From: Asterochloris sp. CNOR1
Lineage: Eukaryota > Chlorophyta > Trebouxiophyceae > Trebouxiales > Trebouxiaceae
Assembly: GCA_963969365.1 (NCBI GenBank)
Contig: OZ017758.1
Coordinates: 1,178,001-1,242,000 of the forward strand
Direction: 5' to 3'
DNA: 64,000 nucleotides
Below the pieces are notes generated by a model. That model was given only the letters and a program-made list of their open reading frames with translations, did not search any database and was not told the DNA's origin. A program made the position numbers and the translations under genes. This document shows, piece by piece, positions 1-64,000 of this stretch. The first letter of the stretch is position 1. Each line of letters opens with the position of its first letter.

Positions 1-152
1 GTGAGAAAGCACTCCACAGACACGCATGCTTCCCACCAGGGCAAGCCCCTTGAGGCCTATTCTCTCAGACTTGCCGTGATACCAGGCTTGGTCTACATAC
101 CTAGTGTCACAATTCCCCTTGCAAGCATCTCGGAGACTGGACTGATCAGTCC

Positions 153-922
153 TCATGAGTGGCACTCATGAGTGGCACGCAACGAATGATCGAATTTACT
201 AGGCTGAAACATCAGCTTGAGGTTTAAGTGGCAGCATGGCAGGCCAAAGCCCTGATCAGGGCCTGCAGGGCTTAAAGAAGGCTCAGTCAAAGGCAGGTCC
301 CTCCAGCTGCAACACAGCATGGTCTCAGGGAGGACCAGCAAAATGCTCAAAAGGTTAGGAAGGCAACATACCACCGTCATTATATGCTGCAGCAGTGTCG
401 CCCTGGTGAACAGGGGAACGCCAGGTGGTTTAAGATTTTGGCCAATCCTGCCCTTCACGGATTGGCATGAGGCCATCCGTGTGCCACGTCCCAAGACATC
501 GGCCTCTGGGCGGTGATTTGCATGGTCGTTGTTGTCCACGTACAGTGACCTGTAGTCGCCAAGCCCCTTCAGGCCGCGAGCTGGTCCAGCATCTGCTTTC
601 AACTCGTTGAACAACTTCACCTCCACAAAGCCAGTCTCTGTGCCAAATATGGGTGTCATGGAGGCAGCAATGCGGGCTTTGACAGCGCTCTTGGTCTTGG
701 GAGCCTCAGACATCGCAAGGAAGTGTACGTGGTCATTGCCAGCTTTGTGGTGAAAGGTACCTGAATACTTCTTTATGTTGTTTCCAAAGACATTCTTCAA
801 GGCTGCCACGCTCTGCTGCGAGACCTGAGGCAGCTGGTCTTCGTTGGTGGTGATGTGATGACAACAACTTCAAAGTTGCGCTCCTGCAATGGCTTCTTGC
901 CGCTGCCTTGCTTGGAGTTCAT
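153..922 (-). CDS. Unrecognised protein, probable coding frame
   Basis: I do not recognise this protein. A long minus-strand frame reads from about 809 down to 153 and has protein-like composition through the part containing AASMTPIFGTETGFVEVKLF and GLGDYRSLYVDNNDHANHRP. A second frame starts at an ATG at 922 (MNSKQGSGKK...) and runs into the same region. The two frames overlap near 850-890, where a 5-base unit is directly repeated, so a small intron, a sequencing error or a true frame change is possible. The last 60 or so residues (below about 370) look like read-through into an intron or UTR. No domain, signal peptide or membrane segment is evident. The gene lies tail-to-tail with nothing I can name. 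Confidence 0.4.
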
Positions 923-929
923 TGTGGCC

Positions 930-1413
930 TGCTCTCCTATGAGTGGGATTGAAAAGCTGTAAGTAGGCACACAGGGGCAAGCTCATTGATGTGAGCTAAA
1001 GACTGTCAAGAAGCATTCCAGTGGGCATGAGCACCATCACCAGGGTCTGTCGCGGAGCAGGCCTTCAAGTCTGACGCCGTGTCGCAGGGTGTTACCTGAC
1101 TTACTTTAGGTTGCAAGAAGCTAGACATACCGCTACACCAGCATACCGACATCATCCTTCGTCTGCTCTTCATTCAAGAAGACAAACTGTTGCTTTGACC
1201 GCATGTCGGATGCTGCCCACCTCCTTCATTGACAGGTATTTGCTGAAATGATATGGGCGGGCTGCAGGCATTCAGGTGGGAATGTACAGCAGCACACGTC
1301 CGGGCTATGTTACAGTGGTGGGATGTCTATATACAGCAAAGTTCAGGCTTTTGGGGACAGATCATGGCAGCGGAGGGCAGCCACTCAATACTGGCAGGAT
1401 GAGGGTCAAAATC
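930..1413. other. Intergenic stretch, no gene seen
   Basis: Lies between the start of the unrecognised minus-strand frame and the stop codon of the transporter gene. Short open frames occur on both strands but none has protein-like composition or splice logic. It probably holds the 3' UTR of the transporter and the promoter of the neighbour. Confidence 0.5.
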
Positions 1414-4400
1414 CTAGTCAGGGGATGCACTCTGTTGTTCTTGGTGTTCTACATCATCAAGCAGGGGCTCCTTGGAGCCTTCATCTTGAGAAGAGAGTGA
1501 ATGGATGTCATCGCCCTGAGTCTGCACGTGATCTCCAACAGCCAGTCGTCGATAGTCTGGTGCCTTTCTTGCCTTTACCATGCCCACCAGGAAGAGCAGG
1601 GCTGCCAGCAGCAGAAAGAGGCTGCAGAAGGCCATGCTCAACCTGCATCATTAATGCGCCCTCAGGCGCCTACAAGCTGGTAGTAAGCATGATGCATGGC
1701 ATTGGCCCGACTGGCAGTCTGCCCGCGCAGTGATCGGTGCACATCCAACTGTCAAAGCTAGACAAGAGTGCAGAGCAGAGAGCATCAAACACAGCAGGCA
1801 AGCGCTGTGCATGGAAGTGACAAGCTGCACTGTCGAGGGTGTGGCCAGCGGCTGGCTGCTCAGTGACAGGACTGACCTCCAGTCATGTAGCCGGCTCTGC
1901 AGCAAGCTCAGCGCTGGTGCGCTGGGAACATCTCCCAAAACGTGGATGGTGATGAGCTGCATGCTCATCGCAAAGGGGCGCAGCAGGGGTGGCACTGACC
2001 ACAGCACAATCGCATTTTGGGGGGCCTGCAGGCGCAAGTTTAAGCTACACGAGAGTCACACAGGCAGAGCCCGGAAAGTAATCACAGATTACAACAATAT
2101 GCCAGCAGAGGTGCGAGGGTGCCAGTGTCCGTTCAAATCTTGCCACCTCTGCAGCAAGGTGCTAAGCAGCTCATTCAAGTGCTCACCCCAATGAAGAACA
2201 GTCCCAGTTGCCCCAGCGCAAAGATGGAGATGAAAGCCATCAGGCTCCGTGCAGCGCCAAAGGCCAGCGTGAGGCAGACACACCTGCACAGTGATGGGAA
2301 GGGTGAGCTCAGATGGCCAACAGGGGTGGGAGTGACAGCAGAGCTTCCCTAGCAAATGTCACAGCACATGCAGCTGCCAGCATGCCATGCTGACTGTTTT
2401 CAAACCCACTGCAAGACCAGGTACGCTGCCCCAGCCTGCCCCATGTGCAGCACTCCTTCATGCAGGCCATGCAGATGGGCTCTCATGCTCCTGCCTCATG
2501 CTGTCCACCCCAACCAGTTACACATCTGTGCAGCACTCCTTCACGCTGATCAGCAGCAGTGGCCTGGCGCCCGCGCCGGCGACGTACTGCATCACCTGGC
2601 CTGGTGATGCTCAGCTGCACCACAGGCTGGCTTGTCCCCCAGCCCCCAGCGCTGCAGGCTGATACCTGGCCTCAGCCTGCACCCGGCCTCCGCCTGCACC
2701 CACAGTCCCCGTGCAGCACAACACAGCAGTGGCCATGGAGGTGCCGGATGCTGCTGCAGAAAGCCAAAAGGCACCCAGCAGACAGCAGGCAGGGCCGGCC
2801 CCCTGCCTCACCCTGCACCCACGCCCCATGCGCAGCACTGCATGGCGTTGGCCATGGAGCTGCCCAGCCTGTCCAGCACGACGCCCCCCAGCAACGTCCC
2901 CACCACTCCTGTGGTCACGGTGACTGCTCCAAAAAGGACGTCTGCCTCCGCAGCCTTGAGGTCAAACACTTCCCTTCCAGCCTTGGGCCCATAGTAGGCA
3001 AAGGCTCCCAGGACGCCTGCACACGGGGCCAGCGGCATGCTCGGCTTGCAGGATTGCGACAGGCAGAAGCAGAATGACACCTCGCGCACTGCAAGAGCAC
3101 AGGAGCACTGACAGCTCCGGGAGTTGGCCCTCAGGCTCAACAAGCACAATCCTTGCAGTCATGGAGATCAGAGGCAGGTGGCAGCGGGGCGTGAAAGCTG
3201 TGCAATGCTTGCACAGAGTGAAATCAGGTGCTGCAGCTGTCGGCAAGACTCCCACCTGCAGAAGATTGATTGATGGCAGGTCCAGCCATAAGAATATCAC
3301 CTAAACCGTTGGTACAGAGCTGTTGGACGCAGGACGAGCTGTCACCTCAACTGGGTGTTTAAGGACCCACTGCGAGATCTGCCAGGTCACCTGTGTACAC
3401 TGCAGAGCCTACAACTGCCAGTGCATACACTGGGTGGCTCCAGATGGTGCGCTGGTCTCGCAGGAAGCTTGCGATCGTGCTGCCTGCTCCCTCGGGGCGG
3501 TCACGCTGGTCTGGATCTGCAGGCGTATGGATCGCCAGTCTGCACTTGACTCCTGTGTGTCGTTGCCACATGCTTGTGCTGCATGCCAAAGCCTTGCTGG
3601 GGAATGGAATTAACGTGGAAGCCAGCAGAGCCTGACTGGACAAGTGATTTGCTGCTGCTGCAGCCTGCATGGTGCAGGCGAGCAGACAAACGTCACAGTG
3701 AGCTGCCTGAGCCCATGCAGGGTGTAGGATGTTGCCTGCGCCCCAGCCAGCAGCAGCAACGCTGCCGGGCCAAGCTGCCCCTCATCTCGCAGGTCTGCGC
3801 TTGCATGTCACCCACTAGCTGCAAGCCTAACCCAGAGCTTGCGCAAAACTTCCTTTCAGAGCATACATGTCAGGCCCAGCGCTGGCCTGCAGGGGCACAG
3901 TGGTCTGCAAGGGCACCATGGCTGCAGAATGCAACAGGACGACATCGCACCTGTCGGCTTGCCCTTGAGGTCCAGTGCTCTCCCAAAGAGGCACAGCAAC
4001 GCAAAGGGCAGCATGGCTGCAGCCTCCAGAAGGAAGCCAGCTCGCCAGCCCAGGGGCCCTGCTACTGCGCCCCCCAGGATGTAGCCTGCAGGGCAGGACT
4101 GGCCAGCATGGGCATGCAGCACTGGCAGAGGGCTCAGAGGGGCACCAATGGCCTTAGGGCATGGGCACGCAACCACCAGCAAAGGGCTCTTGGCAACGTG
4201 TTTGCTCATGGCTCAGCAGATGTGAGCAGCATCATGAGACCTGCAGGCCCCTCAGCTGCCCTCTGCAGATGGCCCAAAGCTGAGATGCACTCCAGCTCTG
4301 AAACGACGTCGTACTGTTTGAGTCATCAGCTGGTGTAGTTGCAGTGCTGCGGCTGCTCACCCGCGGCATACCCGACAGGGATGCACAGATAGAAGGAGGC

Positions 4401-5090
4401 CAACCAGCGCGTCTTAGCGGCCGCAGGGGCAGCGTCATCGATGACTGCAGCTGCTATGGCAACGAAGGAGGCCTCGCCAACGCCAACCACCATGCGGCAG
4501 ACCAGCAGGCTCCCGAACCCCCATGTCAGCCCGCAGCCGGCGGTGGCGGCAGCCCACACGCTCAGGCCAACGCCGATCAGTTTGAAGCAGTTGTAGTGCT
4601 TCACTGCCTCAGCAAATATGGGGCTGGAGGCCAGCAGGCCGACCTGCATGCTGCTACCAGCCTCAGCAGGCCTGGCACATGTGCAGGACCGGGGAGGCAA
4701 AGCCCGGTTGCCTCCGCAGCCTTGGTCAGCAAGCCCTGGCAGTGCATTGCTTATGATGCAGCTGCAGAGCCAAGGCAGGTGGGACACCCACCAGAAAGGC
4801 TGATGGTAGGAGCCCATCTTGAAACAGCGTCAAATCAAAGTCCCCCTGCAGGGAACACATGCGCTCTGTCTGAGCAGCTGAGCAATTGGACATGAGTCGC
4901 TGCTGCCGGCAGCAGCTGAAATGATCATTCAGGCATCCAGGCAGCCTGCCTGATTCCTCACCATGATGCCTGAAGCTGCGCCGCCATCCTTCACTGTCCG
5001 CCCGTTTACACTGCTTGAGCTGATCAGGCCTCTGTCGATATAAATCAAGAGGTTCATGCTGCAGAACCTGCCAACGGAGACAAAGGACAT
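1414..5090 (-). CDS. Spinster-type MFS transporter (SPNS family)
   Basis: This is a major-facilitator membrane transporter of the Spinster family. Animal members export sphingosine-1-phosphate or lysophospholipids; the plant and algal substrate is uncertain. I read nine exons: 5090-4962, 4845-4792, 4643-4361, 4085-3951, about 3482-3391, about 3016-2840, about 2275-2187, 2025-1877 and 1642-1414. The first carries the family's TM1 signature NLLIYIDRGLISSSSVNG. The join of exons 2 and 3 gives SAFLVGLLASSPIFA. Exon 3 carries the MFS-A-like and TM4-5 region (GVGEASFVAIAAAVIDDAAP). Exon 6 has LGAFAYYGPKAGREVF. Exon 8 carries LWSVPPLLRPFAMSM followed by HVLGDVPSAP, a C-terminal family hallmark. The last exon holds a final membrane helix and an acidic tail ending EPLLDDVEH. 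The first ATG could be at 5090 or an upstream exon may exist. It starts back to back with FKBP13. Confidence 0.9.
2694..2758 (-). repeat. Exon echo in Spinster gene intron
   Basis: On the minus strand this intronic stretch reads SGTSMATAVLCC..TVGAG. That closely copies the end of exon 6 and its run-on (LGSSMANAMQCC..GVGAG, about 2812-2870). It lies just downstream of the real exon and is out of use as coding sequence. Confidence 0.7.
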
Positions 5091-5360
5091 GCTTTCAGCT
5101 CTTCCTACAAGACAGCATAGATGCAGAGAGGAGCAGTCAGCTCACATGGCCAGCAGGGTGCCAGGCGGAAAGCCTGCGTTTCTCCCAGCCTGCTCTTCAT
5201 GTAGCTGAGCCATGTTGCAAAACGCTCAGTCTGGTGTGGAGAACACAAAGGTGCGGCTGCCCATGACTTAGGACATAGCTTATCGTGATTGCTGGTCTGC
5301 TGTGTTGCTGAATGTCAGATAGAGTCAGACAGCTGGAAGTTTATAGGTCAAGCATTCAAA
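5091..5360. promoter_or_regulatory. Short divergent promoter region, Spinster / FKBP13
   Basis: About 270 bases separate the start of the minus-strand transporter from the preferred ATG of FKBP13. Both genes must be driven from here or from within each other's 5' UTR. I see no convincing TATA box. The span is inferred from the gene starts, not from a motif. Confidence 0.45.
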
Positions 5361-6286
5361 ATGCAAGCCATTCAGCAGCCAAGGGTCAGCTGTTGGTCTT
5401 GCCACAGGCAGGGTGCTAGGGTAGCACGCTTTTGGCACAGCAGATCTCAGTCCATCCAATGCCAGGCTCACAGTACTCAGACATGCACAGCAGCGCAGGG
5501 GGGTGCAGCTACGCGCAGGGCAATGCTCCTTGGGCTATCTATCTGCACAGCAGCCGCAGCAGCAATTCCTCAACAGGCGCAGGCTGGAGTCACGCAGTGT
5601 AACTACCAAAAAGCAGCAAGTGGCCTTCAGTGGTGTGACACCAAGCAGGGAGAGGGCAAGAGTCCCGTAAAAGGGGCCAGCATCAGGTACAGGAACATTG
5701 GTTGGCCAAGCTGTGCAGGCCTTTGCCAAATGCCTGACGCAGCCACTCTGCTGCTCTGCTTCTGAAGGTGTCACTACACAGGCAGGCTAGAGAGCGGGAG
5801 TGTCTTTGATTCATCCTATGAGAGGCGCAAGCCTCTGAGCTTCAAAGTAAGCCAGACACTGCTGCACCCAGCAGAGCACTGCAGTTCTGGGCTCTCACTG
5901 CCTGTGCTGCCTGCAGATTGGGGTGCGTCAAGTCATTGCAGGCTGGGACGTGGGCATCCTAGGCTCTGATGACATCCCACCGATGAAAGTGGGCTCCTTG
6001 GCATCACAAAATAGCTGTAGATGCCTGCTTGAGGGAAAAGGGGGAGCTCACTGATGTTTTGGCTGTCCTGTGCAGGAAGGTGGCAAGCGGAGCCTCATCA
6101 TCCCAGCCAGCCTCGGTTATGGCCCCAAGGGTGCTGGAGGTGAGTACTAAAGGACGCAACTTGCATGGCATTAAGACTGGGAAGCAAGGTGGCCTGCCAA
6201 AAATGCTCACTCTGGCTGCAGGTGTGATCCCTCCCAACGCCACTCTATATTTTGATGTCGAGTTGCTTCCTTCTGGCAAGAAATAG
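5361..6286 (+). CDS. Thylakoid lumen FKBP-type peptidyl-prolyl isomerase (FKBP13-like)
   Basis: This is a peptidyl-prolyl cis-trans isomerase sent to the thylakoid lumen. Exons are 5361-5686, 5768-5846, 5917-5988, 6076-6139 and 6222-6286, and the frame closes across all four introns. The start at 5361 (MQAIQQPRVSC...) gives a basic plastid transit region. A twin-arginine lumenal signal follows: RR before a hydrophobic stretch and a cleavage site after QAQA. An in-frame ATG at 5289 would only lengthen the leader. The FKBP fold shows YTGRLESGSVFDSSYERR, VIAGWDVGILGSDDIPPM, LIIPASLGYG and IPPNATLYFDVELL. The first FKBP13 disulfide pair is kept (CNYQKAASGLQWC, the same spacing as in Arabidopsis). 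The second pair, which lies after GAG in plants, is absent. Confidence 0.93.
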
Positions 6287-6708
6287 ATTGTTTAAATGGG
6301 GACCTCCTGGGAATCGTTTTGTTGCTGGTTCATCTGGCAAGCATGGTTGCATGCATCAAGGGTTCATCTGGGCGAGCAGACGTGCATGAATCAACTATGA
6401 AATGCACACATGGGCTTAGTAGCCTACTCATTGCAGCACAAGGCCCAACAGGCCTTCGCAATCTCAAAATTAGGAGGTGATATCGGAGATGTCATAATCT
6501 ATGAGGCTACAACAGTGACAATGACCAAAATGGAGGCGCTGTCAGGAGTAAGCAGCGGGGCCAGATGTTGCAAATTCTCAGACATCCTTTACAGAAAGGA
6601 GGATAGTTATGAAGCTGCCTACTCCCCTGCCTATAAAGGCCCAGCAGTGGGAGAACAGTGTCCATGGCACAGGCAAGCATGCTGCAGCACAGCTCCGCCT
6701 GAAGCCTT
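6287..6708. other. Intergenic, no gene seen
   Basis: Contains the FKBP13 3' UTR. Short frames run on both strands but none is supported by splice sites or protein-like composition. Confidence 0.45.
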
Positions 6709-7038
6709 TCAGGCATTGGCAGCCACGTACTGCTGGCCGAAGGATGCCCCACTGTCAACACGCAGCTGCACAGCCGCGCTGGAGGGCAGGCGCCCCAGGG
6801 GTTGGGACACCAACTGCTTTACTGTGCCCAGCTTGTGCTGCGCCAGCACCCCCGAGAGCACCTCCATCCATTGGCGCTGCACCCGCATCCGCTCTGCCCG
6901 CCTGTGATCCAAGAAGTGCATGCGCAGAATGCGCCAGCAGGCCTCTGCCCTTGTGACTGGCGACCTGATTGTGTTGGTGGAGGCGCACTTGGGCATGGCT
7001 GTGGACAATGACTTGCAGGTGCCCTGCTGCCGCTGCAT
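6709..7038 (-). CDS. Possible C-terminal coding segment, unrecognised
   Basis: A minus-strand frame ending in a stop at 6709 is protein-like. It has a basic helical part (RILRMHFLDHRRAERMRVQR, then a W-rich helix) and ends GASFGQQYVAANA. I do not recognise it. It lies downstream of the stop codon of the PP2C-like gene, so it is either the end of a small separate gene or an alternative 3' end of that gene. The two other minus-strand frames here are also open, so the assignment is weak. Confidence 0.3.
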   Translation of the reverse strand: MQRQQGTCKSLSTAMPKCASTNTIRSPVTRAEACWRILRMHFLDHRRAERMRVQRQWMEVLSGVLAQHKLGTVKQLVSQPLGRLPSSAAVQLRVDSGASFGQQYVAANA

Positions 7039-7285
7039 CTGCCTCTGGAGGGGGCTGTGCGGCCGGCCTGCAGCATGAGGGAGAACACTGGTCAGCTGCT
7101 GCCAGCAGAAGCACTCACAAGAGGGTCAATTGGTGGCGACAGATCTGCCTGGATGAGACGGCAGACACCGAGCAGCCAGCATTAGTCCCTTTGCAAGCCC
7201 ACTCACCAGCAACTGCAGGTGTTGAGGCCCCTTAAAAGGTCAGTCATGCCCCTAAGACTCAAGCAAGCCAGCCCCAAAGACGGCT

Positions 7286-9195
7286 TCATGCACACCCCAG
7301 CTGCACGATGAGTTCATCACCTGACCAGTCCATGTGCAGCACCATGGCAGAGATGTCGTCGTGCACATCCCCCCGCCGCCGCCTGACTGGCTGCTTGCCG
7401 CCCCACTTGTAGTTGGAAACGTCCCCTACCCATAAACTCTGCACGTCAGAGGGCTCCAGCAGAGCCCTCATCCGAGGATCCCGCTGCCTCTGGGTGCGCT
7501 GTGTGACCTGCAGGTGCGGCAGAATCATCTCGGCAAGCAGCTTCAAGCGGCCCAGCCCGTACGAACAATCGCACGTGCTGCAGGCATGCAGCAAGCTGCC
7601 TAGACGCAGCATTTACAGTCGTAGATTACCGTGCGCAGGGCAGCAGCGCAAGCCAGCAGGTCACAAAGAGCATGCCTCGGCCCAATGTCCTACCTTGTGC
7701 AGGGCGTAGTTTGCAAGGTGAGCAGCTCCATTGCCAGACCATCTGGTGCAGTTGTGATAGTGCTCAAGCCGCAGCATGGCTGCCTCAGGGGTGAGCTCGC
7801 GCCTGCGGATCACAGCAAGCAGCTCAGCCAGCACCACTTTAGATGAGCAAGCGAGCCAGGGAGACGAAGTTGCCATGATGATGCATCGTGCATGCTGTCA
7901 GGGTGCAGGCGGATGATATAATGATGTGTGTGCAGGCAGATGCCATGATGAGATGTGCCCCACAAGGAGCACAACCCCCACAGAGCACTTATTAATGTTC
8001 CTTTGCTTGAAGCTCAAGCAGCTCCTTGCAACTATGTGCCGGGCAGAGCCACTGCTGACACAATCAAGCCCAAATGCTATATGCGTGCCTTAGCCCCTGC
8101 TTAAGGGCTTGGTGGTGACGTGATAGACTCACCAAAGGCCAGCAGAGCCCAGGATGATGCTGTCGACGTCCTCTGTCAGCTGCACAGTGGCAATGCCGCC
8201 AGCCAGACCCCGGCTGCCCTCATTCTCCCCAACATCTGTTGTGATCTGGAGGCTGCCGGCCGCAGCGCGGCTGCCAACGAGGACTCGGCAGCCCCCTGTG
8301 CTGGCCACATATAATGTGTCTGTGGTCAGGTCCACATACGCTGCTGCCAGGCTAACGCCGTCCAGGACGTTGTGGTTGAAAGGGTGCATGTCCTTCCAGG
8401 CGCGATCCAGCGCAAACATGGCAGCGCGGAAGGCTTTGGGAATGTCACCCAGAGCGGCTACCTGCAAAGGGTGGTGCAGGGGTGAGAGAGGAGAAGTCAG
8501 GGCAGCGGCCTGCCTCAGCCTGATTGGATGCCACCTGCTGAGGCACCTCGGCACATATGCAGGCGCTACAATCGTGGGGCTGGCTGATATATCAGTTAGC
8601 ACCTCTGCAGCTGGGGGCACAGTGCGCCCACGCTGAGATGTGATGGGGGTGCCAAGCCGACACCCTGCTGCAAATTGTGCCAAAAGAGCTTGCCTGCTTA
8701 AGCAGCTCCCGGTGCATGTTGCGCCTCAAGTAATTGCCTCCTTGAGCAGAGCTGTCCGTGGTGATCAGCGCTGTGAACAGGTGCGGAGAGCCGCCTTGGG
8801 TCTGCATGAGAGCATGAGCGGTCAGTTGACGTAAGGGGACGCGTGCCACGATGGCACAGAGAGCCGTGAGAAGCCAGGACTGCAGCACAGGGCTACTGCA
8901 ACCCATACCAGGCACACAGCATGCCAGGCAAATCCTGGTGGCCTGGAGCAGCATTCACCTCCAATATTTTGGCATCCCGTGCAGGCAGATGTGCCTGAGT
9001 TGCACAGTGCAACCATTGTATTCTGTCCTCCCCGGTGCTGAGAAGCACGTCGCCCCTGCTTTCTGATCCTGGCGTCTGAGCATACTGCGAAGACGTGGTC
9101 TGGTGGCTGAAAGACTGTCCCTCCTTCAGGTTTCGCCGAGACAGCAGCTTTCTGCTGATGCGGCCCAGCATCCTAGCGTTCAAGAGTCTCCCCAC
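7286..9195 (-). CDS. Degenerate PP2C-family protein, pyruvate dehydrogenase phosphatase-like
   Basis: The fold is that of a PP2C (PPM) protein phosphatase, closest in layout to mitochondrial PDH phosphatase. The first exon (from 9195) is strongly basic (ARMLGRISRKLLSRRN) and could be a mitochondrial presequence. A middle exon (about 8460-8131) shows GVSLAAAYVDLTTDTLYVAS and VDSIILGSAGLW. The next (about 7840-7695) has LRLEHYHNC..NGAAHLANYALHK, matching the PDP helix NAATHLIRHAL. The last exon (to 7286) has the conserved DDISAMVL. Key features are lost. I find no DGHGG motif. GDSR is replaced by GGCR. The metal-binding Asp of the DGLW motif is Ala (SAGLW). Only about 20 residues join the last two motifs, where active enzymes have far more. 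It is probably a pseudophosphatase. Exon limits are approximate. Confidence 0.7.
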
Positions 9196-9450
9196 GAATT
9201 TGCTAATAGAAGTGTGTGTGCTAATAAAAGTGAGGCTTGCAAGCCAATGCGGCGAGGGAGATGCTGAACTGTGCGTGCAAGCAACAGAAGTGCGGTGGCT
9301 TGCAACAAGCCAGTGTTGTAGTGGAGCTTTATGTCAGGCAGAGGTGGTTTCAGAGCGGTCGGCTGCGACTTCTTTTTATGTTGCCAGACGAGAGGATCTC
9401 AAAAAGGCTATGACAAAGCAAGCACGCTGGAAGTCCAAAGAACGTTCAGT

Positions 9451-11264
9451 TCAAACTGAAAGGAGAGAGTCCAGCTCATCCTCCTCCTCTTGTGCCGCCT
9501 GCAGGGTTTCAGGTTGAATTCAGCCCAGGGGCGCTAGCTCTTGCATGAAGTGCACCCCAGCCCAATAGGAGCACGCACTCCCAGGCGTGCCCTCTGGGTG
9601 CATCACATGAGCAGTGCAGGAGCAGGCAGCATTCAAGTGTGACAAGCTGACCTGTGCGGGCACACCATTCCCATTTCCTGCTGCAGCTGCAGGTGCAGCT
9701 TCTATCTTCTTCTCCTCATCCTCATCAGTCTTGCGGCCATACACCTGCAGGTGGTATCTGGGGTGCTGTAGGCCTGTGTCTGGAGCAGCCAGCATGCGTA
9801 GCCTGTGACATTATGGCCACCTTGGAGGCTGGCACACATGCAACAGTTCAACCTAAAGGAGGCTCTCTTGGAGCAAGCTCAGCATGGTGTCACATCATTT
9901 GCTGCAAGCTCCAAGAGGGCCTGCAGCTAGCCCAACAGCTGTGTGACTTTGCAACAATGCAGCCCGCAACGAGTCGAGGCACTGTCTCACGTCAATGCTC
10001 ATGTCCTGCTTGATGTTATCGTTGTCGTTGACCACATTCTCGAAGTTGAGCACCCGTTTCTCGTCCAGGTTGTAGTTGAAGTTGCTCTTCACCTGCCCCA
10101 GTGGCACAATGTCCCTGCACACAGCCAGAACAGCTGTCAACAGGGTGAGGCAGTCTTGGGTCTGCGGCGTCCTGTCTGCGGCCTCCCAAGGTCAGCCAGC
10201 TTGCAAAGGTGTCTGAGCTGCTGCTATTTAGCCGCCCCAGAGGCCTAGCACAGTTTCTCTACAGAGTGCGCTCGTGTGAAGTGGCAGTGCCTGCCCCTGT
10301 TCAGGCTGTGAGGTAGCCAGTCACCCTGGTAGTCACTGCCTGCCTCAGCTGCTACCTGTCTGATGCAGAGCATGCCACCACCCACCACTGCACTGCAAGA
10401 CGTGCAATGGAGCGTGCACCATCCCAGCAGCTGCAGCGGAAACAGCAGCAGTTGAGCAGCTTGCAGGGGATGAGTACCCTGATAATCCCACACACAGTGG
10501 CAAAGCACCCATTGAGAATTGGTCGTGTACCCTGGGAAGGCCAGCCACAAGTGCGTGTGCTGACCTTTGGTCAATGCAAAGCAAGTCGTCCTGAGCAAGG
10601 GAGCAGAGCTACATGGCCCTGCAGCTGGCCGTGCTGCTCAGGGCAGGTTGCGGGCGGGACTGCAACCAGCAGCGCAAGGGTCCTGACGATAAGCCAGGCA
10701 CTCACAGCAGGTTGTCCTGTGCGTGCGAGCGCAGCCACGTTCTTGCGCTGGCCCCGCATCTGAACTCGAAGTCCTCACAGAACAGCCCCTCCTGGAACTC
10801 CTGTGGCAAGATGGTGCGGTCCTTCTTCACCGCATCCCCAAAGGTGGTGCTGGTCACGTGCCGGAAGCAGGTCTTGGCACCTGGAGCAGTGTGGCAGGGA
10901 GCGGCGCATGGCTCAGACTGAGTGTGCAAACGCGTTTTCCAAGCAAAGCTGCATCTGATGGGCCGCTCGGTGGTGCAGCCTCAGTAACACACCAAGTGCT
11001 GCAGCGCAACCCATGAGGGGACCGGCGGCCCGGACTAGTGCAAAGTGTGGCCTTGCTGAATTGGCTCACATGCTGCAGCCCAGCCTGCTATGGCCCACAG
11101 TTGTTGGAAAAGCTGCTGCCCCTTGCATGGCACTCAGAGGTCAGCACCGCCTCTGAAGACCATTGCCGCTCAAGGCCTCACCTGTTGCCATGCACTCCAG
11201 TGAGTTCGCTGAGATGGGCTCTATTACGTACTGGTCTGATAGCTTGCCAGTGTCCAGCTTCTGA
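9451..11264 (-). CDS. Unrecognised multi-exon protein with acidic C-terminus
   Basis: I do not recognise this protein. Five minus-strand segments have good splice borders and joined frames. About 11264-11178 holds KLDTGKLSDQYVIEPISANS. About 10896-10708 holds KKDRTILPQEFQEGLFCEDF. About 10117-9990 holds VKSNFNYNLDEKRVLNFENV. About 9755-9640 holds VYGRKTDEDEEKKIEAAPAA and an Ala/Gly/Asn linker. The last exon ends at 9451 with QEEEDELDSLLSV. The acidic leucine-containing tail resembles a short docking motif. The 5' end is not placed, and more exons may lie between 11264 and the ligase stop codon. It is transcribed in the same direction as the ligase upstream of it. Confidence 0.55.
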
Positions 11265-11769
11265 AAGCAGTGGGCCAGCCCCTGCACACCATACAAACAG
11301 GGAATGGGCCTCAGATTGTGAACTTGGCATCATGGCACAGATCAGCAGCTCAGCGCACCAGTGTCACGTATGCATCAGGAGCAGTGCTCCAGTCATCACC
11401 GTGCAGGGCTGCTGTGCACAAATTGGACTGACGCCTGTACTGTTGTGGGAGCCTGGCGCACAGACCTATTCTGGCAAGCTGGCTTCCACTGGGAAGGATG
11501 TGTGATCCTGTGTACAGCATCTGCCTGGTGAGGGGTGTTTGGTGCATCTGGCACTGAGCACACGGGGCTTGCATGTACATGACGGCAGCTAGATGTCCTC
11601 CTGACGTTGCTGTGAAGCCGGGGCAGCTGTAATTGCTCAGATGGTTATGTGCGAGCTCGATCTGGTTTCGTTGACCTAATCTGATCTACAATCCTCTGAT
11701 ATTTTTCAAGGGGGGGAATGGGCTTTTGTGTCTTGTGCAACTTGCTGAAGCTGATGGACAGCTTGTGCT
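11265..11769. other. Region between ligase stop and next gene, no exon resolved
   Basis: Probably holds the DNA ligase 3' UTR and the 5' part of the downstream minus-strand gene. I could not pick a first exon or start codon with confidence. Confidence 0.4.
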
Positions 11770-14700
11770 TCAATCGTCGTTCACTTGCGGCTTACTTGCC
11801 AGAGCCTGCTTCTGGTACCACTCCACCACCTGGTCAGCTCCGGTGGCCTGGTCTGCGTCTTTGTCATCACGTACTCTTAACAAGCGAGGGAAGCGTATGG
11901 AAATGCCCTGCACACGGGCTGTCAGGTGGGCCCACTGCATCGCTTGACAGGCACGTGCAAAGCTGTGATGCTCACCCTTGCCTCAGACAGCATTCCATAG
12001 GCAGCCCTGTGCACAGGGCTGATGGACAGGTCTGCCGCCTTCACTTCCCACACATACTTGGCGTCAAACCAGACATCGGGCTCCAGCCCTTCTCCCCAGC
12101 TGCACACAGCAGGGCACGGCAGTCAGCTGTACTGCCAGCGAGTGCGCTACACTCGGCAGGACTGCACAGCCAACTCTTTCACAGGACCCAGCACTGCGGG
12201 GGCTGCAGCACTGAGCCCATAGCAGGTTTGGGGAGTACTGGTCTGCAGCAGGCTGAGCTGCAGTCTGGTGCTGTGACAGCCACCCTGAACACACTGTGCT
12301 GGCCTGTGGCAGGGATGCAGTTCAAACATGTTTAGCCAGCTGCAGGCCCTTGTTCAGTGCAATTGTCCATGTGCGGCTGCCGCAATGCCAGCCTGGCCAG
12401 TGCAACCAAGTTCTGCTGAACAGTGCAGCAATGCCTGCACCTGTAGTAAGAGTGGGGCTTGCTGATCTGGTGGGGGTTCAACTGCTCTGTCAGCTCCTTC
12501 AGCCTCTCCTCAGAGAAGCCCGTCCCAATTTTGGAGATGGTCTGAAACTCCTCAGCCTCTGCGTTCCAGATGGCCAGCAGGTAGGCACCATACACGCCAA
12601 CACGCTTGCCCCTGTAGGCAGAGCAGACATTACGCTGGACAGTGCGGGCTGAGCCTCAGCATCTGCTGAACCCTGCTACCAAGGGGCTAGCATGCTTTTC
12701 CCTGCAGGCTGTGCATGTGCTGTGCTGAATGACGCTGGATGTTGCGGTGAAAGCCTCAGCCTCTGCTGAAACCACATGTCAGGCAGCCAGCAGGCAGGTG
12801 CCGTACGTGCCTTGAGCAAGGGACAACACCTCTGCAGTGATAGGCACTGGAAGGTGCAGCTGGCCCCCCGCAGGCAGAGCATGTTGGGCAGGGCTGGCAA
12901 GTGGGCCTGGCCGCAGCTGACCAGAAAGGAGCGACCTTCGTGTCCAGCAGCCCTGACCAGTACCCGGCAACATCTGCCTGCCGAGCGCAGGAGGCTCCTG
13001 CTGCATGCATGAGACCTGCTGAGTGACCACCCAACAGTGCAGCACCATAACCTGAGTCGAACCCAGGGACAAGGCCTGCTTGCCATGTCACACCCCAAGG
13101 GCACCAAAAGGCATTCCCCCATGCCCAAAAAAGCCTTCTCCTGCAAGCAGCAGCAGCAGAAGCTGCTGCGCGCTGCAACCCAGGATTGCCCCAGACCCCC
13201 AGCTGCGGCATGAAGCACCATGTGCCAGGACAGCCCCATGACCTCACTTGCCATGCCACGCCCCAATGGGCACCAGGTCAAAGGTGTCCCCCACGCCTTT
13301 GAGGTAGTCCTTCTTCAGCTTCAGCCAGTGCGCGCTGCGCTTGCTGGGCTCGTAGGTGCTGTCCAGGGTCTTCACGATCAGGCCCTCAGTGCCATGCTTG
13401 ACAGCATCATCCAGAAAGGTAGACAGCTCCTCCGTGTCGCGTGAGGTCTGCAGCAGCAGGCTGGTGAGGTTGCCAATCGCAGATGTCTGCAGCAGGCAGG
13501 CTGGCATGACAGGCTGAGCAAAGCAAAGTGTGCAACAGGCATACTGGCAGGGTCGGCCAAGCACAGGACATCTGCCACAGGCAGGCAGGCAGCTTAGTAT
13601 ATGTGTATCTACCATGGCCCTTCAACACAAAACTGCCAGCACTATGTACAGGCGCCCCAAGGCCAGGAAGTCAGGCAAACCCTGCCTCAAAGGGCAGGTC
13701 CATTGGCTGTCTGTTCATGGGACCTGGCATGCTGCCCAGAAGCAGCTTGGCCTCAGAACAGAACAGCTCACGCACTCTTTGTTGGCTGCCTTGCAACATG
13801 TCACGCCTGTTAAGAGGAGATGCAGACAGCGCGCAGCCAGATTATAGGTCCCTCAAAGTGCAGGCGGGCTCACCTTGGCCTCTGCAAACAGGAGCTCCCC
13901 TTCCTTCTCTGACAGGCTGTTGTACAACAATTCGCGCCGCTCGGTCAGGGGGCGGTCCACCAGCACCTCCCCGTTCTGGTAGAGGCAGTCAAAGGCGTAC
14001 AGGCAGACCTGCACCTTGATGTCTGCCACCTCCACATCCTTACGCTTGCGTGTGCTCAGGATCTGCAGAGCGGAATGCCGTGCAGTGTATGCTTTGTGTG
14101 TGAAGGGAAGGAATGCTTGGTATGATGAATGGATTGCAGCGTGGTGTAAAGCACGGAGAAGAATGTGGATCGGACCCCAGTGTGTTGTGAGGATGGTGTG
14201 GCCAATGTTCCTACAGCCCCAGGTCTTCAGTATGCTCAGCACTTGCAGGAGTAACAAACACTGCTCTTCTGCCCTCTTGCGCTTGCACGTGCTCAGGTCC
14301 TGCAGACTGGAATCAGTGCATGTATGCATTCCCCTGTCCTTCAGTGTGCTCAGCATGTGCAGGAGTAAAGAACACACCGTAATTCTGCAAGACAGTGTGG
14401 ACAGATGAGCAGGGGCTGCTCCTGCATCCTTGCAAATGTGCAAGCTCAGGACTGGCAGCGAGAACTACAGTATGCTGCAGTGGGCAAGCAATGGCAACAT
14501 GAGCATGTGGGGTTGAGATGTCTGCAGCCATCTGGGGACCACCTCAGAGAAAGCAATTATTTCATGCACCAAGCAACAGGCCTGTCCAGGGAGCCTGGGA
14601 GGCACCTAGGGTGAGAGTGCTGCCATCTGCCATGAGGCATCAGTGTCCCCGGTGCGGTTTGGCCGCAAGCTGATCAGGAAGGGCATGCTCCTCATGGCGG

Positions 14701-17700
14701 CCAGGTCAAGGCAGCAGGCAACCAGCAACCCCAAATTCCCCCTAAACTACAAGATCACCCAGACCTGAAAAGGCATGATCTTCTTAGTCTCCCGGTCGTA
14801 GGCCACGCACTCGCAGTCTAGCACCACGTCCTGCACGCCCTCCTTCAGCAGCTGGGGCACCCGCGCAGCCAGATCGGGGTACTTTTGGGTCATGTTCTCA
14901 GAATTGCGGCTGCAGGACACACAGCGTGGTTCAGCATGAGCAGCCTGCGCATATCCTAGCAGCTTGTTTCCCTTCCAAATGTCTCCGTTCATGGTACAAG
15001 ATGCCTCACTCAAGCTGCCTGACTGGGGTCTGCCTCCCACAGCAATCAGCAGAGCCAGGGCAACTGTGCCTATGAAGACTTGCACTGCACGGCACCAAGC
15101 AGCCCCTGACCAGGGCTGACTGGCAGAGGCAGCGTGGGGCTCAGCTGCTCCCAGCAACACCCCACCTATAGATGAACATCTTGCGGTTCTGCGTGATGTG
15201 GATCTGTGCGCGCTCCCCGTCGTATTTGTACTCGCAGGTAAACTCAATGTCCTGGAACTTGTCCAGCACCTCTGACACGCCATTGGTGGCCTTGGCCAGC
15301 ATGGGCTTCACAGGGACACCTACAATGAAGCCCACCCTCTGCTTGAGCTCCTGCAGGCCGCAGCAGCAACAGCATTTGCAACAGCATTTGAACCTTCGAT
15401 ATCTCCTGTCAGCTTCCGGTGATGCAACAAGTCATGCTCTTGCAGGGCAGCAACAGGGTCCACATGTGCTTTACGTGTCTGCAGCAAGACCAGCCTGAGG
15501 TCCACAGGTGAGCCCCAGTGATGAGGTAAGCACCTCTGTGCTTGCATGCCTGCACTTCTGCTGCGCTGATCACACGCACTTGTGCATAGAGCCCTGCCTC
15601 CCTGTTAAGGCTCCCAAGCACCCAGGCATCCTTTGAAAGACGGTGCCAGCCTGTGCAGTCTGGCCCAAGACAATCCTTGCCTAAATGCAGACGCAACCCC
15701 GAGACAATCAAGCGTGTGACACCTGGAGCTGTGTGCAGAGTTGTCAGCTGCAACATACCGCAATGGGGTGCTCCAGCAGCGCAGGCACCATCTGGTCATA
15801 GGAAGGGCACTGACTGTACACATATTTGACTATCTGCGCAGCCTCCTCCAGGGCGCCTGCCAGCTGGTCTGCTTCACTGGGAGCCTGGTCACGCTGGAGG
15901 AGCACTGCGTGCCCCAGCGCCACCAGCACTGTCTGCTCAGCCAGACCGATGCGCAGCTTGCCCTGCAGACATGTAATGCCTTTAGTAACCCTGTTCACAG
16001 TGTGCACCTCTGGAGCACTGTCTGGTACAGGCCACCAGCATAGTCTGCTCAACCAGGCTGATGTGCAGCTTGCCGTGCGGCCAGAGCCACAGGTGGCATA
16101 GGATCACACCTGCAAGTGCCCGCATGCTGTGATCTGGTGAGCCGGCATGCCTGAGCACGCTAGTCCCTCAGCAGAGGGCAGTCACAGCACCAGCGGTGCC
16201 TATCTGAGGCTGCCAGCAGCATCACATTGCTGACATGTGCCGTCATGCAGGCCTGAGCAGCCTGAACCTATTCTTTCAGCCAGAGAGAACCTTCTGAGTA
16301 CACTCATATCCCTCTGAACACACTCTTGCACATCAGCAGGCGACATCTGCAGTGCCCTGCATCATGCAGCTGGCCTTGAATGCAGGCAGGCTCCTCTTGA
16401 GTCAGAGTGCATGTGCCAAGCGAGAGGCCCAGCCCACCATCCAGACCCTGCAGCGCTGCGCAGATGGTGAAATCCTTCTCGCTAGCAGCCAGCAGCTTGC
16501 TCCCACCTGCAGAAGCATGAGGCTGTGATGTGCACGTGCTGCTCACCTGCAGGGCCCGCATGATGTAGCCGGCCTCGTTGTCCTTGCTGGCAGCCAGCAG
16601 CTTCACGATGTGCCCCTTCTTCTTGTCCTGTGACTTGTGCCCCTCTGTGGTGGCGATCAGCTGGAACGTCCTGCAGCATGCAGGGTAGAGGTCAGCAGAC
16701 TGGTGCACAGCAAAACAGCTGTGTCGTGCTGCACAGCAGTCTGAGGCAGCACACACGTAGGACACCGCCATACACACCCTGCTTCCGCAGATGCACCCCA
16801 GATGTGCCATGCGCCGAGAGGCTACTCCCCACATGAGCAACAAGGTGTCCCTCAATGTAGGGACGGCACACAGGGCTGTGTGCTGAAAGTTGGGCAAGCA
16901 GCAGCGATCACCAGCAGGAAGGCGGTGCACGCACTTGAACACTGCACGCAGGGTGAGAGCCTTGGGCTTGAAGAGGGTGTTTTGCTTTGATCGCGCGGTT
17001 GCTGCCACCACCCCCAGGTCCCCCTCCTGCTCATACATCTTCTTGATCTGGGCAGGTGACTTGCCAGTGGCCTCGCCCAAAGCCTGCAGTGCCGCGCGGC
17101 TGAGCCTTAGTGCAGGCCATGAGCGAAATGGCCACCCACCAATGACTTCAGTGAGGGTTCACAGTGCAGTGTATGCAGCTCCATTGATGAGGTGCCTGCG
17201 TCCGGCACCTGTTGCTGGATGCACTGCATCCGGCGTTGCCCATGGCAGCAGGGCAATAGAATGGCTTCACCAGCATCGCTCCATGCTACGCCAGACTAGA
17301 AGAATGAATGTCCAGGTGTTGACGCAGATGATTGCAGGCAGGCTTTGCGCTGCCACAAGGCCACTCCTGCCAGTGACTGGGGCATCCACACCAAGCAGCG
17401 TCAGGGCTGCCCGCCCAGAGAGCTTCCTGCCAGCCGCACCCACCTTCATGAGAATGGAGTCGCCCACCCCCAGCTCCAGTCCCTCATGGGAGGGGCCCAC
17501 CCGGTTGGTGCACAGGTACACCGCTGGCAACAGGTCCTCAGGGGTGGTGGCAATTATGGCACGGAAGGCGTTGACCTACAGGCAGCCACAGCACCTCCGC
17601 TGACATCTGAGCAGAACGCCCTGGTAGCAGACGAGCCTTGCTGCGCAGTCAGGCTGTCTCCATGGCCAAGGGTGTCAGGAAAGCAGGCCTGACCACAAAA

Positions 17701-19970
17701 GGGCTTCAGATCCAAGGCAGCCTGTTTATGAGCAGCACTCCAAGCCTGTGAGTCAGTGCTGTCTGAGGAGCAGCCTCTCCATGCTGCAGAAGTCATGCCC
17801 ATTCTGAAGAGCCATATGCCTCACCAGCAGCCGCGTGATGACCAACCGCTTGCTCTCCTCTGCAATGGCCTCGTAGGTGTTGGCCAGGAAGCCAAAGGGG
17901 ACCGGGGTGCCTGCTTGCCAGGTGGCCAGCTTGGCCACGTCAAAGTCATTGTGCTGTGCAGCCGCCGCCTGTGCCCCCAGCCCCACTCCCTCCACCTGCA
18001 GGCGGCCTTCCAAGTCTCAGGGCAGGTATCAGACAGCTGCTGCAGTTTTCACAGCCCCAGACCAACCCCCTAAGGAGACCCCTTATTAAGCTGTGGGCTT
18101 CAGGGCATGCTGAGCTGGGTACAGATTGCTTTTGTGCTGCAGCACACAATGACATGCTTGGCCCACAATGCAAAAGCGTGGCCACAAGTCTAGCCTGTGT
18201 TGCCGGCCCACCAAGCACAAATCCCTTGCCATGAGCCAGACAACAAAAGAAGCCTGCCAGGCCACCTGCATGGACAGAGTTGGACCTCCCTGCCTCAATG
18301 GCCCAGAGCATACTTGTAACCTGCACGCCAGAAACTAGCATGCAGCACACCAATGCATCTGCTTGTGCCCAGCTTGCGCCTTGCCTCCCGGCAGGATCTC
18401 TCTGGTGGGTCAGGCTTGTGTGCCTGCCGTGGTGCCCACAAAGACCCACCTTGCCGTCTCTGCGCACGCTGGGGGGCAGCACAGGCTTCTTAATGGGCTT
18501 CCCTGTCACCTCCCCGGGGGAGGCAGCCTCGGCCCCTGGAGTCCCACTGCGTGCAGGGCTGGCAGCCTCTTCCACCTGCAGATGCAAAGGGGACAGAACA
18601 AGTACAATGACTGTCAGATGTGAAGGAATAGTACATTTAGTGTCCCTTGGAAGTTGACTGCAGCCCAGGTATGCATTGCTTCAGCTCCATCCGTCGCAGT
18701 GACTGCACCACCACAGAACAGCACCAGAGCCTACTGGCATTGGTGTGGGCTGGCAACAGACAACGGTCAGCTCCAGTGTGCAGTTGCTCGGAGAGTTTGC
18801 TCAGACAGTAAGCTGCGGCAGAGCCCACCTCCTGCTCAACTTCATCTCCTGGAGCAGTGGGGTCCACCCCCAGCTTCAGGGGATCTGCACTGGCTGCTGC
18901 AGCTGCTGCTGGTTTGGGCGAGGCCTTGGGCCCCTTCTGGGTGGGCGGGGCCTTGGCCCTCTTCTTGGTGGTGCTGGGGGACCCCCCCCTGGTCGCAGAA
19001 GCCTTGGGCTTGGGCGTATCTGCAGGCTTTGTGGGCGAGGGCGACTTGGCCTGCAGCCAGTGGACGGGCACCATCTGGTTCATGTCAGCCCTTTAGGTCA
19101 GCAGCTGGCTGAACAGGCAGATAAGCATGGCATGAAGGCAGAGGAGGTGAGGGCAGACGAGGCTGCTGCCACACTTTTCAGTGTGTATGCAGGGGCCCGG
19201 AGCCCTTCCTGAGTCCACCTGGGCATCTGCAGCCTTCATCAGGTCATCGTCCAGGATGGGGTTCTCAGCCTGCAGGGATGTCAGAAACCATGGCTCAAGA
19301 TGTGATGGTCTGGATGGCCTCCGCTGCAGAGAGCCTGAGCAGCGTCACTGCAGCATCGGACAGGATGCAGGCTCAACACGCCTCATGTTGCAGGTACTTT
19401 GCACTTCAGCTTGGCACAGCATGCGATTAGCCACCAAGAAGCAGCCCACACTACATCTCACCTCCTTGGCTGGGGAGGCGGCAGTGACTGCTGGCCCCTT
19501 GCGCAGCCGTTTCAGGCCAGGCTTCCCCTGACCTGCTCCTGACGCTGCTCTGCCGGCCGGCTCCATTGCGGGCACCTCTGCCGACTCCGCAGGTTCCGCA
19601 GGTGCATCCTGCATGGTCAGCACTGGGTTCAGTGCACCAATGGGTTCAGTGCACCAAGGGCAGAGCTGACAGCAAGCTGGTTCAAAGCTGCTGGGGAGCC
19701 TGATGCTGTGCTGTGCTGGATGCAAGGATCCATTCAATGAAGGGGAAAGAGCATGACCCAGCACACTGTCAGCTCATTGCTGACCCTTTGTCAATGTGCC
19801 CTACACACCTCCCTTGCTCGCTTCTTGCCAGCGGCATTGCTGGTCTCCTTGAGAACCTGCGGTGAAGCCTTCTTGGACTTGATGCTCTTGCCAGCAGATG
19901 ATGGGGCAGCTGCAAGTGCCTTGGCGGCAGGCTTGCCCCCGAAGAAGGATGCTATATCCTTCTGGCCCAT
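11770..19970 (-). CDS. LIG1: DNA ligase I (ATP-dependent)
   Basis: This enzyme seals nicks between Okazaki fragments and in long-patch repair in the nucleus. I read about 17 exons giving roughly 900 residues. The start at 19970 puts a PCNA-binding PIP box at the very N-terminus (QKDIASFF), as in human LIG1. A long Lys/Pro/Ala-rich linker follows. The DNA-binding domain is seen in exons at about 18005-17820 ([20 protein letters not shown]), 17577-17450 ([20 protein letters not shown]) and 17085-16940. The catalytic exon (about 15343-15170) has [13 protein letters not shown], whose Lys takes the AMP. Motif III/IIIa sequence is in 14912-14767 ([20 protein letters not shown]). Motif IV ([18 protein letters not shown]) and motif V (LKLKKDYL) lie near 13380-13290. 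The OB domain has [27 protein letters not shown] and [11 protein letters not shown]. The stop is at 11770. Several introns hold decayed copies of flanking exon edges. Confidence 0.95.
12744..12811 (-). repeat. Exon echo, ligase OB-domain exon
   Basis: This intronic stretch translates on the minus strand as [20 protein letters not shown]. It copies [19 protein letters not shown] of the real exon at 12539-12610. The two DNA stretches align along about 60 bases with scattered changes and small length differences. Confidence 0.8.
13077..13125 (-). repeat. Exon echo, ligase exon end
   Basis: Copies the 3' end of the exon that finishes [14 protein letters not shown] (13247-13299), read here as [14 protein letters not shown]. 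The DNA match includes the block around the real donor site, but the donor itself is not kept. It lies downstream of the real exon within the intron. Confidence 0.75.
14219..14374 (-). repeat. Three exon echoes, ligase motif exon start
   Basis: The real exon starts [14 protein letters not shown] (14021-14075 including its acceptor). Three partial copies lie upstream in the intron: 14261-14310 ([14 protein letters not shown]), 14219-14257 (LLQVLSILK) and 14336-14374 (LLHMLSTLK). The last two are also near copies of each other, so duplication happened more than once. Confidence 0.75.
16028..16081 (-). repeat. Exon echo, ligase exon start
   Basis: This intronic stretch reads [15 protein letters not shown] and copies [15 protein letters not shown] at the start of the exon at 15914-15965. 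It lies upstream of that exon. Most of about 50 bases match. Confidence 0.85.
16452..16503 (-). repeat. Exon echo, ligase exon end
   Basis: Reads [18 protein letters not shown] and copies [20 protein letters not shown] of the exon end at about 16548-16610. It sits about 50 bases downstream of the real donor. The whole stretch stays open in the exon's own frame. Confidence 0.8.
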
Positions 19971-20562
19971 GCCAAGGGGCAGCCTGCTCCCAACAAAGAG
20001 CAGGCCCTGCGGCTTTGCCAAGGCAGAGTGCCTGGGAAATCTGGGAGCTGCTGGCAGTGCCCAGAACCTATTGCATCGCAAAGCTGACAATGCCAGCCTT
20101 GAGAGTGCGGCCAGCCTTGATGTCAGATCACTGCTCAACGACAAGCGCCTTGTGGGTGCAGCATAGACGTCTGGGAGAGACGTAGTTTTGGCAGAACCAA
20201 TACACAGAAGGGAAACAGACAGGTTGACTGAGTCAAACCACCAATGTCGCCATGGGCCGTTTGATGCATCATCTGTGGGCAATGTCAAGCAGAACTGCAG
20301 CTTGCGCTGCTGCAGGATGTCCAGCTGAAAGTTGGATGGCAATGCAGCTGGCGTTTGCTCATGCATAATGCTTGCCGCATCAGGAACGGCCTATGCAGCC
20401 ATTCAGCGACTGCTGAGCAGCAGGCCAGCTAAACATGCATCATGTGCGTGACATGTTGACAGGGTGAGTCTGCTGGGAGTGTGTCTGGGCTGTGAGGTAT
20501 TGCTGTGTACTTAAAGGCAAGAGGCTGCAGGTTTCACCAACAGCAGATCTGTCTGTAGAGGG
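19971..20562. other. Intergenic, likely divergent promoter of ligase and a plus-strand gene
   Basis: The minus-strand frame of the first ligase exon stays open upstream to about 20366, but I prefer the start at 19970. No other coding signal is clear. The stretch would serve the ligase and the unrecognised plus-strand gene at 20563. Confidence 0.4.
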
Positions 20563-21622
20563 ATGAGCAGCAAACACTTTGCAGTACCCTTGTGGAGACA
20601 CATGCAAGCCAGCTGGTCACACAGGCGGGAGCTGGAGTCGACGCCACGGCTGCAGCATACGTTTGCTGCTGTGCACCATCTGTTCGCTCAGTGGAGGGGA
20701 CTTGAGCGCTCATCTCTCAGCGAGTCGTTACCGCACCAGGCAAGAGCAGCGCTTTCCAGATCTTTGGTGCCTGAGGACACCAAGGTCGTCTGGCTTGCTA
20801 TCTTGCCAGTGTCTGTTGGTCCCAGCATGACTCTGCTGCAGATCGTGAGGCAGGGGCTGGCGCTCAGAGCAGCAGAAGGTCATCAATGCCAGCGCCCTGC
20901 AGCATGACAGGAGGGCAGCCTGCAGAGCCCCACACAGCAGCCCTGTGCCAGGCTGTGCCACCTCGCCAGGTTGCCTGGAAGACTGCCATGCAATGCGAAA
21001 TATCTCAGGTCATGTCTGATTTATCAGGGAACTGTTGAAGATGCTGAGAGGTTTGATTGGCTGTACACAATCTCTAAGAGGCAGTTGCCCGACCACATGA
21101 CCGGCAGACAATGCACACACACAGTCATGCAGACTGGTTGCTTGCCACCAGCACCAGGACATCCCTGATGTGCTGTAGAGTGCTGCCATGTAGCTGTGCT
21201 GCCTGTGCTGGCTGCAAGCCAGGTGGGCCTTGCGATTTACACCGGCCGTGCAGCCTTATGAGCATCAGCCAGCTCTCTTTGTTTGGCAGGCCACAGTGGC
21301 AGACACCACAGCAGCTGCCCATGCCTATCTACCGCAGGCCAAGGTGTGATGCAGCCTCACCATAAGCTTAGTTCTGGACGCAACAAGCAGATGGGCTGAC
21401 ATTGTCATCTGACTGCAGGGCAGCCTGCAGATGCTCTTGGGCATGTCAGCAGCTGCAAAGGCATCTGGCACCCACTTTGCAGACGCTCAGCATCTCCTCC
21501 TGTCTGCATTCAGGCTGCCCCTTGCACAGTCTCAACAAGTTGAGATGCACATTCTGGAGGCACAAATGCCAAAGCAGGAGCAGATAAGTAACAAGCTCAC
21601 AAAGGAGCATGTAGAGGCATGA
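20563..21622 (+). CDS. Unrecognised plus-strand gene, about four exons
   Basis: I do not recognise this gene. A first exon from ATG 20563 to about 20878 is open and protein-like (MQASWSHRRELESTPRLQ, then LERSSLSESLPHQARAALSR) and ends at a GT donor. Further candidate exons are about 21025-21079 (TVEDAERFDWLYTISKR), 21289-21345 (TVADTTAAAHAYLPQAK) and 21419-21622. The last reads SLQMLLGMSAAAKASGTHFA and ends in a stop after KLTKEHVEA. The later exons look helical and soluble. Exon choice is by eye and frames across the second intron are not proved. Confidence 0.4.
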
Positions 21623-21897
21623 TGACTATGAGCTAGACGAGCTGTAGCCAATGCATTCTGGGTCATTGTGACAACTTTAACAACATTTTAAAAGTACTGG
21701 TGTGCGGCGGCATTTTGCTGCTGAAGACACAAATTCAGGTACACACACCAAGCATGGAGTGTCAAGTTGGGCCAGTGGCCAGGGGCAGGAGGCAGAACAA
21801 GCAGACTGTCACGAGTGGATGTCAAGGCAGCAACTGTATGCAAATTGAGCGCCAGCATCAAGCAAAGAAACATGCAATCAACAACTGGTGCAGGCAC

Positions 21898-24756
21898 TAG
21901 CGGCGCATGACCTGGGTGTCCGGCATGCCAGCCTGGGCCTGCAGAAAGCCTGACCGGATCTGCAGAGAGAGGGTGTATTCACATCAGGGCGTGGGCACAG
22001 TGGCAGAGCAGAGCTCTGTGCTGAGGAGTGGGGCAGGCAAGGCAAGACTGAAGCACCTCCTCACAAACATATGCCGAAGGCAGCAAGCTAGTCTTCCCCA
22101 AACTGTTTGCGCCTCGTGTGTGCATTAGACACACCTGACCCTGGATATCGTTCACACCGCCTGGGCCTGCTGGCAAAAAGACCGTGGAGTTCCCCTTGTT
22201 GTTGCCCAGTGCTGCAAGGGGGGCAGGCGATGTCAGCCTTTTCATTACAACATTCCTGCTAAAAAAATGCACATGAAGCAACAAAAACGAACACTTGCAG
22301 AAATGAAAGCAGCACTTGCCTGACATGGTGTCAAAGTACTTTGAGTAGTGGACAATTGAGACAGATGTCAGTGGAAGGAGATGGGAGATTGCTTCTGAGC
22401 AAAAACACAACTTGGCCAGACAGACAGGCCACCGGCAGGGAAGACAGCAGGCCAGGCAGGCAAGTCATTCCAAAGAGCATGCAACATGAATCTACCCATT
22501 GGGGAAAAAGGAAGGACACAAAGAGAGGGCAAAGCGGCAGAGAGGGACAACAGAGCCCACAAGCCATTTGCCAGAGCGCACCTGCGTAATGAGCATGAGC
22601 TCAATTACATCCCTTGAGTTGATGTCAGCGACATCAGAGCTAAAGTTGGTCACCTGCACAGCAGCAACACCCAGAAGGATGAGCACAGCCTCCACAAAAT
22701 AGACGGCCAGGTGAGTACTCTGAACAAAACCCGGCCAGGTGAGTACTCGGAACAAAACCCTGCCACTCACCGACTCGCGCAGCCCAGCCACAATTGCCTT
22801 GCGCTGCCTGGAAGTAGAACAAGTGGGTTCAACAGCTTGAAGGGTGCAAAGAGCGCTGCAACAACTTCTGAAGACAACTGCTCTCACAGATGAGCCACCT
22901 GCAGGACCTACAGTTTGTCAAGCAGACTCACCTAGCCACGCCCTGCCCAGCAAGGAATTTTGACTCAGCATCTGCTTCAGCAGCCTGCAGGCACGGACAA
23001 AACCACTCAACGCATCATACATTGTGCTTGACAGGGCAGCCGCCTGGTAGCCACTGAAACTTGTCTGACCTTGATGACCGTCATCTTCTCAGCCTCAGCC
23101 TTCTCCATAGCTGCCTGCCTGCAGCATACTCAGAAGCAGTTGATACGGCTGACAGCCCACTCAAGCAGCAGGGACAGCAGTGGCTGGTTCAGCATAGGCG
23201 AATTACTCTACCTCATGCGTGACGCAGCATTGATCTCGTTCATGGCAACCCTGACCCTGGCATCAGGCTCAATATCAGTGACCTGTAGGCCAGCAAGACA
23301 AGCAGTCAAATGTGCTGTAAGTCACAATAAATCCCAAGGTGGCGCTTAAAACATCATTGCAAACAGGCTGCCAATGATCTCAAGCCGCTCTTGGCAGCTC
23401 ACCAGCGTCTGGATGATGGAAAAGCCAAATGCCGTCATGCTCTTCTCCAGCTGCTCCTTGACATCCTGTGCAATCTCCTCCTTGGACTGCAGACAGCAAC
23501 AACGTCTGTCATGGCCTTCCCACTGGCGCTCATGTGAGCCCAGCCACCTCAATGTCACTGTGGGGCAGCTTGGGTGGCTGACAATCAGCTCAGCAAGGGG
23601 CTGGTTGTGGAAAGGGCTCAGATGACCAACAGCCCCCCCTGCAACTGTGCCACTCACTGTGAAGACATCGTCCAGAATCATCTTGGGGACTGTGGCACGG
23701 ACCTGGAGGGAAATAGAAACAGCAGGGGTTCACGGCCATGTCATTGTTCTCAGTTGTTGCAAAGAGGAAACCTCGGAGAGCAGCCAGGCATCGTTTGGGC
23801 TTGTTTGCACGTACCACATCAAAGACATAGGACTGGATCTGGCTCCTTGAGTCTGTCAGGCGGTAGAAGGCATCATGGATGGCGCTCAGAACAACCTGCA
23901 TGGAATAGCAGGCTGGCACTTTAGAACACAACAGATGGCAGCAATGCTCTGGCAAGATGCGGAGGACATTGATTGCTTCAACAAGCTGAGCAGTTCTGCT
24001 TGAGCGCAAAGGGACCCGTGCAATGTGAAGGCAGGGCTGCAACACCTCGTGGGGAGGTACAGCAACTTTGCTGAGGCAGGGGTGCCTCATCTGGGGCAAA
24101 GATAGTCAACCAGAGCTGTCAGCCTCAGGCAGCATGCCCAGCCAGTTGATATGCTTGCCTGGTACTGAACACTGATCACAATGGTGACAAACCTGCAGGA
24201 GACAAGCAGCAGTATCTGTATAGTAGAACTCTCATGATTGAGCAATCTAAAAAGCCACATCATCGCCTGCCAACTTACACATTGTCCTTAGTCTTGGTTT
24301 CACACCGCACGTCCAGCTGCTGGACACGCAGAGAAAGACCGCCAGCAACAGCGTCACCTGGCACAGCACAAGGACTCCGACTCATCAGTCAGCGTTGACT
24401 GAATCAGACCTGCTGACTGAATGACATGTTTGCGCAGGTGAGAAGTCAAGTTCAGGCCACTGTACCCATGCTGAGACCTGGGAGGGGGCCCAGGTGGCAT
24501 AAAACTCACCAATGCAGCAGCAGATCAAATTGCACCCTGGGTGCGCAACCTTGTTGAACTTGCCGCAGCGCTGCACAATCTGCACGGTGCCCTGTGGCAC
24601 AGCGCTGAAGCAGAGGGCATTTCCCTGCAAGGCAGTAATAACAACAAGATGTTGGTCAGGGCTGCTTTGCAGGCAAGACATCAGCACGCTTGATCATCTG
24701 CAGGAGAGCCCGTCGATCCTGGCACTGGCACAGCAAACCATGCCGGAATTCACCAT
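21898..24756 (-). CDS. HIR: Hypersensitive-induced response protein (SPFH/prohibitin-domain)
   Basis: HIR proteins are SPFH-domain scaffolds that gather at plasma-membrane microdomains. The gene has about 15 small exons. The second (24624-24510) reads [20 protein letters not shown]. It needs an upstream Met, and an ATG at 24756-24754 sits right before a GT donor, which gives MGN, a likely N-myristoylation signal. Another ATG-GT lies near 24742. Later exons match plant HIR in order: [154 protein letters not shown] and a last exon ending PDTQVMRR. The intron 24158-23896 is GC-AG. The start is back to back with ORANGE. Confidence 0.93.
22704..22759. repeat. 28-base tandem duplication in HIR intron
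   Basis: Two adjacent 28-base units differ at one base (22704-22731 and 22732-22759). Each carries CAGGTGAGT, a perfect splice-donor consensus, on the strand opposite to HIR. Confidence 0.9.
23896..24158 (-). other. GC-AG intron in HIR gene
   Basis: The exon ending ISVQYQ is followed by GCAAGC, with no usable GT nearby. The next exon (23895-23815) begins [13 protein letters not shown] in phase 0. The HIR family alignment supports a direct join. Confidence 0.75.
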
Positions 24757-24940
24757 GTGCGTGTCACTTCCAAAGTCAAAGGTCAGAAAGACGGAGACAG
24801 ACTCCTGCTGCTACGTTCAGCGAAGTTGCTGGCCACAGAAGCCTGTTGAAGCTGCAGCAACTGAGCTCAAGTGAAGTTTAAGTAAGTCTCAGAATTGAAT
24901 TTCTTGGTTTTGTGAGATCTGATCTGGCAAGGACCTCAGC
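24757..24940. promoter_or_regulatory. Very short divergent promoter region, HIR / ORANGE
   Basis: About 185 bases separate the preferred start codons of HIR (minus) and ORANGE (plus). It is AT-richer than its surroundings near 24870-24910. The span is inferred from the gene starts. Confidence 0.45.
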
Positions 24941-27485
24941 ATGGACTCTTGCGGCTGCAGCACTTCCGGCAGGCATTACACTTCCGGATGTGAGCCCTTT
25001 GAAGGGCATGCCAGGGCCCTCCCAAGGCTCATCCCTTGCAGATTGCGCAAATGCAAGGCCTCAGCCAGGCAGCTGCACAGGCTGCTGTGCAGTGCAAGTG
25101 CATCTGCTACCTCTCAACAGCCGGATAAGGGCAACTCCATGGGCTTGTCAGACAATCAGCGGGCAGGGGACATGAAGACGGCTGCCTCAAATTATGACAG
25201 GTCTGCTGCTGCTGCTGCATGGATTGGCTGCGGCATGCACTGCCTGCACAAAAGTCCAATGGCTGTTCACCTCTTTGTCGCAGTGATGTCTCAATGGACA
25301 ATGACAGGATGCAAGCCATGTCTGACAACTTCTGCATCATAGAGGGCAGAGACTCTGTCAAGGTGGTTCCAGCAAGCTGCTGCAGTCCTGGCTGTGCAGC
25401 TCTGTCCCTGCTCACATGCTCCTGTCTTATAGCCTTCCCCCTGCAAGATGTAACAAGATCTCCTGCGTCAGTTGTGATCCTCCATCTGCCCTCTCTACAG
25501 AATGTTAACGTTCTGACCTTTCAAGTGCTTTGCAGAATTTTGAAGCACTCCAGCTAGATGAGATCAAACAGTCCATAGCAGTCAGGCGCAACCGCATCTT
25601 CCTGCTCATGGAGGAGGTTCGGCGCTTACGGATACAGCAGCGACTCAAGGTGGGTCGCTTGCCTGCCCAGACAGCCTATCAGGACGAGTGAGCAGAGCTT
25701 TGTGTCCTCAGGTGCACAGGCAAAGGGTGCCTTCGCAGGGTGTCAGCCTGGCAGTAAGCTGCCCTGTGTGAGGCTGCGCAGAACGATGCTGCACATTGCA
25801 GGCCAAGGCCCTGTGCAGGTCACTAAGCACAGCGTTGAGTTGGGTGTCTGAGCATGAGCAAGGGGTCTGGTAGTACTTTGTGCATGTGCAGGATTTGAGC
25901 TTTGCTGGCACAGGCTCTCTAGTGTGGGCGATGAGGCGTGCACTGAGCAGGATCCCTTGAGCGGGATGGTGAATCCAGCACTTTGCCAGCTCGCCTGTAG
26001 ATGTGCAGGGTGCTGAGAGGAAGAGCTCTATGAAAACACATGCCCAGCCCGAAAATAAGCAGGACCCGTTCAGCTGAACGCTGAGCCCAGCGCTTAGTCA
26101 GTGCCCTGTGGAAGTGCAGGGTGCTGAGCCCAGCACAGAGGAGGAGGTTCGCGAGGAGAAATTCCAGAGCGCCGTCCCCCTTCTGCCGCCGCTGTCAGAG
26201 CAGACCGTCCAGATGTACTGGCAGTTCTATGTGTGCGCAGTCGGCTTCATCATCCTCTTTGGCGGGCTGTTGTCCCCCATCCTGGAGGTTCGCATGGGCC
26301 TGGGAGGTGAGCTCCACTGGTGGCAGTACTTTGGCTTCGAAAACCTTTTTCAGTGCAAGGCGCTGGTGGCAGTCCTCCCAATGGATGGTGCGGTGGCGAC
26401 TGGCTTTTTCAAGGAGCTGTCGGCAGGTCAGGATTGAAAGTCACTGGTGCCACGCTTGTCCTGTCTGAGGGCACAACCATGTGCATACACCTGGGAAAGC
26501 ATGTCACAGGGACATCAGCTGATGGGCCTGCACTCATCTCATGCGAGCGTGTGGCCAGACATGCCGCCTGCCGCCAGTTGTGCTTCTTGTCCTGCAGGCT
26601 GTCAGTGCTAGCTGGTATGAGCCTGTGCATGTGCTGCAGGGACGTCCTATGTTGATTTCATCAAGCGGATGCACCTGCCAATCCAGCTGGCAGCTGTGGA
26701 CCCCATTGTAGCCTCCTTCTGCGGGGGTGCCGTGGGGGTGCTCTCAGCACTTATGGTTGTGGAGATCAACAATGCCAAGGCCCAGGAAAAGCGGCGGTGT
26801 CAGTACTGCGAGGTGGGCCTATTCTAGCCTGCGCGCTCCCATCATGCTATGGCGATGATGGCAGAGCCCTGAAGGAGGCCTGCTGCATTGTCGAGCTGCT
26901 ATTATGCGGTGGCAGCAGTGCTGGTCATGTCAGGGAGGCCTGTGCTGGTCTCTGAGCTCACGTGCTCACGTGATGGTGCAAGCAGTGCAAGGCATGCACT
27001 CTGGCCGCTGCGTGCTCCGTGCATGTTCGTGATGCTGGCATCTGATGGGTTATGTATGAGTGAGCAGGTATCAGTTGAGGCCGCTTTGAGGGGCACTGCT
27101 CGGTAGGCAATGAAGACTTGCCATTAACTTCGGCTTTACGGTCCCCGTGAGCTGCTGGGCAGCCTGGACTGAGCAGAGTTTTGCACACCTATTCACAAGT
27201 TATATTTGTCTGTAGGGCACTGGCTACCTGACCTGTGGAAACTGTGTGGGAGGTGGCAGCGTGGCTGTGAGCGTCGACAGGGCCACAGCCAGCAATGGGG
27301 GAGAGGAGCGCTGCAGCATCTGCTCAGGCACTGGGAAAGTCATGTGCACTGCCTGCCTCTGCACAGGCAAGGCCATGGCAACAGAACATGATCCAAGGAT
27401 GGTGAGCTCGATGACAGGGTGTGTTTGCAGCAGCTGAGCAGAGATGTGACGATGTGTCTGCTGTCTGCAGGACCCCTTCAATTGA
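24941..27485 (+). CDS. OR: ORANGE protein, plastid DnaJ-type zinc-finger chaperone
   Basis: ORANGE stabilises phytoene synthase and controls carotenoid build-up in plastids. Exons are 24941-25200, 25284-25362, 25536-25649, 26120-26306, 26640-26812, 27216-27401 and 27471-27485, all in frame. The first exon is an Arg/Ser/Ala-rich transit region. The rest follows the plant protein closely: MSDNFCIIEGRDSVK, RRNRIFLLMEEVRRLRIQQR, a first membrane helix (CAVGFIILFGGLLSPILEVR), YVDFIKRMHLPIQLAAVDPI, and a second helix (GGAVGVLSALMVVEINNAKA). The Cys-rich domain CQYCEGTGYLTCGNC and CSICSGTGKVMCTACLCTG follows, then HDPRMDPFN at the end. All eight zinc-finger cysteines of the CxxCxGxG type are present. 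Length is about 336 residues, slightly more than in Arabidopsis because of the leader. Confidence 0.96.
25985..26030 (+). repeat. Acceptor echo upstream of ORANGE exon 4
   Basis: The stretch around TGCAGGGTGCTGAG at about 26004-26020 repeats the real acceptor and exon start at 26114-26128, with further weaker similarity before it. It could act as a decoy acceptor. Confidence 0.5.
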
Positions 27486-28138
27486 ACTGCCCCCACCATC
27501 CTCTCCTCAGTTCTGTTTATCGTAAGATCTTGGGCAAAACTGAGTTACAGTTGATCCCTACATGAGCTTGCATCTGAAGCACGTCCATGCTAGCTTGTTC
27601 ACTCAACCCAGTTATGTTGAAGCTCAGGAGACTCGTTAGCACCTCCCCCTGGTATCTGCAGCTGCTGCTGAGCGGAGCTATCTAAGCAAGCAGCTGCAGA
27701 TCTGATGAGTACGTTTGCTTGCATTGCCTCATCCATGGCCTTGCAGATCCCGCAAAGCCAACAGAGCAGCTTCTTGCAGCGCTCACAACCCATCAGCACC
27801 AAATTTACCTTTGCATGCCTGTGTTTAGCAAAAGACGTTTCCGTCCAAAGAGCCGGAGTGGAAATGATGTCTGTTGCAGTGTCGCACTGAAAACGATGAA
27901 GCTTGAAGATGTTCGGGCAGCAGCATGCTTGTCTCGCTTTCAGGCCCAGCATGCTCTCTTGTCAAAGGCACATGGAGCTGAGTGCAAGAATGAAAGTTTG
28001 AGATCAAATAGGGTGAGGCACCTCATTGCCTTGCATCCCGACATTGGGTTGCAGGGCTTACATTGTTTGTCCCAAGCTGAGGCTTCCGTTCACATAAACT
28101 AACCCTCCCTCGACACCAGGATGTCATAAGCAGGCCTC
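27486..28138. other. Intergenic region between ORANGE and NTE-type gene
   Basis: About 650 bases with no supported exon. It should hold the ORANGE 3' UTR and the NTE-type promoter. Open frames on both strands here lack recognisable sequence. Confidence 0.5.
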
Positions 28139-31100
28139 ATGGAGCTCGCTGACAAGGTTTCACTGCCCTTCAAGACAGGCTCAAGGCTGAAACGCAACCT
28201 GGCAGCAGCAGTTGGCATTGCCACCCTCCTGTCTGCCCTTGAGGCCTATAACCGCTTACCAAGCCGCGCTCTGCGGAGCTTGAGGAGGTGTGCTGCTGGC
28301 ATGGAGCCTGACAAGCAGCTTCCGGCCTTAGTGGAGCCACCTATCTGCCGGCCTCCTGATTGCAGGGCATGCACAGCGCTGATTGCTGCGACCCTGGAGG
28401 ACTGGTCTGGCCTGCCACTGGTCACACTCGAGGCAAGTTCTGCCAGCTCTGAGCATTGGCAACAACCAGCACCTGGAAACAGTCTGGAGCACCTCTGCCT
28501 CACCACAGGGCGACGAGCCAGAGTCTCCCAAAGCCTCCTGGAACCTGCCATCTGGCGGCTTGTCCCAAGACTATGCTGCTCAGGCAAGTCCAGCTGCTAT
28601 TGCTGGTCCGTCAATCCCAGGAGGGGCTCTCAGCGACGATCAGCTGCGCAGCACGGGCAGGCGTTGCCCTCCCAGCGAGATGTCCTCAATGTGAGCAGCA
28701 GCACTTGACATTAGCAGCTGCTGTGACATCAAGACAGTGCCCTCACATGGGTTGCAACTGCACTGGAAGCATGCCAGCAACATGGCATCCCCTGGAGCTG
28801 TGCCTGCACTGAAGCAAAGGCGCTGCCAGATGCCGCAAGCTGCCCGTGCTAGATCGGAACTGGCTTGCTAAGCATTGCATGCGTCTAGCATAGGAGGTGT
28901 TCTCTGCTGGCTACCATGCTCAGCATGCAGCATACCTAGACGGTCAAAAGGCAGCCAGCACTGTGACCTGGAAGCAGGCGTTTATTTCTAAGCACTGGCC
29001 GGCCAGGGCTACCCTCGTCTATCAGCTTTTCTGTGTTGCAGTGCCCCCTCTGCCCCGGGACCCTGCTGTCAGCAGCAGCTGCCCCGCCTGCAGGTCGTCT
29101 GAGCTGCCCAACTTCATTGCCTCCACCAAATTCTTTGCCTGCCTGGACCTGTCAGAGTCTCAGGAGCTGCTGGAGCAGGCCTACGTCATCACTGTGCAGC
29201 CCAACGAGACCCTGTTCGAGGTGGAGAACTCTTGGACTGGCATTTGGCACCTGGGGAACAGCCTGCATTGCACAATCGTGCCTGCTGTGCACAGTGCAGT
29301 CGGCTCAGCTTTTCTGGCATGCTGCTCTTGTCAAGCCAGATCTGCCAGCTGAAGGATTGGACAGTCCGGGTTGGCTGTCCTCGGCAGCTGGTCGATGAAG
29401 CTGACTGCTGGTTTGGGGTAGCTGATTTTGCCCTGCTGGCTTGGCCTTGCTGCTGAGCTGCTCTGCAGGACATCTACACAGTGCTGCTGCAGTGTGGTGA
29501 TGACAGCAGCCCGGGCATCTTCATTGTGCTGGAGGGGCGCCTGGGTGTGTACCTGCCCGACAATGAGCAGCTGCTGCACACCAACACGCTCATGCCGGGA
29601 GAGTCCATTGGAGACCTGGATGTCCTAGATGGTGAGCAGGCTGCCCATGTCATTGCCACGCAACTGCTCTGGTGTTTGCAGGCCTCTCTTCGCTAATGAG
29701 CATGACACCTGTCCTGAGGGAGAACACCTGGCCTGCGGCGATTTGCATGCATGCTGCTGGTGGACTGCTGGTAGCCACAGCCCTCTAAATGAGGACAATA
29801 TCGGAGGCAGGATGGCATAATGTGGGGGGACCGTCAGTTGCAAATCTGACCATGCACCTGATGGTGGCCAGACATGATCCACAGGCATAATCTGACAGGA
29901 TCAAGCTGAAGAGTGACCCCCTTGATCAGCACCACATGTGGTCTGCAGGTGCACGGCGGGCCTCCACTTGTATCGCTATGTCAGACGGGGCTCAGCTAGT
30001 GCAGATCTCGCAGGAGCTGTTTGTCACCTTCACCTCAGCGCGGCCGCGTGTACTCCAGATTTACCTACAAAAGGTCAGCAACAAATGCACACATAAGTTT
30101 GCCACGGCTGGCAGAGCTCTGAGTGAAGCACCTCATGTATTAGCAGGTGAAAGGTGCATCATGGGGCACATCAGATGTCTTGTCTGCACAGCAAGCTGGT
30201 GCATGTAGAGATCACATGGAAAGTGGTTGATCACCTACAGGCCATTGCGCGCCTGTGGAGGGTAGCATTCTTCACTCTGACAGACTTCCTGCATCTGAGC
30301 GTGGAGCAGACGCAGACATCTGGTGTGCCCAGTGTGCCCGCCGACAGCTCCAGCACACAGCACCGAGCGCAGAAGCGGGCAGGCAGCGTGCGCAGGCACA
30401 GCCAGAGGCGCCCTGCATCTGGTGGGCCCTTTGTAAAGGCTGCAAGCTCCTGGAGCTGAGCGCAGGCAATCCCTCAGCATCTTCTGCAGCCATGATGCAC
30501 TTAGTCAGGCAGGCCAGCTGCTTGCAACCATATGCTTGTGACATGTCAGGCCACATGTCTGGCACCCTCCCCAGCAAAAACAAATTGCGAGTCACCAGTG
30601 CAGCAGGTAGCTGGCATGTTGATGCCTGCTGTTGCTCTGTTAGCAGGCCATTGCTGTGCACAACCTCTCACTGAGCATGCTACCAGCTGCTCACTTTGTT
30701 GTCAGCTGCTTCAAGGAGTTGCAATTACTACAAACAGTGAGCAGAGTGTGACTTCTTCAGAAGACACAGCGCCAATGTGCACGCAGGTGCAAGTGCAGGA
30801 GCACGGCACAATGACAGTCTCCTTGCTGGGCAGGCCTGCCATCACTAATACCCGTGTGTTTTTTGACAAAAGACCCGAAGCGCATGCAGGCGCCCGTGTA
30901 GGCCGCACAGCCCAGGCAGAGGCTACCACCAGCACGCAGGGAGCTGCGACCTCCACCTCAGAGGCTGCAGCAGCAGCTGTGGCACAGGTCAATGGGCAGC
31001 AGTCCGACGAGCAGCGGCCCCTGGTGTCTCCCTTCCAAAACTGGATGGGAGGGATGGAGCAAAAGCCACGCTTGGCTAAACTGCCACAGAGCAGCTTCAG

Positions 31101-34100
31101 GAAGCGCAAAGCGCTGCAGCGCGGGGGACAGTTGGCTGCTGTGGCTGAAGAGGACGACGCAGGTCTGCTGCAGCCTGAGTTGCTGGCCCTGCAGCACTGC
31201 CTGCCACTCAGCTGCCCTGCTTGAAGACCTGCCCGTCCATCTCTGGCCTCTGTGAGAGCTCACTAACTGTGACCTCTGCATGCTGTTGTGCTGTTTTGGG
31301 CATCCTGCTGAGCACTACAGCTTGACCCCATGGCAGAGTGTGTGTATACGGCCAAGAGCGGTAGCAGATGCTGTCCTGATGGTAGATTTGCCAGTTGCCG
31401 TGCAGGTGACAGTGAGGCAGACAACACCACAGCTGATGAAGCAGCTGGGGCCTCACCTCGAGGCTGCAGCCCACGGCGGCACCCTGCATCTCTGGACTTG
31501 GATGAAACGCTGGAGGAAGCCTTGGAGCAGACGCTGAGCTCTGAGGGGTTGGCACTTGCAGAGGGTGAAGGGGGACCCCAGGAGCATTTGCAGCAGCGGC
31601 CGCCATCGCCAATGCTAATGCCCAGTCCAGCAGCCTCTCAGGGGCTAGCACTGCTGGGCATGGGAGGATCTAGCTGGTGGATGCGCCAGCAGCCTGGCCT
31701 TGCAGGTATAGTATGCTTGAATGGCAAACACTCATGTAGTCATCATGCTGCAGAGGTCAGCCTGTGCCTGTCCCTGGTGTGCTCCACCAGTGTGTGAACT
31801 TGGATGCCGTGTTGATGTGTCATGAAGACATTGCGGCTGTGCAAGCTGCAAAGGTCTTGCATGTCCTGTAGAGCCCAAAAGTGCTGACAACATGAAGGTG
31901 TGCCTCTGCAGGCTTGACGGCCCCAGAACAGGCTCCTGACTCACCAGATGCTGCAGCAGCTGCTGGTGGCGCACAGCTTGCGGCTGGCGCCAACGAAGAG
32001 GATCCAGCAGCAGCGGGCAGTTTGGAGCCAGACTTCAGCAATCCTGAAACTGAAAAGACTCTGGCCAAGGGGTTGCGGCAGACGCTGAACAGGCTGCACA
32101 CCATGTCCCTGCCTGCAGCCCTCGTCAGGGCATACTCCTCAGAGGCCGCTGCCCAGGTACAGTTATCTATCTGTCTGTTTCTCATGTTGGCTCGAAGAGC
32201 TTCCGCTGCATGATGTGCACATTGTTGGCAGGCCTCCTCCTCGGATATGGATGTCAGACAGATTGCTGCACACCTATTGTGATCAGGTGGAAAGGTCGCT
32301 GTCTGGCACTTTGCAGCATGGACTTAACATGTTCGCATGCTGCAGGAGGCACAAGCAGAGCATGAGGACTCCAGCAAGGCTCCAGCAGAGGCTGCCACAG
32401 GGCTGCGGCGCCACTTGTCCCGCAAGAGGTCCCTGGCATTCAGTGGCAGGCAGGCAAGCCCTCTTCCTGCCGTGTTGTGTGGCCCACGCCAGTAATTGCC
32501 TCTCTACACAGAGCAGATCATCCTTTTGCATGCTGACATTGCAGTTGCGCACCTGGAGCAGCAATGAGTCAGTAAGATGCACTTGATGCTTCTGCACTGA
32601 CTCATCAGGTGTCTGCAAGCATCTGCGCCCATCAGCATGCTGCTGTCTGCAGTCTGCCTGGCCATAGCATTGCAAGCCTGAGCAGCAACAGGCCCATACA
32701 CAGTGCTGTTGCCTGCCGGCCTGCCGGGCAACAGGGTGAATAGGTGTGGGCCATGCGGACGCTCAGTCCCATGACAAAGTGTAGGAACATGGAGCGGTGC
32801 AGTGCTGCTGCCTGTAGGAGCTTGCAGGGATGCCTGACTGCATGCTGGGACACTGTGAACGTGTGCACAGCAGCATGCACTGACAGGCTGGCTGCTGCCT
32901 GCAGGCCTGCCTGGCCACAGGATGGGACATCGTTGGCCCTGAAGAAGCTCAATTCAGTGAGGAGCTGTGGGAGCTGCTGGCTGAGCGGTTGGAGGATTCC
33001 CCTGTGGGTCGACGCTTTGAGCTGCAGAGGGGGCAGGTGCTCCAGAGCCGGGACCAGATGAGCAGAGTGCTTTTCCTGATTGCTCAGGTGAGTTAAAGGA
33101 TGAGTGCAGCTGCACCTGAGGCTGCAGAGCTGAGACCAGCCCGCCCAGGTGTTATTCCTGAAGCTCAGGTCAGCTGTGTCTGGATGGACTAAAGAGCCTC
33201 TAGCCTATGCATGCAGTTGCACATGCTGCTACTGAAGCTTACCATCACAACAGGGTTGGGATTGAGGCCCCTCATATGTCTGGGCACCAAAGCACTGACC
33301 CTGCGGTGCATTCTTGAGGGCCTTGGTCTCTTGGAGGGTGCGTTCATTGTGCTGCAGGGGCACATGTTTGCAGAGCGCTTGGGGAGTGATGGCAAGACTG
33401 AGTCGGCAGTTGTGGGGCCAGGCAGCCTTATCAGCTGCGCTGCCTTCCTGAGCGGTACGCGCAGCCGCGCCTCGCTGCAGGCTGCAGAGATGTGCCGCAT
33501 TGTGGTCCTGGGCTCTGAGGAGCTTGACATATTGCTGGTGAGTGTTGACTGCCACAAAGATTCTCGTCACCAGTTGTCTCCTTGACTGAGCGCTGGGCTC
33601 ACTGCCTTCTGCGCACCACTGCCCAATCTCTCACCATACCAGCAGTCAAGGTTCAGCAAGGAGCTGGACATGTATTTGGTGGGTATGCAGTGCATCAATG
33701 TTAAGGCCTTCATGGCCTCATCAGGCGAGCATTGCGGTCCTGTAGTCTGAGGAGGGGGACTTGCTGCTGGTGAGTGCAAATTTTGTCAGAGCTAGGGATA
33801 GTGCTTGACCTCTGTTGCAGCCGGAGACGCCTGGAGTGAGAGGAGCCACTTGCAGAGGAAGGACAATCAGCTTGGGTGTTGCCCCCAGGGCTGAGTTCGC
33901 CCTCCTAAGTGCTGCTCAGAGCATGAAAATTGGAGATCCTCAGGTCTGCAGAGATGATGGATTGCAAAGCTGTCTGGCTGAAGGGTCCCGCATGCTGTGC
34001 AGACCAGGAGCAGCGCCCTGTTCCTTGAGCTGCTGTTGGCGGCTGGCAAGGCCATGGGCCCAGTGATCCGCAGGTTCTTCAGCCTGGGGCTCAACAGGGT

Positions 34101-37100
34101 TTGGCTGAATGCAGGCGACACAGCTTACAGGTAGGCTGCAAGCGCTTGCACTGCACAGCCTGCCAAGAGTATTCAAGCCAGGCGCTTCCAACTGCATGTG
34201 ACAGGCTGATACTACTAATGTTCAAAGTGCTAGGCGCGATCTGCAAGCAATGTAGTGGGCTACATCTGCTCTTCCCATATGTGACAGATTGAGGTCACAG
34301 CAGCCCAGCAAATAGGTAGGCTGGTGGTGCAGGCAGGACGAGCCAGCAACCTGCCTGTACATCATCATCAGCGGACGCCTCAGGCTGGTGCGGCAAGACA
34401 CCAAGATGAGGCCCTCCATCAGAGTTGAAGAAGAGGTAGGCTGAGGGGTACACAGCTTTCACCAGACATGACCCTGCGCGCTGCGAGCTGCTTGATTGTG
34501 TTGAGGCACCGCGCTGTTGAACTGACATTGTGGACTCCAGCATGGCAAAGGCTGCACTGTGATCAGCTGACGTGCTGCACAGCAAGCCGACTCGACATGA
34601 AAGTGACATGTGTGTGCTATGCATCTGCTCTGGAGAATCCCAACAGCTGCAGCTCATTTACGCAGGTCGGTAGAGGAGAGGCAGTGGGAGCTGTGTGGGC
34701 CATCACTGGAGGCTGCCATGACACCACAGCTCTGTGCGTGCGTGACTCCGAGCTGGTCAGGATGAGCAAGGGCGCCTTTGAGGTCATGTCTGCACGCAAC
34801 CCCACAGCTGTGGCCTCCATGATTGATGGCATGGCAAGACGCCTGGCGGCCGCTGGTGCAGCTCGCTCAAACCCCAACCAGTGAGGCCATAGGGCTGCAG
34901 CAAACCGTGGGTTGCTTGGTCATTGTTGCTCATGTTAGAGCCTGTGCTTTGAAAGCAGGTGGCCGGGGGTCTTAAGGTAATGGAGCTGCCTACAGGAATG
35001 TATGGCAGCACCTGCCTTGAGCAGGAAGTAGTTGCCTCAGGCCTGCACCACCCTGTCACTCCCTGCTGCATCAACCTTGTTCATGGGCTTGGTGCAGATA
35101 TGACCGCTTTGGCAAGTCAGCGGTGCAGTCCAGCACCTCATCTGCCAACTCCCGCGCTGGGCGCAGCGGCAGCGCCAAGCAGGAGCAGACCAAACGCCAC
35201 GACATTGTGACCATCGCTCTGCTGCCAGCAGGTGACCTTGCTGCACCCCGGTGCCACAGCAATATGCGATGAAATTGCCCTGCTGCCTGCATGCATCACA
35301 TCTGCTGGGCTGCAAGCAGGCACGCTGTTTGCAGCTACCCCCTGTGCCCATGATCCCTTCAGCTGGGTATCGGAGCATGGTAGCAGCCATAATGCAGGTC
35401 ACGGCATAGCTTGTCAGTTCTGCCGGGTAAGCGAGCAAGGACTTCAATTAGTGTGTTTCCATAGCGCTACCTGCTGCCTGGCTCAGACCACCCTTGGCAC
35501 CTGCAGGAGTCTGTGCTACCGACCGCCTTCATGCCAGTTCTGCCTCGCAGACCGATACAGACTCCCAGCAGGCGCAGGCGGGTGTGCCTGTGCACGGGCT
35601 GACGGCTGAGGCGCTGCAGGCTGTTGATGCAGCCACACAGGCCTTTGCCCCTGCCACGATGGTGGGTGCAGATGGCACAGACTACCCGCCAGGGAGCGCA
35701 GGCGGCATCCCCAGCACCAGCAGTGCAGGTGAGGGTGGCACAGCCTGCTGTACCCTCTCCAGGCTTGTATGTGACAGGCATGTCGAGGGCTGCACTCCCT
35801 CAGACCACATTGAGCCAGCAAAGGGCATACGTCTCTAACGAGAGCGAAGCTGTAATGGGTGCCAGCAGCTGGGCTGCACCGCTTGAGCAGATTTTGGGGC
35901 GTGAGCATTGCATGCATGCCCTTTCACGGCTTCAGCACACTTATGGCCTCAGGTGGGGCCCCACTCAATGATGGCATGCCCTGCAGAGAACCTGCCAGGG
36001 GGGTCCAGCACGTGGTCAGGTATCCATGGTGGTGCCCCCGATGCAGCCTCGGCAGCGGTGCGCAAGCTGGGCGCAGCCCTCAAGGCCTCCCTGGATGAGC
36101 TGTACGGCACCACGCTGCACCTGACAGCCTCCAATGTGGCATTAACCTTCCCCACCGCCTTTGAGCGGCTCCATGTCTCCTTTTACCGCTCCAAGGTCAC
36201 ATCTTGGATGGCTGCTCAGGAGGAGGAGTTCAGGTCAGCCTGCAGGAGCAACCCTAATGCTTCAGCTCTGGACTGTTGATAGAACAGATTTGAGGGCCTG
36301 CAGAGCATTTGATATCTTCTTCAGTTGGCGGCTTGGCAGGAGCTCTCTCTAAACAACCCGCAGTTTGCACTTGTGTAGTGCACTGGCCACAGAGCGTTGC
36401 AAAGGCAGCTCTGCTCTGAGACGGCGGTGTTTGCACACTGCACAGACACAGAGCGAAGTGTCATCAGGGTTTTTCATACCCTCCTGCTTCATGGTCAGTC
36501 AGCCTCTGCTGTCTTAGGGCTGTAGCACGCACTCGCCAGTGCGAATTCTGCAGAGGTGCTCAAGATGACTGATTTCAAGTGTGCTAAAAGCTACGTGTGC
36601 TTTACATTGCTGACCTGCCTAATGCTGTTACTGGGTGGGTGCTTGCAGGTTCATCCTTTTAGAGGCAGACGCCACACTGACTCCATGGTCCAAGATCTGT
36701 GTGGCGCAGGCCGACTGCATCCTGCTGGTGGCCGCAGAGGAGTCCAGCCCACAGGTGAGAGCTGTGAGCTGCATACACAGCGTATGGTGATTGCTTTGTC
36801 AACAGTGCTGGTTCCTGGGGAGGCACTGCCAGCATCAGCTACAATAATAAGCATTCTGCATATAGTCCTTCTCAGATCAGCGTTCCAGGACACAACAGCA
36901 GCATCAAAAGTGTTGACTTGATGGGGAGTTGTCTGCAGTGGCCCCACATGGCAGCATTGCTCATGCCCCCCTCTACTCCAAGCCACCTCTGCTCTCAAGC
37001 TATCTCTCACGCATCCCAGGCCGCAAACTGGCTGGAGAGCCTGAGGCCCCTTCCTCATGCCCGCCAGCATTGCTGCATGCCCTGAACCTTGTGACTAGAC

Positions 37101-40100
37101 TGGGTGCACCCCAGGCCCCACGGATACATGCCTACCAGCATCATGCAGAGCTCCCTTGACTACCTTCTGCAGATGGGCATGCTGGAGGAGACGCTGGTGT
37201 GGTCCATGCTGCCGCGTTCTGCCTCTGTGGGCAGCAGCATGGGCCAGCAGCCCCCCTCAGACAGCAGCATGGGCGGCGCGCCCCCCAGCAGATCCCCTGG
37301 CCCTACAGGCAGCACCTCTGAGCAGTGGAGCGAGATCTTCCCTGCACTGCCTGACGGCGCTGCAGGACTGAAGGAGAGGGGATGGGCCGCCCACCTGAGG
37401 TCAGCTGAATAGGGTGCAAGGGAGACAAAGTCAGCAGCAGCCGCAGTTGGAGGTGCAGTATGGCAGCTGTTCAGTGATGGCAGGCAGCATCAATGCGCAA
37501 CCTGTGCCAGTGCTGGTATGCCAACAAGCAGCAGTCAGAAGACTTACCAATGGCCATTTGAGTGCAGCTCAAGTGCTTTTGTGTGGCATTACCTGCACGG
37601 CTTCAGCTTGGTGACCAAACTGTCCACTCACTGCACCCTGACAGGTGGACCCTTGTCAAGCTCCCCTGCCAGCACGGCACCTGTTGTTCAAGCTTCTGCT
37701 GACAGGCTGCCCTGATGCGCAGACGAGTGGAGCTGGTCCTTCTGCACAGCCCCTTCACGCAGCCCCAGGGAACTGCGCAGTGGCTGCAGTGCCGGCCAGA
37801 GCTGGCTAGGCACCATCACATCAGGCTCACCCACCCCAAGGTCAGCAGTGTCAGGCTTCTGCCTTGGCACAGCAACTGCACTGCACGTTGGGTGCACGAC
37901 AGAGATGCCATGCCAGTCCTCCGGTGCTTTACATGGGCTGGCAGGACATGCAGACCAAGGTCTGCTTGACCTAACTTGAGGCCTGCACAAGCGGACTGGA
38001 TGTCTGGATCCCCCGCATCTGTGTGCAGGACCTGGCACGGCTGGCGCGGTGGATGGCTGGCAAGGCGGTGGGGCTGGTGCTGTCAGGCGGAGGCAGCCGG
38101 GGCCTGGCCCACCTGGGGGTGCTGCACGCTCTGGATGACGCGGGGTGCCCCATCGACATCGTGGGCGGCACCAGCCAGGTTCGCTCTTGCCTTGCCATCC
38201 AGCCAGCTGGATGCAAGCATGTGATCGCTGCCAGCCCTGACGATGCATTGCTGGATGGTCAGGTCTTCAGCTGTACCTCATGCTGGCATCGTGTTGTTGG
38301 GAGCCCTGCTGCTGGCATTGGAGCAAGAAAGCATGCAGGGGATCAACTGGACAATGCAGGCTGCCCCATACACGTCGCAGGGGTTCTTCCCTGCAGGGCC
38401 CCTCATGCCACCGTTGCCCAGGCAGGACTTGCCCTAAGGGAGCCAGCTCACCCCCCAGATTCCCTTCCGGCATCAGTGCTGCATCTGACGGCTGATGCAC
38501 CCCATAACAGCACTGCCGACCGTGGGATGTCGTCGTTCACTGCGCTGCGCACTCATGCCCTGTCGCAACAGCAGATGTACCATCAGGTGAACACCTGAGA
38601 AGGCAACCCTTACATTGCCCTGCAGGGTGCCTTCATGGCGGCGCTGTACGCTCAGGGACTGCCCTGGGAGCAGATGCACCAGTTGGTGCGCGAGTATGCC
38701 GGCAAGATGAGCAGCATCAAGCATCTCTTCACTGACCTGACACTGCCCATCATGAGCATCTTCAGCGGGAAGGGGTTTGATGACATCATCCGAGAAACCT
38801 TCCGGCATGGTCCTCAGCAGATTGAGGACCTCTGGCTCAGGTGCATTGGATTTGGAGGAGATGGCTGCATGCTTAGATGTGGAAACATAATGTGTTGCTC
38901 AGGCCGTGGCGTGCAATCATGTCCATGAGGCGTACATGTGCAGCAGTTGCGACAGCCTCTCTGCATGAATGCAATCAGGCTGCAATGGGCAAGGTGCCCT
39001 GCCCAGGATGCCTCACCCAGCACTGAGCCATGCCCTGACCTCCCGCCGGCCTGCCTGCCCTGCAGCTTCTTTTGTAACACCACCAACCTGACACGGGGGG
39101 ACACCTCGGTGCACTCTACTGGGCCCCTGGCCCGCCTGGTGCGCGCCTCGATGACCATAGTGGGCCTGGTACCCCCAGTGTTCCACAATGAGGAGCTGCT
39201 GGTGGATGGTGGGGTGAGCATCATACTTTGGGAGAATCAGGATTCTGGCATGCTGAGCATGCACCCATTAGTGGGGTACACTTTTGTGTGCAAAGTCAGA
39301 TGTTCACCCTGGCAGGATATAAGAGGTGCATTTGCTCCAACAAGGCTTAGCAGACAGGATTTCTCCTGCCTGAGCAGTCTGGACTCCTAGAACAGGTGCC
39401 TGACAACAGTCGCTCGTAGCGCTGCACTGCTTGGCATTTCCAATACTCATTGCACGCCAGAAGAGTGCTGCTCTGCATGGCCGCCAACATTATGCTCTTG
39501 CGTGTGCTGCAGTACATGAATAACATCCCTGTCGATGTGATGCGCAGCAAGGGCGTGGACACAGTAAGCTTGCTCATTGGGTGTGCTGCAGACATGTTTG
39601 TGCATAGCTCCCTATGGGCACTCTGCAGCGTGCTGTGTCTCTTCCAGCTTGTGCATCAGCATGACTCAAAAAGGTTGAGCTCGCCCTTGTGAACTGGGGC
39701 CACTTGGCACCTTCCCTCGCTGGCCTGGAACAGCCTGCACATAGCGCCCCTCCAGTTCGCCTGCAATGCATTGTTGCTTGTCATCGTTGCTTCATGCAAC
39801 ACCTCCAGCCTGCTTGCAGGTCATCGTTGTGGATGTGGAGGACCGCGACGACAGCGTGTGGCACAATCTGTCGCCCTTTGACGGCGGGCTGAGCGGGTGG
39901 CGCCTGCTGTGGGATCGATACTGCCCCATCCCTTCCTGGCGCTATGGCCTCAAGCTGCCGCGCTACCAGCAGGTCAGCTGCGCTTTGTTTCTGCAAGGCA
40001 CCGTGAGGCAACACTGCCGTGGGACGGCTCCTCTGTGCTTGGCAGTTGCTTTCAGACTGAGCCAGCGCTTCTGCAAGCCTTCGTGCGGCAACACTGCTGC

Positions 40101-42527
40101 GTGGTTGGCAGCTGCGTTCAGGATGCATCTATCCTACCTGAAGCTGCGACCTCAAGCTGCTCGGTGCCGGCAGGTGAGCTGTCACATGGGCCCGACCCAA
40201 CTGCAGTCCTCTTCTGACAGCATCTTGCCATTTCCAGCAGGCAGTGCTGCACAGGGGCCCGAGCTGCAGGAATGGTGTCCTAATTGACGCCATCAGCTGA
40301 CTACTTGGACCCAAAAGAGTAGCATACAGTTCGTCAGCCATGTGCTGGGTGTCCTGCACCCAGGGCTGCAGACTCCCAAGCCTGCAGACACCTTACTGCA
40401 GATGTGGCTGGACGCTTTCATCTTTGTACGGATGACACCTTTTCACTGGCACTGCAGATCATCAACCAGCTCAGCTGGATGTCCCACTCCCAGCACCTGC
40501 GCCGCGTGAGCCGCGAGTACGTGATTGACCTGTACCTGCGCCCGCCAGTGACTAAGTACCGCCTGATGGACTACATGCACATTGAGCGCATTGTCACGAG
40601 CGCCAACAGGTGCGCTTGGCAGCTGCTATGCCTGTGTGTGCTGCATTTAGCAGGCCATGCCTGCCCAGGCGCCACCAGGTGGGCAGGCCTCTCCCCTGCC
40701 CTGCTGCACCCTGAAGTATCAGCCTGCAGGCTTGCAGTCGGCGTGCTGCTCTCGTGTTTTGACACCATCGTGCCGTGAACAAACATCAGCATATCGTGAA
40801 CAGCGGCACAAGGTGCACTTGCTGTGCAACATTCCAAGCCTTGCTGAGGCCTCAGCCCTGCGTTCCAGGCCACCAGCTACTGTACCACATGCCACGCCAT
40901 ACTTCATCAATTGGCAGCCGCAAGCTTGGGGTCCATTCCCAGGCACCCATCCATTAAGTTGCTGCCTGCAACTGGCTGGGAATGCCGACGCTTCATCCCG
41001 CCCCTTGCGCGTAGGTATGCGTGGGCGGCCGTCAGCGAGTGGCAGTGCCAGCAGGGCGTGACCCAGCAGGGCATGCAGGGGCCCAGCGCGGCGGGCAGCG
41101 GCCCTGCCGACCCCATGCGCCGCGCCCACAGCGTGGCCTGCATGTCGCAGCTGCAGGCCAAGCAGGCTGCGGCAGCTCAGGCAGCAGAGTCTGACGAGGC
41201 CCGCAGGTGAGCAGCCTGGACCAAATGTCAGGGAAGCATGCGCTGTGAGGTGCATTGCAGGCTGCTGTCAGCAGACCAGGGAGGAGGCTGAGGAGAGCTG
41301 AGATGTGCTGCAGTTGGTGAACTGGTACTCTGAGAGGGTGACATCTCACATTCCCCTAGGCCAAAATGCCCTGCTGCAGACTAACATGCTGGTGCTGCGT
41401 TGCAACCAATTTGATGTCTTTGAGGGGCTGAGACGTGTTGAACTGCCTCATGCATAAGGAGCTACGCTTGTTACAAATTTGCCTGGCGTGGTACCATGTC
41501 TTGTGCAACCTCAGGAATGCACTGCCGAATGAGCGGGGTCAGACTGCGCCCGTCTCGTCAGTCACCTTAAAGGTGGCAGTCTGAAGTGGTGTAACCTTTG
41601 AAATGGCTGAATTCCAGGTGCAGGGTAATAAATGCTGGGACGCCTGCTGGAGCGGAGCGGCCGCCCAGCACTGCCCAGCAGCGGCTGCACCTCCTCTCAG
41701 AGGCCTCCAGCGACTCAGGGGCCTCCTCTGACGAGAACAGGTCCCCCCTGAAGGGCTCACGCAGTGGACAGGAGGCCATCCCTGAGAATGAAGATGCTGA
41801 CAACAGCCAAAGCCCACCAGCACCAGGCTCGGACAGCGTACCAGAGGCTGGCCCTCAGACTGGCAGTACCAGCCAGAGCCTGTCTGCAGAAGGCTCAGGG
41901 GGCAGGAAGCATGCTGCTGCTGCTGAGGAGGCAGGGTTTGGCCGTGGGCCTCCCAAGGCAGAGGCATCGGAGCCTGCTGAGGGCACGGAGGAGGCTGCTG
42001 GGCAGGCTGACGCTGGCAGCAAGGAGCGAGGGGAGGTGCAGGACGACACTAGCTCCAGGGTCCCTACAAAGGAGGAGGCCTGCAGCGCTGCAGGCAGTTC
42101 CCAGACGCGGCTCATGACCCCTAGCCTTTCTGAGGGGAACCTGCTGCAGGCTGCAGAGGCCCGCAGCAAGGGCAGCCTGCGTGGCAGCCCCTACAAGATG
42201 AGCCCCAGTGCCTCAGAAAGCAACCTGGTGCAGGGCGCCAGTGTCCACAGTAAGGGCCAGTCCGGCCTGCTGGCCAGCCCCTCTGAGAGCAGCCTGCACC
42301 GCGTGGGCAGCACCCCTTCGGGGCCAGCCCAGCGCGGCTTCCCTGGGGGCCTGGCAGATGATCTGCACGGCGTCCAGGCAGCTGCTTTTGCCGCTGACAT
42401 GGCTGCGGATCTGTCAGCGCGCACCTTGTCCACCTTCATTCCACCAGTCAGGCGCCCGTCTCTCCGCCCCTCAGGCCCCAACTCTCAGGCTGTGGTCCCA
42501 AGGACACGTCCAGGCTTCATGGACTGA
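28139..42527 (+). CDS. Neuropathy target esterase-type patatin phospholipase with cNMP-binding domains
   Basis: This is an NTE/PNPLA6-type lysophospholipase, usually anchored to the ER. It spans about 14.4 kb in more than 20 exons. The start at 28139 gives a hydrophobic N-terminal segment ([16 protein letters not shown]). Three cyclic-nucleotide-binding-like domains follow: about 29041-30073 ([20 protein letters not shown]), 32934-33540 ([20 protein letters not shown]) and 34310-34880 ([17 protein letters not shown]). The patatin domain has the oxyanion loop GGGSRG and the nucleophile GTSQG. The latter is split by an intron after GTSQ at 38178 and resumes with [11 protein letters not shown] at about 38628. 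The catalytic Asp is in ELLVDGG (about 39205). [30 protein letters not shown] and IVVDVEDRD are further family landmarks. The last exon (about 41625-42527) is a long Ser/Glu/Ala-rich tail with a repeated SxSExNL motif. Exon limits in the first 3 kb are the least certain. Confidence 0.93.
33127..33177 (+). repeat. Exon echo after NTE second cNMP exon
   Basis: Copies the exon end around [14 protein letters not shown] and its GT donor (33030-33094). The copy also ends in CAGGTCAGC, a fair donor. It lies about 50 bases downstream of the real donor. Confidence 0.65.
33650..33780 (+). repeat. Two exon echoes after NTE exon ending ELDILL
   Basis: The real exon ends SEELDILL with donor GTGAGT (33518-33545). 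Copies lie at about 33655-33690 (SKELDMYLV, donor-like GTGGGT) and 33743-33777 (SEEGDLLLV, donor-like GTGAGT). The second copy matches the real end at nearly every base, including the donor. Confidence 0.75.
38345..38592 (+). repeat. Two echoes of the NTE active-site exons
   Basis: Within the intron that splits the nucleophile motif, 38345-38392 reads [12 protein letters not shown] and copies [13 protein letters not shown] at the end of the upstream exon (38131-38178). At 38529-38592 it reads [20 protein letters not shown] and copies [20 protein letters not shown] at the start of the downstream exon (38628-38691). Each copy lies on its own exon's side of the intron. Confidence 0.8.
40163..40195 (+). 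repeat. Exon echo after NTE exon ending LPRYQQ
   Basis: The exon end and donor at about 39950-39980 (CTCAAGCTGCCGCGC..CAGGTCAGC) recur here as CTCAAGCTGCTCGG..CAGGTGAGC. The stretch between them also holds a roughly 60-base tandem duplication. Confidence 0.65.
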
Positions 42528-42782
42528 GCAACATACAGCAGGAAAGAGGTCCTGAAATGCTAATGCCTTCTAACTTTCCCCACATCTTTCCGGTGGCCCA
42601 CATTTCGCAGGCTGGCTTTCATTCAAGTCAGGGGCAGTTGTACATTGCCACTGTTGCTGATACTGAAATCTGCAGGGCTTTGCAGGATGAAGAAATGCAT
42701 GTCAGGATGAAGAAACGTATGCCTCTCCCCACGTTCAAATTTGAGATCCTGTCTGAACGCAAGTCTTTTCAATATGATCAAA

Positions 42783-45700
42783 TTACATGCGTGCGCCACC
42801 ACCGAGATTGATAGTGTCCCGTACAACCTGCAACCAGGCTCAGGGGCTCAGCACCAGCAGTACATGTGCACAGACAGGTCAAAGGGCTTCCAGCACCGAC
42901 AAGGATGACTGACCAGCACGACGCCAACTGCCATCAGGAGAAGCAAGCCAGAAGCCATGATACTCTTCTCAACTGTCTCGTCCAACTTCTTGCCTGCAGC
43001 AGGGGTGGGGGACTTATGAAGGCTGTACTGCTAGCTGCAAAAATGCCAGCAAAACAGATTTAGACTCCAGTACCACCTCTCAAAGCTTCCGCTAGAAGAA
43101 GTGCCATGTAGCCGCCATCTAGCGCTGGCAGTGGCAGCGCGTTAACCACTGCCAGGTTGATGTTAACAATGGCTGCAAACTGGAAGAGGCCGGAGATGTC
43201 GGCCCGCGCGACCTCAGCACCCACTGCCACGATGGCAACTGGCCCAGACACCGACTCCGCTGTCTTCGAGAAGTTAGTAAAGATCTGGGTAAGTCCTGCA
43301 CAGGCATGAAACGGAAGCTTGACTGCCCATTCTCTCCTGGGTGGGCAGCAGAAACAATGCTGGAGGCTCACACAGCAGTTGTGCAATAGGCTAAGCTCCT
43401 GGCGACTTGTTGGAGCACCCTTGCTCCGGCAGGGGTGCATGCTTCAAGCAGGCCAAGCACGCGACAGCTTGCTGGGGCGTGGATGCAATTTAAGCAGGCT
43501 GGGCTTCTGTTGACTTGCTGGGGCATGGGTGGAGGCTTGATAAACGCTCAAAATCCCAACAAGAGCAGACTTTTGATACGCAAATCGTTTCAGATGTCCT
43601 ACCCCACTGCTGGCTGTGATACCTGACAGCCTGCAGCTCACGCTGCCCCTACTCAGCCCTCCAGAGGTGGGCACATTCTGCAAGTCGCAGCCTCTCACCA
43701 GTCACCACTGTTGTCGTGAGCTTGCCAAACTCCCTGGCTGCCAGCTGGACAGCCGCCAGCGGGCCATCTGGCTTGACCTTTGCTACCTTAGCATTGACAG
43801 CAAGCTGCACGCCTATCCTGCCTGTGCCGTCTGGGGCCTCTGCCACTGTAACAGGGATTTCTATAGCCTGGCCAGCTCGTTCCACAAGGAAGCTCATGCC
43901 TTTCTTGGGCCGGTCCCTGCATAGACAGGCCAAGAACAGGTACAACACCAACAACTGCCAGCAGGAGGCCCGGTCATGTCACAGCACTGCAGCCCACCAA
44001 GCACTAGTCCAGCAACAGCTAGCATCACGCTGCAGGCAAGCTGAGTTCAGCGTTTGAAAGCGATCTGGCCACTCCATGGCTCCTGCCAGTCTGTCCAAGC
44101 TCCAAGGCACCCTGCCGCTCAGCACTGCCGCCACCCCTCAATTGCAGACAGCAGTCTGGGACTCACTTGATGGCGTTTACAATGTCATTCACCGCAGTGG
44201 CGCTGGCCCTGATCTCCTGGCCCTGCACCTGCGTGACCTTGTCACCAGGCTTGAAGCCCGCCCTGTCTGCCACCGACCCCTGAACCACCTCTGGGATCCT
44301 GACCCCAGGCAGGAAGTTGGTTTCAATTACGCCAATCGTGCTGACCTGCAGCAAAGGTGGCTGGGTGTGTCAGCTGGTGCGGACATGTGCTGTATTCTGC
44401 ATGCTGCAGCTCGTGCAACAACATGCACACTCACTCAAGCAAGCGCACCAAAGGCGCTGCGTTTGTCACTCGTGTGCCCACCTAGGTCAGCAGGATGGAC
44501 ATGGCAAAGATGCAGGTGGCAGAGGCGCAAGCAGGCATTAGACATCCTGATGAGCAAACTGGTTGAGCACATGTTCTCCTAATACTGCGTGACCCCTGAC
44601 AAGCAGCCATTCAAATGCTGCTGGACCCACCTGAGGCCCCATCCAGCCATGACGAATGGACAAGCACTAGCCCCAGTCATTGCACACCTGCCCTGCAGAC
44701 GCTCACCTGGGTCAATAGGATGGACATGGCAAAGATGCAGTTGGCAATGATGCCGGCACTGATGACCAGTGCACGGTCCTTGATGGGACGGTTCTTCAGC
44801 AGGTTTGGGTCGTCCGGGGGGAATTTGTCCTTCAGGTCTGGATCGTCATCAGGGAAGCCCACAAAGCCGCCCAGGGGGATGGCTCGGAAGGCATACTCCA
44901 CCTCAGGCCCCTGCAGCAGAGGGCGCGTCTGAGTGGGACTGCTGCAGGCAAAATGAGGCCCCATGTGGAATGCTGCCTTCCCAGATGGTGGGTTGGATGC
45001 AGCCATTCCCATACCCAGGGGATGGCTGTGAACATGGTTTTGCCAAAGAACCGCGCAGCAATGTCCCACAAAAGCTGTCATCTTTGCCACGTCTGCGAGA
45101 ACCTGACATACTTCTTCAGTACACGTGAACGACGGGAGGTCTTGGGCTGAGAACATCAAAGGCGCTGGGTTGGCAGCTGCCCCACAGCTGCATGACGGTG
45201 CTCCGCCCATGAAGCATTGCATGAAACAGCAGGCATGCTCAAATTCATAGCATGGCTGGCAGATGTGCAGTACACCGTGAGCAGTACATTGCTAGAGGCA
45301 GTGCTGAGGCACTCCCAGCCTCTCAGTACATGCAGCTGGAAAAAAAGCCAGTTGCCCAGGTGATGGTCAGTAACAACAAGTGTACAGGCCTGGGCTAGCC
45401 CTGCTTGCAAAACAGAATCTCAAATGGAGTGCCACACAAGAGTGCGCTTGCCCGCCATCTGTGGAGGGCTACTTTGGCCGGTGCTCTGTGAAGCCAGTGC
45501 TGCCGACTTGCCTGCCATTTGAGGAGGGCTGGCCCAAATCCAATGCTGAATTTGGTGACGTGGATGTTCTGAAGGCGGGCCGCCACAAAATGGCCACACT
45601 CATGGATGGCCACAATGGCTGCCAGCACGCTGAGCGCCCCCACAGTGGAAGCAGGCCCAGATATATCCAGCCCCGACCCTGCAGGGGGCACGGAGCAGCA

Positions 45701-46458
45701 CAAGTCTGCACAGGCAGTGCAAGTGCAGGCCTGATGAAGAGGAGGCAAGGTGTGCATGCCTGAGAGGGGCGATTGATGCAAACCCCCAGACCGCAGGCAT
45801 GCTCACAGGAGCTGCCCTAGGTCCTGCAAAGAGGACGAACTGCCTCTCACCCCTCCCTCAGCAGACAAGCTGGGCCCACAAAATGCACAGACCCAAGAAA
45901 AGGACAGCAGGGCACCGAAGAAAACAGAGCAGCATATGTGGGGTGGCACTCACCCATGGCTCCGACAACTGCCATGCCTCCCAGGCCAAGCAGCGGCGTC
46001 ACATTGCCCGCTGGCCCACCCACTGCCCTGGAGGCAAGCTGCCACCTGACGGCATTCCTGAGCATGCTGTGGGCTGCTGGCAGAGCCGGCTCCTGTGTGG
46101 CTGCCTGCTGAGGTGTCAACACCTCATCGGGCTCTAGTGCTTGCTGCTCCTCGCAGCTCGTCAAGCTCTCATCTGATTGCTGCTGCACCCTGCACCTAAG
46201 CCCTGCTGCTCGCTGCTGCCGCCACTGATGCTGTTCCTGGCTGCCCAGGCCAAAATGAATGGGGCTGTGGCGACAGCGTGGCCACATGGCTTCATTGCAG
46301 GCCTGCAGGCGCTGCTGCAGAGCCAGGCTGGAGGGTCCAATGGATGCAGGCTGACACCTCAGAGTTCCAGCTCCTGGAGCCTGCATCTGAAGGGGCTGCT
46401 CTTGCTGACAACCTCGCACGAAGCTGGGAGGCAAGATCAGGCAAGCCCAGGGCTCCAA
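42783..46458 (-). CDS. Chloroplast M50 site-2 metalloprotease (RseP/ARASP type)
   Basis: This is an intramembrane zinc protease of the plastid, related to bacterial RseP and plant ARASP. Exons are about 46458-45954, 45678-45512, 44910-44707, 44345-44167, 43916-43699, 43295-43077, 42993-42914 and 42827-42783. The first exon is a Gln/Arg/Ser-rich transit region ending in a hydrophobic turn. The zinc site IHECGHF is in exon 2, followed by FSIGFGPALLKW. Exon 3 has YAFRAIPLGGFVGFPDDD and a membrane helix. Exon 4 is a PDZ domain (VVQGSVADRAGFKPGDKV). Exon 6 has the second active-site motif NALPLPALDGGY. The last exon reads VVRDTINLGGGARM then stop, and its 45 bases close exactly. The intron 45511-44911 starts GCAAGT. 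The gene converges on NTE with about 255 bases between stops. Confidence 0.95.
43446..43537. repeat. 46-base tandem repeat in protease intron
   Basis: Two adjacent units (43446-43491 and 43492-43537) share AAGCAGGC and CTTGCTGGGGC at equal spacing. A more decayed third unit may precede them at about 43390-43430. Confidence 0.7.
44479..44523 (-). repeat. Exon echo of protease exon 3 end
   Basis: On the minus strand it reads CIFAMSILLT then a splice-like GT. It copies ANCIFAMSILLTQ and its donor at 44701-44745. About 39 of 45 bases agree, making this the clearest echo in the window. Confidence 0.9.
44911..45511 (-). other. GC-AG intron in M50 protease gene
   Basis: Exon 2 ends GFGPALLKWQ followed by GCAAGT. 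Exon 3 starts GPEVEYAFRAIPLGG in phase 0. Using the GT four bases further on would put a stop codon right after the join, so the GC donor is the only one that keeps the frame. Confidence 0.85.
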
Positions 46459-47124
46459 GTCAGGGGTGGCAATTTGTCGTGGCTGATCTCTACTTTCTGT
46501 CTTATTACACTGCTAGCTGCTCCACATGTGGTCTGGCCAAGGTCAACTGAGCTTTCATCAGAAGCACGAGAACCAGTCGTTACTGAGGCAGTAGGTTCGC
46601 AAGTCACAGGCATTCAAACATCATGATTTTCAGACTTTGTGTGCACAGTGCATTCTGTTGTGGGCAGTGGTAGATGTTCACAGCTGTCTAACACATACCA
46701 CACTGGCCTTTTTTGCAGAGACAAAGGGACTGCCTGCACAGTGAGACCAGGAGGGAAGAAGGTGTAGAGCTCAAGTGAAGCACTGGCAGCAACACAGCCA
46801 AGGCAGGTGAACCACCTCTGGAACCCTCATGGAATAGATGTCAAGGATGACACCTCATCAGAACCTGCTGATACTTAAGACACCTCTCCAGCCACTGCAG
46901 TACTGCTTTGGTCCAGGCACCTTGAGTAAATGCAGCTGTGGTCATGGTGTGGTCTGAGACTAGACTGAGCCAAATTACACTTCCAACTCTGGTCCTACAG
47001 CCACAAGTGGCCTGGAGGTTCTGTGGTGGCCCCACAAAACCCAGCCAAGGCTATTTCAGTTACATGGCCTACTGGGAGGCGCGGGGTGCATGTGCTGCAG
47101 GGCAGCTTTGCTTGTCAGAGCTTT
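46459..47124. other. Intergenic, no gene seen
   Basis: Upstream of the M50 protease and downstream of the next minus-strand gene. No frame here is convincing. Confidence 0.45.
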
Positions 47125-49446
47125 TCAAAGAGTGTTGTCATCCCAGCCCGGGTGGACTTCTATGAAGACCGTCGTGATGCACTCTTGTTGCTTCATCATC
47201 CAAGCAGACGCTCTGCTGGCAGGGGGTGTGGGCAGCCCGCAGCAGAGTTGCATGATCTCTCAAGCACCAGGAAGGCACGCCGTCAATGGCAGCAAAGGGC
47301 AGAGATGCATAGGCAAGCACCTCAGACATCCAAGGAAATTGAGTAGCACCAGCGCTCAAGCCTGGCGAAAGGCGAACACTCTAGAGCGGGCACTGCGAAT
47401 GGTTGTTGAGGACGGGCCCTTTTTGGAGATGTCATCATTGGCGTGGGGCGTATACTGTGCAACAAGGTGCAAGCAGGGTTGCTCAGCCAGGGAGCATCAC
47501 AACAGACAGCAGGGCAGCCAGCAACAGAAGGAAGGGACTGTGCAGGCCACCATCACCATGTCGGAGTATTGTGCAGGAATGCTAGGCAACCACCAGATCA
47601 ACGAAGTGCGTGCAGCCGTCACAGGCACACAGCAAGGCAGGCTCTGTGCAGGCAGCATGGGCAGGCAGAATGGGCAGGCAGCCCCACGGCAGAGCAAAGG
47701 GCAGGCTGCCCAGGCTGGCTACTGACCGACAAGCTACAATAGATGCAGCCTGACAAGCAGCGACGACATGAGGTGCAGCATTCAAGCAGACAAGGTGTCT
47801 CAGACTACGGCCGCGCCGTGCCATGTGCGTCACGCCGGCTGACTCCTGCACATGCGCCTGCAGGGAGCAAGCTCGCTGCAGGGCCGCGGCAAGAGCCGCC
47901 TGCAGGGCTGCTGAGTAGGTTCGGTCCTGCAGAGCAGGGACCCAGCAGACACCCGCGGCGCTGCGCTCTGGTAGCAACCTTCATCACAGACAGCCCGGTC
48001 ATGCTCTCAAGCATTCTGTGGGGAGATGGCCGGCTCACCTTGTGCAAACACAGCTTTGCAAAGGGCAGGTGTGGGGGCGATAAGGCGGACGAAGCAAGGC
48101 TGCAGCTGAAGAGCCATGACACCCTCCCAGCCTGCAGGCATAGTCAGCACGAGTGCAGCATGGGGGAGGACAGAGGAAGTAGGCAGGCTGGCAGTGCAGG
48201 GCAGGATGGAGCGCTCATTGGAAAGAGAAGTCGTTTTGATTGAGATGTCTAATCAGGCTGCCCAGAAGGGCAGTCATAAACAGCCTCAAGGTGTAATCAT
48301 CGCGCTTCCATTGAGTCAGACAGGAAGCATTGAGTGCAGAGGCACACAATACATTGCTTCAGGCAGCAGGTAACCCACGTGGCAGGCTCCACATGAGCTC
48401 CCCATGTGGCACGGATCTGTATGCCACAGCTAAAGCCTGCGAACACGATTCAGGCAGCAAGCCAGACCAAGCAGGCTGCAGCTGTGGCAGGCCGCCTGTC
48501 ATGGAAGTCAAGGGGAGATTGCTGCCTGCTTTCAAGATGATGGAAGGAAGCATAGCAGCCCTTTAGCTGCCCATGCCTTGCTGATATGTAGGAGACAAAA
48601 TACATGCCGACCTCATCATGGGTTCAGGGGCACTGAAACTTGCTCCGTCACTGTAGCTTGCCATAGTTTATGTTGACTACAGGGACGGAGACACCCTGCA
48701 GTCGACCGTCTTGGCAGCATGCAGGGTGTCGCAGCAGGGCCAGCAGCAGCACCAAAGCCAGATGCTGCACTGTGTGAAAATGCTGTACCAACAGATGCCA
48801 TCCATAAGCTGATAACTTTACGGTATAGAACGGCTGCAGGTGAAGGTTTGCAGCTGCACTGCACGCAAGCTGCAGCGTGGCATCCAGGTCAGACTGTTTT
48901 GTTGGCTGACGTCTGTCGATGGTCAGCCAGCAGCCTGCAACAGGAATGTACGACCTGACCATCATTCTTCACAGCATCTGCAGCTGCTAAGCCTTGACAG
49001 CCAGAGCATTACTCTCTGGGCAGCTGAACACTGTGTCATGCCATGGTAGAGGGCAGTACAGTTGCCTGAAATGCTGCCCAGACTCAGATATCAAAAAAAG
49101 TTACAGCCTGCAACAGGCCACAGGCTTTGCACAGCTGCATTGGTCACACCTTGAAGGCAGCATTGAAAGTAGCCTTGGGAGTTGATATGATGAAGGGCCC
49201 CTTGGGTACAGCGTCCAGAAGTAAGGACAGCGACCTGCAGTCAGTCAACCTCAGGAGGTGAGGTTTGAGAGGTACTGCTGAGTGGGCTGGTAGGATCTGG
49301 AGAGGTGTCCATGCCCATCGTCCCGCAAGCACCGCCAGGATGAGTGCAGGCAGGATAGCGAGGCTTGGGTCGGCAGCCATGCTAAGGTCTTGATCAAACC
49401 AGCACAGCCTCATTGCTGTGGCTTCTGGGAACGGGCCCTGCCACAT
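47125..49446 (-). CDS. Unrecognised, probably membrane-anchored protein
   Basis: I do not recognise this gene. A clear minus-strand exon (49446 to about 49150) starts MWQGPFPEAT and has one hydrophobic anchor (SLAILPALILAVLAGRWAW). It then reads SLLLDAVPKGPFIISTPKAT and AFNAAFK-like sequence up to a GT donor. Likely later exons are about 48703-48658 (GVSVPVVNINYGKLQ), 48462-48378 (ALAVAYRSVPHGELMWSLPR), about 47610-47550, 47455-47365 (NDDISKKGPSSTTIRSARSR) and a final one ending at 47125 (MMKQQECITTVFIEVHPGWD). The exon chain is not proved, and the start could lie further upstream. The order, an anchor followed by a soluble part, suggests a type II membrane protein. Confidence 0.45.
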
Positions 49447-51149
49447 GGCTGGGGGTGACAGGGCCAACTTAGTAAGAAGCCGTGCGCAAGTGCAAGGGGC
49501 CGGACCTGGACCCTGCTGCAAAGGTGGGCACGGCGGCTGGGCACCAGCCGGCGCAGGTGCAGGGCTGCTGCCTCAGGAAGCAGGGTGCAGACAGGGAGCA
49601 AGGTGAAGAGGCAGGCAGGCAGCTTACCTGTGCGACGTGACAGGATGGTGTGTGGTTGTGGTGAGAAACAGGGCGGCTGGGGCAGCGCAAGGATCAGAGG
49701 AGCTTGTTGCAGCTGCCGGGGAAGGCCTGAAGGAGAAGGAGGAGGGTCTCTGCAGCTGACCCAGGCCTGCAGGACAACAAGCAGCACTGATGGCAATTAT
49801 ACAGCAGGCATGGGAATCAACATGCATTTCGCAGCAGAAGCTCAGTCAGCCAAGAGATTGTATCGGCATTGCCCTTATGGCTTGGAGACTCTAGTCCATG
49901 AAACCTCTTTGCTTTCATCACAGCTCTGCTGATGAAGCCAGTCTAGCATGCATTGGAAGTTCACCATGCACTTCAACAAGGCTGCAGATGTCTGCACACT
50001 GGGACCTAGCAGGCTTGCAGCCTGAAAGCAGGTCAACTTGCAGGCATACAGGATGTGCACAAGCTTGGGGAGCTAACCCTAAGGCAGGAGCAGGTGCACA
50101 GAGTCAACCAATGTGACAGGCCAAGAGGGCAGCTCAGGTGGCAGACGGCAAATGTGCAGGCTCAGACAGAGGCTTACAGGATCAGGCAGACAGCACCTGT
50201 TTGATCTCATTAGGCGCCCCAAAAGGGGTGCTTCGGTAACACGGACCAAGGTTGCAAAATCATCACATCCTGTGCCAGGGTAGGCCGCCAAGTAAAAGCA
50301 GGTCCAGCAGTGCAGGCCCCTGAGAGAAACCTCTGCCGCACCTGGGCTTTGGTTGGGTAGCCAGCTCAGGAGGTGCTGGTGGACCTATGCAGCAGACAGC
50401 ACACTGAAGGGGCCAGGCCTGTTGCCTGCATCAAGGGGGAGGTTGCTCAGACGGGTGATGTGAGTAGGAACGGAAAGTTCTCTTCAACGTTGGGTAACTC
50501 ATAGCGAGCTGGGATTATCCGTAATCATCACAGCAACCTGTGCATGCATGCTGGCAGCCACAACGAATGATCTGCAGCAAGGCGTGGGAAGACAGGGGAG
50601 GCAGGGGCAGGCAAGGTGCTGCAGACATTTCGCTGGGAATCAGCCGCCGAAGCAGTGTCAATCCTCATTGTGGTTCCCTTGGCTTGGGCCAGATAGGACT
50701 GGGGCGACAATCAAGAGTTCATCATCTTCCCTGAGCGACTGGACAGTACAGCATGCTGAGGAAACGCTGAGGCGGCGACACACATGGTCAAGCTGCCTCA
50801 GTGTGCCTCAGCATGCAAGCTGCCTGGTGTGCAGTGCAGTCCACAACTCAGGCCCTGCCCACCTTAGGCGGCCACGCTCTGTTCAGCCGCTATGGGCTGC
50901 ATATGCTGGTGTCAGGATGGACGGCTGCTGAAGTTGCCACAACCCACCCTGTCGGTTGGAAAGGCTTGAGGAGCGGTCAGATCGGGACAAAGACCGTCAT
51001 ATGGGCGGCCTTAGATGGTGGGTTAGGTCAGAGGGCGTTTGGGACCTAAACATTGACATGTCACAGCCTGACTATTACTGGCTGGGCTCGCCAATATCGC
51101 AGAAGCACCACCGTACCATGGAAAACTGATGCATTTGGCCCTTGGCTGA
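49447..51149. other. No confidently placed gene
   Basis: This 1.7-kb stretch lies between two divergent uncertain genes and should hold both promoters. Minus-strand frames at about 50290-50190 (DDFATLVRVTEAPLLGRL) and 50010-49920 look weakly protein-like. So does a plus-strand frame at 50999-51128 (DMSQPDYYWLGSPISQKHHR). Any of these could be a 5' exon of its neighbour. Confidence 0.35.
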
Positions 51150-54100
51150 GGCAAGACCATCCCAAAGTGCATCAAAAATAATCTGATTACTACTGCTGCT
51201 GAGGTGGAGTGGCTGCCATTAGCTGCGACCGCGCTGAAAGCACTGCTGTGCAATGACGCAGGGCAACAGCCCAGGTGGATGCAGTACCTTGCTGACCTGA
51301 AGCTCCACTTGGCCACAGCAAGAGCCAATGGCAAACCAGAACTGGAGCATGACCATCCCCTCTGATGAGGAGATGAAGGCTCTTGCTAGCAGGTGTAGTG
51401 GGTGGACACACCTGACAAGCTGATGCTGCATGCTGTGATGTCAGTGTGATTTACACTCATCAGCTGCAGCATGCTCTCCTCCGACCAGATGAGGTTCTTA
51501 CTGGGTCTGCTGCCCCATGCAATGCAGGGCAGGCAGTAGTCGCCAGAGCCAGCACAGCACAGGCACCCCTGGGGACAATGAGGCTGAGCGCCAGGCTCTG
51601 ATGCAGGAGGCCGATGCCATGATGGCTGCCCTGGACAGGTGGGGACGTCATCATGCTGCCACCTTGCTGCTGTATGGCTACACATTGGTTTGACTGGCAG
51701 GCGGAAGCACCGTGAATGGGGCTATGAAGCTCTGGCTCAAAGCATCTTGTCCCCGTGCACTTGTCTGCAGCGGCCCTGCACAGCTTGCAGCCCAAAGCTG
51801 GGTAGCTCCTGGCAGAGCTCCTTAACCTACAGTTGCCACTCACAGGGTGAGCACCAGCAGAGGCTGCAGCTGTCAGGAGCAGTGCTGCTCTGAGGTCTGT
51901 GAAGCCGAAGCATGACCATCAGTTCATGCTGGGAGAAAAGTCGTAGCTCCCTTGGCAGCCATCATACATACGCTGTCATAATCCAACTCAATGAAGACTA
52001 GGGACTCTGCATGCCCAGGTGCTCCTCTGGACAAGGTGGTGCCAAGCCAGGACACCCCTGCCTGCCTTGCAGGGACAGTATCAGACTGGATCTGTTCAGA
52101 GACTTGCAGGACGGCATTGCTTCAGGCAAGCGCATGGCTGGTGTCGTCCGTGATGTCTTATGTGTCCCTCCTGCACAGGTAGCATTGCAAGAGATGCACA
52201 CCTGTTGACCCTTGCATTTCAAGCCAACAGCTGCTCCTGCCGCCTCCTGCAGCCTCCAGCAGCATCAGCTTTGTCCGCCTGAAGGGCTTCAAAGCACTGA
52301 CCAGGGTGCTCCTGCGAGGCTCAGACCCGCTGCACCCAGGAGTGCACGTGGCCCGCCATCAGGCGCTGTCTGCAGTGCTGCAGAGCTGTAAGTTCCTCTG
52401 CGCTTGCACAGTCGGCCGCAAGCTGGCCGAGGGACCACCTGCTTCCTCTTACTGCTCTCCCACAGCACTGCCCTGCCGCCACCACCCACGTGGCTGACAT
52501 TCTGGGTTACATTGGACAGCCTCTGGTCGCATAGCAGCCTATGGTGTATTCCTTGGCGGTGTGAAAGCTGCTTTAACAAGGCCCCTCAGCGTTCCAAGCA
52601 ACTCGTACTGGCCCTATGCAGTGTTGCAGGCCATCAAGCTCCCTTTGAAAGACCCAGTGCAGCCCCTCGAGGGGCAGCTTAGTTCTCAGAACAGGTGGCA
52701 CGCCGCATCTGTGCCTGAGAGGGTGGCAGCAGCAGAATTGCTAGAGGTCAGCTGCGGCTAAGCATGCCTTCGAAATTGCTGCTTTGCAGCAGCTAGGCTG
52801 CACCTCCAATAAGGTTACAGTGCTGGGACCGCCAGGCCGTCTACATGCAGACTGTCCTGGCTGACCGATAAGTCCCCAGCTTGCATGCAGGGCCTGTGCC
52901 TGCTGCACACAGCAGCCAAGACTGCAGCCGCTCAGGAGGGCTTGCTGGAGGTGAGACACTGAGCCGTCTGCCTGCCTTCCCGCACGTTTGTGTAAGTGCT
53001 TGGCAAGCTACATGCCATTGTTGCAGCATGCAGGCTCAGCCTGCTTGGCACCCCTGCGGGGCTTGAAGGTTCCTGGCCATGCTCATGTGCGGCTTGCTGC
53101 TGCCTGCCAGCGCAGCCAGCAGTGAGACCTTGCATGAATCATGTGCCCTCGAAGTGCCTGCCGAAATGCAGCCTGCTCAGTGCTGCCTGCTGGGCGGAAG
53201 GCAAGGCACAGGGTCACCAGCCCAGTGCAAAACGCGGTGCTGCACCTGGACGCAAAAGTCACGTCAGGAGCTCCTGCTGCAGGCACTCTCCCTGCACCTG
53301 GATGCAGAGGATGAGGAGCTGAGCTGTGCCTGCGCACAGGCCCTGCTGGCCATGCTGGCGCTTCACCCCCGCAGCATGCACCAATTCCTGCTTGCACAGC
53401 ATGGTGGCTTCTCTAAGGTAGGCTTCACGCTTCACCTGCAGCAGGTGGCGCTTGCAGGGCACGGTGGCTGAGCTCAGATCGTCGCAGCACTACCTTGCTG
53501 TAAATCTTCCAGGACAATGGCCTGCCTTGTAAATGGAGCATCAGGAGGTGCTGGTGCATTTTGCTTGAGCTTCATCTTAGCCACACTTTTCATTGCTACA
53601 TCATGCCACTGCCTGCCCACATATTATGCCATCGACGCTGAGAGCAATCTGCAGCGTGCCACTGACATTGGTTAGTTGTCCATGATCCCTTCCTGTCTGC
53701 GCAGCGTGACTGTAGAAGGCTGCCAGCGCTGCATGCAGGTGTGCCTGCTGCTCAGGCGGCCCGACAGCCCAGCAGCCCTGAAGATGCGGCTTGCCGAGCT
53801 CCTGGTGGTCACCTTGTCACACCTCATGTCAGGGGACGCCTCGCATGGCCCCTCACAGCTGGTGCCTCAGACAGGTGAGGTCCCCTGAAAATCGGTGCAC
53901 ACAGCTGCTGGCAGGCAGCTGCCTGCCACAAGAGCCAAAGCAATGCCACAGCCAGAACAGCTATACAAATGGAAAGCAGACATGTAGGCATTGCTGGCAC
54001 CTGAGCAGCCTGCCATGCTTCTGCAGGCCTGCGCCAGTTGGCCATGGATGCCACCGTCAAAGAGCTGGGACAGCAGGTAGCCAATGCTCTTGCTCACCAA

Positions 54101-54198
54101 GAGGTTACCAGCAGCCAGCATGTGGGGGACACTCTCAAGAAGCAGACGCAGCAGACTTTGAGTGCGCTGGCTGGCACCTTACTGACAGGATCTCAGTG
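51150..54198 (+). CDS. Helical-repeat (ARM/HEAT-like) protein, unrecognised family
   Basis: Plus-strand exons with good borders encode Leu/Ala-rich helical repeats. They are about 51150-51280 (VEWLPLAATALKALLC), 51568-51642 (EAERQALMQEADAMMAALDR), 51700-51745 (RKHREWGYEALAQ), 52075-52178 (DLFRDLQDGIASGKRMAGVV), 52259-52390 (FVRLKGFKALTRVLLRGSDP), 52629-52747, 52890-52949, 53262-53417 (DEELSCACAQALLAMLALHP), 53712-53874 (MRLAELLVVTLSHLMSG) and 54026-54198 (ending LSALAGTLLTGSQ). The pattern fits an armadillo or HEAT solenoid of the kind found in Hsp70 exchange factors and adaptor proteins. I cannot assign a family. The 5' end is uncertain. It converges on DGAT2. The last exon has a diverged copy just downstream. 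Confidence 0.55.
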
Positions 54199-54345
54199 AA
54201 GCCCTATGAAAGGTCTACACAGGGACGCATGTTTACAAGGAAGCTGCCACCAGCAGCCAGCAAGAGGTACAGCAGACACAGCAGACACTGAGAATGCTGG
54301 ACAGCATCCTGATTACAGTCTTTCAGTGAAGCCCTTTCACAAGAG
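54092..54345 (+). repeat. Duplicated terminal exon, second copy just downstream
   Basis: The last exon (54092-54198: HQEVTSSQHV..QQTLSALAGTLLTGSQ stop) has a second copy at 54226-54325. That copy reads VYKEAATSSQQEVQQTQQTL, then RMLDSILITVFQ and a stop in the same place. Similarity runs past both stops (AGTGAAGCCCT). Confidence 0.8.
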
Positions 54346-54552
54346 AAGGCATAACAGCAAGCTGCCCCTTCAGCAGTCTCTAAGTTCAACACATAAGCTA
54401 AATGAATTGTGATCAAACGCAAACAAGCTAGCAACGGGCAACAAACTGGTAGGGTGTGTGCAGGCAAATATGCCTGCTGGGCTGCAATGCGCAGCCAGTG
54501 CAAAGAACTGCAACAGTGATGGTAGTAACATGCCTGCTGTTCAGCTGAGGGT

Positions 54553-57500
54553 TCAGAGGACTTGCAAGGGCTTGTTGTCATAGCCTGCAATCTTCTGGTA
54601 CTTGTGATAGAGGTCTGTCATGCTCTCTATAAACAGGCCCTTGTACTTTTCCACCTCAGCCTCATCTGGGTGGGCAACTTTGGGCAGCCTGATGGGCTTG
54701 CCAACGGCCACAGTCACACGGACCTGCACCAGTGCAGACTGAGTCCTCAGAGGAAGCTAATATTGACCAGCTTGAGAATCTGCTCAGTAACACATACACA
54801 GGGAGTACAGCAGATAGATCTGACATTGTAGCTCTGCATCTGCAGTGCAAGACCATGCTTGGCCTTCCAGCAGCTTCCATTGGGCAGGCAAGGTCACCTG
54901 CTCAGCCGGGAGACACAGGTGCCCTAAGGCAGCGCATGCACGGCCTTAGTGGCCCACAGCAGCAAGAGCATGCAGCCATCAGTATGAGACAGCCCATTTC
55001 ACTTGACTCAGTGCCCAGAACTTCAGGTCCAAGAAGCACCATGGGCAGGGGATGGGCAGCCTCCAGTGTCCCCACAGCAGCAGGATTTCTGCACCGTGAT
55101 AAAAAAGATTGACCTCTGCAGCACAAGGCCAAGCAGCTCACCGGACAGGGGATGGGCAGGCCCCAGCGCCCCCACAGTAGCAGGGGAGCGCAGCCAATGG
55201 CGCGGGAGATGCGCTCCACCAGCCAGGTGGGCACCAGAGGAGGCCCAGGGCGCCTGCAAACACAACCAGGAGAGTACCACACATGACTGAATGTGACTTT
55301 GGTCTGTCACAGTACCACCATGAACGGATGGGTTTGGTTGCCCATCTCCAGAAGTCAACAGCTGCTCGCAGCTGCATTGCAGTTGGATGAAGGGGCTTAC
55401 CGCCAGTGGAACATTTCAGACTGGCCGAAGGCAAAGGCTGGCACCAGAGCTGCACCATGCCTGAGCCCCATGCGGATGAACCCTGCTCGTTTCGTCAGGT
55501 AGATGGCCTCCTTGTCTGCAGCATGGGCAAGTCAGCACGTTCTGAGCCTGCATGCACAGCAGCCGCATGTGACTGGGCATGCTGTGCAGCTGCCCGCAGC
55601 TCACCTCGTAGCTTGCAAGCAGTCCCCAATATGTGAGAAGTCGCGTGCGAGTTTGACTTGAGGTGCCACCCCACACAGCCTGGCACTGGACACACGCATG
55701 CAGCCAGGAAGACACCCACCTTCCTCTGGTACAAGGCGCCCACCTTCCTGTACCACCAGGTTGCTTGGCAATGCACCTTCCTCGTATCAGCAGCTAGTGC
55801 AAAGACAGCTGCACAGGCGACAGTGGTCTGATGCACAGCAGGGCACGCTCTGCTACTGTTCTTGCATGTGCAACCGCCTGTCATCAGCTTTGGTGTCTGG
55901 CCGGTAATGGTGAGTTTCCTCCTTGGACAGCAACCCCTGTGCGCCACGTGCTTACATGTCCTCAGTGGGGGCCGTGTGCTCACCTCTCTCCATGAACAGC
56001 ACCTCCTGAACGCCGCCTGGGCAGATGCCCACACTAGTCCCCGCAGCCAGCATCTGGTTGAGGTTTCTACGGTCGGCACTGCGCACCCCCATGGCGTACC
56101 AGGGCAGCCGCGTGGCTGGCAGGTAGAGCGACTGCAGCCAATCAGAGAGACTGTAGTTCAGACCCAGCCACCTCCGTGGCTTGTTAGGTCAGACATACAT
56201 CTGGCAGGCAAGCAGGCAGCCAAAAGTGAGCAGACAAGACAGGAAATGCAGTAGAGCTGTGCAGGTGAAATGGCTTGGCAGGCCAAGCACATGCACCAGA
56301 GCCCTCCAAATCAGCACGCAAATGCAGCACTGTAATTGCAACACCTTTGCTGGTCAGGCGTCCTGCTCGCAGCATTGAATGGTGGTGTGAGGGGTTTGCC
56401 ACGGCTTTGAAAGTGCTTGCACACAAACGTCTTCCATGATGAGGAGCATGCCCTCCTTCATCGCTGCAGCATGCAGTACAGGCAGAAGGTGCTTCCTCTC
56501 CAGGCCCAGCTGTGAAGCTCACCAGGGATGAGGCGACTGTTTTGATGTCTTTGAGCCCCCGCGGCAGGTCATCGTTGAAGGCATTGAACACACCCGGGAG
56601 AGCAAAAGGGAGGGTTGAGTGCGGCTCAAACCCTGTAGTCCAGGTAGAGCAGTATAAAGGGTAGGAGGAGCCTCAAAGGTCAGCCACAGCCACAGCCACA
56701 TGCAAACCCAACCCAAGCCAAGTCCTGGTCAGGAGCAGAAAGCACCGAGTCCTCTTCTGCTGAAGTGACAATACTGAAATTGTGTGCAGCGGAAGCTTGC
56801 TTCTGCCTGCAGACTGCAGGCTTGAGGATGGTCCAAGCCAGGTGGATATCTGCTGAAGCTGACCCTGTCCTGCCGGGTGATACCAGTGGACAGTCCTCTA
56901 GGGTCAGTCTGGCTGAAACCCCCCGAAATATGAGCGGAAGCCCCAAAGCTACCAACCATGATGGATGCTGCTGAGATGGCTCACATTGTCTAGGCACGTT
57001 CTCTCGGCAGGCTGGAGGCGTTAGGAGGGCAGTACCTCAGGTGCTACCCACCTAGAAGATAGGGGCCCTGCTCCTCAAGTGCCGCGCGGTCCTCATACAG
57101 AGTCTGCAGCCAAACTGCTTAACTGCACTCTGCACCGCTCTGCTCTTGAGGCTGTTTGGGCAGCTGAGCTGGGCTATGACCCGGCGTCGCAGCAGGCCGA
57201 CTCCAGGAACCCAACTGTGACTTATTGTGCTCCAGCACAGGGCACTGTGCAGCAGTCAATGGGCACAATGCAGCTGCCAGGGCACAGAGCCAGGCCCAGA
57301 GCAGGCCAATTGAGGAGCCCACCTGGCACTGGTTGTACTTCAATGTCTGCACGATGCAATACTTTGTCATAGCATACATCCATTTGGGGGTCCACTCGAC
57401 GGGCCAGATCACTTGGATCACCTGCAAGCAGGAGCTGAGGCTCCTGTGAAAAAGACAACACGGAGTTCTTACAATGTAAAGTGTGGGGGCTGCCTGCAGT

Positions 57501-58217
57501 CAGGAGCCAATGTGCAGCTGGTGAGCATTCTGGTTGGCCTTGACCTTAATGAGCGGGCCAATGAGTATCCTTTTTTGCAAGTGTGGTCCAGCATGATGCA
57601 CCACATGACGTTTTTCGGCAGTCCTGCATAAGCTGGCTTTGCAGCACAGCATGCAGAGCCCCTTTGCCTCCTGGGGACACTGAACTGGCTGACAGGTGTG
57701 TCACCCACCAGCAGCCAATACCAGGAGCAGCGGGCACAGCCTGTGCTGCCCCACAAGGACATGTTCAACCTTGAAAGCTGCAGACGGCATATGGCAGGTG
57801 CAGCATGCCAACACCCATGGCATCAGCCACCTGCCTGCCGCACATGAAGACTTGCAATCACGGACAGGTGCCTCAAATGCAGCATTTATGCATCAATGCA
57901 GACTGAGGCCCCAGCAGCCATGTCTGTGCTTGGCAGGCACTGTGATTGGCCAGACGGCAGTGCGTGCTCACCGCAAGGGAGAGGATAGCGTTGGCCAATG
58001 GGTGGCCGATCCAGAACAGGGCGACTGTGATGGCCAGAGTCTGCGAGCAGGCAGCAGGAGTGAGGTGGCACTGTGCATGCATCGTGGAGCTAAGGCTGTG
58101 ATGCAGCGCAAACGCTCAGGCAACTCCAGAAGTGGGACAGTCAAGCACGAGTGACACACCTACCTGCAGAGCGAGGTTGCCAACCCAGATGCTGACAGCA
58201 GCCAGCTGCTTGGCATC
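54553..58217 (-). CDS. DGAT2: Diacylglycerol acyltransferase, DGAT2 type
   Basis: This ER enzyme makes triacylglycerol from diacylglycerol and acyl-CoA. Nine exons are placed and the phases fit: 58217-58164, 58040-57972, 57421-57323, 57103-57052, 56632-56523, 56131-55984, 55515-55401, about 55255-55142 and 54723-54553. Exon 2 gives a membrane helix (ITVALFWIGHPLANAILSLA). Exons 4-5 join to GPYLLGFEPHSTLPFALP, the plant-type form of the HPHG active-site motif. Exon 6 has AMGVRSADRRNLNQ and SVGICPGGVQEVLFMERG. Exon 7 has YLTKRAGFIRMGLRHGAALV and PAFAFGQSEMF. Exon 8 has LLLWGRWGLPIPCP, and the last reads VAVGKPIRLPKVAHP with 171 bases closing exactly. The first exon with the start codon is not found, and an extra exon may lie between 57972 and 57421. 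It starts back to back with VPS29. Confidence 0.93.
55010..55090 (-). repeat. Exon echo of DGAT2 exon 8
   Basis: Reads LLLWGHWRLPIPCP against LLLWGRWGLPIPCP in the real exon (55142-55200). It lies downstream in the intron, and the real exon's GTGAGC donor is not kept in the copy. Confidence 0.85.
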
Positions 58218-58582
58218 CTGCAGGGCGAATGCAGCAGGCAATTCTCAGCACGTTGCAGGCATCTGCGCCCAAAATGCACTGAAGACCTGCCTCCCAATTG
58301 GCTTGCATCACGACGTGTATGCCAAGGGTTTCTCTGAAGCAGTAGCAATCCCCTAGTATGCAAGCTGAGTCAGGGCCTCCGTATCATTTTACGGCAGGTG
58401 GGAACCTAATCTGCCATCCCCACCTGACCATCTTGTTCTGCACATTGCCAGATCGCTGCCTAGATCAGAGGGCCTTGAGGTCTCCCAGTGAAGTTGCAAT
58501 CAGACGTTTTGAGCACAATGCACTCATGACATATTTTGAGGAATCAGGGTGGCCACAGCAGCACCGGCCAAGCACCTGAGAC
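58218..58582. promoter_or_regulatory. Divergent promoter region, DGAT2 / VPS29
   Basis: The first DGAT2 exon must lie here or be very short. A minus-strand ATG at about 58527 opens MSALCSKRLIATSLGDLKAL but meets a stop and has no donor, so it is not convincing. The VPS29 start at 58583 bounds the region. Confidence 0.4.
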
Positions 58583-60114
58583 ATGGTGCTGGTGCTTTGC
58601 ATAGGGGACCTGCACATTCCCCACCGCGCAACAGACCTGCCACTGCAGTTCAGAAAGCTGCTGGTGCCAGGCAAAATTCACCACACCCTTTGCACCGGGA
58701 ATATCGTCACAAAGGCAAGCTGGCGCAACCCTGACTGATGAAGCCCCATCCCGGCCAAGGAATGCTTAGCTGGACAAGATGGCCTTGAGAGCACTGGCAC
58801 TGTCTGCAGGAAATTTATGATTACCTTCGTACAGTGTGCTCAGACCTGACAGTGGCCAAAGGGGAGTTCGATGAGGACATCAGCCACCCTGACAGCAAGG
58901 TGGGCGACAGTGAGTTCAGGCATTTGCAGGTCGCTGCGGACTGGCTGACCAGCCACCCCATCTGCAGGTCCTCAAAGTAGGAGACTTCAAGCTTGGGCTG
59001 CTCCATGGCCACCAGGTGGGGCGCCTTGAGAGCAGCCTGAAACAAGTGGTGCACATCGTGTAGTCTGGCCTGGCCTGCTCAGTCATGCAAGGAGTGGCAT
59101 GTCTTTGATGATGCACAGCCTGCATGATGTTGCACATAAGCCCAGTCCCTGTTGTACTGCTCTCAGGTTGTGCCTGCGGGCAGCAAGTCACGCCTAGGCT
59201 TCATAGCACGTCAGATGGATGTGGACATCCTGGTCACGGGGGGGACTCATGAGTTCAAGGTGAGGATGGTCGTGTGGCATGCAGCCTCAGCTGAGCTCTG
59301 GGCAGTGTACTGCAAGGTGTGCACCGCGCCAGCTTCATACAAGCTGTGAGCTGGGTTTGCAAGGGGGTGCCAATTCCACAGGAGGTCTTGGCTGCATGTC
59401 CCTGAATGAAGTGCACTGCAAAGAGTGTGACAACTCTGTGGAGCAAAGCTCATTTGCTATGTGAGCCACAGGTGAGCCTGGCTCAGTGTGGCACCCAGTC
59501 GGGTAGGCAGCAGCTGCACCGCTACTGAAGCAGCCTGCTTGCTGCATAGAGAGCACAGCGCCAGCTTGGTGGGGATTTCATCAAATCTCAAGTCCCAGTG
59601 CAACGGTATCTTTATGTCTTCAGCTGCTGTAATACCTTGCTCACCAAATGCATGTGCAGGCTGAGCGCATGGAGGGCCGGCTACTGATCAACCCTGGCTC
59701 AGCCACTGGAGCCTGTTCTGTCTTTAACAATAATGTGGTGCCCAGCTTTGTCCTCATGGACATCAATGGTAGCAAGGTCAGCAGCTCTTGCAGAAGGCTG
59801 CTGCAATTTTCTCTATAAGCTACTGCTGCTGCAATCCAATGCGCTGGCTGACAGCACTCTGCGCCGCGCACACTCTGCCTGCAAGCCATCTCGCATGTGC
59901 AAATGGCTGCCAGGCACCTGGCTTCATTGCAGTGCTTGTGCTGACACGTTGCGCTGCACACAGTGTCCCCTGCATGAGTAAGTTGCAGTCAGGCACCCTC
60001 GTTCAGTGCTCCTGCTGACGCCTGCTGCTGCCACAGGCCATCCTGTATATATACGAGCTCAAGAATGGTGAGGTCTCTGTCACAAAGACTGAGCACCCAG
60101 ACCCAGCTGCATGA
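58583..60114 (+). CDS. VPS29: Retromer subunit VPS29
   Basis: VPS29 is the metallophosphoesterase-fold subunit of retromer, which returns cargo receptors from endosomes. Six exons close exactly to 185 codons, the usual family length: 58583-58714, 58810-58899, 58968-59015, 59167-59259, 59660-59776 and 60037-60114. Family sequence is plain throughout: [86 protein letters not shown] and [13 protein letters not shown]. Two points are odd. The conserved GHTH motif is GGTH here, so one His of the metal-like site is Gly. The first intron is GC-AG. Confidence 0.97.
58715..58809 (+). other. GC-AG intron in VPS29
   Basis: Exon 1 ends CTGNIVTK followed by GCAAGC. Exon 2 begins EIYDYLRT after TGCAG. Both flanking exons have lengths divisible by three (132 and 90 bases) and match VPS29 without gap, so the GC donor is required. 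Confidence 0.92.
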
Positions 60115-60921
60115 GGGCACCAGCATGGCTGGACTGGAGGCCAGTCAGGCTGGAACTGGATGTTGCCTTGCTTGAATGCCTGGCAAGACTCAAGGTGCAA
60201 CACTTCGACGCACTACTGATTGATAGATGACTGAAAAGGTTGCGAGCCACAGTGAGCAGGCATGGCACTGACAGTGGGTCAATGCACGGAAGCATTACTG
60301 ATTGAAGCCATGCTGAAGCAGTGCTGCGCTCACCTCCTCCTCAGCAAGCAACATTGATGGATGGTCAACAAGGAGGTCTGCCAAAGTCCTGCATGTTGAG
60401 ACAGATGACCATGGGTTCTGCACAGGTGATCAAGCGAAGGACGATGCAGCAAGATGTGCTGCTCGTCTTTTGTGGCCATTGCTGGACTGCAGAGGCGGCA
60501 TGTCCTCTTGTGTCTGGTGTGTAGTGGCCCTGGTGTACGCCATGGTGAAGTCACACATGGCTTGTAGGTGGCCATCATGCCGTCTGACTCTTCCCCAAAC
60601 AGCTGCTGAAGGCATTCTGCGCTGGGGGCAGTGCCTGAGCTGCTATGGGGCTGCAAGTCCTGCAGGAATTGCAGCAGTCCAGGCGTCGACCCGCATGTAT
60701 TGGGCCCTCAGGTCCTTGCCTCCTGCAGAGTTGGGGCCTGTCGATGTTGCAAACATTGAAACGGTTTAGTCACCATATCGCAGCATAACGTGCGATGACC
60801 TGAATTTTCGAAGCGTTGTTGCCTTGGGTCCCCAAGCACAGTGGACGCCAAAGCTAAGGAGCGCGAGATCTTTTGATGAACATCATGCCTGCATACATGG
60901 GGCAATGAGTCTGGGGGGCTG
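60115..60921. other. Intergenic or 5' part of the EDM2-like gene, unresolved
   Basis: About 800 bases with weakly protein-like plus-strand pieces (near 60600-60765) and a minus-strand frame at about 60830-60708. None has clear family sequence. It may hold non-coding first exons of the next gene. Confidence 0.35.
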
Positions 60922-63900
60922 GTGCTGCTGAGGGAGTCACAGTGCGCTAACATGGCTGCAGCAGGTGAGTGCAAGCCTGTTTGTACAACCAGCACCGAGA
61001 CAGCTTTGCTGCTCTCAGAGAGCACCTGCCCAGGCAGCGAGGTACTCCAGTCACACAACTGCACAGCTCTTCCAGGAGGCCTCCTGTTTCTGCAGGGGGA
61101 CTGCAGCCATCCTCCTTTCGCCTCCCTCCTGTGCATGAGACTCATGGGGCGGCTGACCACGGCAGCTCTTCCCAGCCATCTCAACTGGAGCCCAAATTGG
61201 CAAGATCCATGGCAGCTGACGCAATGTCGGAAGATCATGCAGGCAAATGCGACAATGATCATGACCTGTTTATTGGCTGCTTGGCTGGATCCCGCAGCAC
61301 AGCATGCCTGCTCTGGAGCCAGTGGCAGGTTCTCTGCATCTGTGACATGTATACTCTAACTCCTGCATGCCATGCGGCCCTGGGCTCAATGGAGATCTGC
61401 TCATCAGCTTGTGCTGCTGAAATCGCTACAGAAGAGCCACCTCAGGAGGATGATGAGGACTCCACAGAGGAGGAAGAGGCGGATCACAGAGCTAATGACT
61501 CTGTGTGCATCCAGTGCGATGATGGAGGTACGCTGATGACTGTCCATGGAGCCCCACAACACAACTATTGAGGTTCTGCTCTGAGCCTGCTCTGCACACG
61601 TCTGTGCTTCCAGCTGCTGCCTGAATTGCTCCTCAGCTGTGATCAGGGCCAAGTGTGCACTCCTTACCGCTGCCTGGGGTCCTCTGCAAAATCTGATCCC
61701 CGAGGTCTTATCGCCCGAGCAGCGCTTCTGACTGTCTCCTGAAGGCTAATCTGCACAGGCTGCATGTCTGTGTGAGCGTCAGACTTCGCCCCGTTGCCAG
61801 CAATTGCCTTCCCCAAAATGCAGGCCTCATCTTACAATGTGACGGCCCCTGCATGCGCTCCTTCCATACGGGCATCAACACGTTCAATGATGAAGAGAAG
61901 TTTGATCCTGGGTACTGCAATCCCCTGGGATTGCGCAAAGTAAGCATCCTTGTTGCTTGCAAGAAAGTTGCGCAGCTCAGCAAACTGCCTCCAATTCCCA
62001 AAGCAGTATGTAGCCTGACTGGTGGGACTCTCAGGGGGCATATTTGCTCCTCCTCGTGCAGCCTGAAGCGCCCAGCGTGGCCTGGGCTGTTTTCGCAGGA
62101 CCTCAGCGCAGCTCTGAGCCCTTGCCCCCTGTGAGGCGGCAGTGTGCACTCCCCTGAGCAGACCGGGCTGACCTGCAGGACATCTACCAGGCCTTGAAGA
62201 CTAGCAAAGAGCCTTTCAAGTGCCCGAACTGCATGTTTGAGAGGCATCAATGCTATCAATGCAAGGAGACGAACCTCCTTGCAGGCAGCGACAAGGCGAA
62301 GCTTGACAAGCCTGTGGTTCTGAGGCAAGCAGACCTCTGTGGCTGCTTGCAAGTCGCAGCTTTCTGGCTGAGTGGGGTCCAGGCCAGCCGAGCAGCTCAC
62401 CATTGTGCCTGCTGCAACTGCAATGCACTTCTGAGCATGTATCTGCAAGCTCCCCTGCCAGTCTCCCCATTACAGCCTTTGAGCACCCCTGCTGCGGCAA
62501 GGCGCAGTCCCGCTCCGGTCAAGTCCCAGCCTAAGCAGTGCTTCTGTCGTGTGACAGGTGCATGGTGGCCAGCTGTGGGCGGTGCTACCACCCTCACTGT
62601 GTCGGCAAGACACTAGAGGCAATGATGGATAAGGGCTTTGTCTGGTGGGTTCCAGGGTCTTGAGCAGCTGGCCTGCTAGCTCACAGTTCCTCGTCCTGTC
62701 CTGCTTTGAAGTACGTGGCTGGGCAGGCTGCATGGCTGCCCCTGGTGTCAGCTGGTGCCAACTTCAATCCTGTCGGCACCACAAGGATGCGAGGCATGCT
62801 GGGGCCTTGGTCCACAACTTGACAACTTGGTTTGCTTCACTCGTGAGCCGCACTGCTTGTATCTTTTTGCATGCCCAGCTCGTGTCATGGATTGGCTCAC
62901 GGGGGTGCCCCTGTACCCTGCAGCCCCCTGCACACCTGCGAGAAGTGTGGGAGGGGTGAGGAAGTCGGTGAGGTGGTGCCCTGCCGGCGCTGCCCCTCTG
63001 CATACCACCTGGCCTGTATGCCCCCAGGGCTGCATCCGGAGAAATGCAGGGCGGACAAGCCGCGGCGGGTGTGGATTGCTCACAGGAACCCAGACGGTGG
63101 GAGCCTTTGACTAAGCTCTTTCTGTTCCAGTGCTGTACTGGTGTCTCAGGCTGCCTGCACCTGCAGGCAGTGTGGGCACGCCTACACAAGGTCCTGCAGA
63201 AATCACTCACAGCTCTCGCAACGCACCTCCTGGTGCCTCAGACAGCGCCAGCGTGCATCTCTGAGAAAGCCAGCATCCTCTGCCCCTGCTTGAGCACTCT
63301 CAGAGGGCAAGCTGGTACCAAGCTTCAGCTGCTGCCTGATGTGCACAGCTTGCTGAGTATGTGACCGTTGGACTCCTCCAGGGAGCCTCAGAGAAGATAA
63401 CGATGTGGACAACAGCCTCATCTACTGTCTTAGGCACAGCTTGCATCACAACGAGCAGAGCCCCCGCCATGAGGAGAACCTCTTCAGTGACAAGATGCTC
63501 AAGGCGTGGCAGAGGCGGGTGGCCAGGAAGTTCCCTGATGTACTAACGTGCCAGAAGGAGTGGCTGCCAACTGAGGACGTGAGGCCACTGTTCTGTGAAG
63601 TGAGGCCACTGTTCTGTTAAGGCGTTGCTGCTATGCGCTTGGATCACCTTCTGACTGGAGGCGTTACATGCTGTACCTGCATGCCAACGGTGTGGTCTGC
63701 TTTGATGGAGGCCAGACGCTTGGGCCTTTCCCAATGGAAGTGGACAGGATCAACTTTGTGGCAGCTTAAACTCTGCTTGATTGCTCCATGGCTGGTGGCA
63801 GCATCAGGGGGCAGAGTCCGTTTTATTGGGCTTCAGATGTGATGCGCTGGGGCACACCTCAGATCTCAACAGCTGGCCTGCTGGCAACCTCAAATTCTGT

Positions 63901-64000
63901 GCTGTCTCACATCACAAGCGTGCCTGGGTGACCTTACTGCAACCGGAACACCGTTTTCTGGTGTGTATGCTGCTTGATGGACATGCTTCGACACTGCCAG
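60922..64000 (+). CDS. EDM2-like PHD-finger protein, runs off the window
   Basis: EDM2 of land plants is a nuclear PHD-finger protein that affects silencing and polyadenylation of genes with heterochromatic introns. Here an acidic exon (about 61420-61527, EEPPQEDDEDSTEEEEADHR) leads to SVCIQCDDGG. Then come 61823-61939 (LILQCDGPCMRSFHTG), 62179-62290 (FKCPNCMFERHQCYQCKETN), about 62553-62642 (CMVASCGRCYHPHCVGKTLE), 62918-63099 (CPLHTCEKCGRGEE, then VPCRRCPSAYHLACMPPG) and about 63386-63578 (NSLIYCLRHSLHHNEQSP). This order of PHD and extended-PHD zinc clusters is that of EDM2. After it come 63655-63770 (YMLYLHANGVVCFDGG) and about 63866-63951 (SHHKRAWVTLLQPEHRFL). These resemble the small domain at the N-terminus of plant EDM2. 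The start is uncertain. Confidence 0.8.
63579..63620 (+). repeat. 21-base tandem duplication at a splice donor
   Basis: Two adjacent 21-base units (63579-63599 and 63600-63620) differ at one base. Each starts GTGAGG, so the donor of the EDM2-like exon ending at 63578 is present twice in tandem. Confidence 0.9.

Follow-up and report, generated by a model that had tools for sequence, protein, structure and literature searches.

Decayed echoes of exon edges in introns of a green alga, probably left by small tandem duplications across exon-intron borders

Introns in this intron-rich genome (56.4 Mb) carry decayed copies of the edges of their own exons, and these echoes are real and go beyond chance. 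We consider them very probably the remnants of small head-to-tail tandem duplications with one breakpoint in an exon and the other in an intron. The analysis covered the window, i.e. the whole 64-kb stretch of DNA under study, and an enlarged sample of 314 kb over three contigs (0 N in the sequence), with gene models predicted by a self-trained gene finder on the sequence alone. Its size, GC content and intron richness appear to agree with those of Asterochloris glomerata, for which 56 Mb, a GC content of 56-62% over 98% of the genome and 9 introns per gene are given (PMC6652019).

Comparing the window with itself by BLASTN on both strands (E<=1e-3) returned eight pairs, all direct and spaced 100-237 nt, and an ungapped scan (lags 8-2999) at our main cut-off, a score of at least 20, detected 21 direct versus 0 inverted pairs. 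Over the 314 kb, the same scan and cut-off gave 142 direct (68+65+9, not deduplicated) versus four inverted pairs. A gapped banded scan (lags 30-600) found 193 pairs, 47 of them scoring below 20; the remaining 146 compare with a single pair in 330 kb of a cross-locus control drawn from contigs 13 and 4 only, and at a score of at least 22 the counts were 109 and 0. The preliminary description had proposed a comparison with introns shuffled among genes, and its outcome bears the pattern out: matching introns to their own exon edges yielded 52 hits (score at least 18) in 1374 comparisons, against 0.51 expected from other genes. This test used 687 of 725 introns, those shorter than 60 nt or near block ends being dropped, and a 100-nt flank on each side, which runs past the exon where the exon is shorter than 100 nt. 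At the same cut-off, introns had no match to distant exons of their own gene, nor to their own flanks when reverse-complemented. In total, 24 of the 99 multi-exon genes of the sample were affected. The view of the phenomenon as a series within one locus turned out to be too narrow, since the 146 gapped pairs were found on all three sampled contigs, sparsely on one, and the window (20 pairs in 64 kb) was less dense than the adjoining 100 kb (51) and the contig 4 block (68 in 100 kb), with seven pairs in 50 kb of contig 1; density thus reached about 4-7 pairs per 10 kb in two of three blocks.

The most telling property of the echoes is their placement. Since echoes themselves get called exons, exonic copies were assigned by a masking test in place of the raw gene-model classes. 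This left 75 pairs with one exonic copy, in eight of which the echo was not adjacent to the exon. Among the remaining 67 (one exonic copy and an adjoining non-exonic echo), 56 involved the exon edge on the echo's own side (within 6 nt), none the far edge, and 11 were internal. A placement null expected 21.9 at the own edge only, 13.8 at the far edge only, 8.2 at both and 23.1 internal, although it demanded that echoes be 80% intronic, which 10 of the 67 were not; binomial probabilities were 1.5e-17 for the own-edge excess and 2e-7 for the absence of far-edge pairs. The pairs, on 45 exons, are not fully independent. In 54 of the 56 edge pairs the copied stretch extends at least 1 nt across the exon edge, and splice sites usually lie inside it. 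The earlier claims that each echo sits on its own exon's side and that duplication ran across the exon-intron border thereby hold for the bulk of the pairs. Introns in the pairs with a matched intron had a median length of 405.5, compared to 192 for all introns, a difference that is partly one of ascertainment.

Within the window, ten edge pairs were distributed over all seven genes that had been named at the outset: one each in the Spinster, ORANGE, M50, DGAT2 and helical-repeat genes, two in the ligase gene and three in the NTE gene (two on one exon). The principal copies, as placed by alignment, are the following.

2794..2864, minus strand: exon copy in the Spinster-like MFS gene (MFS_1 by Pfam), 3' end of exon 2812-3016 plus 18 nt of intron; 75% identity, lag 119
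2675..2745, minus strand: echo of this exon 3' end, downstream in the intron
14039..14095, minus strand: exon copy in the DNA ligase I gene, start of exon 13874-14062 plus 33 nt of intron with the acceptor; 84% identity
14276..14330, minus strand: echo of the start of exon 13874-14062, upstream in the intron, CTGCAG retained
14217-14261 and 14331-14375, minus strand: second, noncoding pair in the same DNA ligase I intron, near the echo; lag 114, 82% identity
15899..15971, minus strand: exon copy in the DNA ligase I gene, start of exon 15759-15962 plus 9 nt of intron; 81% identity
16012..16083, minus strand: echo of the start of exon 15759-15962
26058..26128, plus strand: exon copy in the ORANGE-like gene, 62 nt of intron with the acceptor plus 9 nt of exon 26120-26426; 77% identity
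25946..26017, plus strand: its echo, upstream, with TGCAG/GGTGCTGAG
32868..32972, plus strand: exon copy in the NTE-like gene, start of exon 32905-33087 plus 37 nt of intron; 67% identity, lag 185
32683..32786, plus strand: echo of the start of exon 32905-33087, upstream
32639-32670 and 32891-32923, plus strand: further short pair in the NTE-like gene, overlapping the exon copy 32868..32972
33497..33544, plus strand: exon copy in the NTE-like gene, 3' end of exon 33358-33537 plus the donor GTGAGTG; 79% identity
33729..33776, plus strand: echo of the end of exon 33358-33537, GTGAGTG intact, downstream; lag 232
44701..44746, minus strand: exon copy in the M50 protease gene (Peptidase_M50 by Pfam), 3' end of exon 44707-44941 plus the donor GTGAGC; 89% identity
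44476..44521, minus strand: echo of this exon end (TAG/GTGGGC), downstream; lag 225
55124..55184, minus strand: exon copy in the DGAT2 gene (DAGAT by Pfam), 3' end of exon 55142-55253 plus 18 nt of intron; 79% identity
55024..55084, minus strand: echo of this exon end, downstream, GT at the donor position lost
54141..54205, plus strand: exon copy in the helical-repeat gene, last predicted exon with its TGA stop; 74% identity
54271..54335, plus strand: echo 3' of the stop codon, also carrying TCAGTGAAGCCCT

The name of the ORANGE-like gene, for which there was no Pfam match, is taken from the preliminary description, while the readings of exons 13874-14062 and 15759-15962 align to DNA ligase 1 chains. 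In the ligase gene, for which echoes of five exons had been proposed, the proposal is partly borne out, these two exon edges passing the masking test; of the other ligase pairs, 12629/12729, 13443/13482, 13446/13528 and 14217/14331 are noncoding on both sides, 13079/13247 is exonic on both sides by the masking test, and 16344/16544 has a score of 18, under the cut-off of 20. The helical-repeat pair (54141-54335) obeys the own-side rule at a stop codon and 3' border instead of a splice site.

Small tandem duplications would account for this geometry in the following way. A unit of about 70-250 nt (lags are commonest at 70-130) would be duplicated with its breakpoints flanking the exon border, in exonic sequence on one side and in intronic (or UTR) sequence on the other, possibly by end joining after staggered break ends had been filled in. 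The gene would then possess two donors or two acceptors. The protein would remain unchanged only with the original site in use, that is, the first of two donors or the last of two acceptors. Alleles that kept using it would survive under purifying selection, and since the original splice site stays in use, the extra exon edge and its splice site would fall inside the intron, on the own side. The echo would subsequently decay by substitutions and indels, with the real exon remaining conserved, and the outcome would be intron growth and pseudo-exon sequence, but no new intron. Of these steps the decay is directly visible, as stops and indels in the echoes.

As to age, those pairs that can be seen are old, and hardly any, perhaps none, of the units of at least 60 nt seem to be of recent origin, which looks like a past wave. 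A constant rate predicts that fresh copies make up 28-46% of pairs, yet fresh copies with units of at least 60 nt were missing from the sample, at odds with the continuing series that had been envisaged. The notion that some echoes match at nearly every base is weak, in that just 9 of 146 pairs reach 90% identity and all of these are only 20-38 nt long (16-50% of the lag) and fit young tandem copies poorly; the best edge pair of the window shows 89% identity over 46 nt. Simulated tandem duplication with neutral decay, longer indels and no copies younger than 0.15-0.2 substitutions/site gave identities of 0.77-0.78 and match/lag ratios of 0.47-0.54, as compared to 0.77 and 0.47 in the observed edge pairs. 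For this comparison lags below 60 were dropped, which removed one of the edge pairs and 10 of the 41 noncoding ones and left 55 and 31; the best step models predicted a noncoding/exon-echo detection ratio of 0.15-0.30, below the observed 31 to 55, opportunities being unmatched between the two classes. With a constant rate rejected, the tandem model needs either a past wave or a loss of young copies. It is conceivable, though we hold it only tentatively, that duplications of ~100 nt came in a dated wave, intense beyond about 0.15-0.2 neutral substitutions/site and then stopped, e.g. by a change in break repair; exon edges would be slow clocks that hold one copy, and the echoes would document, like fossils that can still be read, a former mutational state and the growth of introns. 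To a similar, limited degree we reckon with duplication at a constant rate whose young copies collapsed in the assembly, which concerns age only and is compatible with the tandem explanation. In line with such a collapse, TRF returned no tandem array of period 60-500 in the 314 kb, and of 48 arrays of period 10-59 there, 10 are at least 95% identical; against it, the sample holds no N, and the contigs are 2.6-4.5 Mb long, as in long-read assemblies. Decay of the RIP kind, considered because young copies are missing, was rejected: the 56 edge pairs differ by 468 transitions versus 464 transversions and have no C>T excess of this kind. CpG sites in these pairs differed more often (0.39 versus 0.23).

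On the other hand, break repair within an intron might have copied a nearby stretch as a templated insertion, so that the copies never lay head to tail. We regard this as unlikely, although several observations speak for it. The median share of the lag covered by the match is only 47%, and pairs with at least 90% identity match over at most half of the lag. Besides, in the 46 of 56 edge pairs that offered enough room to be measured (10 were dropped), similarity beyond the alignment on the intron side, where the tandem model predicts an excess, was no higher than the null (5.91 versus 5.90) and not greater than on the exon side (P 0.77), where 6.30 exceeded all 200 shuffles (mean 5.80, maximum 6.27). 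Yet on the intron side, true tandem copies simulated with 0.2-0.5 substitutions/site also scored about 5.8-6.5, so this test has little power, and simulated tandem decay reproduces the short matches. In favour of tandem birth, nearly adjacent copies (match over more than 80% of the lag) make up 18% of the 55 edge pairs with lags of at least 60. Random nearby donors, moreover, should yield far-edge and internal copies, of which we saw 0 and 11 among 67, as well as inverted ones, which are rare next to direct ones in the ungapped scan.

That the echoes are kept for alternative splicing appears improbable. The splice dinucleotide is retained with a site score above 3 in 25 of the 56 edge echoes (11/31 donors, 14/25 acceptors), and an unmasked gene finder calls some echoes exons. 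However, the dinucleotide is kept in 29/56 overall, against about 34 expected from identity alone, in-frame stops occur in 13/56 and indels in the exonic part in 19/56, and in 40/56 a switch to the echo site would alter the length by a number not divisible by 3, where chance gives two thirds. The third-position excess is weak (0.217/0.212/0.277 over the codon positions), but pairs with two exonic copies are similarly weak (0.277/0.248/0.364), and hence the codon-position test discriminates poorly. Across the 56 edge pairs, an open frame and working sites were not preserved in the second copy beyond the neutral expectation, and the sequence gives no sign that echoes are under retention.

Still less credible is the birth of introns from duplicated exonic sequence (the Rogers/Hellsten AGGT model). 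Similarity between exon ends and intron ends over 535 introns did exceed expectation (9 versus 1.4 at scores of at least 12, 3 versus 0.0 at scores of at least 16), yet the other arm showed little excess (4 versus 1.7 at scores of at least 12), and in the four top-scoring exon-end/intron-end matches the AGGT register is missed by 14-20 nt. Among the 56 matched-intron pairs, a set distinct from the 56 edge pairs, not one had a lag that agreed with the intron length to within 6 nt. The intron gain entertained before is thus unsupported, and the events look like growth of existing introns.

Dispersed families of the introner or transposon type were likewise rejected within the 314 kb, where an all-against-all BLAST at E<=1e-5 found 16 local direct matches, one local inverted and no far match; used as queries, the 56 echoes had 107 local matches and 10 far ones of 16-33 nt (best E 4e-4). 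Chance or low-complexity matching in CAG/CTG-rich DNA has next to no standing, for although CTGCAG-like words (the acceptor consensus) are abundant, the cross-locus, other-gene, distant same-gene and reverse-complement controls were all near zero, which refutes it.

That small tandem duplications produce insertions, and now and then a new intron, is known, but what usually becomes of them at exon borders is difficult to observe. Where one copy is under purifying selection, an old duplication remains recognisable and follows a simple rule of geometry; the kind of event seen here, a small tandem duplication across an exon-intron border, is already known, and it is plainly visible in this genome. 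Natural insertions in rice were reportedly treated by Vaughn and Bennetzen in 2014.

Internal gene duplications across exon-intron borders, some including splice sites, are described as common in eukaryotes (Gao & Lynch 2009, as cited in PMC4974935 and PMC3443670). Like ours, they are small, tandem and inside genes; their focus, as relayed there, is on new introns, whereas here it is introns already present that lengthen, with the second splice site decaying. In the potato RdRp gene, according to PMC4974935, a tandem duplication likewise had one breakpoint in an intron and one in an exon, but there the outcome was an additional intron whose donor came from a segment that had been exonic, while here the original site was kept and no intron was added. 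The Rogers/Hellsten gain, as outlined in PMC4974935 and PMC3443670, shares with our pairs a tandem duplication near AG/GT, but demands a lag equal to the intron length. In mammalian cells, fill-in by Pol alpha-primase/CST and end joining generates small tandem duplications, which PMC8355091 ranks as the commonest class of short (<100 bp) insertion in human. These are direct, local and tandem as here; the mechanism was shown in mammalian cells, however, and the breakpoints in our pairs are too old to read. Among the titles and abstract openings examined, none described echoes of exon edges as a genome-wide trait in a green alga. Exon echoes could allow intron growth by duplication to be quantified and shifts in the duplication rate of a lineage to be dated.

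The echoes also carry a warning for annotation: they resemble exons, and a gene finder run without masking reports some as such. With raw gene models, 104 pairs were classed as exon-exon in 33 cases (14.4 expected), mixed exon-intron in 38 (36.7 expected) and intergenic in two (11.8 expected). In the DNA ligase I gene, the unmasked finder called an exon at 16036-16109, over most of the echo at 16012-16083.

Introns of this alga carry worn copies of their own nearby exon edges, which we refer to as echoes, far above chance. We analysed 314 kb free of N from a genome of 56.4 Mb in 21 contigs: on contig 13, the window together with the adjoining 100 kb on its left, plus stretches of 100 kb from contig 4 and 50 kb from contig 1. 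When introns were compared with their own flanks, 52/1374 comparisons scored at least 18, against an expectation of 0.51 from other genes, while exons farther away in the same gene and reverse-complemented own flanks both gave 0 at this score. The proposal in the preliminary description that introns echo their own exons thus held against chance similarity, with 50/687 introns showing at least one own-flank match. Besides, local direct pairs numbered 146 at a score of at least 20 and 109 at a score of at least 22, versus 1 and 0, respectively, in a 330-kb cross-locus control, and an ungapped scan of the 314 kb returned 142 direct and 4 inverted pairs. Self-BLAST of the window gave eight pairs, every one direct and spaced by 100-237 nt. 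By block, the 50 kb of contig 1 contained 7 pairs (one of them an edge pair, as defined below), the 164 kb of contig 13 contained 71 and the 100 kb of contig 4 contained 68; contig 1 (1.00-1.05 Mb) thereby had 1.4 local repeat pairs per 10 kb, far fewer than the 4.3 and 6.8 of the remaining two blocks.

Gene models came from a purpose-written, self-trained hidden-Markov gene finder, which called 739 introns (median 184 nt) in 109 genes of the 314 kb, or 725 introns in 108 genes with echoes masked. It learned sharp splice signals (donor CAG/GTGAGC, acceptor CTGCAG/G). Across the sample, acceptors are near-fixed as TGCAG/G (T 91%, G 92% and C 98% at the three positions preceding AG), which places a CTGCAG palindrome at many introns, and their pyrimidine tract is faint. 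Among nine proteins scanned, Pfam backed the MFS, DNA ligase, M50, DGAT, patatin, metallophosphatase and Band-7 readings and gave no match for the ORANGE-like or helical-repeat protein; the names Spinster, NTE, ORANGE and helical repeat, carried over from the preliminary description or from background, are presumed ones. A hand-spliced ligase query aligned to DNA ligase 1 chains across both echo-bearing exon starts (E 1e-104). The predicted NTE-like model (window 28139-38437) is interrupted by a single in-frame stop when its exons are joined and translated, which reflects either a mistake of the gene finder or a genuine lesion.

Since echoes resemble exons, the exonic copy of each pair was identified by masking each copy in turn and measuring the drop in gene-model score. 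At a score of at least 20, one copy was exonic in 75 pairs, both in 26 and none in 41, with 4 ambiguous. The echo adjoined its exon in 67/75 one-exonic-copy pairs, and 31/38 downstream echoes reached the exon's 3' edge and 25/29 upstream echoes its 5' edge (within 6 nt). These 56 edge pairs are spread over 45 exons in 24/99 multi-exon genes, and in 54 of them the copied stretch crosses the exon edge. One pair involves no splice site:

Window 54141-54335: pair at a stop codon and its 3' flank

Because of this pair, the own-side rule appears to be a matter of coding borders generally, and splicing does not seem to cause the copying.

We consider it very probable that echoes are remains of small head-to-tail tandem duplications across exon borders. 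A duplication with one breakpoint inside an exon and one outside would necessarily include the border in direct orientation, and would leave the protein unchanged only where the extra edge lands on that exon's own side. Dispersed local copying of a nearby stretch, with copies never head to tail, is an unlikely alternative in that it predicts far-edge, internal and inverted cases: far-edge echoes made up 0 and internal ones 11 of the 67 adjacent pairs, versus random-placement expectations of 13.8 and 23.1 (own edge only 21.9, both edges 8.2) under a null that kept observed lags (spacings between copies) and lengths and held echoes at least 80% intronic, a share below which 10/67 observed echoes fall. 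On the other hand, some observations, among them the sparse pairs of contig 1, weigh against a simple tandem story. Similarity beyond the alignment, which this model expects on the intron side, was 5.91 there (null 5.90) and exceeded all 200 shuffles on the exon side (6.30; null 5.80, maximum 6.27), yet simulated tandem copies of comparable age gave 5.8-6.5 on the intron side, so flank similarity discriminates poorly. Besides, the 9/146 pairs with at least 90% identity are all short, their matches spanning no more than half of the lag. The lag distribution has its peak at 70-130 nt and tails off towards ~400 nt; of 55 edge pairs, 18% have a match longer than 80% of their lag. Lags of ungapped one-exonic-copy pairs are uneven modulo 3 (remainder 0, 6; 1, 20; 2, 9; small, uncorrected numbers).

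The process looks like growth of existing introns rather than AGGT-type intron gain, as the lag equalled intron length (within 6 nt) in 0/56 pairs for which an intron could be matched, and the top four exon-end/intron-end matches were 14-20 nt out of register; such similarity was slightly in excess (9 versus 1.4; 535 introns, score of at least 12). Echo-bearing introns are longer (median 405.5 versus 192 nt, for pairs whose intron was matched), in part because a short intron leaves no room for an echo that could be detected. Within the 314 kb, a dispersed family is ruled out by all-against-all BLAST (E ≤ 1e-5), with 0 far, 16 local direct and 1 local inverted matches.

Copying is local, direct and border-containing, follows the own-side rule and is succeeded by decay. 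Under tandem duplication, copies would be born head to tail, possibly through fill-in synthesis of staggered break ends followed by end joining, and may be retained since the original splice site stays in use. Duplications of this type have reportedly been described in rice by Vaughn and Bennetzen. In mammalian cells, fill-in of staggered break ends with end joining yields small tandem duplications (PMC8355091), and tandem duplication within genes, intron-exon boundary included, is already known (PMC4974935, PMC3443670). What stands out here is a whole layer of such duplications, plainly readable, together with its apparent end. A constant rate with neutral decay expects young, full-length copies (at least 85% identity across more than 80% of the lag) in 28-41% of exon-echo and 30-46% of noncoding pairs; we found 0/55 and 0/31 (probabilities of 1e-8 and 2e-5 if the lowest rates of the prediction are taken). 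The medians are fitted by models that exclude all events more recent than 0.15-0.2 substitutions per site, most closely when indels are fairly long; these models give 0.15-0.30 noncoding per exon-echo pair, below the observed 31 to 55. Across the 314 kb, 10/48 arrays of period 10-59 nt had at least 95% identity, and among tandem duplications whose units measure at least 60 nt, none was fresh by the young, full-length definition. Either long-unit duplications have slowed or stopped, or young ones were collapsed in assembly.

Among the 56 echoes there was no sign of retention (in-frame stops in 13, indels within the exonic part in 19, splice dinucleotide kept in 29 versus ~34 expected from identity alone), nor of active removal of decoy sites; judged by sequence, 25/56 echo sites still appear usable. 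Mismatch rates by codon position were 0.217, 0.212 and 0.277 for echoes and 0.277, 0.248 and 0.364 in two-exonic-copy pairs, a near-same ratio, so this test says little. An additional layer of duplication is a degenerate array in the ligase intron beside exon 13248-13486 (window 13443-13592), with lags of 39 and 82. A donor-like + strand word, CAGGTGAGT, occurs within a 28-nt unit present in 2.2 copies (94%) at window 22704-22765, where the predicted gene runs on the opposite strand.
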